Position numbers and translations under genes: made by a program. The notes under the pieces were generated by a model. It saw only the letters and a list, made by a program, of their open reading frames with translations. It made no database searches and was not told the DNA's origin. A stretch of DNA of 46,641 nt, from IMG/VR virus record IMGVR_UViG_3300007775_000004, positions 1-46,641 of that record, one strand, 5' to 3'. Source of the DNA: a virus. Below, piece after piece: positions 1-46,641 of this stretch. Every line of letters begins with the position of its first letter. Position 1 is the stretch's first letter.

Positions 1-123
1 ACGATGAACACGCTGGTAATCGGTACGTCAGCCGGGATTTTCGCCTTAATGACCTGCGTCAGCGGCATAATCAAGCCAGCCGATACGATGGGCCAAAGTG
101 AATTGAAGAAAGTTGAAGGGTCC
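1..123. repeat. Terminal direct repeat (left copy), circular closure
   Basis: Bases 1-123 are identical to 46519-46641. The repeat is a short exact end overlap of the kind an assembler leaves on a circular or circularly permuted genome. The holin-like gene reads intact across the joined ends, which supports real circularity rather than a chance repeat. A genuine 123-bp terminal repeat in the virion is possible but cannot be told apart from the sequence alone. Confidence 0.95.
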
Positions 124-125
124 AT
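1..125 (-). CDS. Holin-like small membrane protein, N-terminal part (continues at 46518 across the junction)
   Basis: On the minus strand an ATG at 125-123 follows a GGAGGT ribosome binding site (131-136) and opens a frame that runs off the left end. It continues in frame at the right end to the stop at 46356, giving a 95-aa protein on the closed circle. This segment encodes the first ~41 residues: a hydrophobic start (MDPSTFFNSLWPIVSAGL), then a basic stretch, then the beginning of the membrane segment. See the entry at 46356-46641 for the rest. Confidence 0.75.
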   Translation of the reverse strand, partial: MDPSTFFNSLWPIVSAGLIMPLTQVIKAKIPADVPITSVFI

Positions 126-127
126 TT

Positions 128-439
128 TTACCTCCGATTTTTGATCTTTGCAGACCAAGTTTCCGCATCATCCCGGACCTTCGGGTTAATACTCTTGAAG
201 TTATTCAAGTGACCGAATAAAAGATGACAGCGGCGTTTTCTACATAACGAAATTAAATTGTTTGGGTCAAGCTCAAGTTCCGGGTGTTCGCTAAAGTCCT
301 CAACGTGATGTACTTCAACCCCCTTCTTCGATCCGCATACCTCGCAATACGGGTGTTTTTTTATGTGGGCCTTGCGAACCTTGCGCCAACCACGGCTCCG
401 GGTCAGTGGCTTTACAACGTGCTCACGAATAAAGCTCAT
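128..439 (-). CDS. HNH endonuclease
   Basis: Small HNH nuclease of 103 aa. The sequence shows a CEVCG knuckle, the HHV core of the motif, the Asn-containing DPNNLISLC helix and a final CH pair, i.e. the usual Cys-Cys-His-His-Asn-Cys-His order of an HNH/ββα-metal domain. The start at 439 was chosen because ATG overlaps the stop of the upstream membrane-protein gene as ATGA and follows a GAGGT site; a longer frame from 523 would overlap that gene by 88 bp. It lies inside the lysis region rather than next to the terminase, so it may be a free-standing homing-type nuclease or serve packaging; the sequence does not decide. Confidence 0.8.
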   Translation of the reverse strand: MSFIREHVVKPLTRSRGWRKVRKAHIKKHPYCEVCGSKKGVEVHHVEDFSEHPELELDPNNLISLCRKRRCHLLFGHLNNFKSINPKVRDDAETWSAKIKNRR

Positions 440-606
440 ACATACCTCAACGTCAAAGTGATCCCCACCAAACAACATCCAGCCAGGTACGCTGACTCCC
501 ACCCTTGGCCGATAATACCGCATAGCCCCAGCACAACACCTGCCGCAAACCCAAGCACCAATATCCAGCGTCTAATCTGGCGTTTATACCAACCGATTTG
601 TCTCAT
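436..606 (-). CDS. Small membrane protein, possible holin or spanin component
   Basis: A 56-aa protein with a basic N-terminus (RQIGWYKRQIRR) followed by two hydrophobic segments (about residues 13-30 and 38-54), as in a small two-pass membrane protein. ATG at 606 overlaps the endolysin stop as ATGA, and its own stop overlaps the HNH start as ATGA, so it sits in a translationally coupled chain. Position straight after the endolysin suggests a holin or other lysis membrane protein, but there is no diagnostic motif. A second holin candidate is the 95-aa gene two positions downstream. Confidence 0.65.
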   Translation of the reverse strand: MRQIGWYKRQIRRWILVLGFAAGVVLGLCGIIGQGWESAYLAGCCLVGITLTLRYV

Positions 607-1007
607 ACAATCTCCCCAACCTGATGAATCCGGGGAACTCCACAATGCAAGTGGTTCCCTTCAAACTGGATGTAAAGCAACCCGTTCCAGATCAGGGCAA
701 AGCGGGACTGATACTGCTGTCGAAAAGAGGTTTCCATATCTCTGGTCCGTTTATCAACCGCATAGACGATGAAGCTGTCTTGAGCTTTACGAACCAAGTG
801 ACCGGAATACTGATAGCCGTTGACCGCCTCGTTCTCTGTTCGGGTCCGCAAAACAGATGTAATAACCGTTTTGTACCCCTCTTTCTGCCACCAATACAGA
901 GCGTTTTCCATAACTGCCGCTCGACATATCGGGTCCAGAAAGGTAAAGAACTCTTTTGACAACCTCTCCTGCTGGTTATCGTCTTCGTCAAATCCAAGAT
1001 ATTCCAT
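603..1007 (-). CDS. M15-type peptidase endolysin
   Basis: Likely cleaves peptidoglycan cross-links at the end of infection as a zinc-dependent L,D- or D,D-peptidase. The 134-aa protein shows the M15/VanY pattern S68-G-H70...A75-x-D77, and near the C-terminus E116-x-x-H119-x-H121 within EGNHLHCG. H70, D77 and H119 would bind zinc and E116 would be the general base. It has no signal peptide, so a holin or other export route is needed. The gene lies between an exported protein gene (stop 4 bp upstream) and a small membrane-protein gene (ATGA overlap), a typical lysis cassette. The ribosome binding site is weak. The assignment rests on motif spacing and context. Confidence 0.75.
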   Translation of the reverse strand: MEYLGFDEDDNQQERLSKEFFTFLDPICRAAVMENALYWWQKEGYKTVITSVLRTRTENEAVNGYQYSGHLVRKAQDSFIVYAVDKRTRDMETSFRQQYQSRFALIWNGLLYIQFEGNHLHCGVPRIHQVGEIV

Positions 1008-1010
1008 AAT

Positions 1011-1700
1011 TTACCAATACAGTTTGTAAGTGGTTGAATCTGGGACAGTAAACGGCACTCCCTTGATCCTCTCACCCTCGTTAGTAATGATTTCAATATC
1101 ATATTTCTTGTCCCCCAGGCAACTTGACCAGACCAGATCGGCTTGGAAATACCCTTTCCAGTTAGCCCCACCGGATCGTTCGGTTGGCGGACCCTCGACC
1201 GTCTTGGTCACCATGATGGTACTATCACAGGAGCAGTTTCCTTTTGGGGCCGTAAAGACCACCTTAGCGTATTCAAGGGAGTCGCCGTCAGCACCTCTGG
1301 CAGTCCCATAAACCCGACAAACATAACTCCCACCCGGTACGCCAGCAGGGGTTGAAGATGTCCACCCCCACACAATCTCATCTCCGGCGTAGCTCGAATC
1401 GGCCCCGGCAGGTTCCCAAAACTTCCAGTATGCAAGCCGCCAATGATTTCCGTCATCGATCACGACGTTGCCAGTAAACGGGAAGGTGGCGATACTATCT
1501 GAGGGGATCGTATCATAAGCGACATTGTTTTTGTATGAAATGATCTTCACCCCGAAAAGCCCCTCATCGTCAGGGAAATACACTGGCCGGTAGGCCGTCC
1601 CCGCCCTTGCGCTGGACACCAGCACCGTCAGTACCACCCCGGCAATAAACAGAACCAGAGCCAACGGAACCCATTTGGGGGAGTCGTCAAATATCTTCAT
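1011..1700 (-). CDS. Exported hypothetical protein of the tail/fibre block
   Basis: A 229-aa protein with an N-terminal hydrophobic stretch (about residues 11-32) ending SSARA|G, a plausible signal peptidase I site. The mature part is beta-rich, with several Cys (GNCSCDS, a CLGDKK segment) and Trp-rich segments (WKFWEPAGAD), and resembles an immunoglobulin-like or fibre accessory domain. ATG overlaps the stop of the upstream beta-helix gene as ATGA. I do not recognise a family. It is the last gene before the endolysin; a surface or fibre-tip role is inferred from context only. Confidence 0.7.
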   Translation of the reverse strand: MKIFDDSPKWVPLALVLFIAGVVLTVLVSSARAGTAYRPVYFPDDEGLFGVKIISYKNNVAYDTIPSDSIATFPFTGNVVIDDGNHWRLAYWKFWEPAGADSSYAGDEIVWGWTSSTPAGVPGGSYVCRVYGTARGADGDSLEYAKVVFTAPKGNCSCDSTIMVTKTVEGPPTERSGGANWKGYFQADLVWSSCLGDKKYDIEIITNEGERIKGVPFTVPDSTTYKLYW

Positions 1701-3364
1701 TGTATCTCTACCTTTCCATTGTTATGCGTACTGCCGTTTATCAAAACTGTCGTTGTGTCAGAAGCGGCGGCGGATGGCTGGACCGCACCGTAGAGCGTCC
1801 ATGTACGCCCACCATAAGTCACATTCATTTCTGAGCTTGCGCCCGATCTCGCAAGTCCCAACCAGTAGTTAGATGCGCTCACGCTGTCGAACCCCGGGTC
1901 AGAAAAAGTCGAGTGTACATCTTGCAGGCTATCGTTGATCCACGTCGCCGAATCAGTAGTGGTGCTGTTGATATTAACCGTAAACGCTACATCGGGTTCG
2001 TAGATGATATTGTAATCGAAGGTGAAGTTATCCTCAGAGCCGTTGACTAAAATGTATGGGTAAGAGTTCCACGTTGGATCGTAAATGATATTATACATAA
2101 ACTTAGACCCACCAACTACGTCGGAGCCATACCCGACAAACGTCTCCGCTCCGCTATAAATGAAGGTGTTATTCCCATAGAACATATTGCCAATGTTGGA
2201 AGCATCGCTTGCAAGGTCGTTAAAACTAAGAGACCGGTTGGGGTTTGTATAGAAGATATTCCCGTAGGTGCTGTCGTAGTTGTTATTCTTGTACCACTGA
2301 ACCGCGTGCTGCCCAATGTCGGAATCAAAGATACAGAACCTAACGACCGAGGCAGAATCTCTGCCGTTTGTAACTTGATAGGCTTCCTTAAAATAGATAG
2401 CGTCCGACTGAGCGTGGTTAAAGTAGCAACTATCAAACACCACCCTTGATTGGCTGTAGATATCGGCCAACCTTCCATCCCCGGTCCCCACGGCAACATC
2501 GTATCCGTAGGTTAAGCTATCACGTTTTACAAGGTGGTTGCCTCCCCAATCATCGTCATCGGCGAAGCCACGTTCGCTCGAATGAATCACGCCACCGTTC
2601 CCCGCCGCAGATGATGAGACTCCACGGGACATCTTACAGTCTATCCACTTGCTGTCATTAAACTGCGATCCCCACACCACAACGCCGGGAGCGCCAATCC
2701 TGAAGTCCAATCCCTGTACATAGATGAAGTCATAATCAACCCCACCACCATATCTGGTGTTGATCGCAGAGTTACGGGATGCATATACGTCATAGCTATT
2801 AGGGTCAACCCCGCCAGGTAAGTAGACGAAAACCGAGTCCCCACTCTCCGAGTAAAAACACTCGCCTTCCGAAAGCGACCGACTACCAGATGGCTTCAAC
2901 AGGCTATCGGTCGATCCCCACGTAACACATATCAGCCCGGAAGACACCGGTCCCCACCGTGGGACGGTTGCGCTGTCAACCCCCGAAAGAGCGTAGATTG
3001 ATCCAGAAACTACGCCCCACGTTCCAGACAGAAGAGTCGCCCCTGTAATAATCGGGTAGGCCGGGGTATATGACACCCCCTCGCCGGGCCAGAGCGAATC
3101 TACAAAGTAAGTATAGCCGCATGTGTCGCAAAACTTTGGTCTGTCGTAGACAGGCGGGGTTATCGACACCTGCGTATATCTGGCGGAGCTACTGAAACGG
3201 TTTGTATCACCATGAGATACATAGGCGTTCAGGCTGTCAATGGTGAATCGATCAGCCCATGAAGTTCCGTCTGCCGAACCAGCATTGGTCGGGCCTACGT
3301 AGTTGGTCGTCGCCCCGGCGTTCACCGCCAGCAGAATAAATAGTATGGTTGCTAAATGTCTCAC
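1697..3364 (-). CDS. Exported parallel beta-helix protein (tail spike/fibre candidate)
   Basis: 555 aa from a GTG start at 3364, chosen because GTG overlaps the TGA of the upstream gene (GTGA) and because the frame then opens with a signal peptide, RHLATILFILLAVNAGA|TT. The mature start (TNYVGPTNAGSADGTSWAD) matches the usual beginning of right-handed beta-helix/pectate-lyase-like proteins. The body has repeated short strands with Asn and Asp turns (e.g. FDYNIIYEPD, MFYGNNTFIY), as in a beta-helix of the spike/depolymerase type. A catalytic pair cannot be assigned. Function as a receptor-binding spike or polysaccharide-degrading protein is inferred from fold and neighbours. Confidence 0.75.
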   Translation of the reverse strand: MRHLATILFILLAVNAGATTNYVGPTNAGSADGTSWADRFTIDSLNAYVSHGDTNRFSSSARYTQVSITPPVYDRPKFCDTCGYTYFVDSLWPGEGVSYTPAYPIITGATLLSGTWGVVSGSIYALSGVDSATVPRWGPVSSGLICVTWGSTDSLLKPSGSRSLSEGECFYSESGDSVFVYLPGGVDPNSYDVYASRNSAINTRYGGGVDYDFIYVQGLDFRIGAPGVVVWGSQFNDSKWIDCKMSRGVSSSAAGNGGVIHSSERGFADDDDWGGNHLVKRDSLTYGYDVAVGTGDGRLADIYSQSRVVFDSCYFNHAQSDAIYFKEAYQVTNGRDSASVVRFCIFDSDIGQHAVQWYKNNNYDSTYGNIFYTNPNRSLSFNDLASDASNIGNMFYGNNTFIYSGAETFVGYGSDVVGGSKFMYNIIYDPTWNSYPYILVNGSEDNFTFDYNIIYEPDVAFTVNINSTTTDSATWINDSLQDVHSTFSDPGFDSVSASNYWLGLARSGASSEMNVTYGGRTWTLYGAVQPSAAASDTTTVLINGSTHNNGKVEIQ

Positions 3365-5106
3365 TTTGTCCCTCTGACTGTAACGCCCCTGCGATAGACG
3401 CCCCCGTTGCGGAAAATCGGACCTTGTGGAGGCGTCCAGTTGAGAGCATACCAACTGGTCTTAAATTCGGACACGCCAATTACACCACAATTTAAATCGC
3501 CCAAAGAATCGTACGACGAATCAAGGGGGTACCAGTAGGTGAATACACTAACAAATTTAGTTGTATCTAAGTGATTATCAGGGGCACTTGCGACTACCAT
3601 GTTATCTGTGAACATATTTGGTGATTGAGCCGACGCCCCCGAAGTACCGGCACTCAAACTCTTCATTGTCCCCACCCAATATCTCGTTCCTTTGGTCATA
3701 ACAATCGGGGGGCTGAACGGCAATAGCCTATATCGGGGTATTTTATCTCCCAGCATACCAACCGTGTCCCTAAAAAGAACTGTTTGGATGACCGTCTCCG
3801 GAGTAGTCAGGGTATCACAATCAGCCCATAGGCCGTAATAGAAACACGCCGAATCGCTGGGCCACGTTGCGTTTGATTTAACCCAAGCCGTCATCCCGTC
3901 AAGAGTCGAGCCAGTCGGCCCGTTCCACACAAAAGATTCCCATTGACCCCCTTCTGGCACTGCTCCATAAGAATATAGAGGCCGCCTTGCAGTATTGAAC
4001 GGAACGGTGATTTCAATTGGATATGTGATGGTATCAAGCGACGCCGAATCAAGTGTCATTCGCAGTCCATAACTGAAGACATTGAAACGGAGGGTATCAA
4101 AAGCGGCATTCAAAGAATCCCCAGCGGAGTTAGTTACATATAGACCCTGAGCACGCCCAAAAACAGCATCATCGTTTCCCGTGCCACAAATGCGACCACT
4201 ATAATACTCTATACTGTCACCAAGTACGGTGGTGTAGTTTTTCTGGATTGTCTCTCCGACCTTAGCCTTCAGATAAACCGCCATCGTGTTGGTTTCGCCC
4301 GTTGATATATACCATGCGTTAGTAATATCCACCCCGTCATAGGAGGTAGTGAAGGTGTCCGCCCAAAACTCTCCACCACTCAGATCAGGCTTAGAGTCTA
4401 TTATCTGCTTCCACAGAAAGAGTGTATCGTCGATCTTTTGGAAACTATTGGTCCGGGACATATCTAAACTGACCCGCCATGACGCCTTGCCCTCGAAGGC
4501 GTTAAAGGTAAACGCTGAGTCGTGGTCAAATAGTATATTTAAATACCGAGAATGAAGGCCCGAAGTAGTAACGGGGAGAGAATAGGTCACCTCAATCCAT
4601 AGATAATCAATATCAAGGGAGGCGCCGAGACCAAGGTCGGCCTCTCCGTCTATAAGCACTTGAATTGAATCAACCGATTCCATCCCCCATGAATGTCCTG
4701 ATGGAGGCATGAGCGTATCATAATGCACAGTGCTTGTTGATCTTGTTGGGCCATGGGTAGTGTCGTTGCCAATGATGACATTAATGCGGCATCCGGAGCT
4801 ATCGCCATCTGTCTGAGTTGCTTTGTACTCCCATATAATAACAACTTCGTCAACCGTCGCCCCGGCCCCATAGAAAGCGTATGCTCCCCCTAAATCTTCC
4901 ACCTCAAACAGATGCTGTTCTGTTCCGTCATCACCCAAAAGATGCTGTAAGGATAATTTAATGTTGTCATTATACCACAAATCAGAGGTGGCCGAGTCGC
5001 CAGCAGCCAACCAATCAGCGGGGGAACCTTCGGCGTTGACCCTCAACGTATCTTTGTAACCGAACGCAAGGGTTGGAAAGAGCAGGATAAAAATTAACCA
5101 CCTCAT
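3361..5106 (-). CDS. Exported fibre-like protein with beta-sandwich domains
   Basis: 581 aa from ATG at 5106, which shares a base with the TAA of the upstream gene (TAATG); this start gives a clean signal peptide, MRWLIFILLFPTLAFG|YKD. The first ~190 mature residues (…DSIQVLIDGEADLG…DIDYLWIEVTYS) resemble the mature 185-aa neighbour (…DSFRVLVEGNGTAF…KVDHVQIEAWYT), so the two seem to share a duplicated beta-sandwich domain. The remainder is Asp/Ser/Thr-rich beta structure. No enzyme motif is seen. It is probably part of the fibre or spike set; the exact role is unknown. Confidence 0.7.
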   Translation of the reverse strand: MRWLIFILLFPTLAFGYKDTLRVNAEGSPADWLAAGDSATSDLWYNDNIKLSLQHLLGDDGTEQHLFEVEDLGGAYAFYGAGATVDEVVIIWEYKATQTDGDSSGCRINVIIGNDTTHGPTRSTSTVHYDTLMPPSGHSWGMESVDSIQVLIDGEADLGLGASLDIDYLWIEVTYSLPVTTSGLHSRYLNILFDHDSAFTFNAFEGKASWRVSLDMSRTNSFQKIDDTLFLWKQIIDSKPDLSGGEFWADTFTTSYDGVDITNAWYISTGETNTMAVYLKAKVGETIQKNYTTVLGDSIEYYSGRICGTGNDDAVFGRAQGLYVTNSAGDSLNAAFDTLRFNVFSYGLRMTLDSASLDTITYPIEITVPFNTARRPLYSYGAVPEGGQWESFVWNGPTGSTLDGMTAWVKSNATWPSDSACFYYGLWADCDTLTTPETVIQTVLFRDTVGMLGDKIPRYRLLPFSPPIVMTKGTRYWVGTMKSLSAGTSGASAQSPNMFTDNMVVASAPDNHLDTTKFVSVFTYWYPLDSSYDSLGDLNCGVIGVSEFKTSWYALNWTPPQGPIFRNGGVYRRGVTVRGTK

Positions 5107-5663
5107 TAGTAGCTCCTGACCCGTATAACTTGTCCGTGTGACCCACCCGCAACAGTGTACCAAGCCTCAATCTGCACATGGTCGACCTTTATTGTACCTA
5201 CCAGCCCGGCATCCGCCCTAATTCTAACTGCCGTTGTGCCATTGTTTAGATCAGTTTCATCAAACCCCGTTCCCCACAGGCCATTAGTTGTCCCGCTTGC
5301 TATAACAACGGCATCAGTATTACGTGGTAGCCCAATGGTAACCGTGTCACCATACGAGGTCCCGCCCTGAGAAAACCAGACATTGATATCTCTTTGACCG
5401 CCCACAAAAGCCGTTCCATTCCCTTCAACCAAAACCCTGAATGAGTCAAGAGATGTTAGGGAAAACGAATACCCGGAGTCGGCCATGACCGTACTCGCAC
5501 TGGTAGTGGTTGCCCTGATATTGTCAGAAGTAAAAATGCTGTCGCACGAGGTCCATGAACCAGTCAGAAAACAAACCGATCCCGATGAACTGTCGGCCGT
5601 CTCACCACTTCCATAAACGACCGACGCCAACAGTAAAAGACTAATCGTTACCAAGTATTTCAT
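5106..5663 (-). CDS. Exported small beta-sandwich protein, fibre block
   Basis: A 185-aa protein starting MKYLVTISLLLLASVVYG|SGE, a textbook signal peptide. The mature part is Ser/Thr/Asp-rich and ends with a domain similar to the N-terminal domain of the next gene (581 aa). Its start lies 23 bp inside the end of the 1219-aa spike gene and its stop touches the next ATG, so it is translated as part of the coupled chain. Function unknown; a fibre accessory or decoration role is inferred from similarity and position. Confidence 0.7.
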   Translation of the reverse strand: MKYLVTISLLLLASVVYGSGETADSSSGSVCFLTGSWTSCDSIFTSDNIRATTTSASTVMADSGYSFSLTSLDSFRVLVEGNGTAFVGGQRDINVWFSQGGTSYGDTVTIGLPRNTDAVVIASGTTNGLWGTGFDETDLNNGTTAVRIRADAGLVGTIKVDHVQIEAWYTVAGGSHGQVIRVRSY

Positions 5664-8600
5664 ATCGTATCCATATGTCTGCCCGACCTTGGTCGGTGCT
5701 TGGGAGTATGATTGCTATTATATTAGCATATTCAATAGTGTGGTCCACTCCATCCGCCACATTATCAAAGGCATTGGTGGGAACCGTCACGGTTGCTATC
5801 GACGATTCCGTCCCCGCCCCCACATCACGGTCAGTCCACTCTTGAAACACAACAGCATAAGTTCCTATTGAATCATTGACCCCAACCCCGATAGAGTCAA
5901 TGGTGATTCCTCCGGGAGCAAACCCCCTGATTGGCAACAAAACAGTATCACACACAAGGTTGTCCGGATCGTCAATCGTCAGCATGAACGTATGGTACCG
6001 CTCGGCCATGATAAAGGAACTGGACCCGTCAGATGACTCAAGCATATCGTCATCTGAGTCCCACTTTAATTCTCCCTCCACAGTAGTGCTTGGATTAACT
6101 GAGGTTGGCAATACAAGCTGTACCCCTACCACGATGTGCTCTGAATTAAGGCTGTCAAGATCAAGGGTATCCCCTACGGCAGTTCCAAAATCAAGCTGGT
6201 CGATGACGTCAATCCCATCCGGGAAATTCACTTGGCCCCCCGATTCGCCACCGTCAAGCACCAATGTCCCCGATGGATCACGCATAATCGAACTGTCATT
6301 CACAAGGTCGTGTTTGTATTGCAGGGTAGTATCACCAGACGTTATGAGGCTGAACACGGCAGAGTCGGTGCCGTAAAGAGAACTATCAAAAAGACCAACC
6401 CCACCGCCACCACCAAATAGGCCCGTCGTGTCTGTCGCCGTTGCGACATTGCTACCGTTGCCCACCCAAATATACCCATCTGCGAGAGTGGTTTTTAATC
6501 GAGTACCGAAAATAGTCGACAACGGAACCTCGGTGGTATCGACCTGAAGTTGGTTGCTGGAGATTTTCAGACCCGGACCGTCAAACAGGCTAAGGGTGTC
6601 TTGTGCGTCAATCCCGCCCTCCTGAGTAGTCAGCGTCCCGAATATCTTAGAGCCTCTCCATAGTGGCATATAGAATCTAGAGGACTGGAGTATGGACGCC
6701 GAATCGACCGCTCCATTGGCAAGCTCGGAGGCTCCCACGGAATTGGCCGATAGGGTTGTACTGTCGTGGGCATGACTGTTGTCCTCAACCGCCCAAGCAC
6801 CGCCAACTATTGAGATGTCACCAATATCTTCGTTGGCAAAATCCGATGGCCCTATCTGCTGTGCGCCCGTCCCGATATCAAGCTCTGATTCCCCGATGGC
6901 ATTGGCTACGATCTTTGTTGAGTCAACCGAGTTGGCGTCCATCTCGGCCAGAGCAATGCTGGCCCCGAGGGTAGCCGCTATGTAGGCCGTATCAATGTCA
7001 ACCGTGAGGTCTATACCAGCCCCCTCCCTGATGTTTGTCGGGTAGGTATAGGCGAATACCCCACCACCGGAAGTGTCCCATGCGACAGAATCATTGGTTC
7101 CACTCCCGCCACCGTACCAACTACCCGGAAATGGGAAGGATTCATCGGTGGTAAGTGTGTCTGGAATAGTGATAGTCACCGATCCACCGCCACCACCGGA
7201 GCTTGTATACAAGATCACCTGTCCAGAATCAGCCCCGGTAGACGTAAACGATGTCCCCACCACAGAGTCCGGGATCGCTATCGCAGAGTCAGCCAGCGTA
7301 GCGTGACCAGCGTTCGAGACAACTACACCGGTCGTGTCAATCATTGAATCGACTATCGAGTTGTCAGGGAAGTTGGCGGTCCCCTCATCAAAGATAAATT
7401 CCTCAATAGTTACCGTTTCCCCCGTCCCGGTTGTTGGTGGGTCGGCTTGGATATTTACGGAAGCACCACTCCCCCACGCCCTAATGCCGATGGTGTCGCC
7501 GTTCTGGGCTATGATATTCCAATATCCCGACCCGCCCCCGTTCGTCTGTACCGTCCCTCGGCCGGGCCTAATGTGCAGCGAGGTGGTTCCTTTTAGACTA
7601 TCGGCGTAGAGGGCATTAACGCCAGTGATATCGAAATCATTCATCGTCATCGGTCCCAACAGATCAAGAGTGTCCTGTACCTGAGTAGGAGACTTGATAA
7701 CTGTCCATTCGTTATCGGGGGTAAGCGTAGATGAGTCTGTATCGTTCGCACCCGTAAACCCAGTCAGCCCCCCACCTCCACCGCTCGTATCATGCCAGAT
7801 AGTATCGCCCGGAGTGACCCATCGGCTTGACCCCGTAGAGTCCGTTAGCTTGAAATAAACGCTGTCAACCGATCCACTACCGGCCGCATTGTTAGGGAAG
7901 GACCGAAGGGTATTGTCTCTCGTTGTGTCGTCGCCGTACAGTAACCCGGTAATGTTAATAAGCCGGATAGAGTCTTGTGGGGCGGTAAAGCCTGATCGTT
8001 TTTGGTAGATAATCATGCTGTCGCCGTCACTAAAGCCCGATGTGGTATCGTAAGCCCATATCCGCTCATTCTGCACCAGCACGTCATACGAGTCCCAGAT
8101 GGCAATAGCGGCATCCATGCCCGTAACGTACCCCTTGTTCCAATAATACTCATTGCCGTCCATCGTAGATTGCGCCCACTGAAAGACCTGAACCTGATAG
8201 TCGGACCCGTTGTTAAGAGTATCGTTGTCTATAAACTTACAGTTAGTAATCGAGTTAAAACGGGATATCTGGCTGGAGTCGGCAGCTGTATTCCAAAGGA
8301 ACCTGATTGCCTCTTCGCCGTTGTTATAGATCGTGCAGTTGTCGATATCAACCCCAGAACCGTTGACATAAATCCCGGTAGAGTTGTTGGAGAAAATGTC
8401 CACCCCGATAATCTTCACCCCAAGACTGTCCTCGTAGTGATCCGGGTTGATATCAATACCGTTGTGGGTTGGATGACCCCAGATTGCGCCACCCCTAATG
8501 GTCAGCCGATAGCCACCAGCAGGCGGTCCGTCCCCCGAGTTTTGCAGAAGAACCCCCGAATGGCCGTTTGAAGTCGAAGAGGTGTCCCCCTCAAGGTAGC

Positions 8601-9300
8601 AGTCGGCAATGGTTATGTCCTGATTGTTACCAAGCAGTTGAATCTCGTTTTTACCTGACCAGTAGAAATGAGAGTTTGACACAACCGCCTCGGTATTATC
8701 CTCAAGCGTCAACGCTCCACCAAACCTGTCATGCCCACCGCCTTCCCATTGGCAATCGGTAACGGTCACACCATGAGCATTTACGATCTTTGCCCCAATC
8801 CAACCGTAGACCCTGCTGATCCTGACATTATCCTGTGCGCCACCGGTGGTCCCCCTCTGCATAAGCAGATACACGCCAATGCTGTTAGTGTCGGCATCGA
8901 TTCCCGAAGTATCGTCCGGCAGGAGCATGATGTTATCTATCCACGCCCCAGAATCCATGTGGATAATCCCGGTCTCAGCCCTGAGATACAGCTTCGATTC
9001 AGGGCCATAACCAACCAGTCCACAGTTCTTGGGGATATAGAGGGTGTCGCCGATAAGGTGTTGGCCAGGCGGTACAAGCATAACGTCACCGCTTGACATG
9101 GCCTCCGTTACCGTAGCGAATACGGCAGAGTCAGCAATCGTACTATCCCCAACCGCTCCGTACTCGGGAGCCTTGACGTTGAATACATTCTTCCAGATTC
9201 GGTCGTACCGCTGGGGATGAGGACCGCCGTTGCCGGGCTGGGCAAGAGCCGAAACCGCAAACAGCAATATCATCAGGATATATATTGGACGTAACTTCAT
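5641..9300 (-). CDS. Exported large tail spike/fibre, pectate-lyase-like beta-helix N-terminus
   Basis: 1219 aa, starting with a signal peptide KLRPIYILMILLFAVSALA|QPG (Gln at +1). Residues about 35-470 begin with the NVKAPEYGAVGDST motif that opens many pectate-lyase/phage-spike beta-helices and continue with beta-helix-like turns. From about 500 the chain becomes Gly/Ser/Asp-rich with fibre-like repeats (DSTKIVANAIGESEL, SANSVGASELANGAVDSASI), as in phage fibre shafts. The last ~120 residues form a separate beta-sandwich-like tip. It probably binds the host surface and may degrade polysaccharide. ATG overlaps the previous stop (ATGA). A signal peptide on such a spike is unexpected (see findings). 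Confidence 0.8.
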   Translation of the reverse strand: MKLRPIYILMILLFAVSALAQPGNGGPHPQRYDRIWKNVFNVKAPEYGAVGDSTIADSAVFATVTEAMSSGDVMLVPPGQHLIGDTLYIPKNCGLVGYGPESKLYLRAETGIIHMDSGAWIDNIMLLPDDTSGIDADTNSIGVYLLMQRGTTGGAQDNVRISRVYGWIGAKIVNAHGVTVTDCQWEGGGHDRFGGALTLEDNTEAVVSNSHFYWSGKNEIQLLGNNQDITIADCYLEGDTSSTSNGHSGVLLQNSGDGPPAGGYRLTIRGGAIWGHPTHNGIDINPDHYEDSLGVKIIGVDIFSNNSTGIYVNGSGVDIDNCTIYNNGEEAIRFLWNTAADSSQISRFNSITNCKFIDNDTLNNGSDYQVQVFQWAQSTMDGNEYYWNKGYVTGMDAAIAIWDSYDVLVQNERIWAYDTTSGFSDGDSMIIYQKRSGFTAPQDSIRLINITGLLYGDDTTRDNTLRSFPNNAAGSGSVDSVYFKLTDSTGSSRWVTPGDTIWHDTSGGGGGLTGFTGANDTDSSTLTPDNEWTVIKSPTQVQDTLDLLGPMTMNDFDITGVNALYADSLKGTTSLHIRPGRGTVQTNGGGSGYWNIIAQNGDTIGIRAWGSGASVNIQADPPTTGTGETVTIEEFIFDEGTANFPDNSIVDSMIDTTGVVVSNAGHATLADSAIAIPDSVVGTSFTSTGADSGQVILYTSSGGGGGSVTITIPDTLTTDESFPFPGSWYGGGSGTNDSVAWDTSGGGVFAYTYPTNIREGAGIDLTVDIDTAYIAATLGASIALAEMDANSVDSTKIVANAIGESELDIGTGAQQIGPSDFANEDIGDISIVGGAWAVEDNSHAHDSTTLSANSVGASELANGAVDSASILQSSRFYMPLWRGSKIFGTLTTQEGGIDAQDTLSLFDGPGLKISSNQLQVDTTEVPLSTIFGTRLKTTLADGYIWVGNGSNVATATDTTGLFGGGGGVGLFDSSLYGTDSAVFSLITSGDTTLQYKHDLVNDSSIMRDPSGTLVLDGGESGGQVNFPDGIDVIDQLDFGTAVGDTLDLDSLNSEHIVVGVQLVLPTSVNPSTTVEGELKWDSDDDMLESSDGSSSFIMAERYHTFMLTIDDPDNLVCDTVLLPIRGFAPGGITIDSIGVGVNDSIGTYAVVFQEWTDRDVGAGTESSIATVTVPTNAFDNVADGVDHTIEYANIIAIILPSTDQGRADIWIRYEILGND

Positions 9301-9605
9301 TTTGATACTCTCTGTTTCTCAATGTCTTTATTGAACATGACTGAGTTGTTGGCATTGTTCACCGACAGGACTATCACAGTCTCGTAGTCAGGGCCGATAT
9401 ACAACTGATCGCCTCTTTGGAGTTTCATCCCGGTTGAGTCGAACGTCGGGAACCGGGGGAGGTCCATCATCTCGCTAATCTGTTCGGATGAGTACCCCTG
9501 AATCTCTAAAAGGTTGTACAGGATATCCCCGCTCTTATCCATCCCGGCGTAGACCACTATTGCCATCGCCGATATGATTAGCAGAACCATTAGCCGCTTC
9601 ATCAT
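9297..9605 (-). CDS. Small exported protein
   Basis: 102 aa, MKRLMVLLIISAMAIVVYA|GMD signal peptide, then a short acidic domain containing an LLEIQGYSSEQISEMMDLPRF helix pair and an RGDQLYIGPDY segment. Linked by ATGA overlaps to the gene before it and to the spike after it. No family recognised; it may be a chaperone or adaptor for the spike that follows, which is inference from position only. Confidence 0.6.
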   Translation of the reverse strand: MMKRLMVLLIISAMAIVVYAGMDKSGDILYNLLEIQGYSSEQISEMMDLPRFPTFDSTGMKLQRGDQLYIGPDYETVIVLSVNNANNSVMFNKDIEKQRVSK

Positions 9606-9910
9606 TGACCAACCTTATCCTTAAGGTTTTTTATCTCATCTTTATTATTGGCGATCTTTTCATTCTGGACAGCATCGACGGTATTCGATCCCCCAAGTTG
9701 ATCTTTGAGTGTGTCTATTTTCTTGATAAGCATGGCTTGGTTCGCTTCCATAACGATTACTTTAGTTTCGAGTGCCGTGACTACGGTATTTGTGTCCCAT
9801 GCAAAACCAAAGGACACTACGATTGCCACATGGAGAAACCCTAGCGCAAACTTACCAAGAGCGGTGTCCCAGAAACTTTTCTTCCTGCCGTCGCCGTTGA
9901 TGACTTCCAT
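9602..9910 (-). CDS. Membrane protein with C-terminal coiled coil
   Basis: 102 aa. Residues about 18-38 (ALGKFALGFLHVAIVVSFGF) form one hydrophobic segment, followed by a heptad-rich tail (residues about 45-100, e.g. LIKKIDTLKDQL and IKNLKDKV) predicted to be coiled coil. The layout resembles inner-membrane spanin or holin-associated proteins and also small tail-associated membrane proteins. It lies between the giant internal protein gene and a small exported protein gene. Function not assigned. Confidence 0.6.
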   Translation of the reverse strand: MEVINGDGRKKSFWDTALGKFALGFLHVAIVVSFGFAWDTNTVVTALETKVIVMEANQAMLIKKIDTLKDQLGGSNTVDAVQNEKIANNKDEIKNLKDKVGQ

Positions 9911-9918
9911 ATGATCCC

Positions 9919-12900
9919 CTATCTCCGTTTTGATTTGTAAGTATTAACACCAACACCAAAGAAGCCAAGCCCGGTAGTCAGGGCCGCACGACCAAAGCCA
10001 GCATCATTGAAAGCATCCGATATATCTTCGTAAACTAATGGGATAACGGCCCTTATGGCAGATTCCGATGGTGTCACTTTCTCGCCAACCATCGTCTTGC
10101 CTCTCCATAGTTCTAACGGGAAGGTTACAGACGGGGCGAGTTTGTAAGATGAAAACCGGAAAAATGCATCAAGGGGATCATACCTCTTTTGGTTTCGAGT
10201 TAATCCCTTGCCGGTAAACCCTACCTTATCTGACCCAGCCGCACCGGCCCTGAGAATGAACCGCATCGGCTGTTGAAAACCCGCCCAGATGTCTATTCTG
10301 GTATTGCCGACCTTGATCTTGCCGAAATCAGGGCTACGGGGGTCAATCCCAACCTCATACCCGGCCATTTTTGCAAGGGCGAGAGTAGTCATCCCCACCC
10401 CTGCCAATCCAGCCATATCTCTGGCGACCGCCCCACGTACACGAGGAACTTTCATGGCCTTCAAAAAGTAGTAAGGGGTCTGGATTCGACTAGCCGCAAA
10501 CCGGGGAGCGAAAACGAACAATGACATACCATTTGCCGCACCAGCGAACGACCCTAAATTACCTCGACCGGTCGCTACGTTCACCCAGTTGGCATAGGCC
10601 TCTAACTCCTGTCTGGTAGCGTTCGGGAATTTAGCCACAAAGTCATCAAACACCCCCGCCCGTAGTAAGTTAAGATGACTTACCATTTGCCGCTCAGACG
10701 CTTCAACCGCCTTGCCCAAAACCGGGACTTTCTCTAACCAGGTCGTCATAAATGATTCTTCACGGTCAGACAACCGCCCCCTTCTTAACGGACGGCCAGG
10801 CAACCACCCCTCGTTTAACGGAGAGAGGTACAACTTGCTCTTGGCTCTGATCCAATCATTGGGGGATTCGTGGATCATCCGATCAATCTGTTCGGCCTTG
10901 TATTTACTGAAAAACGCTTGGAATGATTGTCCGAATGTTCGGGCCGCTAAAGCAGGGCGAGTAACCGACAAAAGCAGTCCTTGTCGTAAAGTTCCCGACA
11001 TATCAGCCGTCGCCTTGAGCGTTCTCAGAGTGTTCGCCGCCTCACCAAATACTCGCTTGCCAGTGACCGGGGCCATATCTGCCTTGAGGTTCCTGATCTT
11101 CTTGCGGGTCATTTGTAATTTGATTTGCGCCCGTTCCAAGTCCTGTGGGACCAGTTCCGGGGTTGGTTTTTCACGGACGATAAATTCTCCAGTCCGGAGT
11201 TGTTCATCTAATATAGCCTGTTCCTTGTCAATCCTCATTGACTTGCGAAGCGTCTTTAGGTCGGACTGGAATAACTTAATATCTTCGGCGGGTATTGACT
11301 CGCCGTTTTTCAGCAATTTATATTGATTCGTGAGTTGGTCGTCCAATCGGTTGATAGCGTCCAAAGACTTTTCAAGCCGCTGTGATTCCGAAACAGACTC
11401 GTAGGCGGCGGTTCGTATCTTTCGGAGAGCTATCTGTCCCCGCTTGACTGATCGAAGCTGATTGATCGATTCGGGCGAACCGGCTTTTTTGGTAGATTCC
11501 TTAAATATCCCTTTGGTAGCGTTGTCTATGTCAGTCAACAACTTGGCTTGCGACTTTAGCACTCTCGTTTGTGATTCAACGGCAGACTTAGCTTTAGATT
11601 GCAACTTCGGGTTGCGGGCGTTCAAGGACTTCCATACATCCCGCTCAGTCAGATCAGGGATATCCGCTAAAACCCTTTTGGTGACTTCTTTTAAGCTGCT
11701 AGCCCCCTCCCTGATGTAATTCACGGCCAATCGTCCAACAAGATAAGCCCCTTCGGCACTTACCCCGGAAACGTCATTGACCCTGAAACCCAACTCCGCT
11801 AACTGCTTTTTGAGATCAGTACGTTCTTGAGTGAGTTTCGCCTTACCTTTGGCTGACGTGCGAGTAATACCGGCCTTTTTAAGCTCCCTTTGAGCTTCAC
11901 GTTCGGCCAGAACCTTTTCCTTATCACCGAGGATTTTTTCATACTTCGCAGTTATATCAGCGACCTCCTTTTCAAGTTCAGCGTTCCGAGCAACAGCTTT
12001 CTGGATTTTAGCATTATCCAAAGGTGTCAGTCGCTTGCCCTTAATTGCCTGAGCTTCACGGGTGACGGTCGCAAGGTCATATTTATCCCTGTTGACCATC
12101 ATGCGCCTAATCGACAACCCTCGGCCATGTTCGGTCCCTATCTGTTCGCTGGCTCTGGTCAGTTTATCCAGTTGGTCTATAATCCCGTTGGCATTGGCTG
12201 TGGCTTTCTTAACTTCACCTGTAAGCCCCTTCTGGGCCAGGTCAGCAATGTCCTTAACGGCCATATCGTATTCATCGACCAGCTTCGTTGCTTTCAGGGC
12301 CATGCCAGCGTGTTCAGCGTCCGTTACAAGGCGATTGGTAGCTAAAGCTTTGTCAGCGATCTCAAGGGCGTTCTGGTCGTACTTATTCTCTTTAGCCTCT
12401 GCCGCCGATCTAATCCATGCCTTTTTCTTCGGACGATCCAGATTATCAAGCCCGTAGTCAGACCTGATTCGCTTGATTTCTTTCCGGTTCAGCCCGATAG
12501 CGTTCTTTCCCGGTTCTAAGGCCGGAGCTTTTTCAACAGGGGGTTTCGGGGGTTCAGTGACAACGGATTGTGGCTTGGCGGGTGTCTTTTTAGCGTACTG
12601 CGCCGCAAGGTCGGGGTAGTCTTTTAAGACTTCAGGGGGGACGGGCTTGCCCTCGGAAAGGGCGTTCTTAATCATTACCTGATGGTCGAGCCTCTTCGCC
12701 GTTACGGGGTCTGTTACATTGAACTCCGGGCCAGCATTAGACTTATATGACCATAGACCATTATCCTTTGTTGCTGGTTGTCCGTTCAGGATTGCAGTTG
12801 CCCCGTCAGGGGCGGCGGGAACATCCTTGCCCGGAGGATATGTTCTGTCAACGGACGCCTCTCTTGTCATCTCCCACGGATGTTTTCCTTCCTTTGGTAC

Positions 12901-14115
12901 AACGGGTTTCTCCACGACAGGGGGTTCAGCCTTCGGCGGCTGTTTAGCTAATTCTGCCCTTTGGGTCGGTTTCTCGGATTTCGTAAGCCCTTCCCATCTG
13001 GTACTGCCCGGTGCGCCCAATTCACTCTTGCCGCCATAGACCTTTGTCAGTGATTCCGGCGCAGGGATTTCTTCAGGACTCGGAATCAGTCCTTCTTTGG
13101 CTTTATTGGAAAACGACTTTTCTATCCCCGGCTTGCGCAGTTTCCGCATTTCATTCAGTTTGCCAACCCCACGAAAGACCCCCTCACCAGCCGCCCCAAG
13201 CAGTGCTTCCGTCGCTATATTAGTCGGATTAAACGGCTCATCCGATACCAACTCTCTCGATAGGCCCGAAGCGGCCCCAGACGCACCGCCAGCGGAAATA
13301 GAGCCAAGACCAGCACCACCAGCAAGGGACATCAGCCCGGCGTATTTTATCCCTTCGCCCCCGAAATTTGCAATCGTATTGATCCCTTGGTTTGATCCCT
13401 TTATATCCTGTATCGGCTGACCGACTATGCCGCCAACCAAGTTGATGACCGCACCAGCAGATTTACCGTATGGATCATACGGGGGAGTCTTTCCAACTTG
13501 CTCTTGCTGGAGATAACTGATCGCACCTTCGAGTTTTTTCTGTTCCAGTGGAGACAAATCCTGAGCAAACATCTTCGTTCTAAGGAGTTCCTGACCTTCC
13601 GGGGTCAAATCCCAATACGGTGAATCAGGATTGGCTATCCAATCGCCTTCCGGTTGTTGCGAAACAGAACCGGATGGGCTTTCGGCTATAAGCCTATTCA
13701 GGTTCGATTTGGGGGCCGGTGCGCCGATTGTTGGCTGTAACTGGTTGACAACCGGGGGTTGCCTCAAAACGTCCCCAGCGACCGGCTGAGGCCCACTAAA
13801 CGCCATTTTACGATCAAGCCGAGAGGCCGGTAGCATATTATTATTAGCAAGAGACTGCTGGGCCACCCCGGTTGATTGCGGGGGGACAACTGGCAGGGTG
13901 TCAGGAGATTTCAGCGAAGCGGTAACATCCGCAAGTCGTTGCCGTTTGATAGCAGATTGTGGTACGCTTAGATCGCCAAATCCATAGGGTCTCTCGTTCA
14001 GCCGAGCCATAGCGGTTTGTGGGTAATTAGCCGCATTGGTCGGGGCCATCGACCCATATTGATCTTTAAGAGACTTCGGCTCCATCAAGCCGTATTGTTC
14101 TTTCAAACTCGCCAT
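9919..14115 (-). CDS. Giant internal virion / DNA ejection protein
   Basis: 1398 aa, no signal peptide. The N-terminus carries a short repeat (SLKEQYG / SLKDQYG), then Pro/Gln-rich linkers (to about residue 200), a Gly/Ala-rich hydrophobic region (about 220-290), a Lys/Pro linker, long coiled-coil regions (about 540-960) and a conserved C-terminal region (about 980-1398: VTRPALAARTFGQSF, YANWVNVATGRG, FVFAPRFAASRIQTPY). Large multi-domain proteins with this C-terminus occur in podoviruses and are thought to be carried in the head and ejected with the DNA, as T7 gp15/gp16 are. The gene follows two small proteins that match that module. ATG shares its base with the previous TAA. Confidence 0.75.
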   Translation of the reverse strand: MASLKEQYGLMEPKSLKDQYGSMAPTNAANYPQTAMARLNERPYGFGDLSVPQSAIKRQRLADVTASLKSPDTLPVVPPQSTGVAQQSLANNNMLPASRLDRKMAFSGPQPVAGDVLRQPPVVNQLQPTIGAPAPKSNLNRLIAESPSGSVSQQPEGDWIANPDSPYWDLTPEGQELLRTKMFAQDLSPLEQKKLEGAISYLQQEQVGKTPPYDPYGKSAGAVINLVGGIVGQPIQDIKGSNQGINTIANFGGEGIKYAGLMSLAGGAGLGSISAGGASGAASGLSRELVSDEPFNPTNIATEALLGAAGEGVFRGVGKLNEMRKLRKPGIEKSFSNKAKEGLIPSPEEIPAPESLTKVYGGKSELGAPGSTRWEGLTKSEKPTQRAELAKQPPKAEPPVVEKPVVPKEGKHPWEMTREASVDRTYPPGKDVPAAPDGATAILNGQPATKDNGLWSYKSNAGPEFNVTDPVTAKRLDHQVMIKNALSEGKPVPPEVLKDYPDLAAQYAKKTPAKPQSVVTEPPKPPVEKAPALEPGKNAIGLNRKEIKRIRSDYGLDNLDRPKKKAWIRSAAEAKENKYDQNALEIADKALATNRLVTDAEHAGMALKATKLVDEYDMAVKDIADLAQKGLTGEVKKATANANGIIDQLDKLTRASEQIGTEHGRGLSIRRMMVNRDKYDLATVTREAQAIKGKRLTPLDNAKIQKAVARNAELEKEVADITAKYEKILGDKEKVLAEREAQRELKKAGITRTSAKGKAKLTQERTDLKKQLAELGFRVNDVSGVSAEGAYLVGRLAVNYIREGASSLKEVTKRVLADIPDLTERDVWKSLNARNPKLQSKAKSAVESQTRVLKSQAKLLTDIDNATKGIFKESTKKAGSPESINQLRSVKRGQIALRKIRTAAYESVSESQRLEKSLDAINRLDDQLTNQYKLLKNGESIPAEDIKLFQSDLKTLRKSMRIDKEQAILDEQLRTGEFIVREKPTPELVPQDLERAQIKLQMTRKKIRNLKADMAPVTGKRVFGEAANTLRTLKATADMSGTLRQGLLLSVTRPALAARTFGQSFQAFFSKYKAEQIDRMIHESPNDWIRAKSKLYLSPLNEGWLPGRPLRRGRLSDREESFMTTWLEKVPVLGKAVEASERQMVSHLNLLRAGVFDDFVAKFPNATRQELEAYANWVNVATGRGNLGSFAGAANGMSLFVFAPRFAASRIQTPYYFLKAMKVPRVRGAVARDMAGLAGVGMTTLALAKMAGYEVGIDPRSPDFGKIKVGNTRIDIWAGFQQPMRFILRAGAAGSDKVGFTGKGLTRNQKRYDPLDAFFRFSSYKLAPSVTFPLELWRGKTMVGEKVTPSESAIRAVIPLVYEDISDAFNDAGFGRAALTTGLGFFGVGVNTYKSKRR

Positions 14116-15080
14116 TACTGAATCAATCCTGCATTCCAGCGTTTAACGAACTCTTTATATTCAGCATCTTTGTACGATCCGTCATTGGGTGGTGGCGCAG
14201 AAGGCGCAGTGGATTGAGTTGAGCTTTCCCGGATACGCTCTTTTTTCTGCTCGGGAGTCAGATTGTCCCAATCATCGTATATCGCCCGGCCCATTGCATC
14301 CTGTTCGGCGGTGTACCCCCTCTGTTTGTCCGCCGGATCTGGTATCTGGAAGTCAAGGGGAGAACTTGGGTGCATCTCCTGCATATACGGGCTGATATCA
14401 AAGGTGCCCCCGGTCTGTATCATATTGGCTATCTCGCTTACAGGAAGTCCTGAGTAGGCCATGATGGTGTCAAGGGAGGCAGATGCCGTTAGATCGGCAT
14501 AGTCGCCAACCTGTCCCTCTCGGGCGAAATCTTCTGAATTGACAAACGATTGTAGAGTAGCGGGGTCATCTGATAAATCACGGTTAATAACCAGATCATT
14601 AAACGCATCTGGATTGATTGAAGCCAGCCTGCCCTTAACTCTGTTAGTCAAGCGGTTGATGTTTTGGGTCCGTAAATCCAGCCCCTGAAGTCTGGCCTGA
14701 GCGTCAGATAGAGACGGTTTTTCTTCTTCAGGCGTTTCATCAAGCGACCGCCGGGCTTTTTTTATTTGCAGTGTCTTTAATTCACGGTTTAGGTCACTTG
14801 TCTCTTGATCGTCTCTGAACCTTAGGGCTTTTAGCCACCTATCGGTGGTATCCTGCGACAGTTGTTCAGCGTCAGACTTGCGCTTATCGGCCCTGTCCTG
14901 TTGATCCAGAGAATACTGAATCTGTTGGTACATCTGATTCAGATTGTCTTTGCTGGTCTTGCTGGCCCGATCTTCATCCTCAAGCCGTCGCCGACGCTTG
15001 ATTTCTTCCATGACCGGAAGCAACTCACCGATTCTCGATGCCGCACTGCCTAATGCCTGTCCAAAACGACTATAAGCCAT
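14115..15080 (-). CDS. Internal virion protein candidate, coiled coil
   Basis: 321 aa, no signal peptide. Residues about 20-140 are strongly charged and heptad-like (EEIKRRRRLEDEDRASK, NRELKTLQIKKARRS). The C-terminal part is acidic with a Pro/Ser linker (STAPSAPPPNDG) and a final helix. It is followed immediately by the giant internal protein gene (TAATG junction) and preceded by a 123-aa Ala-rich protein, an order like the T7/P22 ejection-protein module. Assigned by composition and place, not by a recognised family. Confidence 0.6.
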   Translation of the reverse strand: MAYSRFGQALGSAASRIGELLPVMEEIKRRRRLEDEDRASKTSKDNLNQMYQQIQYSLDQQDRADKRKSDAEQLSQDTTDRWLKALRFRDDQETSDLNRELKTLQIKKARRSLDETPEEEKPSLSDAQARLQGLDLRTQNINRLTNRVKGRLASINPDAFNDLVINRDLSDDPATLQSFVNSEDFAREGQVGDYADLTASASLDTIMAYSGLPVSEIANMIQTGGTFDISPYMQEMHPSSPLDFQIPDPADKQRGYTAEQDAMGRAIYDDWDNLTPEQKKERIRESSTQSTAPSAPPPNDGSYKDAEYKEFVKRWNAGLIQ

Positions 15081-15083
15081 AAC

Positions 15084-15455
15084 CTACCCCAGACTCGCCA
15101 GCGAGCGAGCAATGTTAAAGTCCCTGTCTGATTTAGCCATATCGGCCTGAATACTCGTACCCAGAGTGAACTTTCTTTCTGACTCTAACAGCCCGCTTAA
15201 CAGAGCGTTCTGCCCCCGACCGGTATCAAATCCGTACCGCCTATTCACCGATTCCCCAAGTCGATTGATCTCGGGTATCTGATTTGCCCGGTTACGGGCA
15301 ACCGCCTGATCGACGTTAATTACCGGCTTACCGGAGAGAGACATCAGCCGTCTGGCCCCCTCTTTCTTGTATTTCTCGTAAGGATCACCACCGAAAAGAG
15401 CCTGGAGAAACGCCCCACCGCCTTGTAATCCCAATGTTAAAGCATCTGAAGCCAT
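15084..15455 (-). CDS. Small internal virion protein candidate
   Basis: 123 aa. An N-terminal Gly/Ala/Leu segment (LTLGLQGGGAFLQALFGG) could insert in a membrane; the rest is helical with polar residues (NRLGESVNRRYGFDTGRG). This resembles small ejection proteins such as T7 gp14, which form an outer-membrane channel, and lies directly after the nozzle gene in the same module. Similarity is by pattern only. Confidence 0.55.
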   Translation of the reverse strand: MASDALTLGLQGGGAFLQALFGGDPYEKYKKEGARRLMSLSGKPVINVDQAVARNRANQIPEINRLGESVNRRYGFDTGRGQNALLSGLLESERKFTLGTSIQADMAKSDRDFNIARSLASLG

Positions 15456-15458
15456 AAT

Positions 15459-18400
15459 CTATTCTCCCTTAAAGTGTCCGGCCTGTCGGTTGACCGTGAA
15501 ATCCATCATGTTTATCTCGGTATTGCTCTGAATACCAGAGCTATATAGTTCTATCTGAAAATACTGCAATGGCGACCGATTCCCGTAATTCTTGAGAATA
15601 TACGCCTCTGAAGCCAGTGAAGGAAAGACAACCGAATCACTTACAGACCCGGTTTCGTCATAAATCCTCGCTACGATAGTCGAATCATTCCCGTCTGTTG
15701 ACGTGACCCACAGTCCGATATCAATGATCTGATCCAACCGTCGATCTGCCCCGAACACACCTGATCGCCACGTTACCGGGATCGCAGTACCGTTGTCTGA
15801 GTTGGAAGTCCCGTACCGGTAGAGATTCGGGTCATCCTCTTTGTAGAAATACATAGTCTTGCCGGGAATGAAGTTTAGAGCATCTTCGGTATCGTAGAGA
15901 GTCGCTCCCTTGAACGGCATTGACCATGTAGCCCATGCGCCCGTCTTTTCAAAGAACGCCCAGGTTGTATCGCCCAAACTAAACAGAGCGGTCTGATCCG
16001 TAGGCAGGTAAAACCCAACCATATCCGATAGATCGCTGATTGTCCGGTCATCGAAGTCGTTCAACTGACCCGAGAGCGGTTTACTGAGGATCGTTCGGTC
16101 AAGGTAAAGTCCTTCTGATTCGCCCTCTATCCCTCTGGTACTCAGGAAGTAACGATCCGCCCCCTTGATACTGGAATAAGGGGCAATACACCCCCAACCA
16201 TCATTGATCTCGGTCTTGGTGTACTCGCTGAACGTGTTCCACGAGGTGAAGTTTTTCTTGACCCTTATCCCGCCCCGGAACGGGTAGGCAGTGGTAATGC
16301 GATCCCCATCGTCGTTGTTGACGGGAGTGAAGTCCCAGAACCCCCACTTGGTAGCGGAATCGACCTGTGATCGGTAGAGCAGGGAACCGTCTGTGCCAAA
16401 CAGATACCCGTCGTATGAGAATATCCGGCTCAACCTCGCTGGTGGGTCAGTCTGGGTGTACGCCCGGCGCAGTTCCAGTGTGTCATACCGCATGGAATCA
16501 ACATAGATAGTATCAGCCGCCGGTATCTGTGCCACAAGGAACGGATAGAGCAGAATCGTCGTATCGACTGAGTATGTTGGGTCTATCCAGACATATCTAT
16601 TCCATAGGTCTCGTTTCCACGGGGTTCCAAATAACCATGTGTTAAAATACTTCTTCGCCGTAATCTTGTTATGCTGGCTTTTGAATAAATCGGATTGATC
16701 GTTGTACCAGGCACTAAATGCGCTATCATAATTCCCGTCATATCCGGGCGTAAACTGTCCAACCTGATAGACCATTGATCGATATAGATTATAGACTATC
16801 CCGCTATCGTCCGGTGGCAGAGGCGGGAGTCCGATAGTAAGAGCGTAGAACTTATTGGCATTGTCGGCATCGTTGTAAATCACGCACCATTCGGACAATG
16901 GCCCCTCATTCCCAGTCAGCGTATCTATCGGCGCAATGGCATAAGCAAATCCAAGTGTGTCCTTTTGCGGGGGGATACCACACCAGATACCCCAGTCTAT
17001 GTTAGCCGACCACCCGGTATCGTTGGCGGCATAGGCCGTATCACCAAACCAAGCCGAATCATTGGCCCCGACCGAATCTGGCGTAAGCCCTGACACAAAC
17101 CCGGGTGCCCCCGGTCTCCGGGTCAGCACACCGGTTGAATCTCTCCCCGCCCAGACGGTGTCCAATGCCAGAACACCGGTTCCGTCCCGGTTAGCCAACG
17201 CCGTATCCGATAGACTGTCGATCAGGACCACATCCGCCAGAGATGTAAACTTGTTTGTGTCATCTACCCCGGCGGCGTTCTGCACCATGCAACTGTCTTC
17301 TGCGGTAATCTTCACATAGATATTCGTGCTATACAGCCTCATCGACTCATCAAGCCGACCTGGATTAGAGGTCGTACGGTAAACCAGATATACCAAAGTG
17401 TCACCGCTCGGGATAATCGTCGAGTCAACCAACGAATCTACCGGGTGCATGGCAAAATTACGCAGTAAAAACCGTCCGTTCTTGGTCTTGACTGGGGCCG
17501 ACACCGGCCCGAGTAAGCCGATGTTGTAGACATTAGACCCACCACGCTTGTAGAGATGCCGGAGTGCATACCGCACCTCGCCATCTATCACATAATCCTC
17601 ATCTTCCCCGGACTGTCGGCTGATCGGAGTAATCAATGGTTCCCCGAAAGCCGCCAGAGGATATGAATGGGCTATTTCACCGTTCCAGACCACCCCCCGT
17701 TGGTCCCCGTTGACCATATAAACATTGTCGTTGAACATGGCGAATGAGGTCGGGTTCTGGGTTGACCAGTAAGGCCAAATCTTTGAAGGCGGGCCGGACG
17801 ATACCGCCCATTGCGTTACGTCAGCAAAGGCAAAACGGAAAGATATATCAAGGTAAAAGCTGTCCTCTACAATCTTGACAGTGGTGTCGCCTGAGTTAGT
17901 AGCTGTCAACCACGGACCCGCCGCGCCGTTGATCCAGTTGACAATAGTATCACACCACCACTTGACAGTTGTGTCGGCATCGTCAACTGAGATCGATAAA
18001 ACCCAAGTCGAGTCTCTATAAATGATTGTATCTGTATAAGTAAGCGTATCACAAAAAGCAGGCACCTCAGACCCCGATAAAGTAAAGCACTTGCCAGACA
18101 AAATAGACGCAGTATCGGGGGTCACGTGCAGACTATCGTAGGTCTCTACCCCGAAGTCATGCCGTCCCATCTCAGAGGCGTAAATTGCCCCGTACCCTAC
18201 ACCGGTTGAATCAACCGCCGCCATCAACTGCTGTTCACCCCAAGAGTAGTACGCCCCGTACAGTCCAACAAAGTTATCCATACCGGGGAAAACAAAGACC
18301 GAATCGTACCCTAAGCGAGCCCTGAACGATCCATCAGACAGGTCAAGATTATGGACGATTGTCCCGGCACCCGATGGTAAATAGAACTTGTTAAGCGAAG

Positions 18401-18518
18401 TGACAAGCCCCGCCTTGAAGTCACGTACCATGCCCGTATCTACCTGCGATTGCGGGACTTGCGCCCGGCAGGCGGTAGCGAGTAAGATCAGGATTGATAT
18501 TTTAATTACAGTTCGCAC
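15459..18518 (-). CDS. Tail nozzle / stabilisation protein with an N-terminal signal peptide
   Basis: 1019 aa from GTG 18518 (a TTG at 18524 is the alternative). After a hydrophobic start ending LLATACRA|QV come the features of a podovirus nozzle/stabilisation protein: RDFKAGLVTSLNKFYLPSGA, then a conserved N-HNLDLSDGSFRARLGY segment, then a beta-propeller-like body rich in Trp and Asp. Such proteins cap the podovirus tail and control DNA release. The canonical fold starts after the signal peptide, so the leader is an addition; LLATAC could also be a lipobox. There is no good Shine-Dalgarno, and the start lies inside one arm of a 15-bp inverted repeat (see findings). Confidence 0.75.
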   Translation of the reverse strand: MRTVIKISILILLATACRAQVPQSQVDTGMVRDFKAGLVTSLNKFYLPSGAGTIVHNLDLSDGSFRARLGYDSVFVFPGMDNFVGLYGAYYSWGEQQLMAAVDSTGVGYGAIYASEMGRHDFGVETYDSLHVTPDTASILSGKCFTLSGSEVPAFCDTLTYTDTIIYRDSTWVLSISVDDADTTVKWWCDTIVNWINGAAGPWLTATNSGDTTVKIVEDSFYLDISFRFAFADVTQWAVSSGPPSKIWPYWSTQNPTSFAMFNDNVYMVNGDQRGVVWNGEIAHSYPLAAFGEPLITPISRQSGEDEDYVIDGEVRYALRHLYKRGGSNVYNIGLLGPVSAPVKTKNGRFLLRNFAMHPVDSLVDSTIIPSGDTLVYLVYRTTSNPGRLDESMRLYSTNIYVKITAEDSCMVQNAAGVDDTNKFTSLADVVLIDSLSDTALANRDGTGVLALDTVWAGRDSTGVLTRRPGAPGFVSGLTPDSVGANDSAWFGDTAYAANDTGWSANIDWGIWCGIPPQKDTLGFAYAIAPIDTLTGNEGPLSEWCVIYNDADNANKFYALTIGLPPLPPDDSGIVYNLYRSMVYQVGQFTPGYDGNYDSAFSAWYNDQSDLFKSQHNKITAKKYFNTWLFGTPWKRDLWNRYVWIDPTYSVDTTILLYPFLVAQIPAADTIYVDSMRYDTLELRRAYTQTDPPARLSRIFSYDGYLFGTDGSLLYRSQVDSATKWGFWDFTPVNNDDGDRITTAYPFRGGIRVKKNFTSWNTFSEYTKTEINDGWGCIAPYSSIKGADRYFLSTRGIEGESEGLYLDRTILSKPLSGQLNDFDDRTISDLSDMVGFYLPTDQTALFSLGDTTWAFFEKTGAWATWSMPFKGATLYDTEDALNFIPGKTMYFYKEDDPNLYRYGTSNSDNGTAIPVTWRSGVFGADRRLDQIIDIGLWVTSTDGNDSTIVARIYDETGSVSDSVVFPSLASEAYILKNYGNRSPLQYFQIELYSSGIQSNTEINMMDFTVNRQAGHFKGE

Positions 18519-18523
18519 AGTCA
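18509..18523. repeat. 15-bp inverted repeat, left arm
   Basis: CAGTTCGCACAGTCA; its reverse complement TGACTGTGCGAACTG is at 18860-18874. The arm covers the GTG start of the nozzle gene. Confidence 0.8.
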
Positions 18524-18535
18524 AATCATCTTAGG

Positions 18536-18838
18536 TTAAAGGATTCTCTCTACGGTTTGCCCGTTGTCGTTCATTAGGTAAACTGACGGGTATTTCTCGG
18601 CCTCAATCGGACAAGGAGTGGCGGCGCCGTCTTCTTTACGTTCTACTCTCCCACCGTCCTTAGCGGCTAAAAGACCCGTCCTGAGTTGAATTGGCCTTTC
18701 TTGTCCGGGAATTTGAATCTCAAGCCACTCTACGCCCACACCATCTTCCCTTTCTGTAAAGTCTGTCCAGTATTTGCTTGTGTAGTTCTTGCATTCAAAT
18801 ACCTCGGTAATCGGATAAGTACAAATCTTCAAAAACAT
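18536..18838 (-). CDS. Small hypothetical protein flanked by inverted repeats
   Basis: 100 aa with Cys (ICTYPITEVFECKNY), no signal peptide and no recognised family. It lies between a connector protein and the nozzle, where podoviruses normally have no extra gene, and is bracketed by a perfect 15-bp inverted repeat (18509-18523 and 18860-18874), as an inserted cassette might be. The ribosome binding site is weak (GAGAG). Possibly an accessory (moron) gene. Confidence 0.55.
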   Translation of the reverse strand: MFLKICTYPITEVFECKNYTSKYWTDFTEREDGVGVEWLEIQIPGQERPIQLRTGLLAAKDGGRVERKEDGAATPCPIEAEKYPSVYLMNDNGQTVERIL

Positions 18839-18859
18839 CTGACTAACTCTCTTTCTATC

Positions 18860-18874
18860 TGACTGTGCGAACTG
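18860..18874. repeat. 15-bp inverted repeat, right arm
   Basis: TGACTGTGCGAACTG, the reverse complement of 18509-18523. It lies in the gap between the 87-aa and 100-aa genes. Confidence 0.8.
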
Positions 18875-18881
18875 ACTGCTT

Positions 18882-19145
18882 TCATTTTATGTCCAAATCA
18901 TACCGCTCAATTATTGAGCATATGGGGATACAAATATCACCTAATCCCTGCTGTATTATGTCATCTTTTTGAGTCTCGGAATACTTGCTTTGAACAACTA
19001 TTATCTGGCCCTCTGTCTCTGCAACCAAGTATCCCAGGGTCTCAATAATCAGGGGTTTACATCTGTCCCTGATATAGTCCACGTTAGACCACCCGTGCCC
19101 AGAGTGTGAGTCTACCCAGATTACAAGAACGGGCTTAATCTTCAT
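18882..19145 (-). CDS. Small hypothetical protein
   Basis: 87 aa, MKIKPVLVIWVDSHSGHGW..., with an alpha/beta look (VLVIWVDS strand-turn, then a helix, then QIIVVQSKYSETQKDDI). Its start overlaps the end of the exported connector gene by 11 bp. No family recognised. It sits with the 100-aa gene as an extra pair between connector and nozzle. Confidence 0.55.
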   Translation of the reverse strand: MKIKPVLVIWVDSHSGHGWSNVDYIRDRCKPLIIETLGYLVAETEGQIIVVQSKYSETQKDDIIQQGLGDICIPICSIIERYDLDIK

Positions 19146-19836
19146 CTTTAATCATCCCTTTCTCGTACTCTCTCATCCAATACTCTGCCGCACCGAAGTT
19201 AAACCGCATGGCGTACAGTTTTGAAGCCGCAAACATGATAACCTTATCAAGGTATTTCGCCCTGATCTTCAAAGCACTATCCGGCGTCGCTAAATGAGTG
19301 GTGTCCAGAGCGTAGTATTCAATCAGGACATTCGCTGTGTCGCCACCTCGTGACCACTTGGGGGATAAAATCAGTTTCCCACCATGAACATCCCAATAAT
19401 TGATACTCAGCTTATCCGCCAGCGTCATTAACCATTGTAGATTGCTCTGACGGCTCAAAAAAGCGGTGTCTTGCGGCCACATTTGCAGGGGAAGCCGCAG
19501 GACTTCATTCTTTTTCGTGTCCTCGACCATCAAAAAGACCGAGTTTGGACCCCTCAACCGCACGAAATCAGCCGGTAGTGCACCCCCCTCGGACGCACTA
19601 TCGACTAAAACCGTGTCGAACCGCTCATAGGCCGGGAAATCCTGACAAGTAGCCCTGACGCCCCACGACAACGCACGAAACATGGCCGTAGTGTCGATAT
19701 AGAGGTCTCCGGTAGCCTCCAACTGGCCCCAGTCCGCAAGCTGTTGCATCAGGGAGTCACGTTTGGGGCTTAATGTCTGGCAATAACTGTCAGTAACCAG
19801 CATTAACAGGAGTATGATTATCAGTTTTTTCATCAC
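19135..19836 (-). CDS. Connector/adaptor protein with a signal peptide
   Basis: 233 aa. The N-terminus MKKLIIILLLMLVTDSYC|QTL is a clear signal peptide with Gln at +1. The mature part (PADFVRLRGPNSVFLMVED, LILSPKWSRGG, VLIEYYALD, then a C-terminal helix with ALKIRAKYLDKVIMFAASKLY) has the beta-plus-helix pattern of podovirus head-to-tail adaptor or tail-tube-A-like proteins that check column widths of the portal. The ATG overlaps the previous gene (ATGA). An exported version of a head-tail connector protein is surprising and is treated in the findings. Confidence 0.65.
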   Translation of the reverse strand: MMKKLIIILLLMLVTDSYCQTLSPKRDSLMQQLADWGQLEATGDLYIDTTAMFRALSWGVRATCQDFPAYERFDTVLVDSASEGGALPADFVRLRGPNSVFLMVEDTKKNEVLRLPLQMWPQDTAFLSRQSNLQWLMTLADKLSINYWDVHGGKLILSPKWSRGGDTANVLIEYYALDTTHLATPDSALKIRAKYLDKVIMFAASKLYAMRFNFGAAEYWMREYEKGMIKDED

Positions 19837-20519
19837 CGGTTCCCGTATCCGTACATTTTTGATCTCGCATTGTTCTGGTTCACTATATGAGGAGCCATCT
19901 TGGCTATGTCGGTATCGGCCCCGCCCTTATCATACCGCTTGATCGTATCGACCAAAGCGGCGGTGTACAGACCAAGGCTGATATCAGGTAACAGTCGCCG
20001 AGCAAGTGAAATGGTCAAGAACCAGTCAAAATCAGAGGTAAAATCATTCAACTGGATATCGTTTCGCCAGAAATCATAAGTAATCAACGTCCCTGTTTCT
20101 GAGGGAGTAGCGACTATTCTGACCTTGGGGAACCTATCTTCTTTGCCCGCAGGAACCCAGAACGCCACATCGCTGATAGTATACCTTGTTTCCAGGTCAT
20201 CCATGACCGACTTGGTTTTCTTGGTCAACAGCATTTTTGCAGTACCATACCTGACTGAAGCGATCTGGTAGGCGTTATTATCGTCGCCTTTCAGCGTATA
20301 GGTCGAAGTGTCTGCGGTCGTGGTGGTAGATGTCTCCTTCATAGCGAAGTCCCACTCATGCGCCCCACCAACCTCCAGCACCACGCTTGGCACTTGTGCC
20401 TTCAGGCGGTTTTCTAATTCCTCCACGGTTATCCCAAGCCCGCCCTTATCAGTAGGAAGGGCGAGCCTGCGGATAGCTGGCAGAGCAACGACTGCTTGTA
20501 CCAGTTCAGTCGGGGTCAT
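19833..20519 (-). CDS. Head-tail adaptor protein
   Basis: 228 aa, no signal peptide. A helical N-terminus (TPTELVQAVVALPAIRRLALP) is followed by beta strands (ADTSTYTLKGDDNNAYQIASVRYG, VAFWVPAGKEDRFPKVRIVATPSETG, LITYDFWRN) and a C-terminal helical pair (LARRLLPDISLGLYTAALVDTI). This arrangement is that of podovirus/siphovirus adaptor proteins that fit under the portal. The gene lies in the capsid-connector block directly before the exported connector. Confidence 0.65.
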   Translation of the reverse strand: MTPTELVQAVVALPAIRRLALPTDKGGLGITVEELENRLKAQVPSVVLEVGGAHEWDFAMKETSTTTTADTSTYTLKGDDNNAYQIASVRYGTAKMLLTKKTKSVMDDLETRYTISDVAFWVPAGKEDRFPKVRIVATPSETGTLITYDFWRNDIQLNDFTSDFDWFLTISLARRLLPDISLGLYTAALVDTIKRYDKGGADTDIAKMAPHIVNQNNARSKMYGYGNR

Positions 20520-20522
20520 CGG

Positions 20523-20885
20523 TTATTCGGCCTCGACCGGTTCTGCGGGGAGCGGGTTTCCATCCGGCATGGTGACTTCTTCGTCAACCTGGCTGACTCC
20601 CTCGTCAATTCTTTTGGTGGTGGCTTGTTTTAAGCGATCCTGTTGTCTGGTGAAAATAGCGGCCTGCCGGACGCTTTCACATTCCTTGATCGTACCGTTC
20701 TTGAACCCTTTGGAGTTCTTGATGAAATCGACTTCTTTTTTGGTTTCAGCAACATAGACATTATCCCGAAACCGCAGGGGTTCTTCGGGCTGGGTGACAA
20801 ACCCACCCTCGGATTTCTTTTCTTTGACCCAATGAGCGATCTGATACTGAGAGGCGGGTGCCCAGAAAACTACTGGCAGAGACAT
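20523..20885 (-). CDS. Hypothetical capsid-connector-region protein
   Basis: 120 aa, acidic with a Pro/Glu-rich C-terminus (MPDGNPLPAEPVEAE). No signal peptide and no recognised fold. A good AAAGGAG ribosome binding site lies 20893-20899, just after a GC hairpin in the upstream gap. Position between a capsid-region protein and the adaptor suggests a head completion or virion-associated role. Confidence 0.6.
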   Translation of the reverse strand: MSLPVVFWAPASQYQIAHWVKEKKSEGGFVTQPEEPLRFRDNVYVAETKKEVDFIKNSKGFKNGTIKECESVRQAAIFTRQQDRLKQATTKRIDEGVSQVDEEVTMPDGNPLPAEPVEAE

Positions 20886-20903
20886 ACGTTCTCCTTTGTT
20901 TCA

Positions 20904-20923
20904 GGGGCGAGTTTCCCCGCCCC
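20904..20923 (-). other. GC-rich hairpin between two late genes
   Basis: GGGGCG (20904-20909) pairs with CGCCCC (20918-20923). On the minus-strand transcript it lies between the stop of the 264-aa gene and the ribosome binding site of the 120-aa gene, with no following T run. It may act as an mRNA processing/stability hairpin, or be a weak attenuator. Confidence 0.5.
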
Positions 20924-20940
20924 ATCGTTAAAACAAGCCG

Positions 20941-21735
20941 TTACCACGGCGTTTCAGTTATCATCTTCGAGCCATCGACGTAAGCCGATTTCCCCAAGAC
21001 ATTGAAGGTTGCGATATCGTCATAAGTCGTGGCCGCACTGACCCGACCAACGATACGATAACCCTTGGGTGCCTGAAGGTACGGGACGAACGGGTTCGCC
21101 GCCCCAATCTCTTCAAGGGTATCGTCAGCCATGACACGGGTATGAGCGGTCTGGACCGCCTCAGACGCTTCCTGACCTTCAAAGTAGAAAGCGATCTGGG
21201 GACTTCCACCGGTCAACCCGACGTTAATCGAGGCCGTCAGGAGAGTATTCCAACAGACTCCTTTTTCCTTGAAATGTCCACCCTTACCATAGTTATCGAA
21301 CCGTTCACCGGAGATGGCAAACGAACCGTGGTCAGTAGCAGACGCATCAAAGTAAATCGGCAGACCCTTAGCCGTAAGGCAACTGGTGGCCCCTGCCGTC
21401 AAGAGCTTGGACGCTGAAGCGTCCGCCCGCAGACCGGCATGAAGGATACACCGCCAGGCTTTCTGGCCGTTGATATAGTCCCTCACCGCCCCAAGGGTTG
21501 TGTAGGTAGCAAAAGCCACCACCCCCGAAGCACCGATAGCATCGTCCCCAGCAGGGGCCGCGCCATCGACAGTGAAGGTTATATTAGACGCCGATGTTAC
21601 CGCCGCCGTAGCCGCCGTCCCGCCTGTCCCCTCGGAGGGGACGTACTGGACGATCAACGCAACGTGCGTATCGACATCAGAGAATGACTGACCGTATGGA
21701 CGGGCAATCATCTCCTGTTCCAAATGAGAATGCAT
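20941..21735 (-). CDS. Capsid-region structural protein
   Basis: 264 aa, no signal peptide. Composition is Ala/Gly/Thr-rich with beta-strand stretches (NITFTVDGAAPAGDDAIGASGVVAFATYTTLG, SPQIAFYFEG) and it ends in a compact domain. It follows the capsid gene and an exported capsid-adjacent protein. A decoration, capsid-stabilising or fibre-like role is possible; I do not recognise the family. Confidence 0.6.
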   Translation of the reverse strand: MHSHLEQEMIARPYGQSFSDVDTHVALIVQYVPSEGTGGTAATAAVTSASNITFTVDGAAPAGDDAIGASGVVAFATYTTLGAVRDYINGQKAWRCILHAGLRADASASKLLTAGATSCLTAKGLPIYFDASATDHGSFAISGERFDNYGKGGHFKEKGVCWNTLLTASINVGLTGGSPQIAFYFEGQEASEAVQTAHTRVMADDTLEEIGAANPFVPYLQAPKGYRIVGRVSAATTYDDIATFNVLGKSAYVDGSKMITETPW

Positions 21736-21746
21736 ATTATCGACTC

Positions 21747-22895
21747 CTATTGTTCGTAAATGTTCAGATCAATCTGCATATCGTAAGACGGCCAGAACGT
21801 AGTGTCGCTGGTACTGTCTCCGATGTAATAGACAATAGAAATAACATCCTTGAACAGCGTATCAACCCCGGCGGAATCACGGGGAATTGCAACATGAAGG
21901 CTCCCCGGAAGAGCCGACATAATTGCGCTGTCCAGAAGGAAATACTGTCCATTAGTGGACTGATCTCTAAACACGGTATATAACCAGACAATGGCGGAAT
22001 CATCCTTGCCTATCCCGCCGTCACCGGTATCGGTTGATGCTTTAAGGATAATCGTCCCGTACAATCCCCCGGCATGGCCTTGTCCGCCATGAAGTCCGAC
22101 GATGTTCGGGATGGTATCCGTATGAGTTGACCGACTAGTGGCGTTAGCTGTAACCGTGGCGGTGTCAAGAGACGAATCCGCAACATCGAGGGTAAATGTC
22201 ACCCCCTTTTTGTCGGAAGTAACGAGGATTATACTATCCCCCCCGTTGGCCGCAGTAACCACACCACTCACGCTATCGGTTCCATTGAATGCCGCCGCTA
22301 ACGAATCACACACCATAGCAAGGGTCGTTACGGTCGAATCCCCCTTGCTGAGCGAGTCTCCGAGAATCAGGGTCCAACGAGCATCGTTCAACATCCGCTC
22401 TTGCTTGAAAAGGGACGTTACTTTGATGTAGGTTCCTGAATCAACGGCCACAACACTATCGCCAAATCCGCTTACGTTATTGATTGAGTCAACCAATTCC
22501 GCAATTAGATTCGCCAGGGTGTCGTCAATACCGGCGATATCATAGTCAAAGCCAACGGTATCACCGTCCGCCCCTGCCTGATATGCGATATCAATGGAAT
22601 AAGTGAGTGCAGTATCAACGACAGAAGCCACATTGATTCGCATAACCTGAAGAGGCGAGACCCATGCTACGGCACTATCAGCACCGAGCCCAGACCCGTA
22701 CCCCTCAAGATCAAGGCTGTAAACAAACGAATCAATAGCCGTGAACTTATTCAGCTTCATGACCAGGGCCGTATCACCAGCATCGGTAATCGGTAAATAT
22801 GCGGTTTTCGTCGTGTGAACGGGAGTTGCCGCATAGAGCACAACTGCCAGCACACTCAAGAAAACTAACGGGATAAGTGACTTACCTCTTACCAT
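21747..22895 (-). CDS. Exported protein beside the capsid gene
   Basis: 382 aa, good AAGGGGG ribosome binding site, N-terminus MVRGKSLIPLVFLSVLAVVLYA|ATP, a typical signal peptide. The mature part is Asp/Ser/Thr-rich beta structure with repeat-like spacing (DAGDTALVMKLNKFTAIDSFVYSL and similar), and it contains few Cys. Phages usually put decoration or minor head proteins in this place. It is the signal-peptide protein closest to the capsid gene; whether it is a virion component or a secreted helper is unknown. Confidence 0.6.
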   Translation of the reverse strand: MVRGKSLIPLVFLSVLAVVLYAATPVHTTKTAYLPITDAGDTALVMKLNKFTAIDSFVYSLDLEGYGSGLGADSAVAWVSPLQVMRINVASVVDTALTYSIDIAYQAGADGDTVGFDYDIAGIDDTLANLIAELVDSINNVSGFGDSVVAVDSGTYIKVTSLFKQERMLNDARWTLILGDSLSKGDSTVTTLAMVCDSLAAAFNGTDSVSGVVTAANGGDSIILVTSDKKGVTFTLDVADSSLDTATVTANATSRSTHTDTIPNIVGLHGGQGHAGGLYGTIILKASTDTGDGGIGKDDSAIVWLYTVFRDQSTNGQYFLLDSAIMSALPGSLHVAIPRDSAGVDTLFKDVISIVYYIGDSTSDTTFWPSYDMQIDLNIYEQ

Positions 22896-22906
22896 CGGGC
22901 ACCCCC

Positions 22907-24070
22907 TTACACCAACGCACCGACGTGCATGGCGTGTCGGGACTCGTTAGCCATAAGCATCGACCGAACCTCACGGTAGGTGTCGATGATTTTCTCCGAA
23001 ACACCGATATCCTTGGCATCCTTGTGGAGTTTAGGGGTATCAAGGTATTTCATGAAGATTCTGCTGAAATCAAGCAGATATCCCCATCCCCGGAGCTCCT
23101 GTGAAGTGAACAGGGGCATCGGGATCAGATCGACCGCAAGCGGGCCACCGATATAACGCTGAAGGTTCATCCCATAAGCCGAACTCATGGGACTCACCTG
23201 GAGTTTATCCTTCGCCCAGTAGTTCAGGCGACGGAGCACGTTCGGGGCCGCCATATAGGCGATGTTGGTCGCATCAGGGTTTTGATCGTAGTAATCGCCA
23301 ACCCAGTTGTCGAAACCGGATTCAGTGATCGTCCCGCCAAAATCCTTGAACAGAGTGCCGTTGTACAGCGTCTGGGTAATTCCGCCCATCATCCGCTTGG
23401 TAGCGGGAGCGGTTCCACCGGTAGAGCGTCCACCGAACAGGCAGGTCTTTTCGCCCTTGACGTTGAACTCGTACCATTTCTGTCTCTGCTGTTGCATTCT
23501 GAACGAACCCGGCCCGCCAAAATGAGTAACCATCTTGTCGTTGATCCGGGAAATCGAGAACTGCAACTTAACCAACTGTTCGTAGTTGTAGATATTCGAG
23601 TTGGCGATAGAGACATCTCTAAGAGTGTCCTCATCGTTCTCGTCCAGTGCCGGAAGAAGGACTTCGATCTCGTCACCCTGTTGCCAGACAGCGGAAGTCG
23701 TGCCCCCCTGACTGATCGTCACGGTGACGGTGTTGGTCGTGGGGGTTGTATCAACGATCCGAAGATCATTGGTACGGGGGTTATAGAGCAAGGTATCTTG
23801 CACAAGAGTCGTGCCGTAATCGGTCACGTAAACGGTAGTACCGGCCGAAGATTCGGTCTGGGCGATGGTTACTCTGGTCGGGATTTCGTGTTCTTCGGTC
23901 AGATCAACACGGAAATTCTGAGCACCCATTTTTGACAAACGTGACGTGATCTTGGTGAATGGGGTCATTGGAGCCGCCGCATTCAATCGCTTCTTGTACA
24001 TATCAACAACAAGCTCATTCGTCGCCGGAAAGTTACCCGATCCGGCTAAAGAAACTGCTGTTAAAGACAT
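22907..24070 (-). CDS. Major capsid protein
   Basis: 387 aa, no signal peptide. Follows the scaffold gene as in most tailed phages. Features fit an HK97-fold capsid subunit of the podovirus/SU10 kind: helical N-arm (ELVVDMYKKRLNAAAPMTPF), a long spine-helix-like region (YEQLVKLQFSISRINDKMVTHFGG), a beta-rich domain (TTTNTVTVTISQGG) and a C-terminal domain with LMANESRHAMHVGALV. A SD-adjacent hairpin (24082-24097) precedes the gene. Identified from position, size and domain pattern. Confidence 0.85.
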   Translation of the reverse strand: MSLTAVSLAGSGNFPATNELVVDMYKKRLNAAAPMTPFTKITSRLSKMGAQNFRVDLTEEHEIPTRVTIAQTESSAGTTVYVTDYGTTLVQDTLLYNPRTNDLRIVDTTPTTNTVTVTISQGGTTSAVWQQGDEIEVLLPALDENDEDTLRDVSIANSNIYNYEQLVKLQFSISRINDKMVTHFGGPGSFRMQQQRQKWYEFNVKGEKTCLFGGRSTGGTAPATKRMMGGITQTLYNGTLFKDFGGTITESGFDNWVGDYYDQNPDATNIAYMAAPNVLRRLNYWAKDKLQVSPMSSAYGMNLQRYIGGPLAVDLIPMPLFTSQELRGWGYLLDFSRIFMKYLDTPKLHKDAKDIGVSEKIIDTYREVRSMLMANESRHAMHVGALV

Positions 24071-24081
24071 ATATGTTTCCC

Positions 24082-24097
24082 CCTTGATAAATCAAGG
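24082..24097 (-). promoter_or_regulatory. Hairpin at the capsid gene ribosome binding site
   Basis: CCTTGAT (24082-24088) and ATCAAGG (24091-24097) form a perfect inverted repeat that ends exactly at the scaffold stop codon. On the minus-strand mRNA the 3' arm runs into the GGGGGA ribosome binding site of the capsid gene, so folding could tune capsid translation or protect the mRNA end. Confidence 0.6.
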
Positions 24098-24913
24098 TTA
24101 CATGACTGTGAACCCTTGTTCATCAGGAACAATCTCATCGGCCATCCTGTCGTTTACGGACCGAGTAGTATCGGTTCCGCCCCCAACGGGCTGGGCCAAC
24201 TGATTAGCGGCATCTACTTTCGCTTGGTCAGCCGCTATCTGGTTAGCCTGGGCCGACTGAGATCGCATACTGATGATATGGGAACTCAGATAGTGTTTTA
24301 CAAGATTCAGTCGAGATGTGGGGAGCCCGAGTTGTTTAGGCATAGGAGTTGATTCCACCGCTCGTTTGATGGCATCGTTCATTACCTCATCCGGCAGTTT
24401 CCACTTTGCCTGCATCTTATCAAGGACTCCATCGCAATGCGCCAGTTCATTGTCGTACTGCGATTTAATCTTCTTCTGATATTCTTGTGTTTTCTCCGCT
24501 TGCCGATCAGATTTCATCTTGTTTTGGAAGGCCGCAAGCTCTTCGGCTATCGCCTTCCTGACGGCAGATGGTGTCAGTTCTTCATACTCATCGTCACCAG
24601 ATGGTGCTTGTGGGTTCTGCGGTTCCGCTGGTGAATCATCAAAGCTCGGCCTTTCCGGGAGACTTATTTCCGGGGGAGTCCCCATCAGTTCGGCCATTTC
24701 TTGCTCGTACTGGGCCAGTTGTTCGGCCAATGCCTTGTTCTGATTGGCTAAATCCTGAGCTTTGGTTTGATGATATGCCCGTGATTTCTCAACATCTTCG
24801 GGCGTTTCGACGGTTTTGGGCTCCCCAACGGGGTCTGTCCCTTGATTAGTAAGGTCTGTCCCCGTGGGCTCCTGAATCAGGTCTGTCCCGATAGGCTCCG
24901 TTACTTCTGACAT
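24098..24913 (-). CDS. Scaffolding protein
   Basis: 271 aa, highly charged and helical: an acidic Pro/Thr-rich N-terminus, then coiled-coil stretches (YHQTKAQDLANQNKALAEQLAQYEQEMAELMG; FQNKMKSDRQAEKTQEYQKKIKSQYD), then a Gln-rich C-terminus. It stands immediately before the capsid gene and after the portal block, and its start overlaps the 127-aa gene. Scaffolds direct procapsid assembly and are lost or cleaved on maturation. Typical size and place make this a good call, though the sequence is not family-specific. Confidence 0.75.
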   Translation of the reverse strand: MSEVTEPIGTDLIQEPTGTDLTNQGTDPVGEPKTVETPEDVEKSRAYHQTKAQDLANQNKALAEQLAQYEQEMAELMGTPPEISLPERPSFDDSPAEPQNPQAPSGDDEYEELTPSAVRKAIAEELAAFQNKMKSDRQAEKTQEYQKKIKSQYDNELAHCDGVLDKMQAKWKLPDEVMNDAIKRAVESTPMPKQLGLPTSRLNLVKHYLSSHIISMRSQSAQANQIAADQAKVDAANQLAQPVGGGTDTTRSVNDRMADEIVPDEQGFTVM

Positions 24914-25296
24914 TATTTAACTCCTTTAGAACCGGCAAGCGGCTGGTTTTTTATTTGGTTTTTTATTGCTGTTTTACTCAAATCTTTCTGTTTCAATACG
25001 ACCTGGTCTGTCAACTCCACTACCATGATGAAAGCGGAGATAAAATCACTTGTTTCCTGTATTTCAACGGCGTTTTTGACGGCTTTTCGGGATAAAGACA
25101 GAACGTGAGCCTGCAATTCAACTATCATCCCTTCGTATTTACGCCTCAATACTTTCCAACCCTCTGTTTGGACAAAATCGATGGCAGAAGAATTGGTTTC
25201 TAACTCTGCAATCGCTTTCTGAACAACGGTGCGCCGGTCATACGTCCGATTCAACGCCGTTCCCAGCCCTCTTATGATATGCCTGACGTTCTTCAT
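24913..25296 (-). CDS. Helical hypothetical protein between portal and scaffold
   Basis: 127 aa, helical and basic (MKNVRHIIRGLGTALNRTYDRR; KVLRRKYEGMIVELQAHVL; DLSKTAIKNQIKNQPLAG). ATGA overlaps tie it to the portal gene upstream and the scaffold gene downstream. No family recognised; a role in head assembly is inferred from position. Confidence 0.55.
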   Translation of the reverse strand: MKNVRHIIRGLGTALNRTYDRRTVVQKAIAELETNSSAIDFVQTEGWKVLRRKYEGMIVELQAHVLSLSRKAVKNAVEIQETSDFISAFIMVVELTDQVVLKQKDLSKTAIKNQIKNQPLAGSKGVK

Positions 25297-27140
25297 TGAG
25301 CCGCCATCTGGGTCATCTGCCGCCCATTATCCTGAGCTTGTGTGCCCGTTGTCTGCGGACCCGACTGGTCGGCGATCTCCGCCTGTCGCTGGATGGCAAT
25401 GTTCTGCATCATTTCTTGTTCTTCAGATATCAGGACATCTTCTAAATCGTCGTCTAAGTCATGGGCTCTTAGCAACGTAGTCAGCCAGCCACGCTCGTTG
25501 ACTATCGGACTCTGTGATATCCTCTTGTCCAGCTTAATCAGACTGTTCTGGCGAATCGCCTTGTTGACAATCTTGTCAGACCCCTCAAATGTGAAGTTGA
25601 ACCCACCGGGTATGTCTCTGGGGTTCATAAATATAAGTTCCTGAGCATCCTGTTCGCCCAAAAGCTCAACCTTATCCTGTTTTCTTGCGAATTGATCTAT
25701 ATGGTGCAGGCATTTAGACCCGAAATCAGCCATGAATACCTCTTCTAACAGTCGGACGTTCAACTCCTGCAATTCGTTACCAGCATCGTTGAGCATTGAA
25801 ACCTCGCCAAGAGTAGCGTCCCCCTTTTCCCTCTGTCCTCGTTGCGATCCGTAGCTATTAGCAGTCAAGTCCATGTACTCAGACAATAGATATTGCATGG
25901 TGAAGTGTTCTGGGGGAAGGGACTGCCCTCGATCTTCGTAAAAAACGTCTTGTATCCGTTCACCGGGCTTCAGGTCAAACCCAATCTTGTTTCCCACCTG
26001 GTTGATTAACTGTTCTGGGGAAACACCTCTCCCATTAGCGTAGATAGTCTTTCCCTGTTGCAGGAAGTTGGCGTTGTCCATTGTCAGGGATAGCGTGTCA
26101 TTCAGGGCCGACTGGAGCGGTTCAAGCGGCTTGCCCTCGCCATTGCCCCAGAAACTTGCCTGAGTGTGGGGGTCAATGTTGTGAATTGATCTCGATAGGT
26201 TGATAAGCCCGTGTCCGCCTTTCTCAATACGGAACGGGTTGGGCCTGTCAAACAGGACAAACTGATCGTTCCATACGTCGATATAGCGGTCTCCAAGAGC
26301 CTGTGGAGACTCATATCGGAACAAAACCCCAATATCACCCTCTGGGGCGGGGGTTGTAAGCCCAAGGGCGTTCAGTATCTGGTAAGCCCTGTTTTCACCG
26401 CCCTGCAATGCTACTTCAGTAGCGTTGTCAAAGGCATCGAAGTCAAAGTCTGGACCATAGGCACCCGACATGGCATTCCGTGTGATCTCACGTCTGGAAG
26501 TAATTCTGACCTTGATAAGATACCGGCAAGATGATGCTTCGTTCAGGCCGGTGGCATACGGGTCAACCCGGACCTCCCATGGGGCGTAAGTGTTGAGCCT
26601 GAATCGCAACCTTTTAACAGGTACAAACTTAAGGTCTCTCTCCGGATCGAACGGCAAGAACTGTATCCCGGTTGGGGTCAGTACCGCCTTTGGGTCAACC
26701 ACCCTTTGAACGTCGTTGACAAATACCGGTATGGGCTCCATGAAAGCTGTGCCATACAAAATGTTCATAACATCCATCAGAATGAACATTGTTGCAAACC
26801 CACCCTTGGCAAGCAACTGGTCTAACGCCTTCACCATCAGCCTGGCCGATTCCCGGTATTCTTTGCGGTCTGAGGTAAACGGGATGTATGGCCTGCGCCC
26901 GATAACGTTCCTGACATCACGGGGAAGTTTGGTCTGGATAATCGACATGATCTTGGGTATAGCGATATTGGCGAGGTCTGGATTGCGCCCAACCATGTCC
27001 AAAAAGGCATGGAAGTTGAGATAATCCGCCTCATACTGGTCATCACGACTGTATTGTACGTCATCAGAGTGCGACCATGCCGCCTGAAACAGCTTCAGGG
27101 GGTCTTTTTCGTCGAAATCCAGGGGCGAGTATCCGTGCAT
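25293..27140 (-). CDS. Portal protein
   Basis: 615 aa, no signal peptide. Lies just after the packaging genes. Sequence has portal features: mixed alpha/beta N-terminal half (RMRF-type strands, WEVRVDPYATGLNEASSCRYLI), a long helical stem region with NDTLSLTMDNANFLQ, and the GSQRGQREKGDATLGEVS segment and C-terminal Gln-rich tail commonly found in podovirus portals. It forms the ring through which DNA is packaged and ejected. The assignment is by length, pattern and position. Confidence 0.85.
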   Translation of the reverse strand: MHGYSPLDFDEKDPLKLFQAAWSHSDDVQYSRDDQYEADYLNFHAFLDMVGRNPDLANIAIPKIMSIIQTKLPRDVRNVIGRRPYIPFTSDRKEYRESARLMVKALDQLLAKGGFATMFILMDVMNILYGTAFMEPIPVFVNDVQRVVDPKAVLTPTGIQFLPFDPERDLKFVPVKRLRFRLNTYAPWEVRVDPYATGLNEASSCRYLIKVRITSRREITRNAMSGAYGPDFDFDAFDNATEVALQGGENRAYQILNALGLTTPAPEGDIGVLFRYESPQALGDRYIDVWNDQFVLFDRPNPFRIEKGGHGLINLSRSIHNIDPHTQASFWGNGEGKPLEPLQSALNDTLSLTMDNANFLQQGKTIYANGRGVSPEQLINQVGNKIGFDLKPGERIQDVFYEDRGQSLPPEHFTMQYLLSEYMDLTANSYGSQRGQREKGDATLGEVSMLNDAGNELQELNVRLLEEVFMADFGSKCLHHIDQFARKQDKVELLGEQDAQELIFMNPRDIPGGFNFTFEGSDKIVNKAIRQNSLIKLDKRISQSPIVNERGWLTTLLRAHDLDDDLEDVLISEEQEMMQNIAIQRQAEIADQSGPQTTGTQAQDNGRQMTQMAAQ

Positions 27141-27141
27141 A

Positions 27142-27477
27142 TTAAGTCACCAGCTCTCCGGTCGGGGATACAATGTCAACCTGATCTGGGATACTGACAG
27201 GCAGGGCCGTCGCTTCTTCGTTAGTTAAAGTTCCCACAACCCCGGTTTCTCGGCAATATCGCCAGAGTTTACCCTTGATTATCACGTTAGTAACGTATCT
27301 GGTGTCGGTAAGTACCCAATCCCCGGCCTTAAGCCCCTGTTTTACATCAGGGCCAACGTCGTGTATCTGAGCAATAGGACCATCCAGTTCGTTTCCTCTG
27401 GGTATCTCAATCCCTGATTCAGTCCTGATCGGGGACTCATCGACCTTCAGTATGATAAAATCACCGGTTGCCTTCAT
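27142..27477 (-). CDS. GroES-like phage co-chaperonin
   Basis: 111 aa. The pattern of chaperonin-10 is visible: GDFIILKVDES strand pair, a Gly-Ile-Glu-Ile-Pro mobile-loop tip (residues 22-26, equivalent to the GIVLT/IVL element), DGPIAQIHDVGP (the GxVxAVGPG strand), LKAGDWVLTDT (the KVGDxVLF element) and a final WRYCRETGVVGTL (the ILRESDILA element). It probably caps the host GroEL and helps fold phage proteins, as T4 gp31 does for the capsid protein. It sits between a basic 50-aa protein and the portal. Confidence 0.7.
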   Translation of the reverse strand: MKATGDFIILKVDESPIRTESGIEIPRGNELDGPIAQIHDVGPDVKQGLKAGDWVLTDTRYVTNVIIKGKLWRYCRETGVVGTLTNEEATALPVSIPDQVDIVSPTGELVT

Positions 27478-27626
27478 TTCTTGGTCCCCTTCTTGGCTTT
27501 CTTCTTGGGTTCCACGGTCTTGGGGTGCTTGGCGTAATACGCCTCAGTTGCCAGCTTTTCAGCCTGAGCAACCGACTTCCCTTCTTTCCGGTACTTTCGC
27601 TTTAGTGCTTCAAGTTCAAGTGGCAT
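27474..27626 (-). CDS. Small basic protein
   Basis: 50 aa: MPLELEALKRKYRKEGKSVA, then helix, then a very basic Lys-rich tail (PKKKAKKGTKK). It has a good AAGGAG ribosome binding site and its stop overlaps the GroES-like start as ATGA. The Lys tail suggests nucleic-acid or membrane contact. No family recognised. Confidence 0.7.
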   Translation of the reverse strand: MPLELEALKRKYRKEGKSVAQAEKLATEAYYAKHPKTVEPKKKAKKGTKK

Positions 27627-27637
27627 AACGTAACTCC

Positions 27638-29191
27638 TTATCTATATCCTGAATAAGATGACTTACGACCGGGGGGAAGCACAATAGTCGGGCCGGTGGA
27701 TACGCCCATAATCGGCTTCGGGCCGAGCATCGCAATATATCGCAAGTCGGCTATATAGTGGTCATCCACACCCCTAACCTTTTCTCTCAACTGTTCTTCG
27801 TCCGACTTCTGCTCTTTCTTGTAAACGTACTTACTCAACTCTTTTGGCAGGGAATACGCTGGTTTGCCATTGATATTAACAGTCTCGTAATTACACGACT
27901 CAAATATCTGTATTTTGCTTTTGGTTAAGTTCGTACTGGTCTGGTCAACCTTGAACATCGACCAGAGCTTGAAGATACTGCTATCAAACGATCCAGGACT
28001 CTTGTTCACCAATTCAACCGACAGCCCATTAGGGCCGGAGCGAAACTGGTTCCACAGGCTTTCCTGCTCAAGCATATCCTTGCCGTCACCCTCTCCCGGT
28101 TGGTCTAACAACCAAACAGAGATGTTTTCCCCCATAGATCGGGCAATAATTAAGTTCTGCCATTCCTCAACCGTCATAAATCGCTTAATGGTGCGATATA
28201 CAACCAATTCGCCGGCAGGGCTCCATGCCGCCCACATCGCCGCACAGGGTGTCTTTTTATGGGTGTCTATACAAAATGACCGGGGCCATTCTTTTGGAAT
28301 CTCATAATCCGGGACAATATGAACCTTGGGGTTCCACTGGGGGATAACCCGGCCAGCGAGTGCCGTAAAGTGCCCCTTAACCTTTGTATCGTAATAGATT
28401 GTCCCCTCAAGAGAGGACAGCGACTTCCTGACCCCATCGGGATCAAGATGTGGGTTTCCCCTCTTATCAAAGTACCAGTATTCAACGCTAATCCCCTTGG
28501 GGGGCGATGTAACATGATCCTCTTCCCACGTCAACCCCTCTTCCGGGGTCATTGAGGACGCAAAATACCCGTTTCTATCGGCCAAACGGTCTTTATTCTC
28601 CCTGTAATACTTCTCTGGTGCGTGCTCGTCCATGTAACAGGCATCGAGATCAACGCCACCGTAGGTATTAACGTCTTCCTCATAGGTCTTGAACTGGACC
28701 CATGACCCGTTGGCATAGTGTAGCTTATGTTCTTCAACTGACCATGCCGTGCGCCACTTTCCACCCCGGAGTTCCTTTCTAATCGCTACTTCCCTGAACT
28801 TCTCAAGCAGAACGCCCATAACGTTTTCCCGCCACTTCGGGCCGCACATTCTGATCTTGACCGGTGGTTTACGGAACTTAGACCGAACCGGGTGGACCCC
28901 CCTGGCAAACATATCGGCATCCTCAATAGTTGTCTCTGTCTTACAAGACCTTGTGCCACCAAACGCCCAACGCTCATCGGCCTCCGACATAATGAATCCA
29001 TACTGGTCATTACTCGGAATCCCAAAAGCATTGGGGTCAGATGGTCTTATCGGCACAAAATACCGAGACCGCTCTTCAAGTTGTCTACGCTTTAGTTCGC
29101 CCGTTATCTGTGCTAGCCGATTCTTTTGATCGGGCGATAGCAAGGTAACGTTCGGCTTCGGCGACAAGCTCTGAGTCGTCTGCATCTGCAT
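27638..29191 (-). CDS. terL: Terminase large subunit
   Basis: 517 aa packaging motor. Residues 78-85 (GGTRSCKT) are the Walker A, with Cys instead of the usual Gly before Lys; 182-189 (LDACYMDE) is the Walker B with catalytic Glu. The C-terminal half shows the RNase-H-like nuclease acids (CIDTH, LLDQPGEGDGKD, DHYIADLRY). It pumps DNA through the portal and cuts it. The start at 29191 (tandem ATG at 29185) overlaps terS by 107 bp and has no strong ribosome binding site, so translation may be coupled. No cos or pac site was identified. Confidence 0.9.
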   Translation of the reverse strand: MQMQTTQSLSPKPNVTLLSPDQKNRLAQITGELKRRQLEERSRYFVPIRPSDPNAFGIPSNDQYGFIMSEADERWAFGGTRSCKTETTIEDADMFARGVHPVRSKFRKPPVKIRMCGPKWRENVMGVLLEKFREVAIRKELRGGKWRTAWSVEEHKLHYANGSWVQFKTYEEDVNTYGGVDLDACYMDEHAPEKYYRENKDRLADRNGYFASSMTPEEGLTWEEDHVTSPPKGISVEYWYFDKRGNPHLDPDGVRKSLSSLEGTIYYDTKVKGHFTALAGRVIPQWNPKVHIVPDYEIPKEWPRSFCIDTHKKTPCAAMWAAWSPAGELVVYRTIKRFMTVEEWQNLIIARSMGENISVWLLDQPGEGDGKDMLEQESLWNQFRSGPNGLSVELVNKSPGSFDSSIFKLWSMFKVDQTSTNLTKSKIQIFESCNYETVNINGKPAYSLPKELSKYVYKKEQKSDEEQLREKVRGVDDHYIADLRYIAMLGPKPIMGVSTGPTIVLPPGRKSSYSGYR

Positions 29192-29657
29192 CTTTAGGTA
29201 ATTCCACGGTTTGTCTGTCTTGAAGAACCTTAGTTGATATCAATATGTCCCTGGCGGTATCTCTCGCCAGCCGCTTACTCTGTGCGTCAGGGCTGTCGAT
29301 TAAATCCAGGCATTTGTCATAAACAGCCACAGCACGGGGAATTTTGGTTGCGACCGCGTCAATCATCAACCGGACGGCGGGCAAATCACCAAAGAATTTA
29401 TCCACAATCATATCGTATTTTTTGATTGTGGTTGGGCTTAGGTTAAGAGCCTGCGCCGTCGCCTGAATACTATAACCGAGCCTTCTTAGTTGCCAGCAGG
29501 CATATTGCATATACTCCGGTATTGCAACATCTTGCATGTTATTTTTGGACAACCCATCTTTTTTTGCCTCAACATCTTTAGTCCTTTGGGCTGGCCTGCC
29601 TCTTTTGGCATATTTTCGTTTTTCTTTCGTCGGTTTATCAGCCACGTTGGCAGTCAT
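29085..29657 (-). CDS. terS: Terminase small subunit
   Basis: 190 aa from ATG 29657 with an AAAGGA ribosome binding site; a longer TTG-initiated frame from 29702 has no supporting site. Residues carry a basic N-terminus (KEKRKYAKRGRPAQRTK), then a helix-turn-helix (YSIQATAQALNLSPTTIKKY) used to bind the packaging site, then an oligomerisation part with VAVYDKCLDLIDSP, typical of terS. First gene of the minus-strand block, about 90 bp downstream of a TATAAT. Confidence 0.8.
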   Translation of the reverse strand: MTANVADKPTKEKRKYAKRGRPAQRTKDVEAKKDGLSKNNMQDVAIPEYMQYACWQLRRLGYSIQATAQALNLSPTTIKKYDMIVDKFFGDLPAVRLMIDAVATKIPRAVAVYDKCLDLIDSPDAQSKRLARDTARDILISTKVLQDRQTVELPKDADADDSELVAEAERYLAIARSKESASTDNGRTKA

Positions 29658-29745
29658 GCTATTCCTTTGAATAGACCGAGGACGGCGGGAATGAGAGTAC
29701 AAGGAGCTTTACACCGCCCCCGGCCAGTTTGATTGACGCGTGAGT

Positions 29746-29751
29746 ATTATA
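29746..29751 (-). promoter_or_regulatory. Late promoter -10 box (TATAAT)
   Basis: The minus strand reads TATAAT, a perfect consensus -10 box, about 90 bp upstream of terS. There is no good -35 at the normal distance (nearest is AT-rich ATTTTA), which would fit a promoter that needs an activator or a dedicated factor. Confidence 0.5.
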
Positions 29752-29763
29752 CGGAAGTTTTAT

Positions 29764-29778
29764 TGCGATAAAATCGCA
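29764..29778. promoter_or_regulatory. Dyad TGCGAT-AAA-ATCGCA (operator candidate)
   Basis: A perfect inverted repeat with 3-bp spacer, immediately upstream of the minus-strand TATAAT, at about its -35 position. Such a short dyad is typical for a dimeric repressor site; the RHH-like protein at 30181 is the nearest candidate regulator. Confidence 0.5.
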
Positions 29779-29801
29779 TTTGCGTTCACTGTGTGCAAAT
29801 G
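29777..29801. promoter_or_regulatory. Dyad CATTTGC-N11-GCAAATG (operator candidate)
   Basis: 7-bp arms (29777-29783 and 29795-29801) with an 11-bp spacer, partly overlapping the first dyad. The arm spacing puts the two half-sites nearly two helical turns apart, which suits binding of a dimer or of two cooperating dimers. Confidence 0.45.
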
Positions 29802-29833
29802 TGACGTAACTTGTGAAACAATCTGAGCCATTC

Positions 29834-29861
29834 TTGACCGCTTACGCATCTTTTATCAAAT
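29834..29861 (+). promoter_or_regulatory. Plus-strand promoter candidate for the early block
   Basis: TTGACC (29834-29839) with a 16-bp spacer to TCAAAT (29856-29861, 4 of 6 matches to TATAAT), about 65 bp before the first early gene. Moderate match only. Confidence 0.45.
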
Positions 29862-29927
29862 AACCCCTAAAGTCTTCACCTACCCCTGCCGATGCTATTC
29901 CTGCAACCATTTAACAAGGAGTTTGGA

Positions 29928-30110
29928 ATGGCAATCAACTGGCAGAGAATGTTTCGGGTTTACCGGGGTCTGGCGTTCAGCTTTGACGCTTATTTGCGAA
30001 CGGTGGTATTTAAGCAACAGATTAAGGGGTTCAACAGGTTAGAGCGAGCGGTACTGGAGTTGGAGGAGGATGAGCGAAATAATCCAACAAAAATAAAGCA
30101 AAGACAATAA
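29928..30110 (+). CDS. First early gene, hypothetical
   Basis: 60 aa, basic and helical, MAINWQRMFRVYRGLAFSF... with a C-terminal acidic-basic helix. The start at 29928 has an AAGGAG ribosome binding site 7 bp away; a longer frame from 29892 has none. No family recognised; being the first gene of the early block it is a candidate for a host-takeover protein. Confidence 0.6.
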   Translation: MAINWQRMFRVYRGLAFSFDAYLRTVVFKQQIKGFNRLERAVLELEEDERNNPTKIKQRQ

Positions 30111-30117
30111 AAACCAC

Positions 30118-30145
30118 TTGACAATTATTGAGGGTTAACTATCTT
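30118..30145 (+). promoter_or_regulatory. Promoter TTGACA-N16-TATCTT
   Basis: Perfect -35 (30118-30123) and a 4/6 -10 (30140-30145), right after the stop of the first early gene and 35 bp before the RHH-like gene. Probably a sigma-70-type promoter for the early block. Confidence 0.6.
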
Positions 30146-30180
30146 GGGGCGCAACCAAGTTAATGACGAAAGGATAAACC

Positions 30181-30354
30181 ATGAAATCAGTTTCGAGAAA
30201 GACCCCGAAGGTTATCACCTTTGTTCCTGATTCGCTTGATCTTGAGGCGTGGATCGAAGAGCAGGCCAAGATTGAGTCACGGAGCAAGTCCAACTGGCTC
30301 AATCGCCAGCTTACCGCCATGATGCAGAAACAGAAGGAAGGGGACAATGACTGA
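30181..30354 (+). CDS. Ribbon-helix-helix-like small DNA-binding protein
   Basis: 57 aa: a basic N-terminus, a strand (KVITFVP), a helix (LDLEAWIEEQAK), a turn and a second helix (RSKSNWLNRQLTAMM). This is the Arc/MetJ (RHH) pattern, in which two such chains form a DNA-binding dimer. It is preceded by AAAGGA, by the promoter at 30118 and by the divergent control region, and overlaps the next gene by 8 bp. Likely an early transcription regulator; the dyads at 29764-29801 are possible operators. Short, so moderately sure. Confidence 0.6.
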   Translation: MKSVSRKTPKVITFVPDSLDLEAWIEEQAKIESRSKSNWLNRQLTAMMQKQKEGDND

Positions 30355-30787
30355 ATCAAAACACACGCCGGGACCGTGGGTAGTAAAACACTACGAAGGC
30401 GGGACAATAGGCGTACGCCAGGGCGATAACGCCCCGTCTGTGATGCTTGCCGATAACCCAATCGCTTGCGGTTTCTCTATTTGCAACTTAGTAGAGAATG
30501 CAGATTCGACCAATGCCAATGCCGAGCTAATCGCCTCTGCCCCCGACCTACTGGATGAGAATGAGCAAATGCGCAAAGCGTATGACATCCTGTGGAAGTG
30601 CTCGAACGAAAGGGACAACCTTAACGCTGAACTGGTGAAGGCACTGGGGGCAGCACAGGTGGTTATGGAGTTGAACCACAGGGAGTCGTATAACAACGAG
30701 TATCTGATATGGTCGGCAGAGGACCAAATGGCTCTCGACGTGGTCAAGGCCGCTCTCGCCAAAGCTAAGGAGTTATCCAATGACTGA
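30347..30787 (+). CDS. Conserved phage protein with HTPGPW motif
   Basis: 146 aa. The N-terminal HTPGPWVVKHYEGG and later NAELIASAPDLL match a family of short phage proteins of unknown function common in tailed phages. A paralog follows (109 aa, sharing ASxPDLL, NxELVKAL and LAKAKE). ATG overlaps the RHH-like stop. Confidence 0.7.
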   Translation: MTESKHTPGPWVVKHYEGGTIGVRQGDNAPSVMLADNPIACGFSICNLVENADSTNANAELIASAPDLLDENEQMRKAYDILWKCSNERDNLNAELVKALGAAQVVMELNHRESYNNEYLIWSAEDQMALDVVKAALAKAKELSND

Positions 30788-31109
30788 CCCAAAGCTCGTG
30801 CCACATTCATACCATAGAGAACAGGACTACACCGACTTCTTCGACGAAGGCGGCAGTACCTTGTTCACCGTTGACCATTGTATGCCGAAAGAACTCGCCG
30901 CTCTAATTGCCTCTATTCCCGACCTACTGGCTAAGAATGAATCTCTCAAAGCCCTTAACGTTGAACTGGTGAAGGCGTTAGAATTTTATGCCTCTGATGA
31001 TACCTATAAATCACAACTGGGGCCGTTCCCCGTCAAGGCTCCAATTAAAGCAGTTGAGGGCAATTACGCCAAGATCGCTCTCGCCAAAGCTAAGGAGGTC
31101 AACGGATGA
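30780..31109 (+). CDS. Paralog of the preceding HTPGPW-type protein
   Basis: 109 aa. Shares the IASxPDLL, NxELVKAL and LAKAKE segments with the previous gene but lacks the N-terminal HTPGPW box. Tandem duplication followed by trimming is a likely history. Overlaps both neighbours. Confidence 0.6.
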   Translation: MTDPKLVPHSYHREQDYTDFFDEGGSTLFTVDHCMPKELAALIASIPDLLAKNESLKALNVELVKALEFYASDDTYKSQLGPFPVKAPIKAVEGNYAKIALAKAKEVNG

Positions 31110-31579
31110 GCGACATCACGAGGGTCCACTATTCGGCAAATCCCGTGACTAAGGTGTTCAACGTCCCCCTGTCACGCCAGTCGGTTGGCGATAAGCCACG
31201 CGGACTTTGGTATAGCGTAGAGGGGTTTGGGGACGATTGGAAGGCATGGTGTAATGCAGAACAATTTTCGCTTGATTGCCTTAGTTGTCAAACAGAATTA
31301 GTGGTGAAGATGGGTAGCATATTAGCGTTAAAGACGGTCGCCGATTTAGACGACTTTAACCATGAGTACGGGACCACACTGCTCGATATGCCCCATTTTA
31401 TTGACTGGGGTCGGGTGGCTAAAAAATACTCGGGAATAGAGATTGCTCCCTATCAATGGGACCGCCGTTTGTGGGGTAAGTGCCGATGGTATTATGGATG
31501 GGACTGTGCTTCTGGCTGTATTTGGCGGAAGGATGGTATCGACCTGATGCATAAAACGAAGGAGGTCAACGGTGACTAA
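31106..31579 (+). CDS. Trp/Tyr-rich phage protein of unknown function
   Basis: 157 aa rich in Trp and Tyr: GLWYSVEGFGDDWKAWC, YGTTLLDM, IDWGRVAKKYSGIEIAPY, and the C-terminal WYYGWDCASGCIW. I have seen this motif set in phage-encoded proteins but cannot name a function; the arrangement is compatible with an enzyme with an ADP-ribosyltransferase-like fold, which is speculative. Overlaps its neighbours by 4-8 bp. Confidence 0.55.
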   Translation: MSDITRVHYSANPVTKVFNVPLSRQSVGDKPRGLWYSVEGFGDDWKAWCNAEQFSLDCLSCQTELVVKMGSILALKTVADLDDFNHEYGTTLLDMPHFIDWGRVAKKYSGIEIAPYQWDRRLWGKCRWYYGWDCASGCIWRKDGIDLMHKTKEVNGD

Positions 31580-31733
31580 CTCTAATAGTAAACTATTATG
31601 GGGGATTGTGTATATGGTACTTGGTGCCATACTTGCCGCTATTTGTGGATGGTCGTTTGCTGACGGGATTATTTTAATGCTGGTCTGGGGGATATGGATG
31701 GACCCCGACAGGGGGGAGGCCAGCAATGACTAA
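31572..31733 (+). CDS. Small two-pass membrane protein
   Basis: 53 aa from GTG: residues about 9-26 (LWGIVYMVLGAILAAICG) and 29-44 (FADGIILMLVWGIWMD) are hydrophobic. The start overlaps the preceding stop by 8 bp and the stop overlaps the next start. Unknown function. Confidence 0.55.
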   Translation: MTNSNSKLLWGIVYMVLGAILAAICGWSFADGIILMLVWGIWMDPDRGEASND

Positions 31734-31827
31734 CCGAGCGTACCGACCCATGTTTTTCGCCGCCATAGTGATTATTGCTCTGTTGGGCGGGGCCATGTTC
31801 AAGTGGGTTATGGGGATAAAAGGATAG
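31726..31827 (+). CDS. Very small membrane protein
   Basis: 33 aa, MTNRAYRPMFFAAIVIIALLGGAMFKWVMGIKG, with one hydrophobic segment. Overlaps the upstream gene by 8 bp; short size makes it uncertain but the coupled start is convincing. Confidence 0.45.
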   Translation: MTNRAYRPMFFAAIVIIALLGGAMFKWVMGIKG

Positions 31828-31862
31828 ACGATGTTTACCGAAAACAAAGCAGGAGGAACGGA

Positions 31863-32069
31863 ATGAAAATTTCACTGGCAACATTACAAAAACTGATCGA
31901 CGAAGCCGAACTAGACATCAAGTTTGATTGTGAGTCCGGGTTGTTCGTCGATGGCGGAAAGAACTACCACGCCGGGCAATCTCTGATGTCCCTGCTATTC
32001 AGCAAACAGGTGGAAAAACGGAATGAGGAAGGAAAAGACGATGAAGAACATATCTCAGGCGATGCTTAA
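31863..32069 (+). CDS. Small acidic hypothetical protein
   Basis: 68 aa from ATG 31863 with a GGAGG site 7 bp upstream. N-terminal KISLATLQKLIDEAELDIK helix, Asp/Glu-rich C-terminus. It overlaps the start of the ERF recombinase gene by 29 bp in another frame. No family recognised. Confidence 0.55.
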   Translation: MKISLATLQKLIDEAELDIKFDCESGLFVDGGKNYHAGQSLMSLLFSKQVEKRNEEGKDDEEHISGDA

Positions 32070-32898
32070 GATAATGGAGGGGTGTGGCCGGTTAGTTAAG
32101 GACGGGCATAACGACTTCCAGAACTATGACTATGTGACCGAAGCAAGCGCGGTCAGCACGTTTCGCAAGTTGTTGATAGAGAACGGAGTGGTTGTGCTCC
32201 CGTCGTTGATGCCGGACTATTCCATTATCACGATGGTTCGGGGGAAAGACGGTGGCGACAAGCCGATGACAACTATCTATGTGAAGTACCAATGGATTCA
32301 TGTAGCAACCGGTGAGCAGTTAGAGACTATCGCTATCGGCCAGGGGATTGATTCTGGCGACAAGGGCGCATACAAAGCCATGACCGGGGCCAACAAGTAT
32401 ATGATTATGAAAGCCCTGCAACTCCCGACCGGAGACGATCCTGAGGGCGATGAAAAGACCGACAAGCAAGCGTCCCATAAACCACAGACCACTAAGGGCG
32501 TTAAATCCGAACAGCATCACGGCGAACCGGATGACGGGTTCCCGTCCAATAAAGACAAAACTCAAAAATGTGGGTTCTGCGGTGAATGGCATATCGAAAA
32601 GGGCGAGATCATTACCAAGACCGGCAAGCAGAGAGAATGGCAGGGCAAGATGTTCGATGAGTACGGAGCTGTTGCCTGTCGGCCAAAACAGGAACAGAAA
32701 AGCGGTGGGACCAGCCAGTTACATCGGATCATCGAGCTGGAAAAGCTATGGGGTGACACCGGTGAAGAGTTGAACGGACCGACTATGAACAAGGCCCGGA
32801 TGGAGAAAATGGGAACCATAGCGTTTGACCAGGCTTCCCCTGCTGGCCTTAAAAACTATCTTGAGTTCCTTGAGGGACTTGGATTGGATGTGGACTAA
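32041..32898 (+). CDS. erf: ERF-family single-strand annealing recombinase
   Basis: 285 aa. The N-terminal ~140 residues have the ERF pattern: FQNYDYVTEASAVSTFRKLL, IENGVVVLPS, and the conserved GQGIDSGDKGAYKAMTGANKYMIMKALQLPTGDDP. Residues about 175-220 hold CGFCGEWHIEKG…CRP, probably a Zn ribbon for DNA contacts. ERF proteins anneal complementary single strands and are used in phage recombination and genome circularisation. AAGGA site before ATG 32041. The next gene starts at its stop, suggesting a functional pair. Confidence 0.85.
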   Translation: MKNISQAMLKIMEGCGRLVKDGHNDFQNYDYVTEASAVSTFRKLLIENGVVVLPSLMPDYSIITMVRGKDGGDKPMTTIYVKYQWIHVATGEQLETIAIGQGIDSGDKGAYKAMTGANKYMIMKALQLPTGDDPEGDEKTDKQASHKPQTTKGVKSEQHHGEPDDGFPSNKDKTQKCGFCGEWHIEKGEIITKTGKQREWQGKMFDEYGAVACRPKQEQKSGGTSQLHRIIELEKLWGDTGEELNGPTMNKARMEKMGTIAFDQASPAGLKNYLEFLEGLGLDVD

Positions 32899-33743
32899 TG
32901 AATTTACCCGCAATTATCGAAAAGATTGGGCTGGACGAAGAACAGTCGGCCCTTGTTGTCAAGCAGTTTGAAGAGTTTGCGGTAATCGCCGCCGAATGGG
33001 AAACCAAGGCTAAGGCGATTGTCGTAACGGACGAATCGCAGACAGAGGTAATGGCCCAAGCCAGATCGGGCCGACTATTCCTGAAAAACAAGCGGGTCGA
33101 AATGGAAAAGATTCGCAAGTCGTTGAAGGATCGGAGCCTAAAAGAAGGACAGGCGATTGACGGCATTGCCCGGTACATCAAGGGGCTTATCGAACCGATT
33201 GAGAACCACCTTGACCAGCAGGAAAAGTTCGTCGAGATCAGAGAGGAGCAGCGCAAGGCCAAACGATTCCAGTCCCGTGATACTGTCCTTGCTGATATTG
33301 GCGTTATTGATCGGTCTGTATTCAATCTCCGGGAAATGTCGGACGATGAGTTTGCGTCTCTTGTTGAACAGACCAAAGAAACGAATCGGCTAAAGGCAGA
33401 AGAGGCCGCCCGCCTTGAGACAGAACGGATTGCAAAGGAGAAAGCCGAAGCCGAAGAGCGAGAACGTGTACGAAAAGAAAATGAGGTCTTGAGGCGGGAA
33501 GCCGAAGAGCGGGAACGGGAACTGGCGAAGGTCCGACAAGAGAAAGAGGCCGCCGAAGTCAGGGAAAAACAGGCCACCGAATCAAAGGCACAAACGGTAC
33601 TGACCGTGACAGAGCAGTTGATTGTTGCCCGGAGAACCTTGACCGCCGTTCACCAATCAACTTCCAGTGACTGCAAAGAATGTATTGCAATCAGGGAGCT
33701 AATCAAATCAGCCATTGACAAGATAGGCGGCTGGCTACAGTAA
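32898..33743 (+). CDS. Coiled-coil recombination-module protein
   Basis: 281 aa. The N-terminal half (ALVVKQFEEFAVIAAEWETKA; LFLKNKRVEMEKIRKSLKD) resembles phage DUF1351-like proteins found beside recombinases. Residues about 165-245 are a long charged coiled coil rich in Glu/Lys/Arg, and the end carries SSDCKECIAIRELI, a possible Zn-binding CxxC. ATG overlaps the erf stop. Likely works with ERF; function inferred from pairing. Confidence 0.65.
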   Translation: MNLPAIIEKIGLDEEQSALVVKQFEEFAVIAAEWETKAKAIVVTDESQTEVMAQARSGRLFLKNKRVEMEKIRKSLKDRSLKEGQAIDGIARYIKGLIEPIENHLDQQEKFVEIREEQRKAKRFQSRDTVLADIGVIDRSVFNLREMSDDEFASLVEQTKETNRLKAEEAARLETERIAKEKAEAEERERVRKENEVLRREAEERERELAKVRQEKEAAEVREKQATESKAQTVLTVTEQLIVARRTLTAVHQSTSSDCKECIAIRELIKSAIDKIGGWLQ

Positions 33744-33749
33744 CCACCT

Positions 33750-33789
33750 CATACCCCCCGGTCGGGGCATAGTCCCCGGCTGGGGTATG
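33750..33789 (+). other. Nested inverted-repeat hairpin
   Basis: CATACCCC (33750-33757) pairs with GGGGTATG (33782-33789), enclosing CGGGG/CCCCG (33763-33767 with 33774-33778). It lies in the only gap between the recombination pair and the following small genes. No T run follows, so it is more likely an mRNA processing or regulatory hairpin than a standard terminator. Confidence 0.6.
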
Positions 33790-33805
33790 ATATTGGAGGA
33801 TAGAT

Positions 33806-34117
33806 ATGCTAACCGAAAAACAGGCATGGCTTGAAGTGGCAGAGGCGTTTTATACGCCGGAAGATGATCGTGCCAGGAGGCAGAGGCGGATAGCTTCTTG
33901 TGGCATTTGTAATGCCATAGACGTACTGTGTTTTTTATCTAAAATCGGCAACGACACGGCGGACCGAATGGATATCAAAATTAAAGCTGATCTGCCGCCG
34001 GGAAGCTCGTGGTTCTGCTACCCCTACCGCTGGGTCGACGAACTATTGCGGGCCAACGAACTGCTCCGGGCAGACTATTGTATGTTGCAGTATTATATGA
34101 TTGGAGGACGAAGATGA
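33806..34117 (+). CDS. Hypothetical protein
   Basis: 103 aa with a GGAGG site. Contains CGICNAIDVLCFLS and a tail rich in aromatic residues (WFCYPYRWVDELL). I do not recognise it. First gene after the hairpin at 33750-33789. Confidence 0.55.
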   Translation: MLTEKQAWLEVAEAFYTPEDDRARRQRRIASCGICNAIDVLCFLSKIGNDTADRMDIKIKADLPPGSSWFCYPYRWVDELLRANELLRADYCMLQYYMIGGRR

Positions 34118-34446
34118 AACATGGCCCGTTACCTCAATTGAGGGTAGAGTATAATCACAGCGAAGCACCTATCGGTATTTCTGCACCGGAGATAATGAGA
34201 TTTGATACTGACCTTCTGTTGTATACCGGTGATCTAAGGGACGAAACAATTTTCCCGGCGATCGTCACGGCCTGCAACTACCATGATAGGCTGGTAGAAA
34301 TGGTTAGGTCGGCCCAAGAACAACTTGACCTTTGCGACAGGGCATTAGCATTGGAGGGGACATCCCTCCAATCTATCACTATCTTCAACAGAGGGATTGA
34401 CACCCTACTTGCCGAACTGGAGGACGAAGATGAGAACCATTCGTGA
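34114..34446 (+). CDS. Hypothetical protein
   Basis: 110 aa from ATG 34114, overlapping the previous stop and with GGAGG 8 bp before it. Helical C-terminal half (EMVRSAQEQLDLCDRALAL; LLAELEDEDE). No family recognised. Confidence 0.5.
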   Translation: MKHGPLPQLRVEYNHSEAPIGISAPEIMRFDTDLLLYTGDLRDETIFPAIVTACNYHDRLVEMVRSAQEQLDLCDRALALEGTSLQSITIFNRGIDTLLAELEDEDENHS

Positions 34447-34630
34447 GGTTGTTTCATTTAGTATGTCGGGGCTGTGGATTGGTGTCACTCTCGGTATGAT
34501 ATTTGGACATTCCACAACAACGCCCATTACGTCTTTTGGCGTAATGGGCTACGCTAACTTATCGCTACTCTGGCTTATCTTAGCCAGGGTATTGTGGATC
34601 ACCGGTGTTGAGGAGGATAAAGATGAGTAA
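34430..34630 (+). CDS. Two-pass membrane protein
   Basis: 66 aa from ATG 34430, overlapping the previous gene. Two hydrophobic stretches (SMSGLWIGVTLGMIFGH and YANLSLLWLILARVLWITGV). Unknown function; one of several tiny early membrane proteins that may act on the host envelope. Confidence 0.5.
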   Translation: MRTIREVVSFSMSGLWIGVTLGMIFGHSTTTPITSFGVMGYANLSLLWLILARVLWITGVEEDKDE

Positions 34631-34847
34631 ATACCCGGAGATAGAAATAACGAAAACGGTGACATCCCTGAGTTTAACTGACGGCCAGGCGGTTACACTC
34701 TGGTTGTACGACAATGTATCGGGGCACAACGTCCAAGTGGAGATACGGGTTACCCTGGAAGGCAAAAGAGAGGTATTCTGTGACCACATCTTAAGCGTCA
34801 AGGGGTTCTCTGATTGGTATGACATGGAGGCAACCGATGACAAATGA
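34623..34847 (+). CDS. Small beta-rich hypothetical protein
   Basis: 74 aa: SKYPEIEITKTVTSLSLTDGQAVTLWLYDNVSGHNVQVEIRVTLEGK, alternating strands. Has a GGAGG ribosome binding site in the preceding gene. No family recognised. Confidence 0.5.
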   Translation: MSKYPEIEITKTVTSLSLTDGQAVTLWLYDNVSGHNVQVEIRVTLEGKREVFCDHILSVKGFSDWYDMEATDDK

Positions 34848-35031
34848 ACAGATAGAACAAGCGATTAGGGTGCTGTGTTATAAAGTGGCTTGTAATTCAG
34901 GACCGTACATCGATGGTACATCGAAAGATTCCATGCGTTTTTTCCGTCAGCGGGTAGCAGAAATTGAGGTTGAGTTACTTGCTGAGTGCGGTCTCAGCCC
35001 CAAAGACAAGGAGGATAAAGATGGCAATTGA
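34837..35031 (+). CDS. Small helical hypothetical protein
   Basis: 64 aa: TNEQIEQAIRVLCYKVACNSGP, then FFRQRVAEIEVELLAECGL. Overlaps both neighbours. No family recognised. Confidence 0.5.
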   Translation: MTNEQIEQAIRVLCYKVACNSGPYIDGTSKDSMRFFRQRVAEIEVELLAECGLSPKDKEDKDGN

Positions 35032-35224
35032 AACCTATAAGTCGATAAGCTGTGATGTTTGTGGGAATGACTTACCATCGTCATATTCAATTACTGCGGC
35101 AGAGGCTCGACGGGAAGCTAAGAATGAGGGGTGGCGCCGGAAATACGGATTTGATCTTTGCCCCAACTGTGAGTGCCCTACTGTGTTCAAAAGAAAGCAT
35201 AAGGCCAGACGGAAAAAAGTTTAA
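35021..35224 (+). CDS. Zinc-ribbon protein with EGWRRK motif
   Basis: 67 aa with two knuckles, CDVCG and CPNCEC, and EARREAKNEGWRRK between them. A clear paralog of the 58-aa gene at 41691 (CDFCG…EARAIAKAEGWRRK…CPACW), with GGAGG before ATG 35021. The stop TAA abuts a promoter (35226). Probably a small nucleic-acid or protein binder. Confidence 0.65.
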   Translation: MAIETYKSISCDVCGNDLPSSYSITAAEARREAKNEGWRRKYGFDLCPNCECPTVFKRKHKARRKKV

Positions 35225-35225
35225 C

Positions 35226-35254
35226 TTGACTTCCCGTTGAACATTCGAGATATT
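35226..35254 (+). promoter_or_regulatory. Promoter TTGACT-N17-GATATT of the structured RNA
   Basis: TTGACT (35226-35231), 17-bp spacer, GATATT (35249-35254). It begins one base after the stop of the previous gene. Predicted start at about 35260, exactly where the structured region begins, which makes a real promoter likely. Confidence 0.65.
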
Positions 35255-35259
35255 GAAAA

Positions 35260-35360
35260 CGTGAAAACCTTCAAGATACATAGTCAAATAAACCCTTCCG
35301 CAGGTTGTCGCCCAAATTCGGGCACAGGTTTTCACGACCCCTGCGGTCGGGTCTTTTTTT
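35260..35360 (+). ncRNA. Compact structured RNA with terminator before the replication initiator
   Basis: An 11-bp perfect stem (CGTGAAAACCT, 35260-35270, with AGGTTTTCACG, 35326-35336) encloses a hairpin (stem TGT-GCCC at 35306-35313 with a bulged C, GGGCACA at 35320-35326, which competes for one base with the outer stem). It is followed by an intrinsic terminator (35336-35360). CCGCAGG (35298-35304) in the big loop is complementary to CCTGCGG (35340-35346) in the terminator, so a pseudoknot or an antiterminator is possible. Could be a small RNA or an attenuator leader for the initiator gene at 35373. No known RNA family recognised. Confidence 0.6.
35336..35360 (+). terminator. Intrinsic terminator or attenuator
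   Basis: GACCC (35336-35340) pairs with GGGTC (35349-35353), loop of 8, followed by seven T (35354-35360). It lies only 12 bp before the initiator start codon, hence it terminates the RNA above or attenuates readthrough into the initiator gene. Confidence 0.75.
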
Positions 35361-35372
35361 AGGGAATAGACT

Positions 35373-36230
35373 ATGAGGGAGTTTGCCAAAGTGCTTCCAC
35401 AATTTTGGATAGGCGATACTGGTCGATGGCTTAGAGACCAGGGGCGAGAAACCCAAGTACTCGCTCTCTATTTACTGACCTGCCCGTCGTCAAATATGAT
35501 TGGTCTATATTATCTGCCAATCCCGACGATCTGCCATGAGGCAGGGATGACCCCGAAAGGGGCTTCGAAGTCCCTTGCAAGGGTCTCCGAAGGGGGGTTT
35601 GCGCACTACGATTATCGGGCCGAGTATGTCTGGATACCAGAAATGGCGTCCTACCAGATTGCAACCAGTCTAAAGCCAGCAGATAAACGTGTCAAGGGGG
35701 TCATAAACGAGCTTATAAAACACCGTAAGACCAAGTATTTCAACGAGTTCCTTGATAGATACGGTGAAGTATTCCACCTTGATGATATAAGCCCCTTCGA
35801 AGCCCCTTCGAAGCCCCTTCGAAGCAAGGAGAAGGAGACAGAGAAGGAGACTGATAAGGATAAGGAAAAAGAAATACAGCCTTCGGCTGGCCCTGATATT
35901 CCTTACGCCGAAATTGTCATCGATCTTAATCTTAAGACCAAGAAACGATACCCAACCAATCCTGTATCACAGAAAACCAAGGCGCTCATAAAAGCCAGGT
36001 GGAACGACGGATATCGGGTTGACGATTTCAAGCACGTGCACGAAGTCAAGGCCAGAGAGTGGCTGAAAACTGATTCTGAAAAATATCTAAGACCGGAGAC
36101 GCTTTATGGAAACAAGTTCGAGGGATACCGACAGCAAACAAACAAGCGATGGACAGACGACCGATGCTCTCTTGCCGGAGGACATCCAGAGCCGGGTATT
36201 ATCGGAAGCAAAAAAGATTTACCTGGGTAA
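35373..36230 (+). CDS. Replication initiator, phage C-terminal domain (Phg_2220_C-like)
   Basis: 285 aa. N-terminal half is winged-helix-like (FAKVLPQFWIGDTGRWLRDQG; TICHEAGMTPKGASKSLARVSEGGF), as in phage replisome organisers. Linker residues about 140-170 are encoded by three tandem 11-bp units and a purine-rich tract (possible origin). The C-terminal ~75 residues (VIDLNLKTKKRYPTN…KTKALIKARWNDGYRVDDFKHVHEVKAREWL) match the conserved phage replication C-terminal domain, which contacts the helicase loader. Followed by an overlapping DnaC-like gene. RBS AGGGA comes straight after the terminator. Confidence 0.8.
   Translation: MREFAKVLPQFWIGDTGRWLRDQGRETQVLALYLLTCPSSNMIGLYYLPIPTICHEAGMTPKGASKSLARVSEGGFAHYDYRAEYVWIPEMASYQIATSLKPADKRVKGVINELIKHRKTKYFNEFLDRYGEVFHLDDISPFEAPSKPLRSKEKETEKETDKDKEKEIQPSAGPDIPYAEIVIDLNLKTKKRYPTNPVSQKTKALIKARWNDGYRVDDFKHVHEVKAREWLKTDSEKYLRPETLYGNKFEGYRQQTNKRWTDDRCSLAGGHPEPGIIGSKKDLPG
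35558..35570 (+). repeat. Inverted copy of the iteron unit
   Basis: AGGGGCTTCGAAG is the reverse complement of a 13-bp string present in the 35790-35824 array (CTTCGAAGCCCCT). A further related block, about 220 bp upstream of the array inside the same gene, supports a DNA-binding role. Confidence 0.6.
35790..35824 (+). repeat. Three tandem 11-bp iterons (AGCCCCTTCGA) followed by purine-rich tract
   Basis: Units at 35790-35800, 35801-35811 and 35812-35822 are identical; each contains the palindrome TTCGAA. From 35825 to about 35878 the strand is almost pure A/G (AAGGAGAAGGAG and similar), a potentially easily melted segment. Iterons plus an unwinding tract inside the initiator gene match the layout of lambda ori in gene O. 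The repeat also encodes a short Pro-rich linker repeat, so a purely coding origin cannot be excluded. Confidence 0.65.
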
Positions 36231-36864
36231 TCTTCTGCCAAAAAGATATACGGGCGAATCGTTGTCATGGGATTCGGTTTCTGCCGAGACGGCCAATGCC
36301 GTTAAATCATCGGCCTATAGTATCGTTCAGGGGATGCCGGCCAGTCTAATGATTACCGGGGCGGTTGGGACCGGCAAGACCGCTTTGACCTGTCTTGGGG
36401 TTGGGGCCATAGCGGACCTTTTGGTTGAGAAGTTTAAACGTCAGTTCAGGATCAAGAAAGATGCCGACCTTAATTCTCTCCCCGGTCAGTATGCACATTG
36501 GTTCAACAGCCAAGTGCCAGTTCTGTTCATAACCGAGTTTCAGTTAATCAGGAAGATTACTCAGTGGATGAAGGGCAGAGACACGTGGGACTGGGAGGAT
36601 CGGGCAAAGTACGGGCTGGTGATTCTTGACGACTTTGGGCGGGGATACAAATCAGACTGGTCGTCTACTGTCTTGGATGAGTTCATGGACTGGATGTGGT
36701 CGAACAAAAACCCGATATGGGTGTCAACAAACTTCCACCACAGCCAACTTGACGACATCAGAAAATCAGACAGCACGTCTGATTATAAACGCATGGTTGA
36801 CAGACTTCTTGATCCCGGCTGGACGGTTCAGTTGTCAACCGGGAATGAGTCGAGGCGACGATAA
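36106..36864 (+). CDS. DnaC/IstB-like helicase loader ATPase
   Basis: 252 aa. Residues 85-92 (GAVGTGKT) are Walker A, 171-178 (LVILDDFG) Walker B, and W206-VSTN-F is sensor I. This AAA+ pattern is that of DnaC-type loaders, which place the host DnaB helicase on the origin. It overlaps the initiator by 125 bp in another frame and starts after a GGAG site, so the two are co-translated. With no phage polymerase present, the phage appears to use a lambda O/P-like strategy on host replication machinery. Confidence 0.85.
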   Translation: METSSRDTDSKQTSDGQTTDALLPEDIQSRVLSEAKKIYLGNLLPKRYTGESLSWDSVSAETANAVKSSAYSIVQGMPASLMITGAVGTGKTALTCLGVGAIADLLVEKFKRQFRIKKDADLNSLPGQYAHWFNSQVPVLFITEFQLIRKITQWMKGRDTWDWEDRAKYGLVILDDFGRGYKSDWSSTVLDEFMDWMWSNKNPIWVSTNFHHSQLDDIRKSDSTSDYKRMVDRLLDPGWTVQLSTGNESRRR

Positions 36865-37043
36865 TGCGAACCTGCGTAGATTGTGGACAGGCGTACCAGC
36901 CTAAGAAGGCTGATCGCAGGTCAACCAGGTGCCCGGAATGTCGGAAGTTGCACAACGCCGAGGTCCACCGTGACTATCTCATACGAGTAAACTACAACGA
37001 GCAGATGCGAAGAAAGTATTACTGGAAAAAGGAGTCGGCATGA
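36864..37043 (+). CDS. Zinc-ribbon protein
   Basis: 59 aa: MRTCVDCGQAYQPKKADRRSTRCPECRK, then a basic helix. Start shares bases with the previous TAA (TAATG). A paralog follows (CVDCNKEYETN…CPGCQ). Missed by longer-ORF scans. Likely a nucleic-acid-binding accessory of the replication module. Confidence 0.65.
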   Translation: MRTCVDCGQAYQPKKADRRSTRCPECRKLHNAEVHRDYLIRVNYNEQMRRKYYWKKESA

Positions 37044-37294
37044 AGATAAAGAAATGCGTAGACTGCAACAAGGAATACGAGACTAACGACCATGATTGTC
37101 GGTCGTCCAGGTGCCCCGGCTGTCAGCTTATCCGCAACGATCTGCTGGTAAAAGAACGGGCCGCTCGTGGTCCTCAGATTTACAGTAGCAAGAGCGTTCC
37201 CGAGCCGACCATCGAGCAAGTATCATTGGCTCCTATTCACCTTCAGTCCCTGTCCGTAGAAAAGATGGTTAAGGCAATACAGGAGAAAATATGA
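37040..37294 (+). CDS. Zinc-ribbon protein, paralog of the previous gene
   Basis: 84 aa: KKCVDCNKEYETNDHDCRSSRCPGCQL, then a linker and a C-terminal helix (LSVEKMVKAIQEKI). The first 30 residues mirror the 59-aa gene. Overlaps it by ATGA. Confidence 0.65.
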   Translation: MKIKKCVDCNKEYETNDHDCRSSRCPGCQLIRNDLLVKERAARGPQIYSSKSVPEPTIEQVSLAPIHLQSLSVEKMVKAIQEKI

Positions 37295-37554
37295 CAGACA
37301 TGGACCGTCCTAACAGGGGCAAGGAAGCCCCGGATAAACTAATGCCGAGAGGTGCAACTGCATACCAAGAGCACCCGGATCAGGTAATCAGGAAGTATGT
37401 CTGTGGCCGGTGTAAATGCTCAAGAGATATGTGGGTTAATCCAGAGAATAGCCCTAAGTCGATCAAGTGTCAGATATGCGAGTTGGGCAGAATGAGGCTT
37501 GACGGTCTGCCCCCGGCGACTGGGTTTAAGACAAAGAGTCAAAGATGGCGATGA
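37291..37554 (+). CDS. Zinc-ribbon protein
   Basis: 87 aa with CGRCKCSRDMW and CQICELGRM knuckles and a polar N-terminus. ATGA overlap with the preceding gene. Function unknown. Confidence 0.6.
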   Translation: MTDMDRPNRGKEAPDKLMPRGATAYQEHPDQVIRKYVCGRCKCSRDMWVNPENSPKSIKCQICELGRMRLDGLPPATGFKTKSQRWR

Positions 37555-37880
37555 ATTTTGGACAATGGGCAAAGGCGGTATTCAAGGCCGACAAGTACAA
37601 ATGCCGGGGCTTGTTCTGTGATCCTTGGGGCAGGGTTGCGGTCAACGGTGATCCGCACCATATCAAACTTCGGTCACAAGGAGGCAAGAACGAGTTGGGT
37701 AACGGAATCACTCTCTGCCACCAGTGCCACGAATACGCTCATGGCCGGGACAATCTTCATATCCATGGCAAGCGGGTAACGGGTCGACAGTTTATGATAA
37801 TGACGCTGGATAGATTAGTGAACGTGCCCGGCTACCGTTGGGCGGAAGTGCATGAAGAGTTGAGGAGGAAAAGGCCGTGA
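37551..37880 (+). CDS. HNH endonuclease
   Basis: 109 aa from ATG 37551, which overlaps the previous stop as ATGA (an ATG at 37545 is the alternative). The motif is clear: CRGLFC, DPHHIKLRSQGG, N51-type Asn in ELGNGITLC, HQCHEYAH. A small HNH nuclease in a replication/recombination block may resolve or nick DNA, or be a homing nuclease. Confidence 0.8.
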   Translation: MNFGQWAKAVFKADKYKCRGLFCDPWGRVAVNGDPHHIKLRSQGGKNELGNGITLCHQCHEYAHGRDNLHIHGKRVTGRQFMIMTLDRLVNVPGYRWAEVHEELRRKRP

Positions 37881-38311
37881 GTAACTATATGCCTTACCAA
37901 AACACAACCATATCTGAACGCAAATCAATGTTGCAGGTTCAGGAATTATTAGAGGGGGCGGGGTTCGATCAGGTTGCTACGGTTTGTGAAAAGAAGTCGG
38001 GGCGAAGGGCTGTCATAGCGATGTACGGTGGGGCAGAGTTCCGATTCGAGATTGATACCGTTGCCATGCGGGAAAAGATATCTAAGCGGGTTCGCATTGA
38101 CGTAATGAAGGTAGGCTGGCGGCTTATGTGGGCACAGGTAAAAGAGACCTGTGATGGAATCAAGTGGGGGGTTATTACGCCGGCGCAAGCATTCTCTGGC
38201 TATCTTTGTCTGCCCGACGGCAGGACGGTCGCCAACCAGGTGACAGAAGCCATCGAGAACGGGTCTATCAAGTCGGGGTTTAACCTTTTGCAGATTGAGG
38301 GGCCGCAATGA
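37877..38311 (+). CDS. Hypothetical phage protein
   Basis: 144 aa from GTG 37877 (GTGA overlap). Pattern: coiled N-terminus, AVIAMYGGAEFRFEIDT, then IRIDVMKVGWRLMWAQVKETCDGIKWGVIT. I recognise it only as the kind of conserved gene found beside phage replication genes; function unknown. Confidence 0.55.
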   Translation: MSNYMPYQNTTISERKSMLQVQELLEGAGFDQVATVCEKKSGRRAVIAMYGGAEFRFEIDTVAMREKISKRVRIDVMKVGWRLMWAQVKETCDGIKWGVITPAQAFSGYLCLPDGRTVANQVTEAIENGSIKSGFNLLQIEGPQ

Positions 38312-38511
38312 CCCAAGCAGACCGTATCCTACTGGAGCTTAAATCGGGTGACTGGGTTCCGACTTACAGACTGGTAGAGATTGCCTTCCAGTACAACGCC
38401 CGGATCAAAGACTTGCGTGACCGGGGGCACAACATCGTGAACAAACGTGACCCGAAAAACCCGAAGATAACTTACTTCAAGCTGATACCGAACGGAGAGT
38501 TGGCGTTATGA
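38308..38511 (+). CDS. Small winged-helix-like protein
   Basis: 67 aa: DRILLELKSGDWVPTYRLVEIAFQYNARIKDLRDRGHNIVNK. This matches the compact helix-turn-helix with wing seen in small phage regulators that bind DNA. Overlaps both neighbours (ATGA). Confidence 0.6.
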   Translation: MTQADRILLELKSGDWVPTYRLVEIAFQYNARIKDLRDRGHNIVNKRDPKNPKITYFKLIPNGELAL

Positions 38512-39362
38512 GAAAGCATTGGAACTATTGGGATGCCCCGTTGAATTTCTGGACCGGTTGCCATGCGGTGTCGCCCGGTTGCGATAACTGTTGGGCAAGA
38601 ACGGGGCACAACAAACGACACGAAGCGAGACTGGCCGGGAAAACAGGTCTGCCAAATATGTTCGATCTGCCGTTCGATCACGTTCAGGTGTTCACGGATA
38701 AGATCAAGAAACCGATCCCCGGTGGAAGGCCAAAGACGTACTTTGTGAACAACACCAGCGACACGTTCCATCATGCGGTGCCGGATGAAATTCGAGACGA
38801 GTTGTTTGAGGCAATGTGGCGGATGCAAACCCATAGGTATCTGCTTTTAACAAAGCGGCCAGAGGTGGCAAGCCGATACCTTGCGTGGTTGGAAATGGAA
38901 ACATCATTTGGGCCAACCGCTATGCCGACTGCTTGGAGAAAAGACCCTCTTAATTGTGTCTGGCTCGGCGTTACCGTCGAGGATCAGAAGCGGGCCGACA
39001 AACGGATTCCGCTACTGCTCCAAACGCCAGCACGGAATAGATGGTTGAGCGTGGAACCGATGTTGGGACCGGTGGATTTGTCTGGTTGCTTTGAGAATCA
39101 ATGGCGTGCTCCGGAGATACGGCCAGCGGGAGTTGCGTGGGTAGTCTTCGGCTCTGAATCGGGAGCCAACCGCCGTCACTGTAGTCTTGACTGGATATAC
39201 TCCGGTGTCGATCAATGTCAGAACGCCGGTGTGAAGGTCTTCGTCAAGCAGGTCATGGTCGACGGCAAGACGATCCACGACTGGAACGATAAACGATTTC
39301 CCGAAGATTTGAAGATCAGGGAGTTGCCGTGGGAACCCTTAGACACTAAAGGAGATGAATGA
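38508..39362 (+). CDS. DUF5131 (Gp37/Gp68) family protein with cysteine cluster
   Basis: 284 aa. The signature TGCHAVSPGCDNCWA at the N-terminus, then conserved LLLTKRPEVASRYL and VVFGSESGANRRHC, identify the phage Gp37/Gp68 (DUF5131) family. The three-Cys cluster resembles a radical-SAM-like iron-sulfur site, but the activity is not established. Possibly modifies a nucleic acid or a cofactor. Overlaps the previous gene by 4 bp. Confidence 0.8.
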   Translation: MRKHWNYWDAPLNFWTGCHAVSPGCDNCWARTGHNKRHEARLAGKTGLPNMFDLPFDHVQVFTDKIKKPIPGGRPKTYFVNNTSDTFHHAVPDEIRDELFEAMWRMQTHRYLLLTKRPEVASRYLAWLEMETSFGPTAMPTAWRKDPLNCVWLGVTVEDQKRADKRIPLLLQTPARNRWLSVEPMLGPVDLSGCFENQWRAPEIRPAGVAWVVFGSESGANRRHCSLDWIYSGVDQCQNAGVKVFVKQVMVDGKTIHDWNDKRFPEDLKIRELPWEPLDTKGDE

Positions 39363-39556
39363 TGGCTCAGACGATCTGGTCTATGAGGGGGCAATGTCTT
39401 AGAAAGCGCAAGTATCGTTCTGAAAAGGCCGCTCGACAGGCCGCCAATCGACTTTGGAACGAAGGTAAGCGGGGTGCTGGTCACTATCTATGCGACGTTT
39501 GCGGGGGCTGGCACGTCACAAGCAGATTAAAGAACCGAGACACTAAAGGAGAGTGA
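39362..39556 (+). CDS. Small basic CxxC protein
   Basis: 64 aa from ATG 39362 (AAAGGAG 7 bp upstream; ATG 39359 is closer). RKRKYRSEKAARQAANRLW is strongly basic and helical; CDVCGGWHVTSRLK is a single-knuckle Zn-binding element. Could bind nucleic acid. Confidence 0.6.
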   Translation: MAQTIWSMRGQCLRKRKYRSEKAARQAANRLWNEGKRGAGHYLCDVCGGWHVTSRLKNRDTKGE

Positions 39557-39559
39557 GAT

Positions 39560-39742
39560 ATGGCGAAGTTTATGGTGGCATTTACCTGGTTTTTTGCTGG
39601 CCTCGGTCTAATAGATCTGTGGCGAAGCATAGAGAGGGGCGATACTTGGGGGTTGGTTGTAGCGATATTCTGTGTTTGTATAATGATTTCGTGCGGGGTC
39701 TACTGGGTGGCGTATGCACAACGGGAAGGAGATAACCAATGA
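39560..39742 (+). CDS. Two-pass membrane protein
   Basis: 60 aa with AAAGGAG ahead. Hydrophobic segments about residues 4-20 (FMVAFTWFFAGLGLIDL) and 30-50 (WGLVVAIFCVCIMISCGVYW). Function unknown. Confidence 0.6.
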   Translation: MAKFMVAFTWFFAGLGLIDLWRSIERGDTWGLVVAIFCVCIMISCGVYWVAYAQREGDNQ

Positions 39743-39945
39743 GTGATTTCACCCAAGAACAGGTAGCGGCGTATAAGGCCGATCAGAGCAAGTGCCCGTG
39801 TTGCAGGTCGACTGATATTTGTTTTACATGGGACAATTCAGACACATGGGAATGTGAGGACTGCTGTGCCCAATGGCGGAAGGTGTACACCCTGACCGAC
39901 ATCACTATGACCCGAAAGCCGGAGAAGGAGATAACCAATGACTGA
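39739..39945 (+). CDS. Zinc-ribbon protein, tandem pair member 1
   Basis: 68 aa: CPCCRSTDICFTWDNSDTWECEDCCAQW, a full four-Cys ribbon, then YTLTDITMTRKPEK. Nearly the same layout as the next gene, so a local duplication. Overlaps neighbours by ATGA-like junctions. Confidence 0.65.
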   Translation: MSDFTQEQVAAYKADQSKCPCCRSTDICFTWDNSDTWECEDCCAQWRKVYTLTDITMTRKPEKEITND

Positions 39946-40171
39946 CCTGACCGCAGAACAGAAGGCGGCGTATCTGGTTGACCCGAGGGATTGCCCGTGT
40001 TGTAGGTCGTTTGACACCGAAGGGTGCGATGCCGACGAGTACGATACCGAGTGGCACGAAGCCGATTGGTTTTCTCGTGCCGTATGTTGCTGGTGCAACC
40101 ACTGTAAAGCAGAGTGGAGAGAAAAGTACACCCTGACCGACATCACCCTAACCCGAAAGCCGGCAGAATGA
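39938..40171 (+). CDS. Zinc-ribbon protein, tandem pair member 2
   Basis: 77 aa: DCPCCRSFDTEG…CCWCNHCKAEW, with YTLTDITLTRKPAE at the end. Paralog of the preceding gene, with a longer acidic insert (DADEYDTEWHEADW) between the knuckles. Confidence 0.65.
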   Translation: MTDLTAEQKAAYLVDPRDCPCCRSFDTEGCDADEYDTEWHEADWFSRAVCCWCNHCKAEWREKYTLTDITLTRKPAE

Positions 40172-40719
40172 AAAGAGAACAACAAGAAGTGGCGTTGACA
40201 GAGCTTGATTGCCAGTTTGCTATCTACAACTATCGGTCCCTGATTCAGGCACAGCCGACAATAATTCCCAACATCTATTTGTACGGCAACGAATCGGACG
40301 CCCTGTTCATTACTAAGACTCTTTGTGTCCATGAGTATGAGATAAAAGTCACTCACTCGGATTTTTTGGCAGACAAAAAGAAGTGGCGACACGCTCGGTT
40401 AAAAGATAAGGATGGCCATCATCCGACTACTTTCAGCTACGTCTGCCCACCGGACGTTATATCCATCGAGGAATTACCAGAATACGCCGGTCTGTACTAC
40501 GTTGTGCAGTACGATGGGTATTACTTAGACCCAACTGACACGGGGTTTACGTTGTCTGAACAACGGCGACCACCACGACTGGGGGATAACACTAAGATTA
40601 CCGAAAAGCAGTTGAGGGTATTACTTTCAAAGATGTCATATCGGTACTGGCACCATACCTCTAATTGGCGCAATCGTTATAAAGAGGCATTAACCCGAAG
40701 GCCGGAGGTGGAAGAATGA
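40168..40719 (+). CDS. Hypothetical protein
   Basis: 183 aa from ATG 40168 (ATGA overlap with the previous stop). Alternating strands (DALFITKTLCVHEYEIKVTHSDFL; GLYYVVQYDGYYLDP) followed by a helix. No family recognised. The end carries YKEALTRRPEVEE, a tail that echoes other early genes. Confidence 0.55.
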   Translation: MKREQQEVALTELDCQFAIYNYRSLIQAQPTIIPNIYLYGNESDALFITKTLCVHEYEIKVTHSDFLADKKKWRHARLKDKDGHHPTTFSYVCPPDVISIEELPEYAGLYYVVQYDGYYLDPTDTGFTLSEQRRPPRLGDNTKITEKQLRVLLSKMSYRYWHHTSNWRNRYKEALTRRPEVEE

Positions 40720-40889
40720 AAACGGAATATCGGTTTGAAGTGACCGCTAAGTGGAAAGATACGGGGAAGCCTATTCCCGATTTCATGGAGGAGTATACGA
40801 TAGAGGCCATGAATAACGACTCTTTTGTGGTTGATTTTAGGGCGTTTAAGATCACCACCGAAGACGTGACAGCGGAGTTTGTAAAATGA
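40716..40889 (+). CDS. Small hypothetical protein
   Basis: 57 aa: KTEYRFEVTAKWKDTGKPI, FVVDFRAFKITTEDVTAEF. Overlaps the preceding stop as ATGA. Missed by long-ORF scans; GGAGG precedes it. Function unknown. Confidence 0.5.
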   Translation: MKTEYRFEVTAKWKDTGKPIPDFMEEYTIEAMNNDSFVVDFRAFKITTEDVTAEFVK

Positions 40890-41040
40890 TATCCTGATCG
40901 GCGGGTGAGCGACGGCTATCTTGGACGCATGAGTCTGGTGAATTGACACCGGCCCCGCCGATTGGGAGTATTATACTTTCAGGTCGTTTAGTATAGTAAG
41001 AATTAAGACAAAGTAGGTAAGTATAACAAGGAGAAATGAT
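40890..41040 (+). promoter_or_regulatory. Intergenic control region
   Basis: 151 bp without a gene. It holds a dyad ATCGGCGGG (40897-40905) / CCCGCCGAT (40954-40962), TTGACA at 40943-40948, TATTAT at 40969-40974 with a 20-bp spacer (longer than usual), and one of the two copies of GAGTATTATAC (40966-40976). A promoter or operator for the distal early genes is likely; the spacing is atypical. AAGGAG (41030-41035) precedes the next gene. Confidence 0.55.
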
Positions 41041-41268
41041 ATGATCGACTACAAAGCAAGCAAGCGGATGATGAAGAGTCAAGAGCAGATTCAGGCCGAT
41101 CAGATCGGGGCGAGGATGAAGCTCCAGGAGATCGAGGAGTTGGTGGATGGGTTTCTGGAGAACCGTCCCCTTATCATCAACGATCCCTCCGACATAGTGG
41201 ATAAAGTGAAGCACCTTATCAAAGTGGCGACTGTAGGACTCAAGCTGGCGGGCGGCAAGGAGAAATGA
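41041..41268 (+). CDS. Small helical hypothetical protein
   Basis: 75 aa, helical (MKSQEQIQADQIGARMKLQEIEELVDGF) with basic N-terminus and AAGGAG upstream. First gene after the control region. Function unknown. Confidence 0.55.
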   Translation: MIDYKASKRMMKSQEQIQADQIGARMKLQEIEELVDGFLENRPLIINDPSDIVDKVKHLIKVATVGLKLAGGKEK

Positions 41269-41269
41269 T

Positions 41270-41704
41270 ATGAGCGAGCGGTATAGGGTATTCTATCACG
41301 CAGTCAACGATAGTTATGAATTGCTTGGGATTGATGGGCAACGGTTGTTAGTTGTTTACCATGATGATGTGGAGACCAGAATGAGCGATCTCGCCGACCT
41401 ACTCAACTCCCTGACCGACCGGATCGCGGAGTTGGAGGAAATTCGAGGTGACTATATTGAGGCAATGATGAAGATAGTTGGCAAGGCTACCACCCTTACC
41501 GCTCAACTGGCCGAAGCAAAGGCTGACTTTAAGATGGCTGAAACGGCTAATGAGCACAAGCGGATCAGGATTGACCGCCTGACCGCCGAGAACGAAAGGC
41601 TGGAAGGGTTAGTTAAAGAGTATCGCCGACAAACTGGTATCCAGCCCACCATGATTCAAGCCCTCTCTACCGACAAGGAAGGGGATGGCAATGGGAATCT
41701 TTAG
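41270..41704 (+). CDS. Coiled-coil hypothetical protein
   Basis: 144 aa. N-terminal beta element (RYRVFYHAVNDSYELLGIDG), then long coiled coil (LLNSLTDRIAELEEIRGDYIEAMMK…AENERLEGLVKEYRRQ). Resembles small phage coiled-coil adaptor proteins. Function unknown. Confidence 0.55.
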   Translation: MSERYRVFYHAVNDSYELLGIDGQRLLVVYHDDVETRMSDLADLLNSLTDRIAELEEIRGDYIEAMMKIVGKATTLTAQLAEAKADFKMAETANEHKRIRIDRLTAENERLEGLVKEYRRQTGIQPTMIQALSTDKEGDGNGNL

Positions 41705-41867
41705 TATGAAATACGTGCGATGTGATTTTTGCGGTGATCCACATGGGCGTGACGGTGAGTCGTCTGCAAGAGAGGCTCGTGCGATAGCAAAGGCAGAGGG
41801 ATGGCGGCGCAAGAACGGCAAGGACATTTGTCCCGCCTGCTGGGACAAGGAAGGAGCGGAAAGATGA
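41691..41867 (+). CDS. Zinc-ribbon protein with EGWRRK motif
   Basis: 58 aa from ATG 41691 (41685 also possible). CDFCG and CPACWD knuckles with EARAIAKAEGWRRK between them; paralog of the 67-aa gene at 35021. Overlaps the previous gene. Confidence 0.6.
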   Translation: MGIFSMKYVRCDFCGDPHGRDGESSAREARAIAKAEGWRRKNGKDICPACWDKEGAER

Positions 41868-42037
41868 AGGCGGATCGTGAATATAAAGAACTTCGCGACG
41901 GACTGGAGGCTGGTATTGTAAAAGCCGCCCGGCTCAAGGCGCTGAAGGACGCGAGGGCTGAACTCGTTAAATACTCGTGGGGGCCGTATAACCCACCTGC
42001 CATCATCGACACCATGATTAAGGAGGCGGAGGTATGA
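41864..42037 (+). CDS. Small helical protein, tandem repeat family member 1
   Basis: 57 aa: VKAARLKALKDARAELVKYSW, then AIIDTMIKEAEV. The next gene has the same blocks (RQAARIKALEDVRAKVQEIAW, TIDTMIKEAKDE), and a 25-bp exact direct repeat (42004-42028 and 42231-42255) marks the duplication. GGAG precedes it. Confidence 0.55.
   Translation: MKADREYKELRDGLEAGIVKAARLKALKDARAELVKYSWGPYNPPAIIDTMIKEAEV
42004..42028 (+). repeat. 25-bp direct repeat, copy 1
   Basis: Starts CATCGACACCATGATTAAGG and is repeated exactly at 42231-42255, at the same place in the two paralogous genes, showing a recent tandem duplication or gene conversion. Confidence 0.8.
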
Positions 42038-42267
42038 GTATCTTTGATATGGGAAAAAATACGTCTGACATCTTAAAGAGCGTATCCCAACCACAGTGGA
42101 TAGTAGAGCCGCTCAACAACGATATTCGCCAAGCCGCCCGGATCAAGGCGTTGGAGGACGTGAGGGCTAAAGTACAGGAGATAGCTTGGCACTTAGGCGA
42201 AGATAAAAAGACTAACAGAATATTAGGCACCATCGACACCATGATTAAGGAGGCGAAGGATGAGTGA
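42034..42267 (+). CDS. Small helical protein, tandem repeat family member 2
   Basis: 77 aa: paralog of the previous gene with a 20-residue N-terminal extension. Its 3' end holds the second copy of the 25-bp repeat. Overlaps both neighbours. Confidence 0.55.
   Translation: MSIFDMGKNTSDILKSVSQPQWIVEPLNNDIRQAARIKALEDVRAKVQEIAWHLGEDKKTNRILGTIDTMIKEAKDE
42231..42255 (+). repeat. 25-bp direct repeat, copy 2
   Basis: Second copy of the repeat at 42004-42028, 227 bp away. Confidence 0.8.
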
Positions 42268-42523
42268 CGGGGGAACGTTAGCCCCAACGGAGTGGCATCC
42301 AGCCGCAGAGTCGGCAAGGGTTTGGTTCAACGGTGTGTCGCTGAGCGAGAGAATGTTATGGGTAGAGTCGTTTGCGTCGTGTGCTCTTGAGGGCAATCGA
42401 ACCGCCGAAATCTGTTCAGAAACTTTGAACCGGATTATGTCTGGTGAAAAAGTTAGCGACCGCTACCTGCTTGGCCTGGTCTGGACCATGAGATATGGAG
42501 ATGGAGGTAGAAGACATGAATGA
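42260..42523 (+). CDS. Small hypothetical protein
   Basis: 87 aa: TEWHPAAESARVWFNGVSLSERM, LVWTMRYGDGG. No family recognised. Good GGAGG upstream; overlaps the next gene by 8 bp. Confidence 0.5.
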   Translation: MSDGGTLAPTEWHPAAESARVWFNGVSLSERMLWVESFASCALEGNRTAEICSETLNRIMSGEKVSDRYLLGLVWTMRYGDGGRRHE

Positions 42524-43037
42524 CAAGTTGAAAGCGTGTCCGTTCTGTAAAAAGTTGCCGGAAATAACCAAACACGCCAAAGAAGAGCTTTGGTCTCTTC
42601 TTCATCGGTGTAAGGTTGTCGGGGCAATTAAGATCGATTGGGGCAGTTACGATAGAATAGTTGCCGCTTGGAACACCCGCACCCCTGACCCGTTGGTGGA
42701 GGAGTTGGAGGAGGTGCTTGGTAAGTATTTCGATGTTGGTCGTATGATGGTAGAGGACCATGAAAAATGGTCCACAGGAATAGTCGGTTGTACGTCATCT
42801 AAGATGATGCGAGACTTGATAGAGATAACTCCCAACATCCTCTCCCGCCTAGAAGACAACGACTTAGACCGCACCCCCGACCCGTTAGTGGCGGAGGCTA
42901 TCAAGATATTGAAAAAACTGTCCGACATAGACGAGAAAAGTTGCTATTCGGATGAGTTTGTTGCCGAACTGGATGACGTTATGGTGGAAGTCAGAGAAAC
43001 CATCTCCCGCTTAGAAGCCAGAAAGGAAACGATATGA
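42516..43037 (+). CDS. Lar-like restriction alleviation protein with duplicated tail module
   Basis: 173 aa from ATG 42516 (GGAGGT before it). The N-terminus LKACPFCKKLP…HRCKV…IVAAWNTR matches the zinc ribbon and WNTR motif of Lar-type restriction-alleviation proteins. Then come two copies of an RTPDPL-start helix (RTPDPLVEELEEVL and RTPDPLVAEAIKIL) and an SRLEARKE end. The next gene repeats the module. If Lar-like, it would protect the genome from host type I restriction. Confidence 0.6.
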   Translation: MNDKLKACPFCKKLPEITKHAKEELWSLLHRCKVVGAIKIDWGSYDRIVAAWNTRTPDPLVEELEEVLGKYFDVGRMMVEDHEKWSTGIVGCTSSKMMRDLIEITPNILSRLEDNDLDRTPDPLVAEAIKILKKLSDIDEKSCYSDEFVAELDDVMVEVRETISRLEARKETI

Positions 43038-43345
43038 GTAACGAGTTGAAAGCGATAACAGAAAAGCTCGACCTGATATTTGTTAAGCTCCCGATTAACC
43101 TTGACGGGAGTTGTGTTGTGCCTCTTAGCAGAGATGAGTATCAAACTATCCGCAAGGCATTAACCCGCACCCCTGACCCGTTGATGGCGGAGTTGGTTTA
43201 TGAGCTAAAACGGGCCGATAAGATAATCGTCAGATTGGCTCGTATGGTTAAACACTATGGATACTCCGAAGAAATCCCCGATTTACGTAAAGACAAAAGA
43301 AAGTACACTCTCTCCCGCCTTGAGGCCAGAAAGGAAGGTGAGTGA
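43034..43345 (+). CDS. Hypothetical protein sharing the RTPDPL/SRLEARKE module
   Basis: 103 aa. Ends with TRTPDPLMAELVYELKRA…YTLSRLEARKEGE, the same module as the preceding gene; the two encode a 21-bp identical DNA stretch there (42675-42695 and 43163-43183). No zinc ribbon. Gene fusion or recombination in this part of the block is likely. Confidence 0.55.
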   Translation: MSNELKAITEKLDLIFVKLPINLDGSCVVPLSRDEYQTIRKALTRTPDPLMAELVYELKRADKIIVRLARMVKHYGYSEEIPDLRKDKRKYTLSRLEARKEGE

Positions 43346-43719
43346 TGGGAAAGTGTATCGAGTGTGGACGAGAGGCGCAGTTGACTATAAATAATAAGTG
43401 CGCCGAGTGTTTTGCCCCCACCCGCAACACGATAGAGGAAATCGAGGCGGCTGAAGCCCAGAGAATCGAGAGGCTTGGGCACGTTCCTCCGAAGTTTGAG
43501 GGGGTTCCGTTCAAAAGGGGGACTATTAAGATAGATCCATTTCCCTTCTTTGATGATTCGGAATTTCGTAGGCAGATAGTAGAGGAAATCGAGGCGGCGT
43601 TCAACGAATACTTTGCGGTGTCGTGTGGGGTAAGGATTGTAACCATCAAGCGGAATGAAGTGTTCGACATTCTCGCCAAAGCCAAGGGAGGAGAGTTGCC
43701 TAAATGCGAAAAGTCATAA
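43345..43719 (+). CDS. Zinc-ribbon protein with helical tail
   Basis: 124 aa from ATG 43345 (the GTG at 43342 is the alternative). KCIECGREAQLTINNKCAECFAP is a CxxC-CxxC ribbon followed by acidic helices. Overlaps the next gene by 16 bp. Function unknown. Confidence 0.6.
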   Translation: MGKCIECGREAQLTINNKCAECFAPTRNTIEEIEAAEAQRIERLGHVPPKFEGVPFKRGTIKIDPFPFFDDSEFRRQIVEEIEAAFNEYFAVSCGVRIVTIKRNEVFDILAKAKGGELPKCEKS

Positions 43720-43940
43720 TCTTACTGGCCATGGTGGTTGGGTGCTCGACATCCCCATACCAGCCAGAACCGCTGACACCGCAAGAGCAGATCGACAGCC
43801 TGGAGGCCGAGGTCTGCCGCCTCAACGCAAGAATCGAGACCGAAAGCCTGGACAAGTCCCGGTGGTGGTATCTGGCGCAATGCTACAAGGCTCAACTGGA
43901 TTCGGCTGGGATAGAACTCACCTGTCATGGAGGAATATGA
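43704..43940 (+). CDS. Small lipoprotein
   Basis: 78 aa. RKVIILLAMVVGC with lipobox VVGC (residues 11-14) and Ser/Thr after the Cys, then a coiled-coil part (EQIDSLEAEVCRLNARIETESLDK). This is the layout of a small outer-membrane-anchored lipoprotein, e.g. an o-spanin or a superinfection-exclusion protein. It lies in the early block, not in the lysis cassette. Ends on the next start (ATGATG). Confidence 0.65.
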   Translation: MRKVIILLAMVVGCSTSPYQPEPLTPQEQIDSLEAEVCRLNARIETESLDKSRWWYLAQCYKAQLDSAGIELTCHGGI

Positions 43941-44365
43941 TGAAAGCTAAGATGATTGTTCTGCTGGTATTGATGGCCTCAACGGTGTTGGGGCAGGTGG
44001 ACCATTGGACTCCCGACGATAAGGTTATCGCTGATGATACTATTTGGGTCGACCCTCTCCCCATGAAGATCGACACAATAGGAGTTGACACGGTGGGGTG
44101 GGGTGTGGATTCGTCATCATATTACTCAACCGGTAGCAGCTCAATATCGGGCTGGTACTTTGCTGTCGATACTGCGATATACCCCCAGTGGCGGCACTTT
44201 GTCGCCCCCATCCTCCACTACACCACTGACACGTCCTACTACCTAACAGATAAGCAGGTGGGCTTTCTTAACAAATTATTGGAGATCAATGAGTCATGCC
44301 CCGGTTGTCCGGTAACGATTAGCACGGACAAGTGGTTTGTCCGCCCCAAGAAGGGGAGTCTGTGA
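43940..44365 (+). CDS. Exported protein of the early block
   Basis: 141 aa. KAKMIVLLVLMASTVLG|QVD signal peptide with Gln at +1. Mature part is Asp/Ser/Trp-rich (DDTIWVDPLPMKIDTIG; AIYPQWRHFVAPILHY) with a CPGCP pair near the C-terminus. With the lipoprotein gene just before it, it forms an envelope-directed pair. Start 43940 is 6 bp from GGAGG; ATG 43937 is possible. Function unknown. Confidence 0.6.
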   Translation: MKAKMIVLLVLMASTVLGQVDHWTPDDKVIADDTIWVDPLPMKIDTIGVDTVGWGVDSSSYYSTGSSSISGWYFAVDTAIYPQWRHFVAPILHYTTDTSYYLTDKQVGFLNKLLEINESCPGCPVTISTDKWFVRPKKGSL

Positions 44366-44682
44366 TGAATAAACGGTTACCATCTCTCAGCAAAGCCGGG
44401 GCCAAGCTCAAGCCGGATGCCGATCCCGAGACGATGAGGCGCAGAGCGTACCAGAGGGCTTACTATCTGGCCCACAAAGAGAAAGCCAAAAACTACCAGA
44501 AAAGGTACAACGAACTGCATAAGGTGAAAAAGGGTAAGCGGTATACCAAGTCGAAGTTTGTCCGGGAGACCATCAAATCCAGTTACACCGCTTCAGACCT
44601 GCTCAAGATGCCAGCCAGCAAGATGGTCCATGCCGTGAGCACGATAGTCAATGAGGACGCTACTTACGTGGGGGTGAGATGA
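44365..44682 (+). CDS. Basic protein, possible nucleic-acid binder
   Basis: 105 aa, Lys/Arg/Tyr-rich: MRRRAYQRAYYLAHKEKAKNYQKRYNELHKVKKGKRYTKSK. Basic helices of this type bind nucleic acid. Its start overlaps the previous stop (TGATG). Confidence 0.55.
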   Translation: MNKRLPSLSKAGAKLKPDADPETMRRRAYQRAYYLAHKEKAKNYQKRYNELHKVKKGKRYTKSKFVRETIKSSYTASDLLKMPASKMVHAVSTIVNEDATYVGVR

Positions 44683-45074
44683 TTAAATCCCTTGTGATCG
44701 ACGGAACGCCCGAAAGCTCTCATGGCCGGTGCCGGTTCCTGATCTGGATTAACGGCGAAAAGGTCTGGTTGCAATGCCGTATGTTCGGTTACTTGTCTAA
44801 GTTGGCGGTTGCCCGGAGATTGGGGTCGGGATGGTTGCACAAGACAGAGATTGAACCGGGGACGAACTATGGTCGGTATATTTACCGGCTGAAGGATCAG
44901 ATAAAGATTCAGACTGAGTTGGTCCTGAACATCCCCAACGACAGACGTGGCAACTACTATCTGGACGTAGAGCCAGACAGGATATTTTTCAACCATAAAC
45001 AGCTATCCGACTTCCCGGATGCTCTTGTCCGTGAGGCGGTTGGGATGGTAGTAAGCAAACAAGAAAGGAAGTAA
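44679..45074 (+). CDS. Hypothetical protein
   Basis: 131 aa. IDGTPESSHGRCRFLIWINGEKVWLQCRMFGYLSKLAVARRL, strands and a basic helix; no family recognised. ATGA overlap upstream, 3-bp gap to the next gene. Confidence 0.55.
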   Translation: MIKSLVIDGTPESSHGRCRFLIWINGEKVWLQCRMFGYLSKLAVARRLGSGWLHKTEIEPGTNYGRYIYRLKDQIKIQTELVLNIPNDRRGNYYLDVEPDRIFFNHKQLSDFPDALVREAVGMVVSKQERK

Positions 45075-45077
45075 GTG

Positions 45078-45524
45078 ATGGATAGCGAAATACAATCAGT
45101 AGTTGGTTTACCGTCCGAAAAGACCCTGATTTTCCCGATATGGAGATGTGCCGATAAATTCTACGTGTCAACCGGCGATATCCTCGGAGGTGTTGCTAAG
45201 TGGGCTATTATCCAGTCTCCCTACACTGTTCCATATGATCTCAGTGAGGCGATAGAATCCCTGAACATGTATTTGCTCAACAATCATGGATGGGGGGATA
45301 TGCCCCGAGAGGTTGGGATAAAACTTAGCTGTCGTGAAATAAGGGAGTTGCTTGAGACGGCATTTGATCTAATCCCCGAGATCATGGCGTGGAACGTAAG
45401 CAAGAAGGATAGACCAGGCGGTGTTGAGTTGAACACCGACCCGGACTATGATTTTATTGACCTGTCGGCCCTTGCCAGAAATGTGGCCCATGAAATTACG
45501 TTAGATAGGCTCTACCATCTCTAA
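45078..45524 (+). CDS. Hypothetical protein, last gene of the early block
   Basis: 148 aa from ATG 45078 (GTG at 45075 alternative; AAAGGAAG upstream). SEIQSVVGLPSEKTLIFPIWRCADKFYVS, then acidic helices and a C-terminal VAHEITLDRLYHL. No family recognised. Followed by the block's terminator. Confidence 0.6.
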   Translation: MDSEIQSVVGLPSEKTLIFPIWRCADKFYVSTGDILGGVAKWAIIQSPYTVPYDLSEAIESLNMYLLNNHGWGDMPREVGIKLSCREIRELLETAFDLIPEIMAWNVSKKDRPGGVELNTDPDYDFIDLSALARNVAHEITLDRLYHL

Positions 45525-45626
45525 CCGTTCCCGGTTGCGGGTAAATAATCGGGTGGTTAACACGGCCCGTCAATGCGTTGTAGAGGCTATACCAAAACAT
45601 AGCTGATTTTCCTTGATTCATTGACA

Positions 45627-45659
45627 GCCCCCGGTCTTAGCGGATCGGGGGTGTTTTTA
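45627..45659 (+). terminator. Terminator of the early block
   Basis: CCCCCG (45628-45633) pairs with CGGGGG (45646-45651), 12-nt loop, followed by TGTTTTT. About 100 bp after the last plus-strand gene. Confidence 0.8.
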
Positions 45660-45754
45660 TGTCAGCGACCACCGGCCAGAATCCCACCAAACAGCGCGGG
45701 GTCGCCGTGGTTCACTTTATTGAGCCGGTTGGGGGGATTTTACTGCCAAACAGA

Positions 45755-45772
45755 GAAAAGCCCGTAGCGGGC
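45755..45772 (-). terminator. Second terminator of the late block
   Basis: On the minus strand GCCCG (loop CTA) CGGGC is followed by TTTTC. It lies just downstream of the stronger hairpin at 45785-45820 and would act as a backup. Confidence 0.6.
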
Positions 45773-45784
45773 CAGTATGGGGCC

Positions 45785-45820
45785 AAAAAGCAACCCCCGC
45801 CGCTTGCGCTACGACGGGGG
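45785..45820 (-). terminator. Terminator of the late block
   Basis: On the minus strand a 9-bp stem (CCCCCGTCG with CGGCGGGGG, one G-T pair; plus-strand arms 45794-45802 and 45812-45820) is followed by TTGCTTTTT. It lies 58 bp after the stop of the outer-membrane-like gene. Confidence 0.8.
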
Positions 45821-45877
45821 TCTGGGAGGAGAAGAGCAGTATGAATGGCTGGACCGCACCGAAAGAGGAAAAGAAAT

Positions 45878-46363
45878 TTAGATAAAGGCGTGTAGCCCGA
45901 ATCCTACCTTAAATTTAGAGTCGTAATTCGATTCTGTGTCAAAGGCCGACTGATATTTGCCGAATACCCACGTTCCCCACGATACCCCCAGAACATCACC
46001 GACCGTATAGGCCGCCGCCAGTCCGACAGAATTAGTCAGGTAAGTAGCGGCCGCCACCCCACCGGGGCCGGGTTCGTTTGACCAGTCATGACCCGCCGAA
46101 AGGACAGGGCCAGCGTAAAACTTGTCGGTTTTCAAGGTAAACAGGGCCGCAACCTCAACGTCCGCTTCAACGGTGGTGCCAAAATCGCCAAAGGCGAAGG
46201 TCCAGATCGGACCGCTAATCTTGGTCCCCATACCCCACCGGGCAGAGAAATCACCGTTGTAGATAGCACCGGCCATGAAAGCCGATGTGGGGGGTTCCTG
46301 CGCCTTCATAGTGATCGGTATGAGGATCAGGATCGCCAGTATGATTGCTATTTTTCTAAGCAT
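45878..46363 (-). CDS. Outer-membrane beta-barrel-like exported protein
   Basis: 161 aa from ATG 46363 (a longer frame from 46411 lies over the holin-like gene). LRKIAIILAILILIPITMKA|QEP signal peptide with Gln at +1, then about eight amphipathic strands (SARWGMGTKISGPIWTFAF; FYAGPVLSAGHDW; GVSWGTWVFGKYQ; KFKVGFGLHAFI), the last ending in an aromatic/hydrophobic pair as barrel proteins do. Phage barrel proteins such as lambda Lom act on the host surface; receptor masking is plausible. Last gene of the late block. Confidence 0.65.
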   Translation of the reverse strand: MLRKIAIILAILILIPITMKAQEPPTSAFMAGAIYNGDFSARWGMGTKISGPIWTFAFGDFGTTVEADVEVAALFTLKTDKFYAGPVLSAGHDWSNEPGPGGVAAATYLTNSVGLAAAYTVGDVLGVSWGTWVFGKYQSAFDTESNYDSKFKVGFGLHAFI

Positions 46364-46641
46364 TGGGAACCTCGTTCTTCTTGACGGACTTGACGGTAGC
46401 GTGAGCGGCACTTGAGATAACCATTCCGCCGGTCAGATACGGGATCATTTCGGCAATAGGGATATGCAGGCCGAACAGGTTGCTCAGCCCCCAGATCGAA
46501 ATAAAGTTAAGCACCGCCACGATGAACACGCTGGTAATCGGTACGTCAGCCGGGATTTTCGCCTTAATGACCTGCGTCAGCGGCATAATCAAGCCAGCCG
46601 ATACGATGGGCCAAAGTGAATTGAAGAAAGTTGAAGGGTCC
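46356..46641 (-). CDS. Holin-like small membrane protein (5' end wraps to position 125)
   Basis: 95 aa on the closed circle: MDPSTFFNSLWPIVSAGL, then IMPLTQVIKAKIPADVPITS, a strong hydrophobic segment (VFIVAVLNFISIWGLSNLFG), a second one (AEMIPYLTGGMVISSAAHATV), and a basic end (KSVKKNEVPNA). Two membrane segments, small size and position next to endolysin and HNH suit a holin. The stop overlaps the start of the beta-barrel gene by 8 bp. The window itself ends 2 bp short of the ATG; the start is at 125. Confidence 0.75.
   Translation of the reverse strand, partial: DPSTFFNSLWPIVSAGLIMPLTQVIKAKIPADVPITSVFIVAVLNFISIWGLSNLFGLHIPIAEMIPYLTGGMVISSAAHATVKSVKKNEVPNA
46519..46641. repeat. Terminal direct repeat (right copy)
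   Basis: Identical to bases 1-123; see the left copy. Confidence 0.95.

Follow-up and report, generated by a model that had tools for sequence, protein, structure and literature searches.

The virus IMGVR_UViG_3300007775_000004, whose 46,641 nucleotides are referred to here as the window, appears to export, and probably to glycosylate, its outer tail before the virion is assembled. This reading of the sequence is well supported because two independent marks agree, N-terminal Sec leaders and an excess of a glycosylation sequon. Export before assembly would follow if glycosylation, which we infer, really occurs.

The initial annotation had placed Sec leaders on nine late proteins and all nine are present at the positions given. 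Leaders were scored with a heuristic based on n-region charge, the h-region and the residues at -3 and -1. The nine score 11.6-15.9, in the range of ten E. coli secretory controls (10.0-15.1), and each of the remaining late proteins reaches 7.4 at most. By the same heuristic, the leadered proteins have the positive n-region, hydrophobic core and small -3/-1 residues of Sec and signal peptidase I substrates, and most of the cleavage sites are good. Leadered ORFs make up 9/26 of the late region, 1/33 of the early region and 19/1361 in relatives sharing only the terminase type, for which the most favourable start of each ORF was allowed (Fisher p = 3e-10). Gln at +1, previously ascribed to several of these proteins, is clear in the 1219-aa protein (AVSALA|QPG) and likely in two others, the 233-aa protein, where it follows Cys, and the 1021-aa protein (CRA|Q), hence in only two to three of the nine. 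Downstream of the leaders, no internal start backed by a ribosome-binding site was seen in the window, except for GTGs in the 229-aa gene. As judged from these sequence features, the leaders are genuine and not mis-called starts.

All nine genes lie on the minus strand. The 382-aa protein (21747..22895, MVRGKSLIPLVFLSVLAVVLYA|ATP, score 14.3) adjoins the capsid gene and is a candidate surface or appendage protein. It is accompanied by the predicted tail adaptor (233 aa, 19135..19836, MMKKLIIILLLMLVTDSYC|QTL), the predicted nozzle (1021 or 1019 aa, 15459..18524), a 102-aa protein (9297..9605, score 15.9) and a putative fibre or tailspike of 1219 aa (5641..9300, score 15.1). Leader scores also identify a 185-aa protein (5106..5663), which is a paralogue of the 581-aa fibre-region protein (3361..5106), and a 229-aa fibre-region protein (1011..1700); for the 581-aa protein and the 555-aa fibre-region protein (1697..3364) the sequon count adds to the score.

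Terminase, portal, scaffold, capsid and internal proteins lack leaders, as had been claimed. These genes are likewise on the minus strand: the large terminase (27638..29191), the portal (25293..27140; homologous to the portal of phage G004, with a weak Pfam SU10_portal match below cut-off), the scaffold (24098..24913, assigned by position and composition) and the major capsid protein (22907..24070, assigned by position). A leaderless 228-aa neck protein (19833..20519) occupies a slot kept in relatives, whose counterparts ad212 and p232 match each other at E=6e-6. Three leaderless internal or ejection-type proteins follow, of 1398 aa (9919..14115; 37% identical to a relative's 1435-aa protein), 321 aa (14115..15080) and 123 aa (15084..15455). 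Since these leaderless ejection genes are flanked by leadered ones for the nozzle and the fibres, the split tracks position in the particle and not gene order.

The same gene order and the same split were found in two more phages, L011/L180 and G004, in which adaptor, nozzle and fibres are leadered and head, neck and ejection proteins are not. Both are so diverged that most tail proteins have no BLAST match, and the three separate contigs share a compact late operon. The 1219-aa protein matches a leadered fibre of a relative (fib571, E=1.3e-6) and the 229-aa protein weakly matches f660 of G004 (E=5e-5). One relative was found through a terminase alignment with actinophage relatives, and the third phage when the ejection protein's conserved C-terminus served as query. 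Searches of viral contigs with the portal, the terminase, the 228-aa protein and the 233-aa protein gave no close relative, and public phages contained no tblastn match to nozzle or adaptor. That leaders might be general to this terminase clade or to phages of Bacteroidota was considered and rejected. A leadered nozzle match in L169 was taken as a host protein; it comes from a Clostridia MAG contig, where it lies on the opposite strand.

Profile searches and structural modeling identify the 233-aa protein as a podovirus tail adaptor of the T7 gp11 type. An HMM of 35 leaderless adaptors detects the G004 protein (ad223) at 1.1e-10, the window protein at 0.0026 and that of the other relative at 0.013, and the reciprocal HMM built from this trio recovers leaderless adaptors at 1e-9 to 2e-5. 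The orthologues in the relatives are leadered. An AlphaFold model from 29 sequences, leaderless adaptors included in the alignment, reached a pLDDT of 75, compared with 32 for a two-sequence model, and Foldseek matched it to tail chains of Pa223, GP4, KHP30, SU10, crAss001 and T7 (best E=5e-8, TM ~0.5). The three-member leadered profile by itself recovered no solved adaptor, and hhalign with a badly aligned mixed set gave no signal; HMM iteration was used instead. The initial annotation had named the 228-aa protein as a leaderless adaptor; it is leaderless but a different neck protein, the adaptor being the leadered 233-aa protein.

The 1021-aa protein is, by profile comparison, the tail nozzle, with its canonical N-terminus beginning just past the leader. 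Residues 34-111 and 697-871 align with the HMM of leaderless nozzles, and this HMM detects the nozzles of G004 (1.8e-23), the other relative (4e-14) and the window (0.0012), the window alignment spanning both the N-terminal and the core domains. A separate hhalign comparison gave 94.1% and E=1.3e-7. The orthologues noz895 and noz790 are leadered. The nozzle gene starts with TTG, without a clear ribosome-binding site, and some leaders, such as those of the G004 nozzle and p111, are long and resemble transmembrane anchors. In leaderless relatives both nozzle and adaptor start directly after the position of the leader, which bears out the earlier proposal that the canonical region follows it. Homologues starting after the leader, named in the initial annotation as a refuting case, do occur in distant relatives, but there they show that the leader was gained, as both close relatives carry it. 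Its description as an added export signal on tail and fibre proteins is supported: it is kept in two diverged relatives, homologues without it begin right after it and the sequon excess is confined to leadered proteins. Profile searches of the window and of the G004 late proteins detected no second, leaderless adaptor or nozzle.

The second mark is D-(S/T)-(A/I/L/V/M/T), the periplasmic O-glycosylation motif of non-cytoplasmic Bacteroidota proteins (PMC12871550, PMC8550257). The leadered sets of the three phages contain 131, 54 and 92 sequons vs 27, 12 and 24 by shuffling (ratios 4.8, 4.3 and 3.9; z = 20.7, 11.9 and 15.3), and the leaderless sets have ratios of 0.8-1.1 (z = -0.7, 0.2 and -0.6). 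The 382-aa protein alone has 20 sequons vs 3 reversed and the 1219-aa protein 35 vs 4; the leaderless 1398-aa protein is not enriched (1 vs 6). Control motifs (E[ST]x, N[ST]x, D[GN]x) are flat and reversed motifs fail; the excess depends on D preceding S/T and on a small or hydrophobic residue following. The ranking of third-position residues is similar to that in published glycoproteomes (PMC12871550). Forward vs reversed counts revealed no enrichment in 90 leaderless nozzles (148 vs 185) or 35 leaderless adaptors (41 vs 53). Nor was there any among 18 virion proteins of phi14:2 proven by MS (43 vs 48) or 14 proteins from the structural region of crAss001 (30 vs 28). Leadered proteins of a small Bacteroides plasmid, used as control, showed no excess either (10 vs 8), so the sequon strength in these phages is unusual even for that phylum. 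By this enrichment the leadered proteins fit Bacteroidota O-glycosylation substrates, to which glycans would presumably be attached.

The scheme we consider probable is one in which a Sec-exported, likely glycosylated outer tail joins cytoplasmic heads at or after a breach of the inner membrane. The leaders with their conservation, the protein identities and the sequon excess are shown above; we infer export with cleavage, glycosylation, the host group, and where and when the two halves join. The parts made as Sec precursors would be the adaptor, the nozzle, the fibres or spikes and one or two surface proteins whose genes neighbour those of the head; they would pass the inner membrane and then lose their leaders to signal peptidase I. 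They would most likely be O-glycosylated in the periplasm by a host system recognizing the sequon. Capsid, portal, scaffold, first neck protein, terminase and ejection proteins would remain in the cytoplasm, the site of head building and filling, and the portal-neck of the filled head would dock on the pre-made adaptor-nozzle-fibre tail once the membrane is breached. That the joining happens at lysis is a guess. Export raises the difficulty of uniting tails with cytoplasmic heads, and the sequence reveals no docking mechanism, which counts against the scheme. On balance we lean slightly towards a particle from two compartments, its DNA-filled heads cytoplasmic and its host-glycosylated tails periplasmic until the inner membrane fails, with a receptor-binding end dressed in sugars before release.

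Leaders that are uncleaved or cleaved late could instead tether the tails on the periplasmic face of the inner membrane, with heads docking at the envelope. The leader and sequon data are also compatible with this, some leaders are anchor-like and the head-to-tail path would be shorter. However, good signal peptidase I sites are present in most leaders, with Gln occupying +1 in several of them, and the virion would need to house one hydrophobic helix per adaptor and nozzle subunit; we regard tethering as unlikely. Somewhat less likely still is that the exported proteins work outside the virion, in receptor masking, surface coating or phage competition, and that virions use leaderless isoforms from internal starts. 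P. gingivalis prophages do encode leadered Q-rule proteins, perhaps modifying the host surface (PMC10367356), but plausible internal starts are missing here save for the GTGs of the 229-aa gene, adaptor and nozzle have no obvious job away from the head and no leaderless copy of either was found in the window or G004 late proteins. Hydrophobic assembly pro-peptides, with D(S/T)x richness arising from beta-structure or metal binding, are improbable in view of the three-part Sec layout of the leaders and the specificity of the excess, which is lost with E, N or reversed motifs and is absent in same-fold leaderless homologues and in crAss001 and phi14:2 fibres. The TTG start of the nozzle would suit an artefact such as mistaken start codons, host genes or a chimaeric assembly, but three independent contigs with the same compact late operon and split make this scarcely credible.

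Textbook accounts place tailed-phage assembly in the cytoplasm, with lysis as its end, and the literature searched contained no described precedent for an exported outer tail. The phages studied here resemble short-tailed phages (T7 gp11/gp12, SU10, GP4, KHP30, Pa223, phiCrAss001) in adaptor and nozzle gene order and families, and the adaptor model matches theirs, whereas the leaderless relatives examined have neither leader nor sequon excess. Inoviruses also make virion proteins as Sec precursors, but their particles are assembled and extruded across the membrane without a filled head. In the phages studied here leaders are limited to the outer tail, and the window encodes terminase and portal homologues and a gene in capsid position, unlike filamentous phages, which lack head and terminase. 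Bacteroidota O-glycosylation substrates share the motif in non-cytoplasmic proteins, but the known ones are host proteins, and the literature searched yielded no virion substrate from a phage. Signal peptides, in some cases followed by Gln at +1, are also reported for P. gingivalis prophages, but there on spanins, on a capsid protein presumed to be cleaved by a prohead protease and on proteins of unknown function, and not on a tail set (PMC10367356). If tails are exported and glycosylated first, a membrane would separate tail joining from DNA packaging, lysis itself would be an assembly step and receptor-binding proteins would bear host glycans, with possible effects on adsorption and recognition. 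Leaders combined with D(S/T)x excess offer a sequence test for all viral genomes that could find more such phages and place their hosts.

Regarding the host, Gln at +1 occurs in ~8-9 of 28 leadered proteins over the three phages, not in most of them as the Q-rule implies. In 332 of 334 Bacteroidetes species its share exceeds 48% (PMC5837995). As the phage share is below the usual Bacteroidota figure, the host may belong to another FCB-type phylum; Fibrobacterota also show the sequon motif (PMC12871550). A scan of genome contigs pointed to no host, its matches being Clostridia-type MAGs and one Streptomyces contig. Two leadered ORFs lie beyond the nine already listed. The 161-aa protein (45878..46363, minus strand, ITMKA|QEP), not assigned to the virion, is from a reading of its sequence possibly an outer-membrane beta-barrel, and a Pfam search with it gave no match. 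The other is a 142-aa ORF of the early region (43937..44365, plus strand, ASTVLG|QVD), in which DTI, DTV and DTA are visibly abundant.

In the window (46.6 kb, short-tailed-phage type) the late genes occupy the minus strand, starting at 29.7 kb and reaching the left end. Their order is terminases, 111 aa, portal, 127 aa, scaffold, capsid, 382, 264, 120, 228, 233, 100 and 1021 aa, followed by 123, 321, 1398, 102, 102, 1219, 185, 581, 555 and 229 aa, then an M15-type peptidase supported by a weak Pfam hit, and lastly an HNH-like protein; several of these names were given by position only. The nine Sec leaders that the initial annotation had proposed on connector, tail and fibre proteins are all present. 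On our own heuristic scorer, benchmarked on ten E. coli secretory proteins, the nine score 11.6–15.9, in the range of the benchmark set, and the remaining late proteins 7.4 or less. Leaders occur in 9 of 26 late ORFs of the window vs 1 of 33 early ORFs, and in 19 of 1361 ORFs of phages that have only the terminase type in common with it. The leadered 185-aa and 581-aa proteins (3361-5663) are paralogues (E=1.6e-7).

The same split recurs in two further phages, each known from linear, possibly incomplete contigs. The closest terminase relative, L011 (IMGVR_UViG_3300025087_000800), is 40–44% identical in terminase, and its downstream part, L180, nearly keeps the gene order of the window. Here a leaderless 212-aa neck protein precedes leadered proteins of 237 and 895 aa; the 149-, 291- and 1435-aa proteins are leaderless, and after the last of these come leadered proteins of 571 and 341 aa. 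A 167-aa protein between portal and scaffold of L011 is also leadered. A methyltransferase-like gene (L180 2724-3239, minus strand, 171 aa) separates the fibre genes from that of a small membrane protein. The third phage, G004 (IMGVR_UViG_3300038950_000002; loci L185, L196 and L197), was located via a conserved ejection-protein end, 61% identical. Its terminase does not match that of the window, though the split is repeated: leaders are found on the adaptor (223 aa), the nozzle (790 aa), a 202-aa protein, two portal-adjoining proteins, a 111-aa protein and five fibre-region proteins, and are absent from terminase, portal, scaffold, capsid, the neck protein (232 aa) and four proteins of the ejection region (285, 532, 260 and 1214 aa). 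A start-codon artefact is ruled out as the source of the leaders, as both phages show the same split. The matched ejection stretch in L196, together with an unmatched terminase, points to strong mosaicism between packaging and ejection modules.

Between the adaptors of any two of the three phages, identity is only about 20–25%. A profile of 35 leaderless adaptors picks up the leadered trio at 1.1e-10 (G004), 0.0026 (window) and 0.013 (L011), and the reciprocal profile of this trio recovers leaderless adaptors at 1e-9 to 2e-5. In the alignment, leaderless adaptors start where the leader ends, and a mixed adaptor profile retrieves tail adaptors of solved structure by sequence. For the 233-aa window protein, the best structural matches of its AlphaFold model (pLDDT 75) are adaptors or connectors of Pa223, GP4, KHP30, SU10, crAss001 and others. 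The 228-aa protein, previously read as the adaptor, is instead a separate leaderless neck protein whose slot is conserved. For the nozzle, a profile seeded with one leaderless relative and built on 90 homologues matches the proteins of G004 (1.8e-23), L011 (895 aa, 4e-14) and the window (0.0012). In the window protein, residues 34-111, directly behind the leader, align with the canonical N-terminal part of the nozzle (model 4-82), and comparing the window and L011 nozzles with five leaderless ones by hhalign gave 94.1% (E = 1.3e-7). Given these identities, the leader split tracks where a protein sits in the particle (outer tail versus head and interior) and not gene order.

DT and DS are visibly abundant in the leadered proteins. 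The motif D-(S/T)-(A/I/L/V/M/T) is the periplasmic O-glycosylation sequon of Bacteroidota, confined to non-cytoplasmic proteins; its enrichment is found mainly in Bacteroidota, with Fibrobacterota similar (PMC12871550). Compared with composition-preserving shuffles, leadered proteins hold 131 sequons vs 27.4 in the window (z 20.7), 54 vs 12.5 in L011 (z 11.9) and 92 vs 23.6 in G004 (z 15.3); leaderless proteins hold 13 vs 15.5, 11 vs 10.4 and 9 vs 10.9, respectively. Control motifs (reversed motif, E[ST]x, N[ST]x, D[GN]x) are flat, and A/I/L/V/M/T follows D[ST] in 77, 67 and 75% of cases vs 38–40% expected. No excess over the reversed motif was seen in leaderless nozzles (148 vs 185), leaderless adaptors (41 vs 53), 18 virion proteins of Cellulophaga phage phi14:2 proven by mass spectrometry (43 vs 48; leaders 0/18) or 14 proteins from the structural region of crAss001 (30 vs 28; no leader). 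At the sequence level, leader and sequon are independent features that mark almost the same protein set in all three phages; where they disagree, the proteins are small or weak, such as the G004 adaptor with 2 sequons and a leadered 160-aa G004 protein with 0.

What the sequences show directly is the leaders, their conservation, the protein identities and the sequon excess; from these we infer export by Sec, removal of the leader, glycosylation, the host group and a manner of tail-head joining. Profile search found no second, leaderless adaptor or nozzle, and behind the leaders GTGs in the 229-aa gene were the only internal starts found to have a plausible ribosome-binding site, so virions probably use the exported copies. 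In the simplest scheme, tails would be periplasmic and would meet filled heads after the inner membrane is breached; in the main rival scheme they would be membrane-tethered. Gln occupies +1 in about 8–9 of 28 leadered proteins, too rarely for a typical Bacteroidota host (PMC5837995), and the host may therefore belong to Fibrobacterota or another FCB-type phylum. As a further limit, the leadered proteins of one small Bacteroides plasmid are not enriched in the sequon (10 vs 8). The open-licence literature searched yielded no description of a tailed phage whose tail parts are exported or glycosylated by the host. Nearest are P. gingivalis prophages, which also encode leadered proteins, but mostly of unknown function (PMC10367356).

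Leaders also occur elsewhere. An early-region ORF of the window (43937-44365, plus strand) has a leader (cleavage before QVDHW) and visible DTI/DTV/DTA motifs, which suggests that the motif marks exported proteins of this phage generally, beyond virion parts. Near the late-region end, leadered proteins of ~160 aa with Gln at +1 and no sequons (window 45878-46363, minus strand; G004 L185 19773-20255) look like a small outer-membrane barrel; the window protein has no Pfam hit and its counterpart no PHROGs hit. Among the head genes, leadered, sequon-rich ORFs (window 21747-22895, L011 7736-8239 and two in L196 between terminase and portal) share no detectable similarity and could be head-surface or receptor-binding proteins. 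In G005 (IMGVR_UViG_3300025853_000005), a more distant phage, leaders lie mainly in the fibre region (L188 13967-18131); the remaining late proteins are leaderless and no sequon excess was found. Its leadered 793-aa tailspike has a pectate-lyase-type beta-helix (Pfam E=1.5e-13), and the phage may be a partial case that arose independently in another host.
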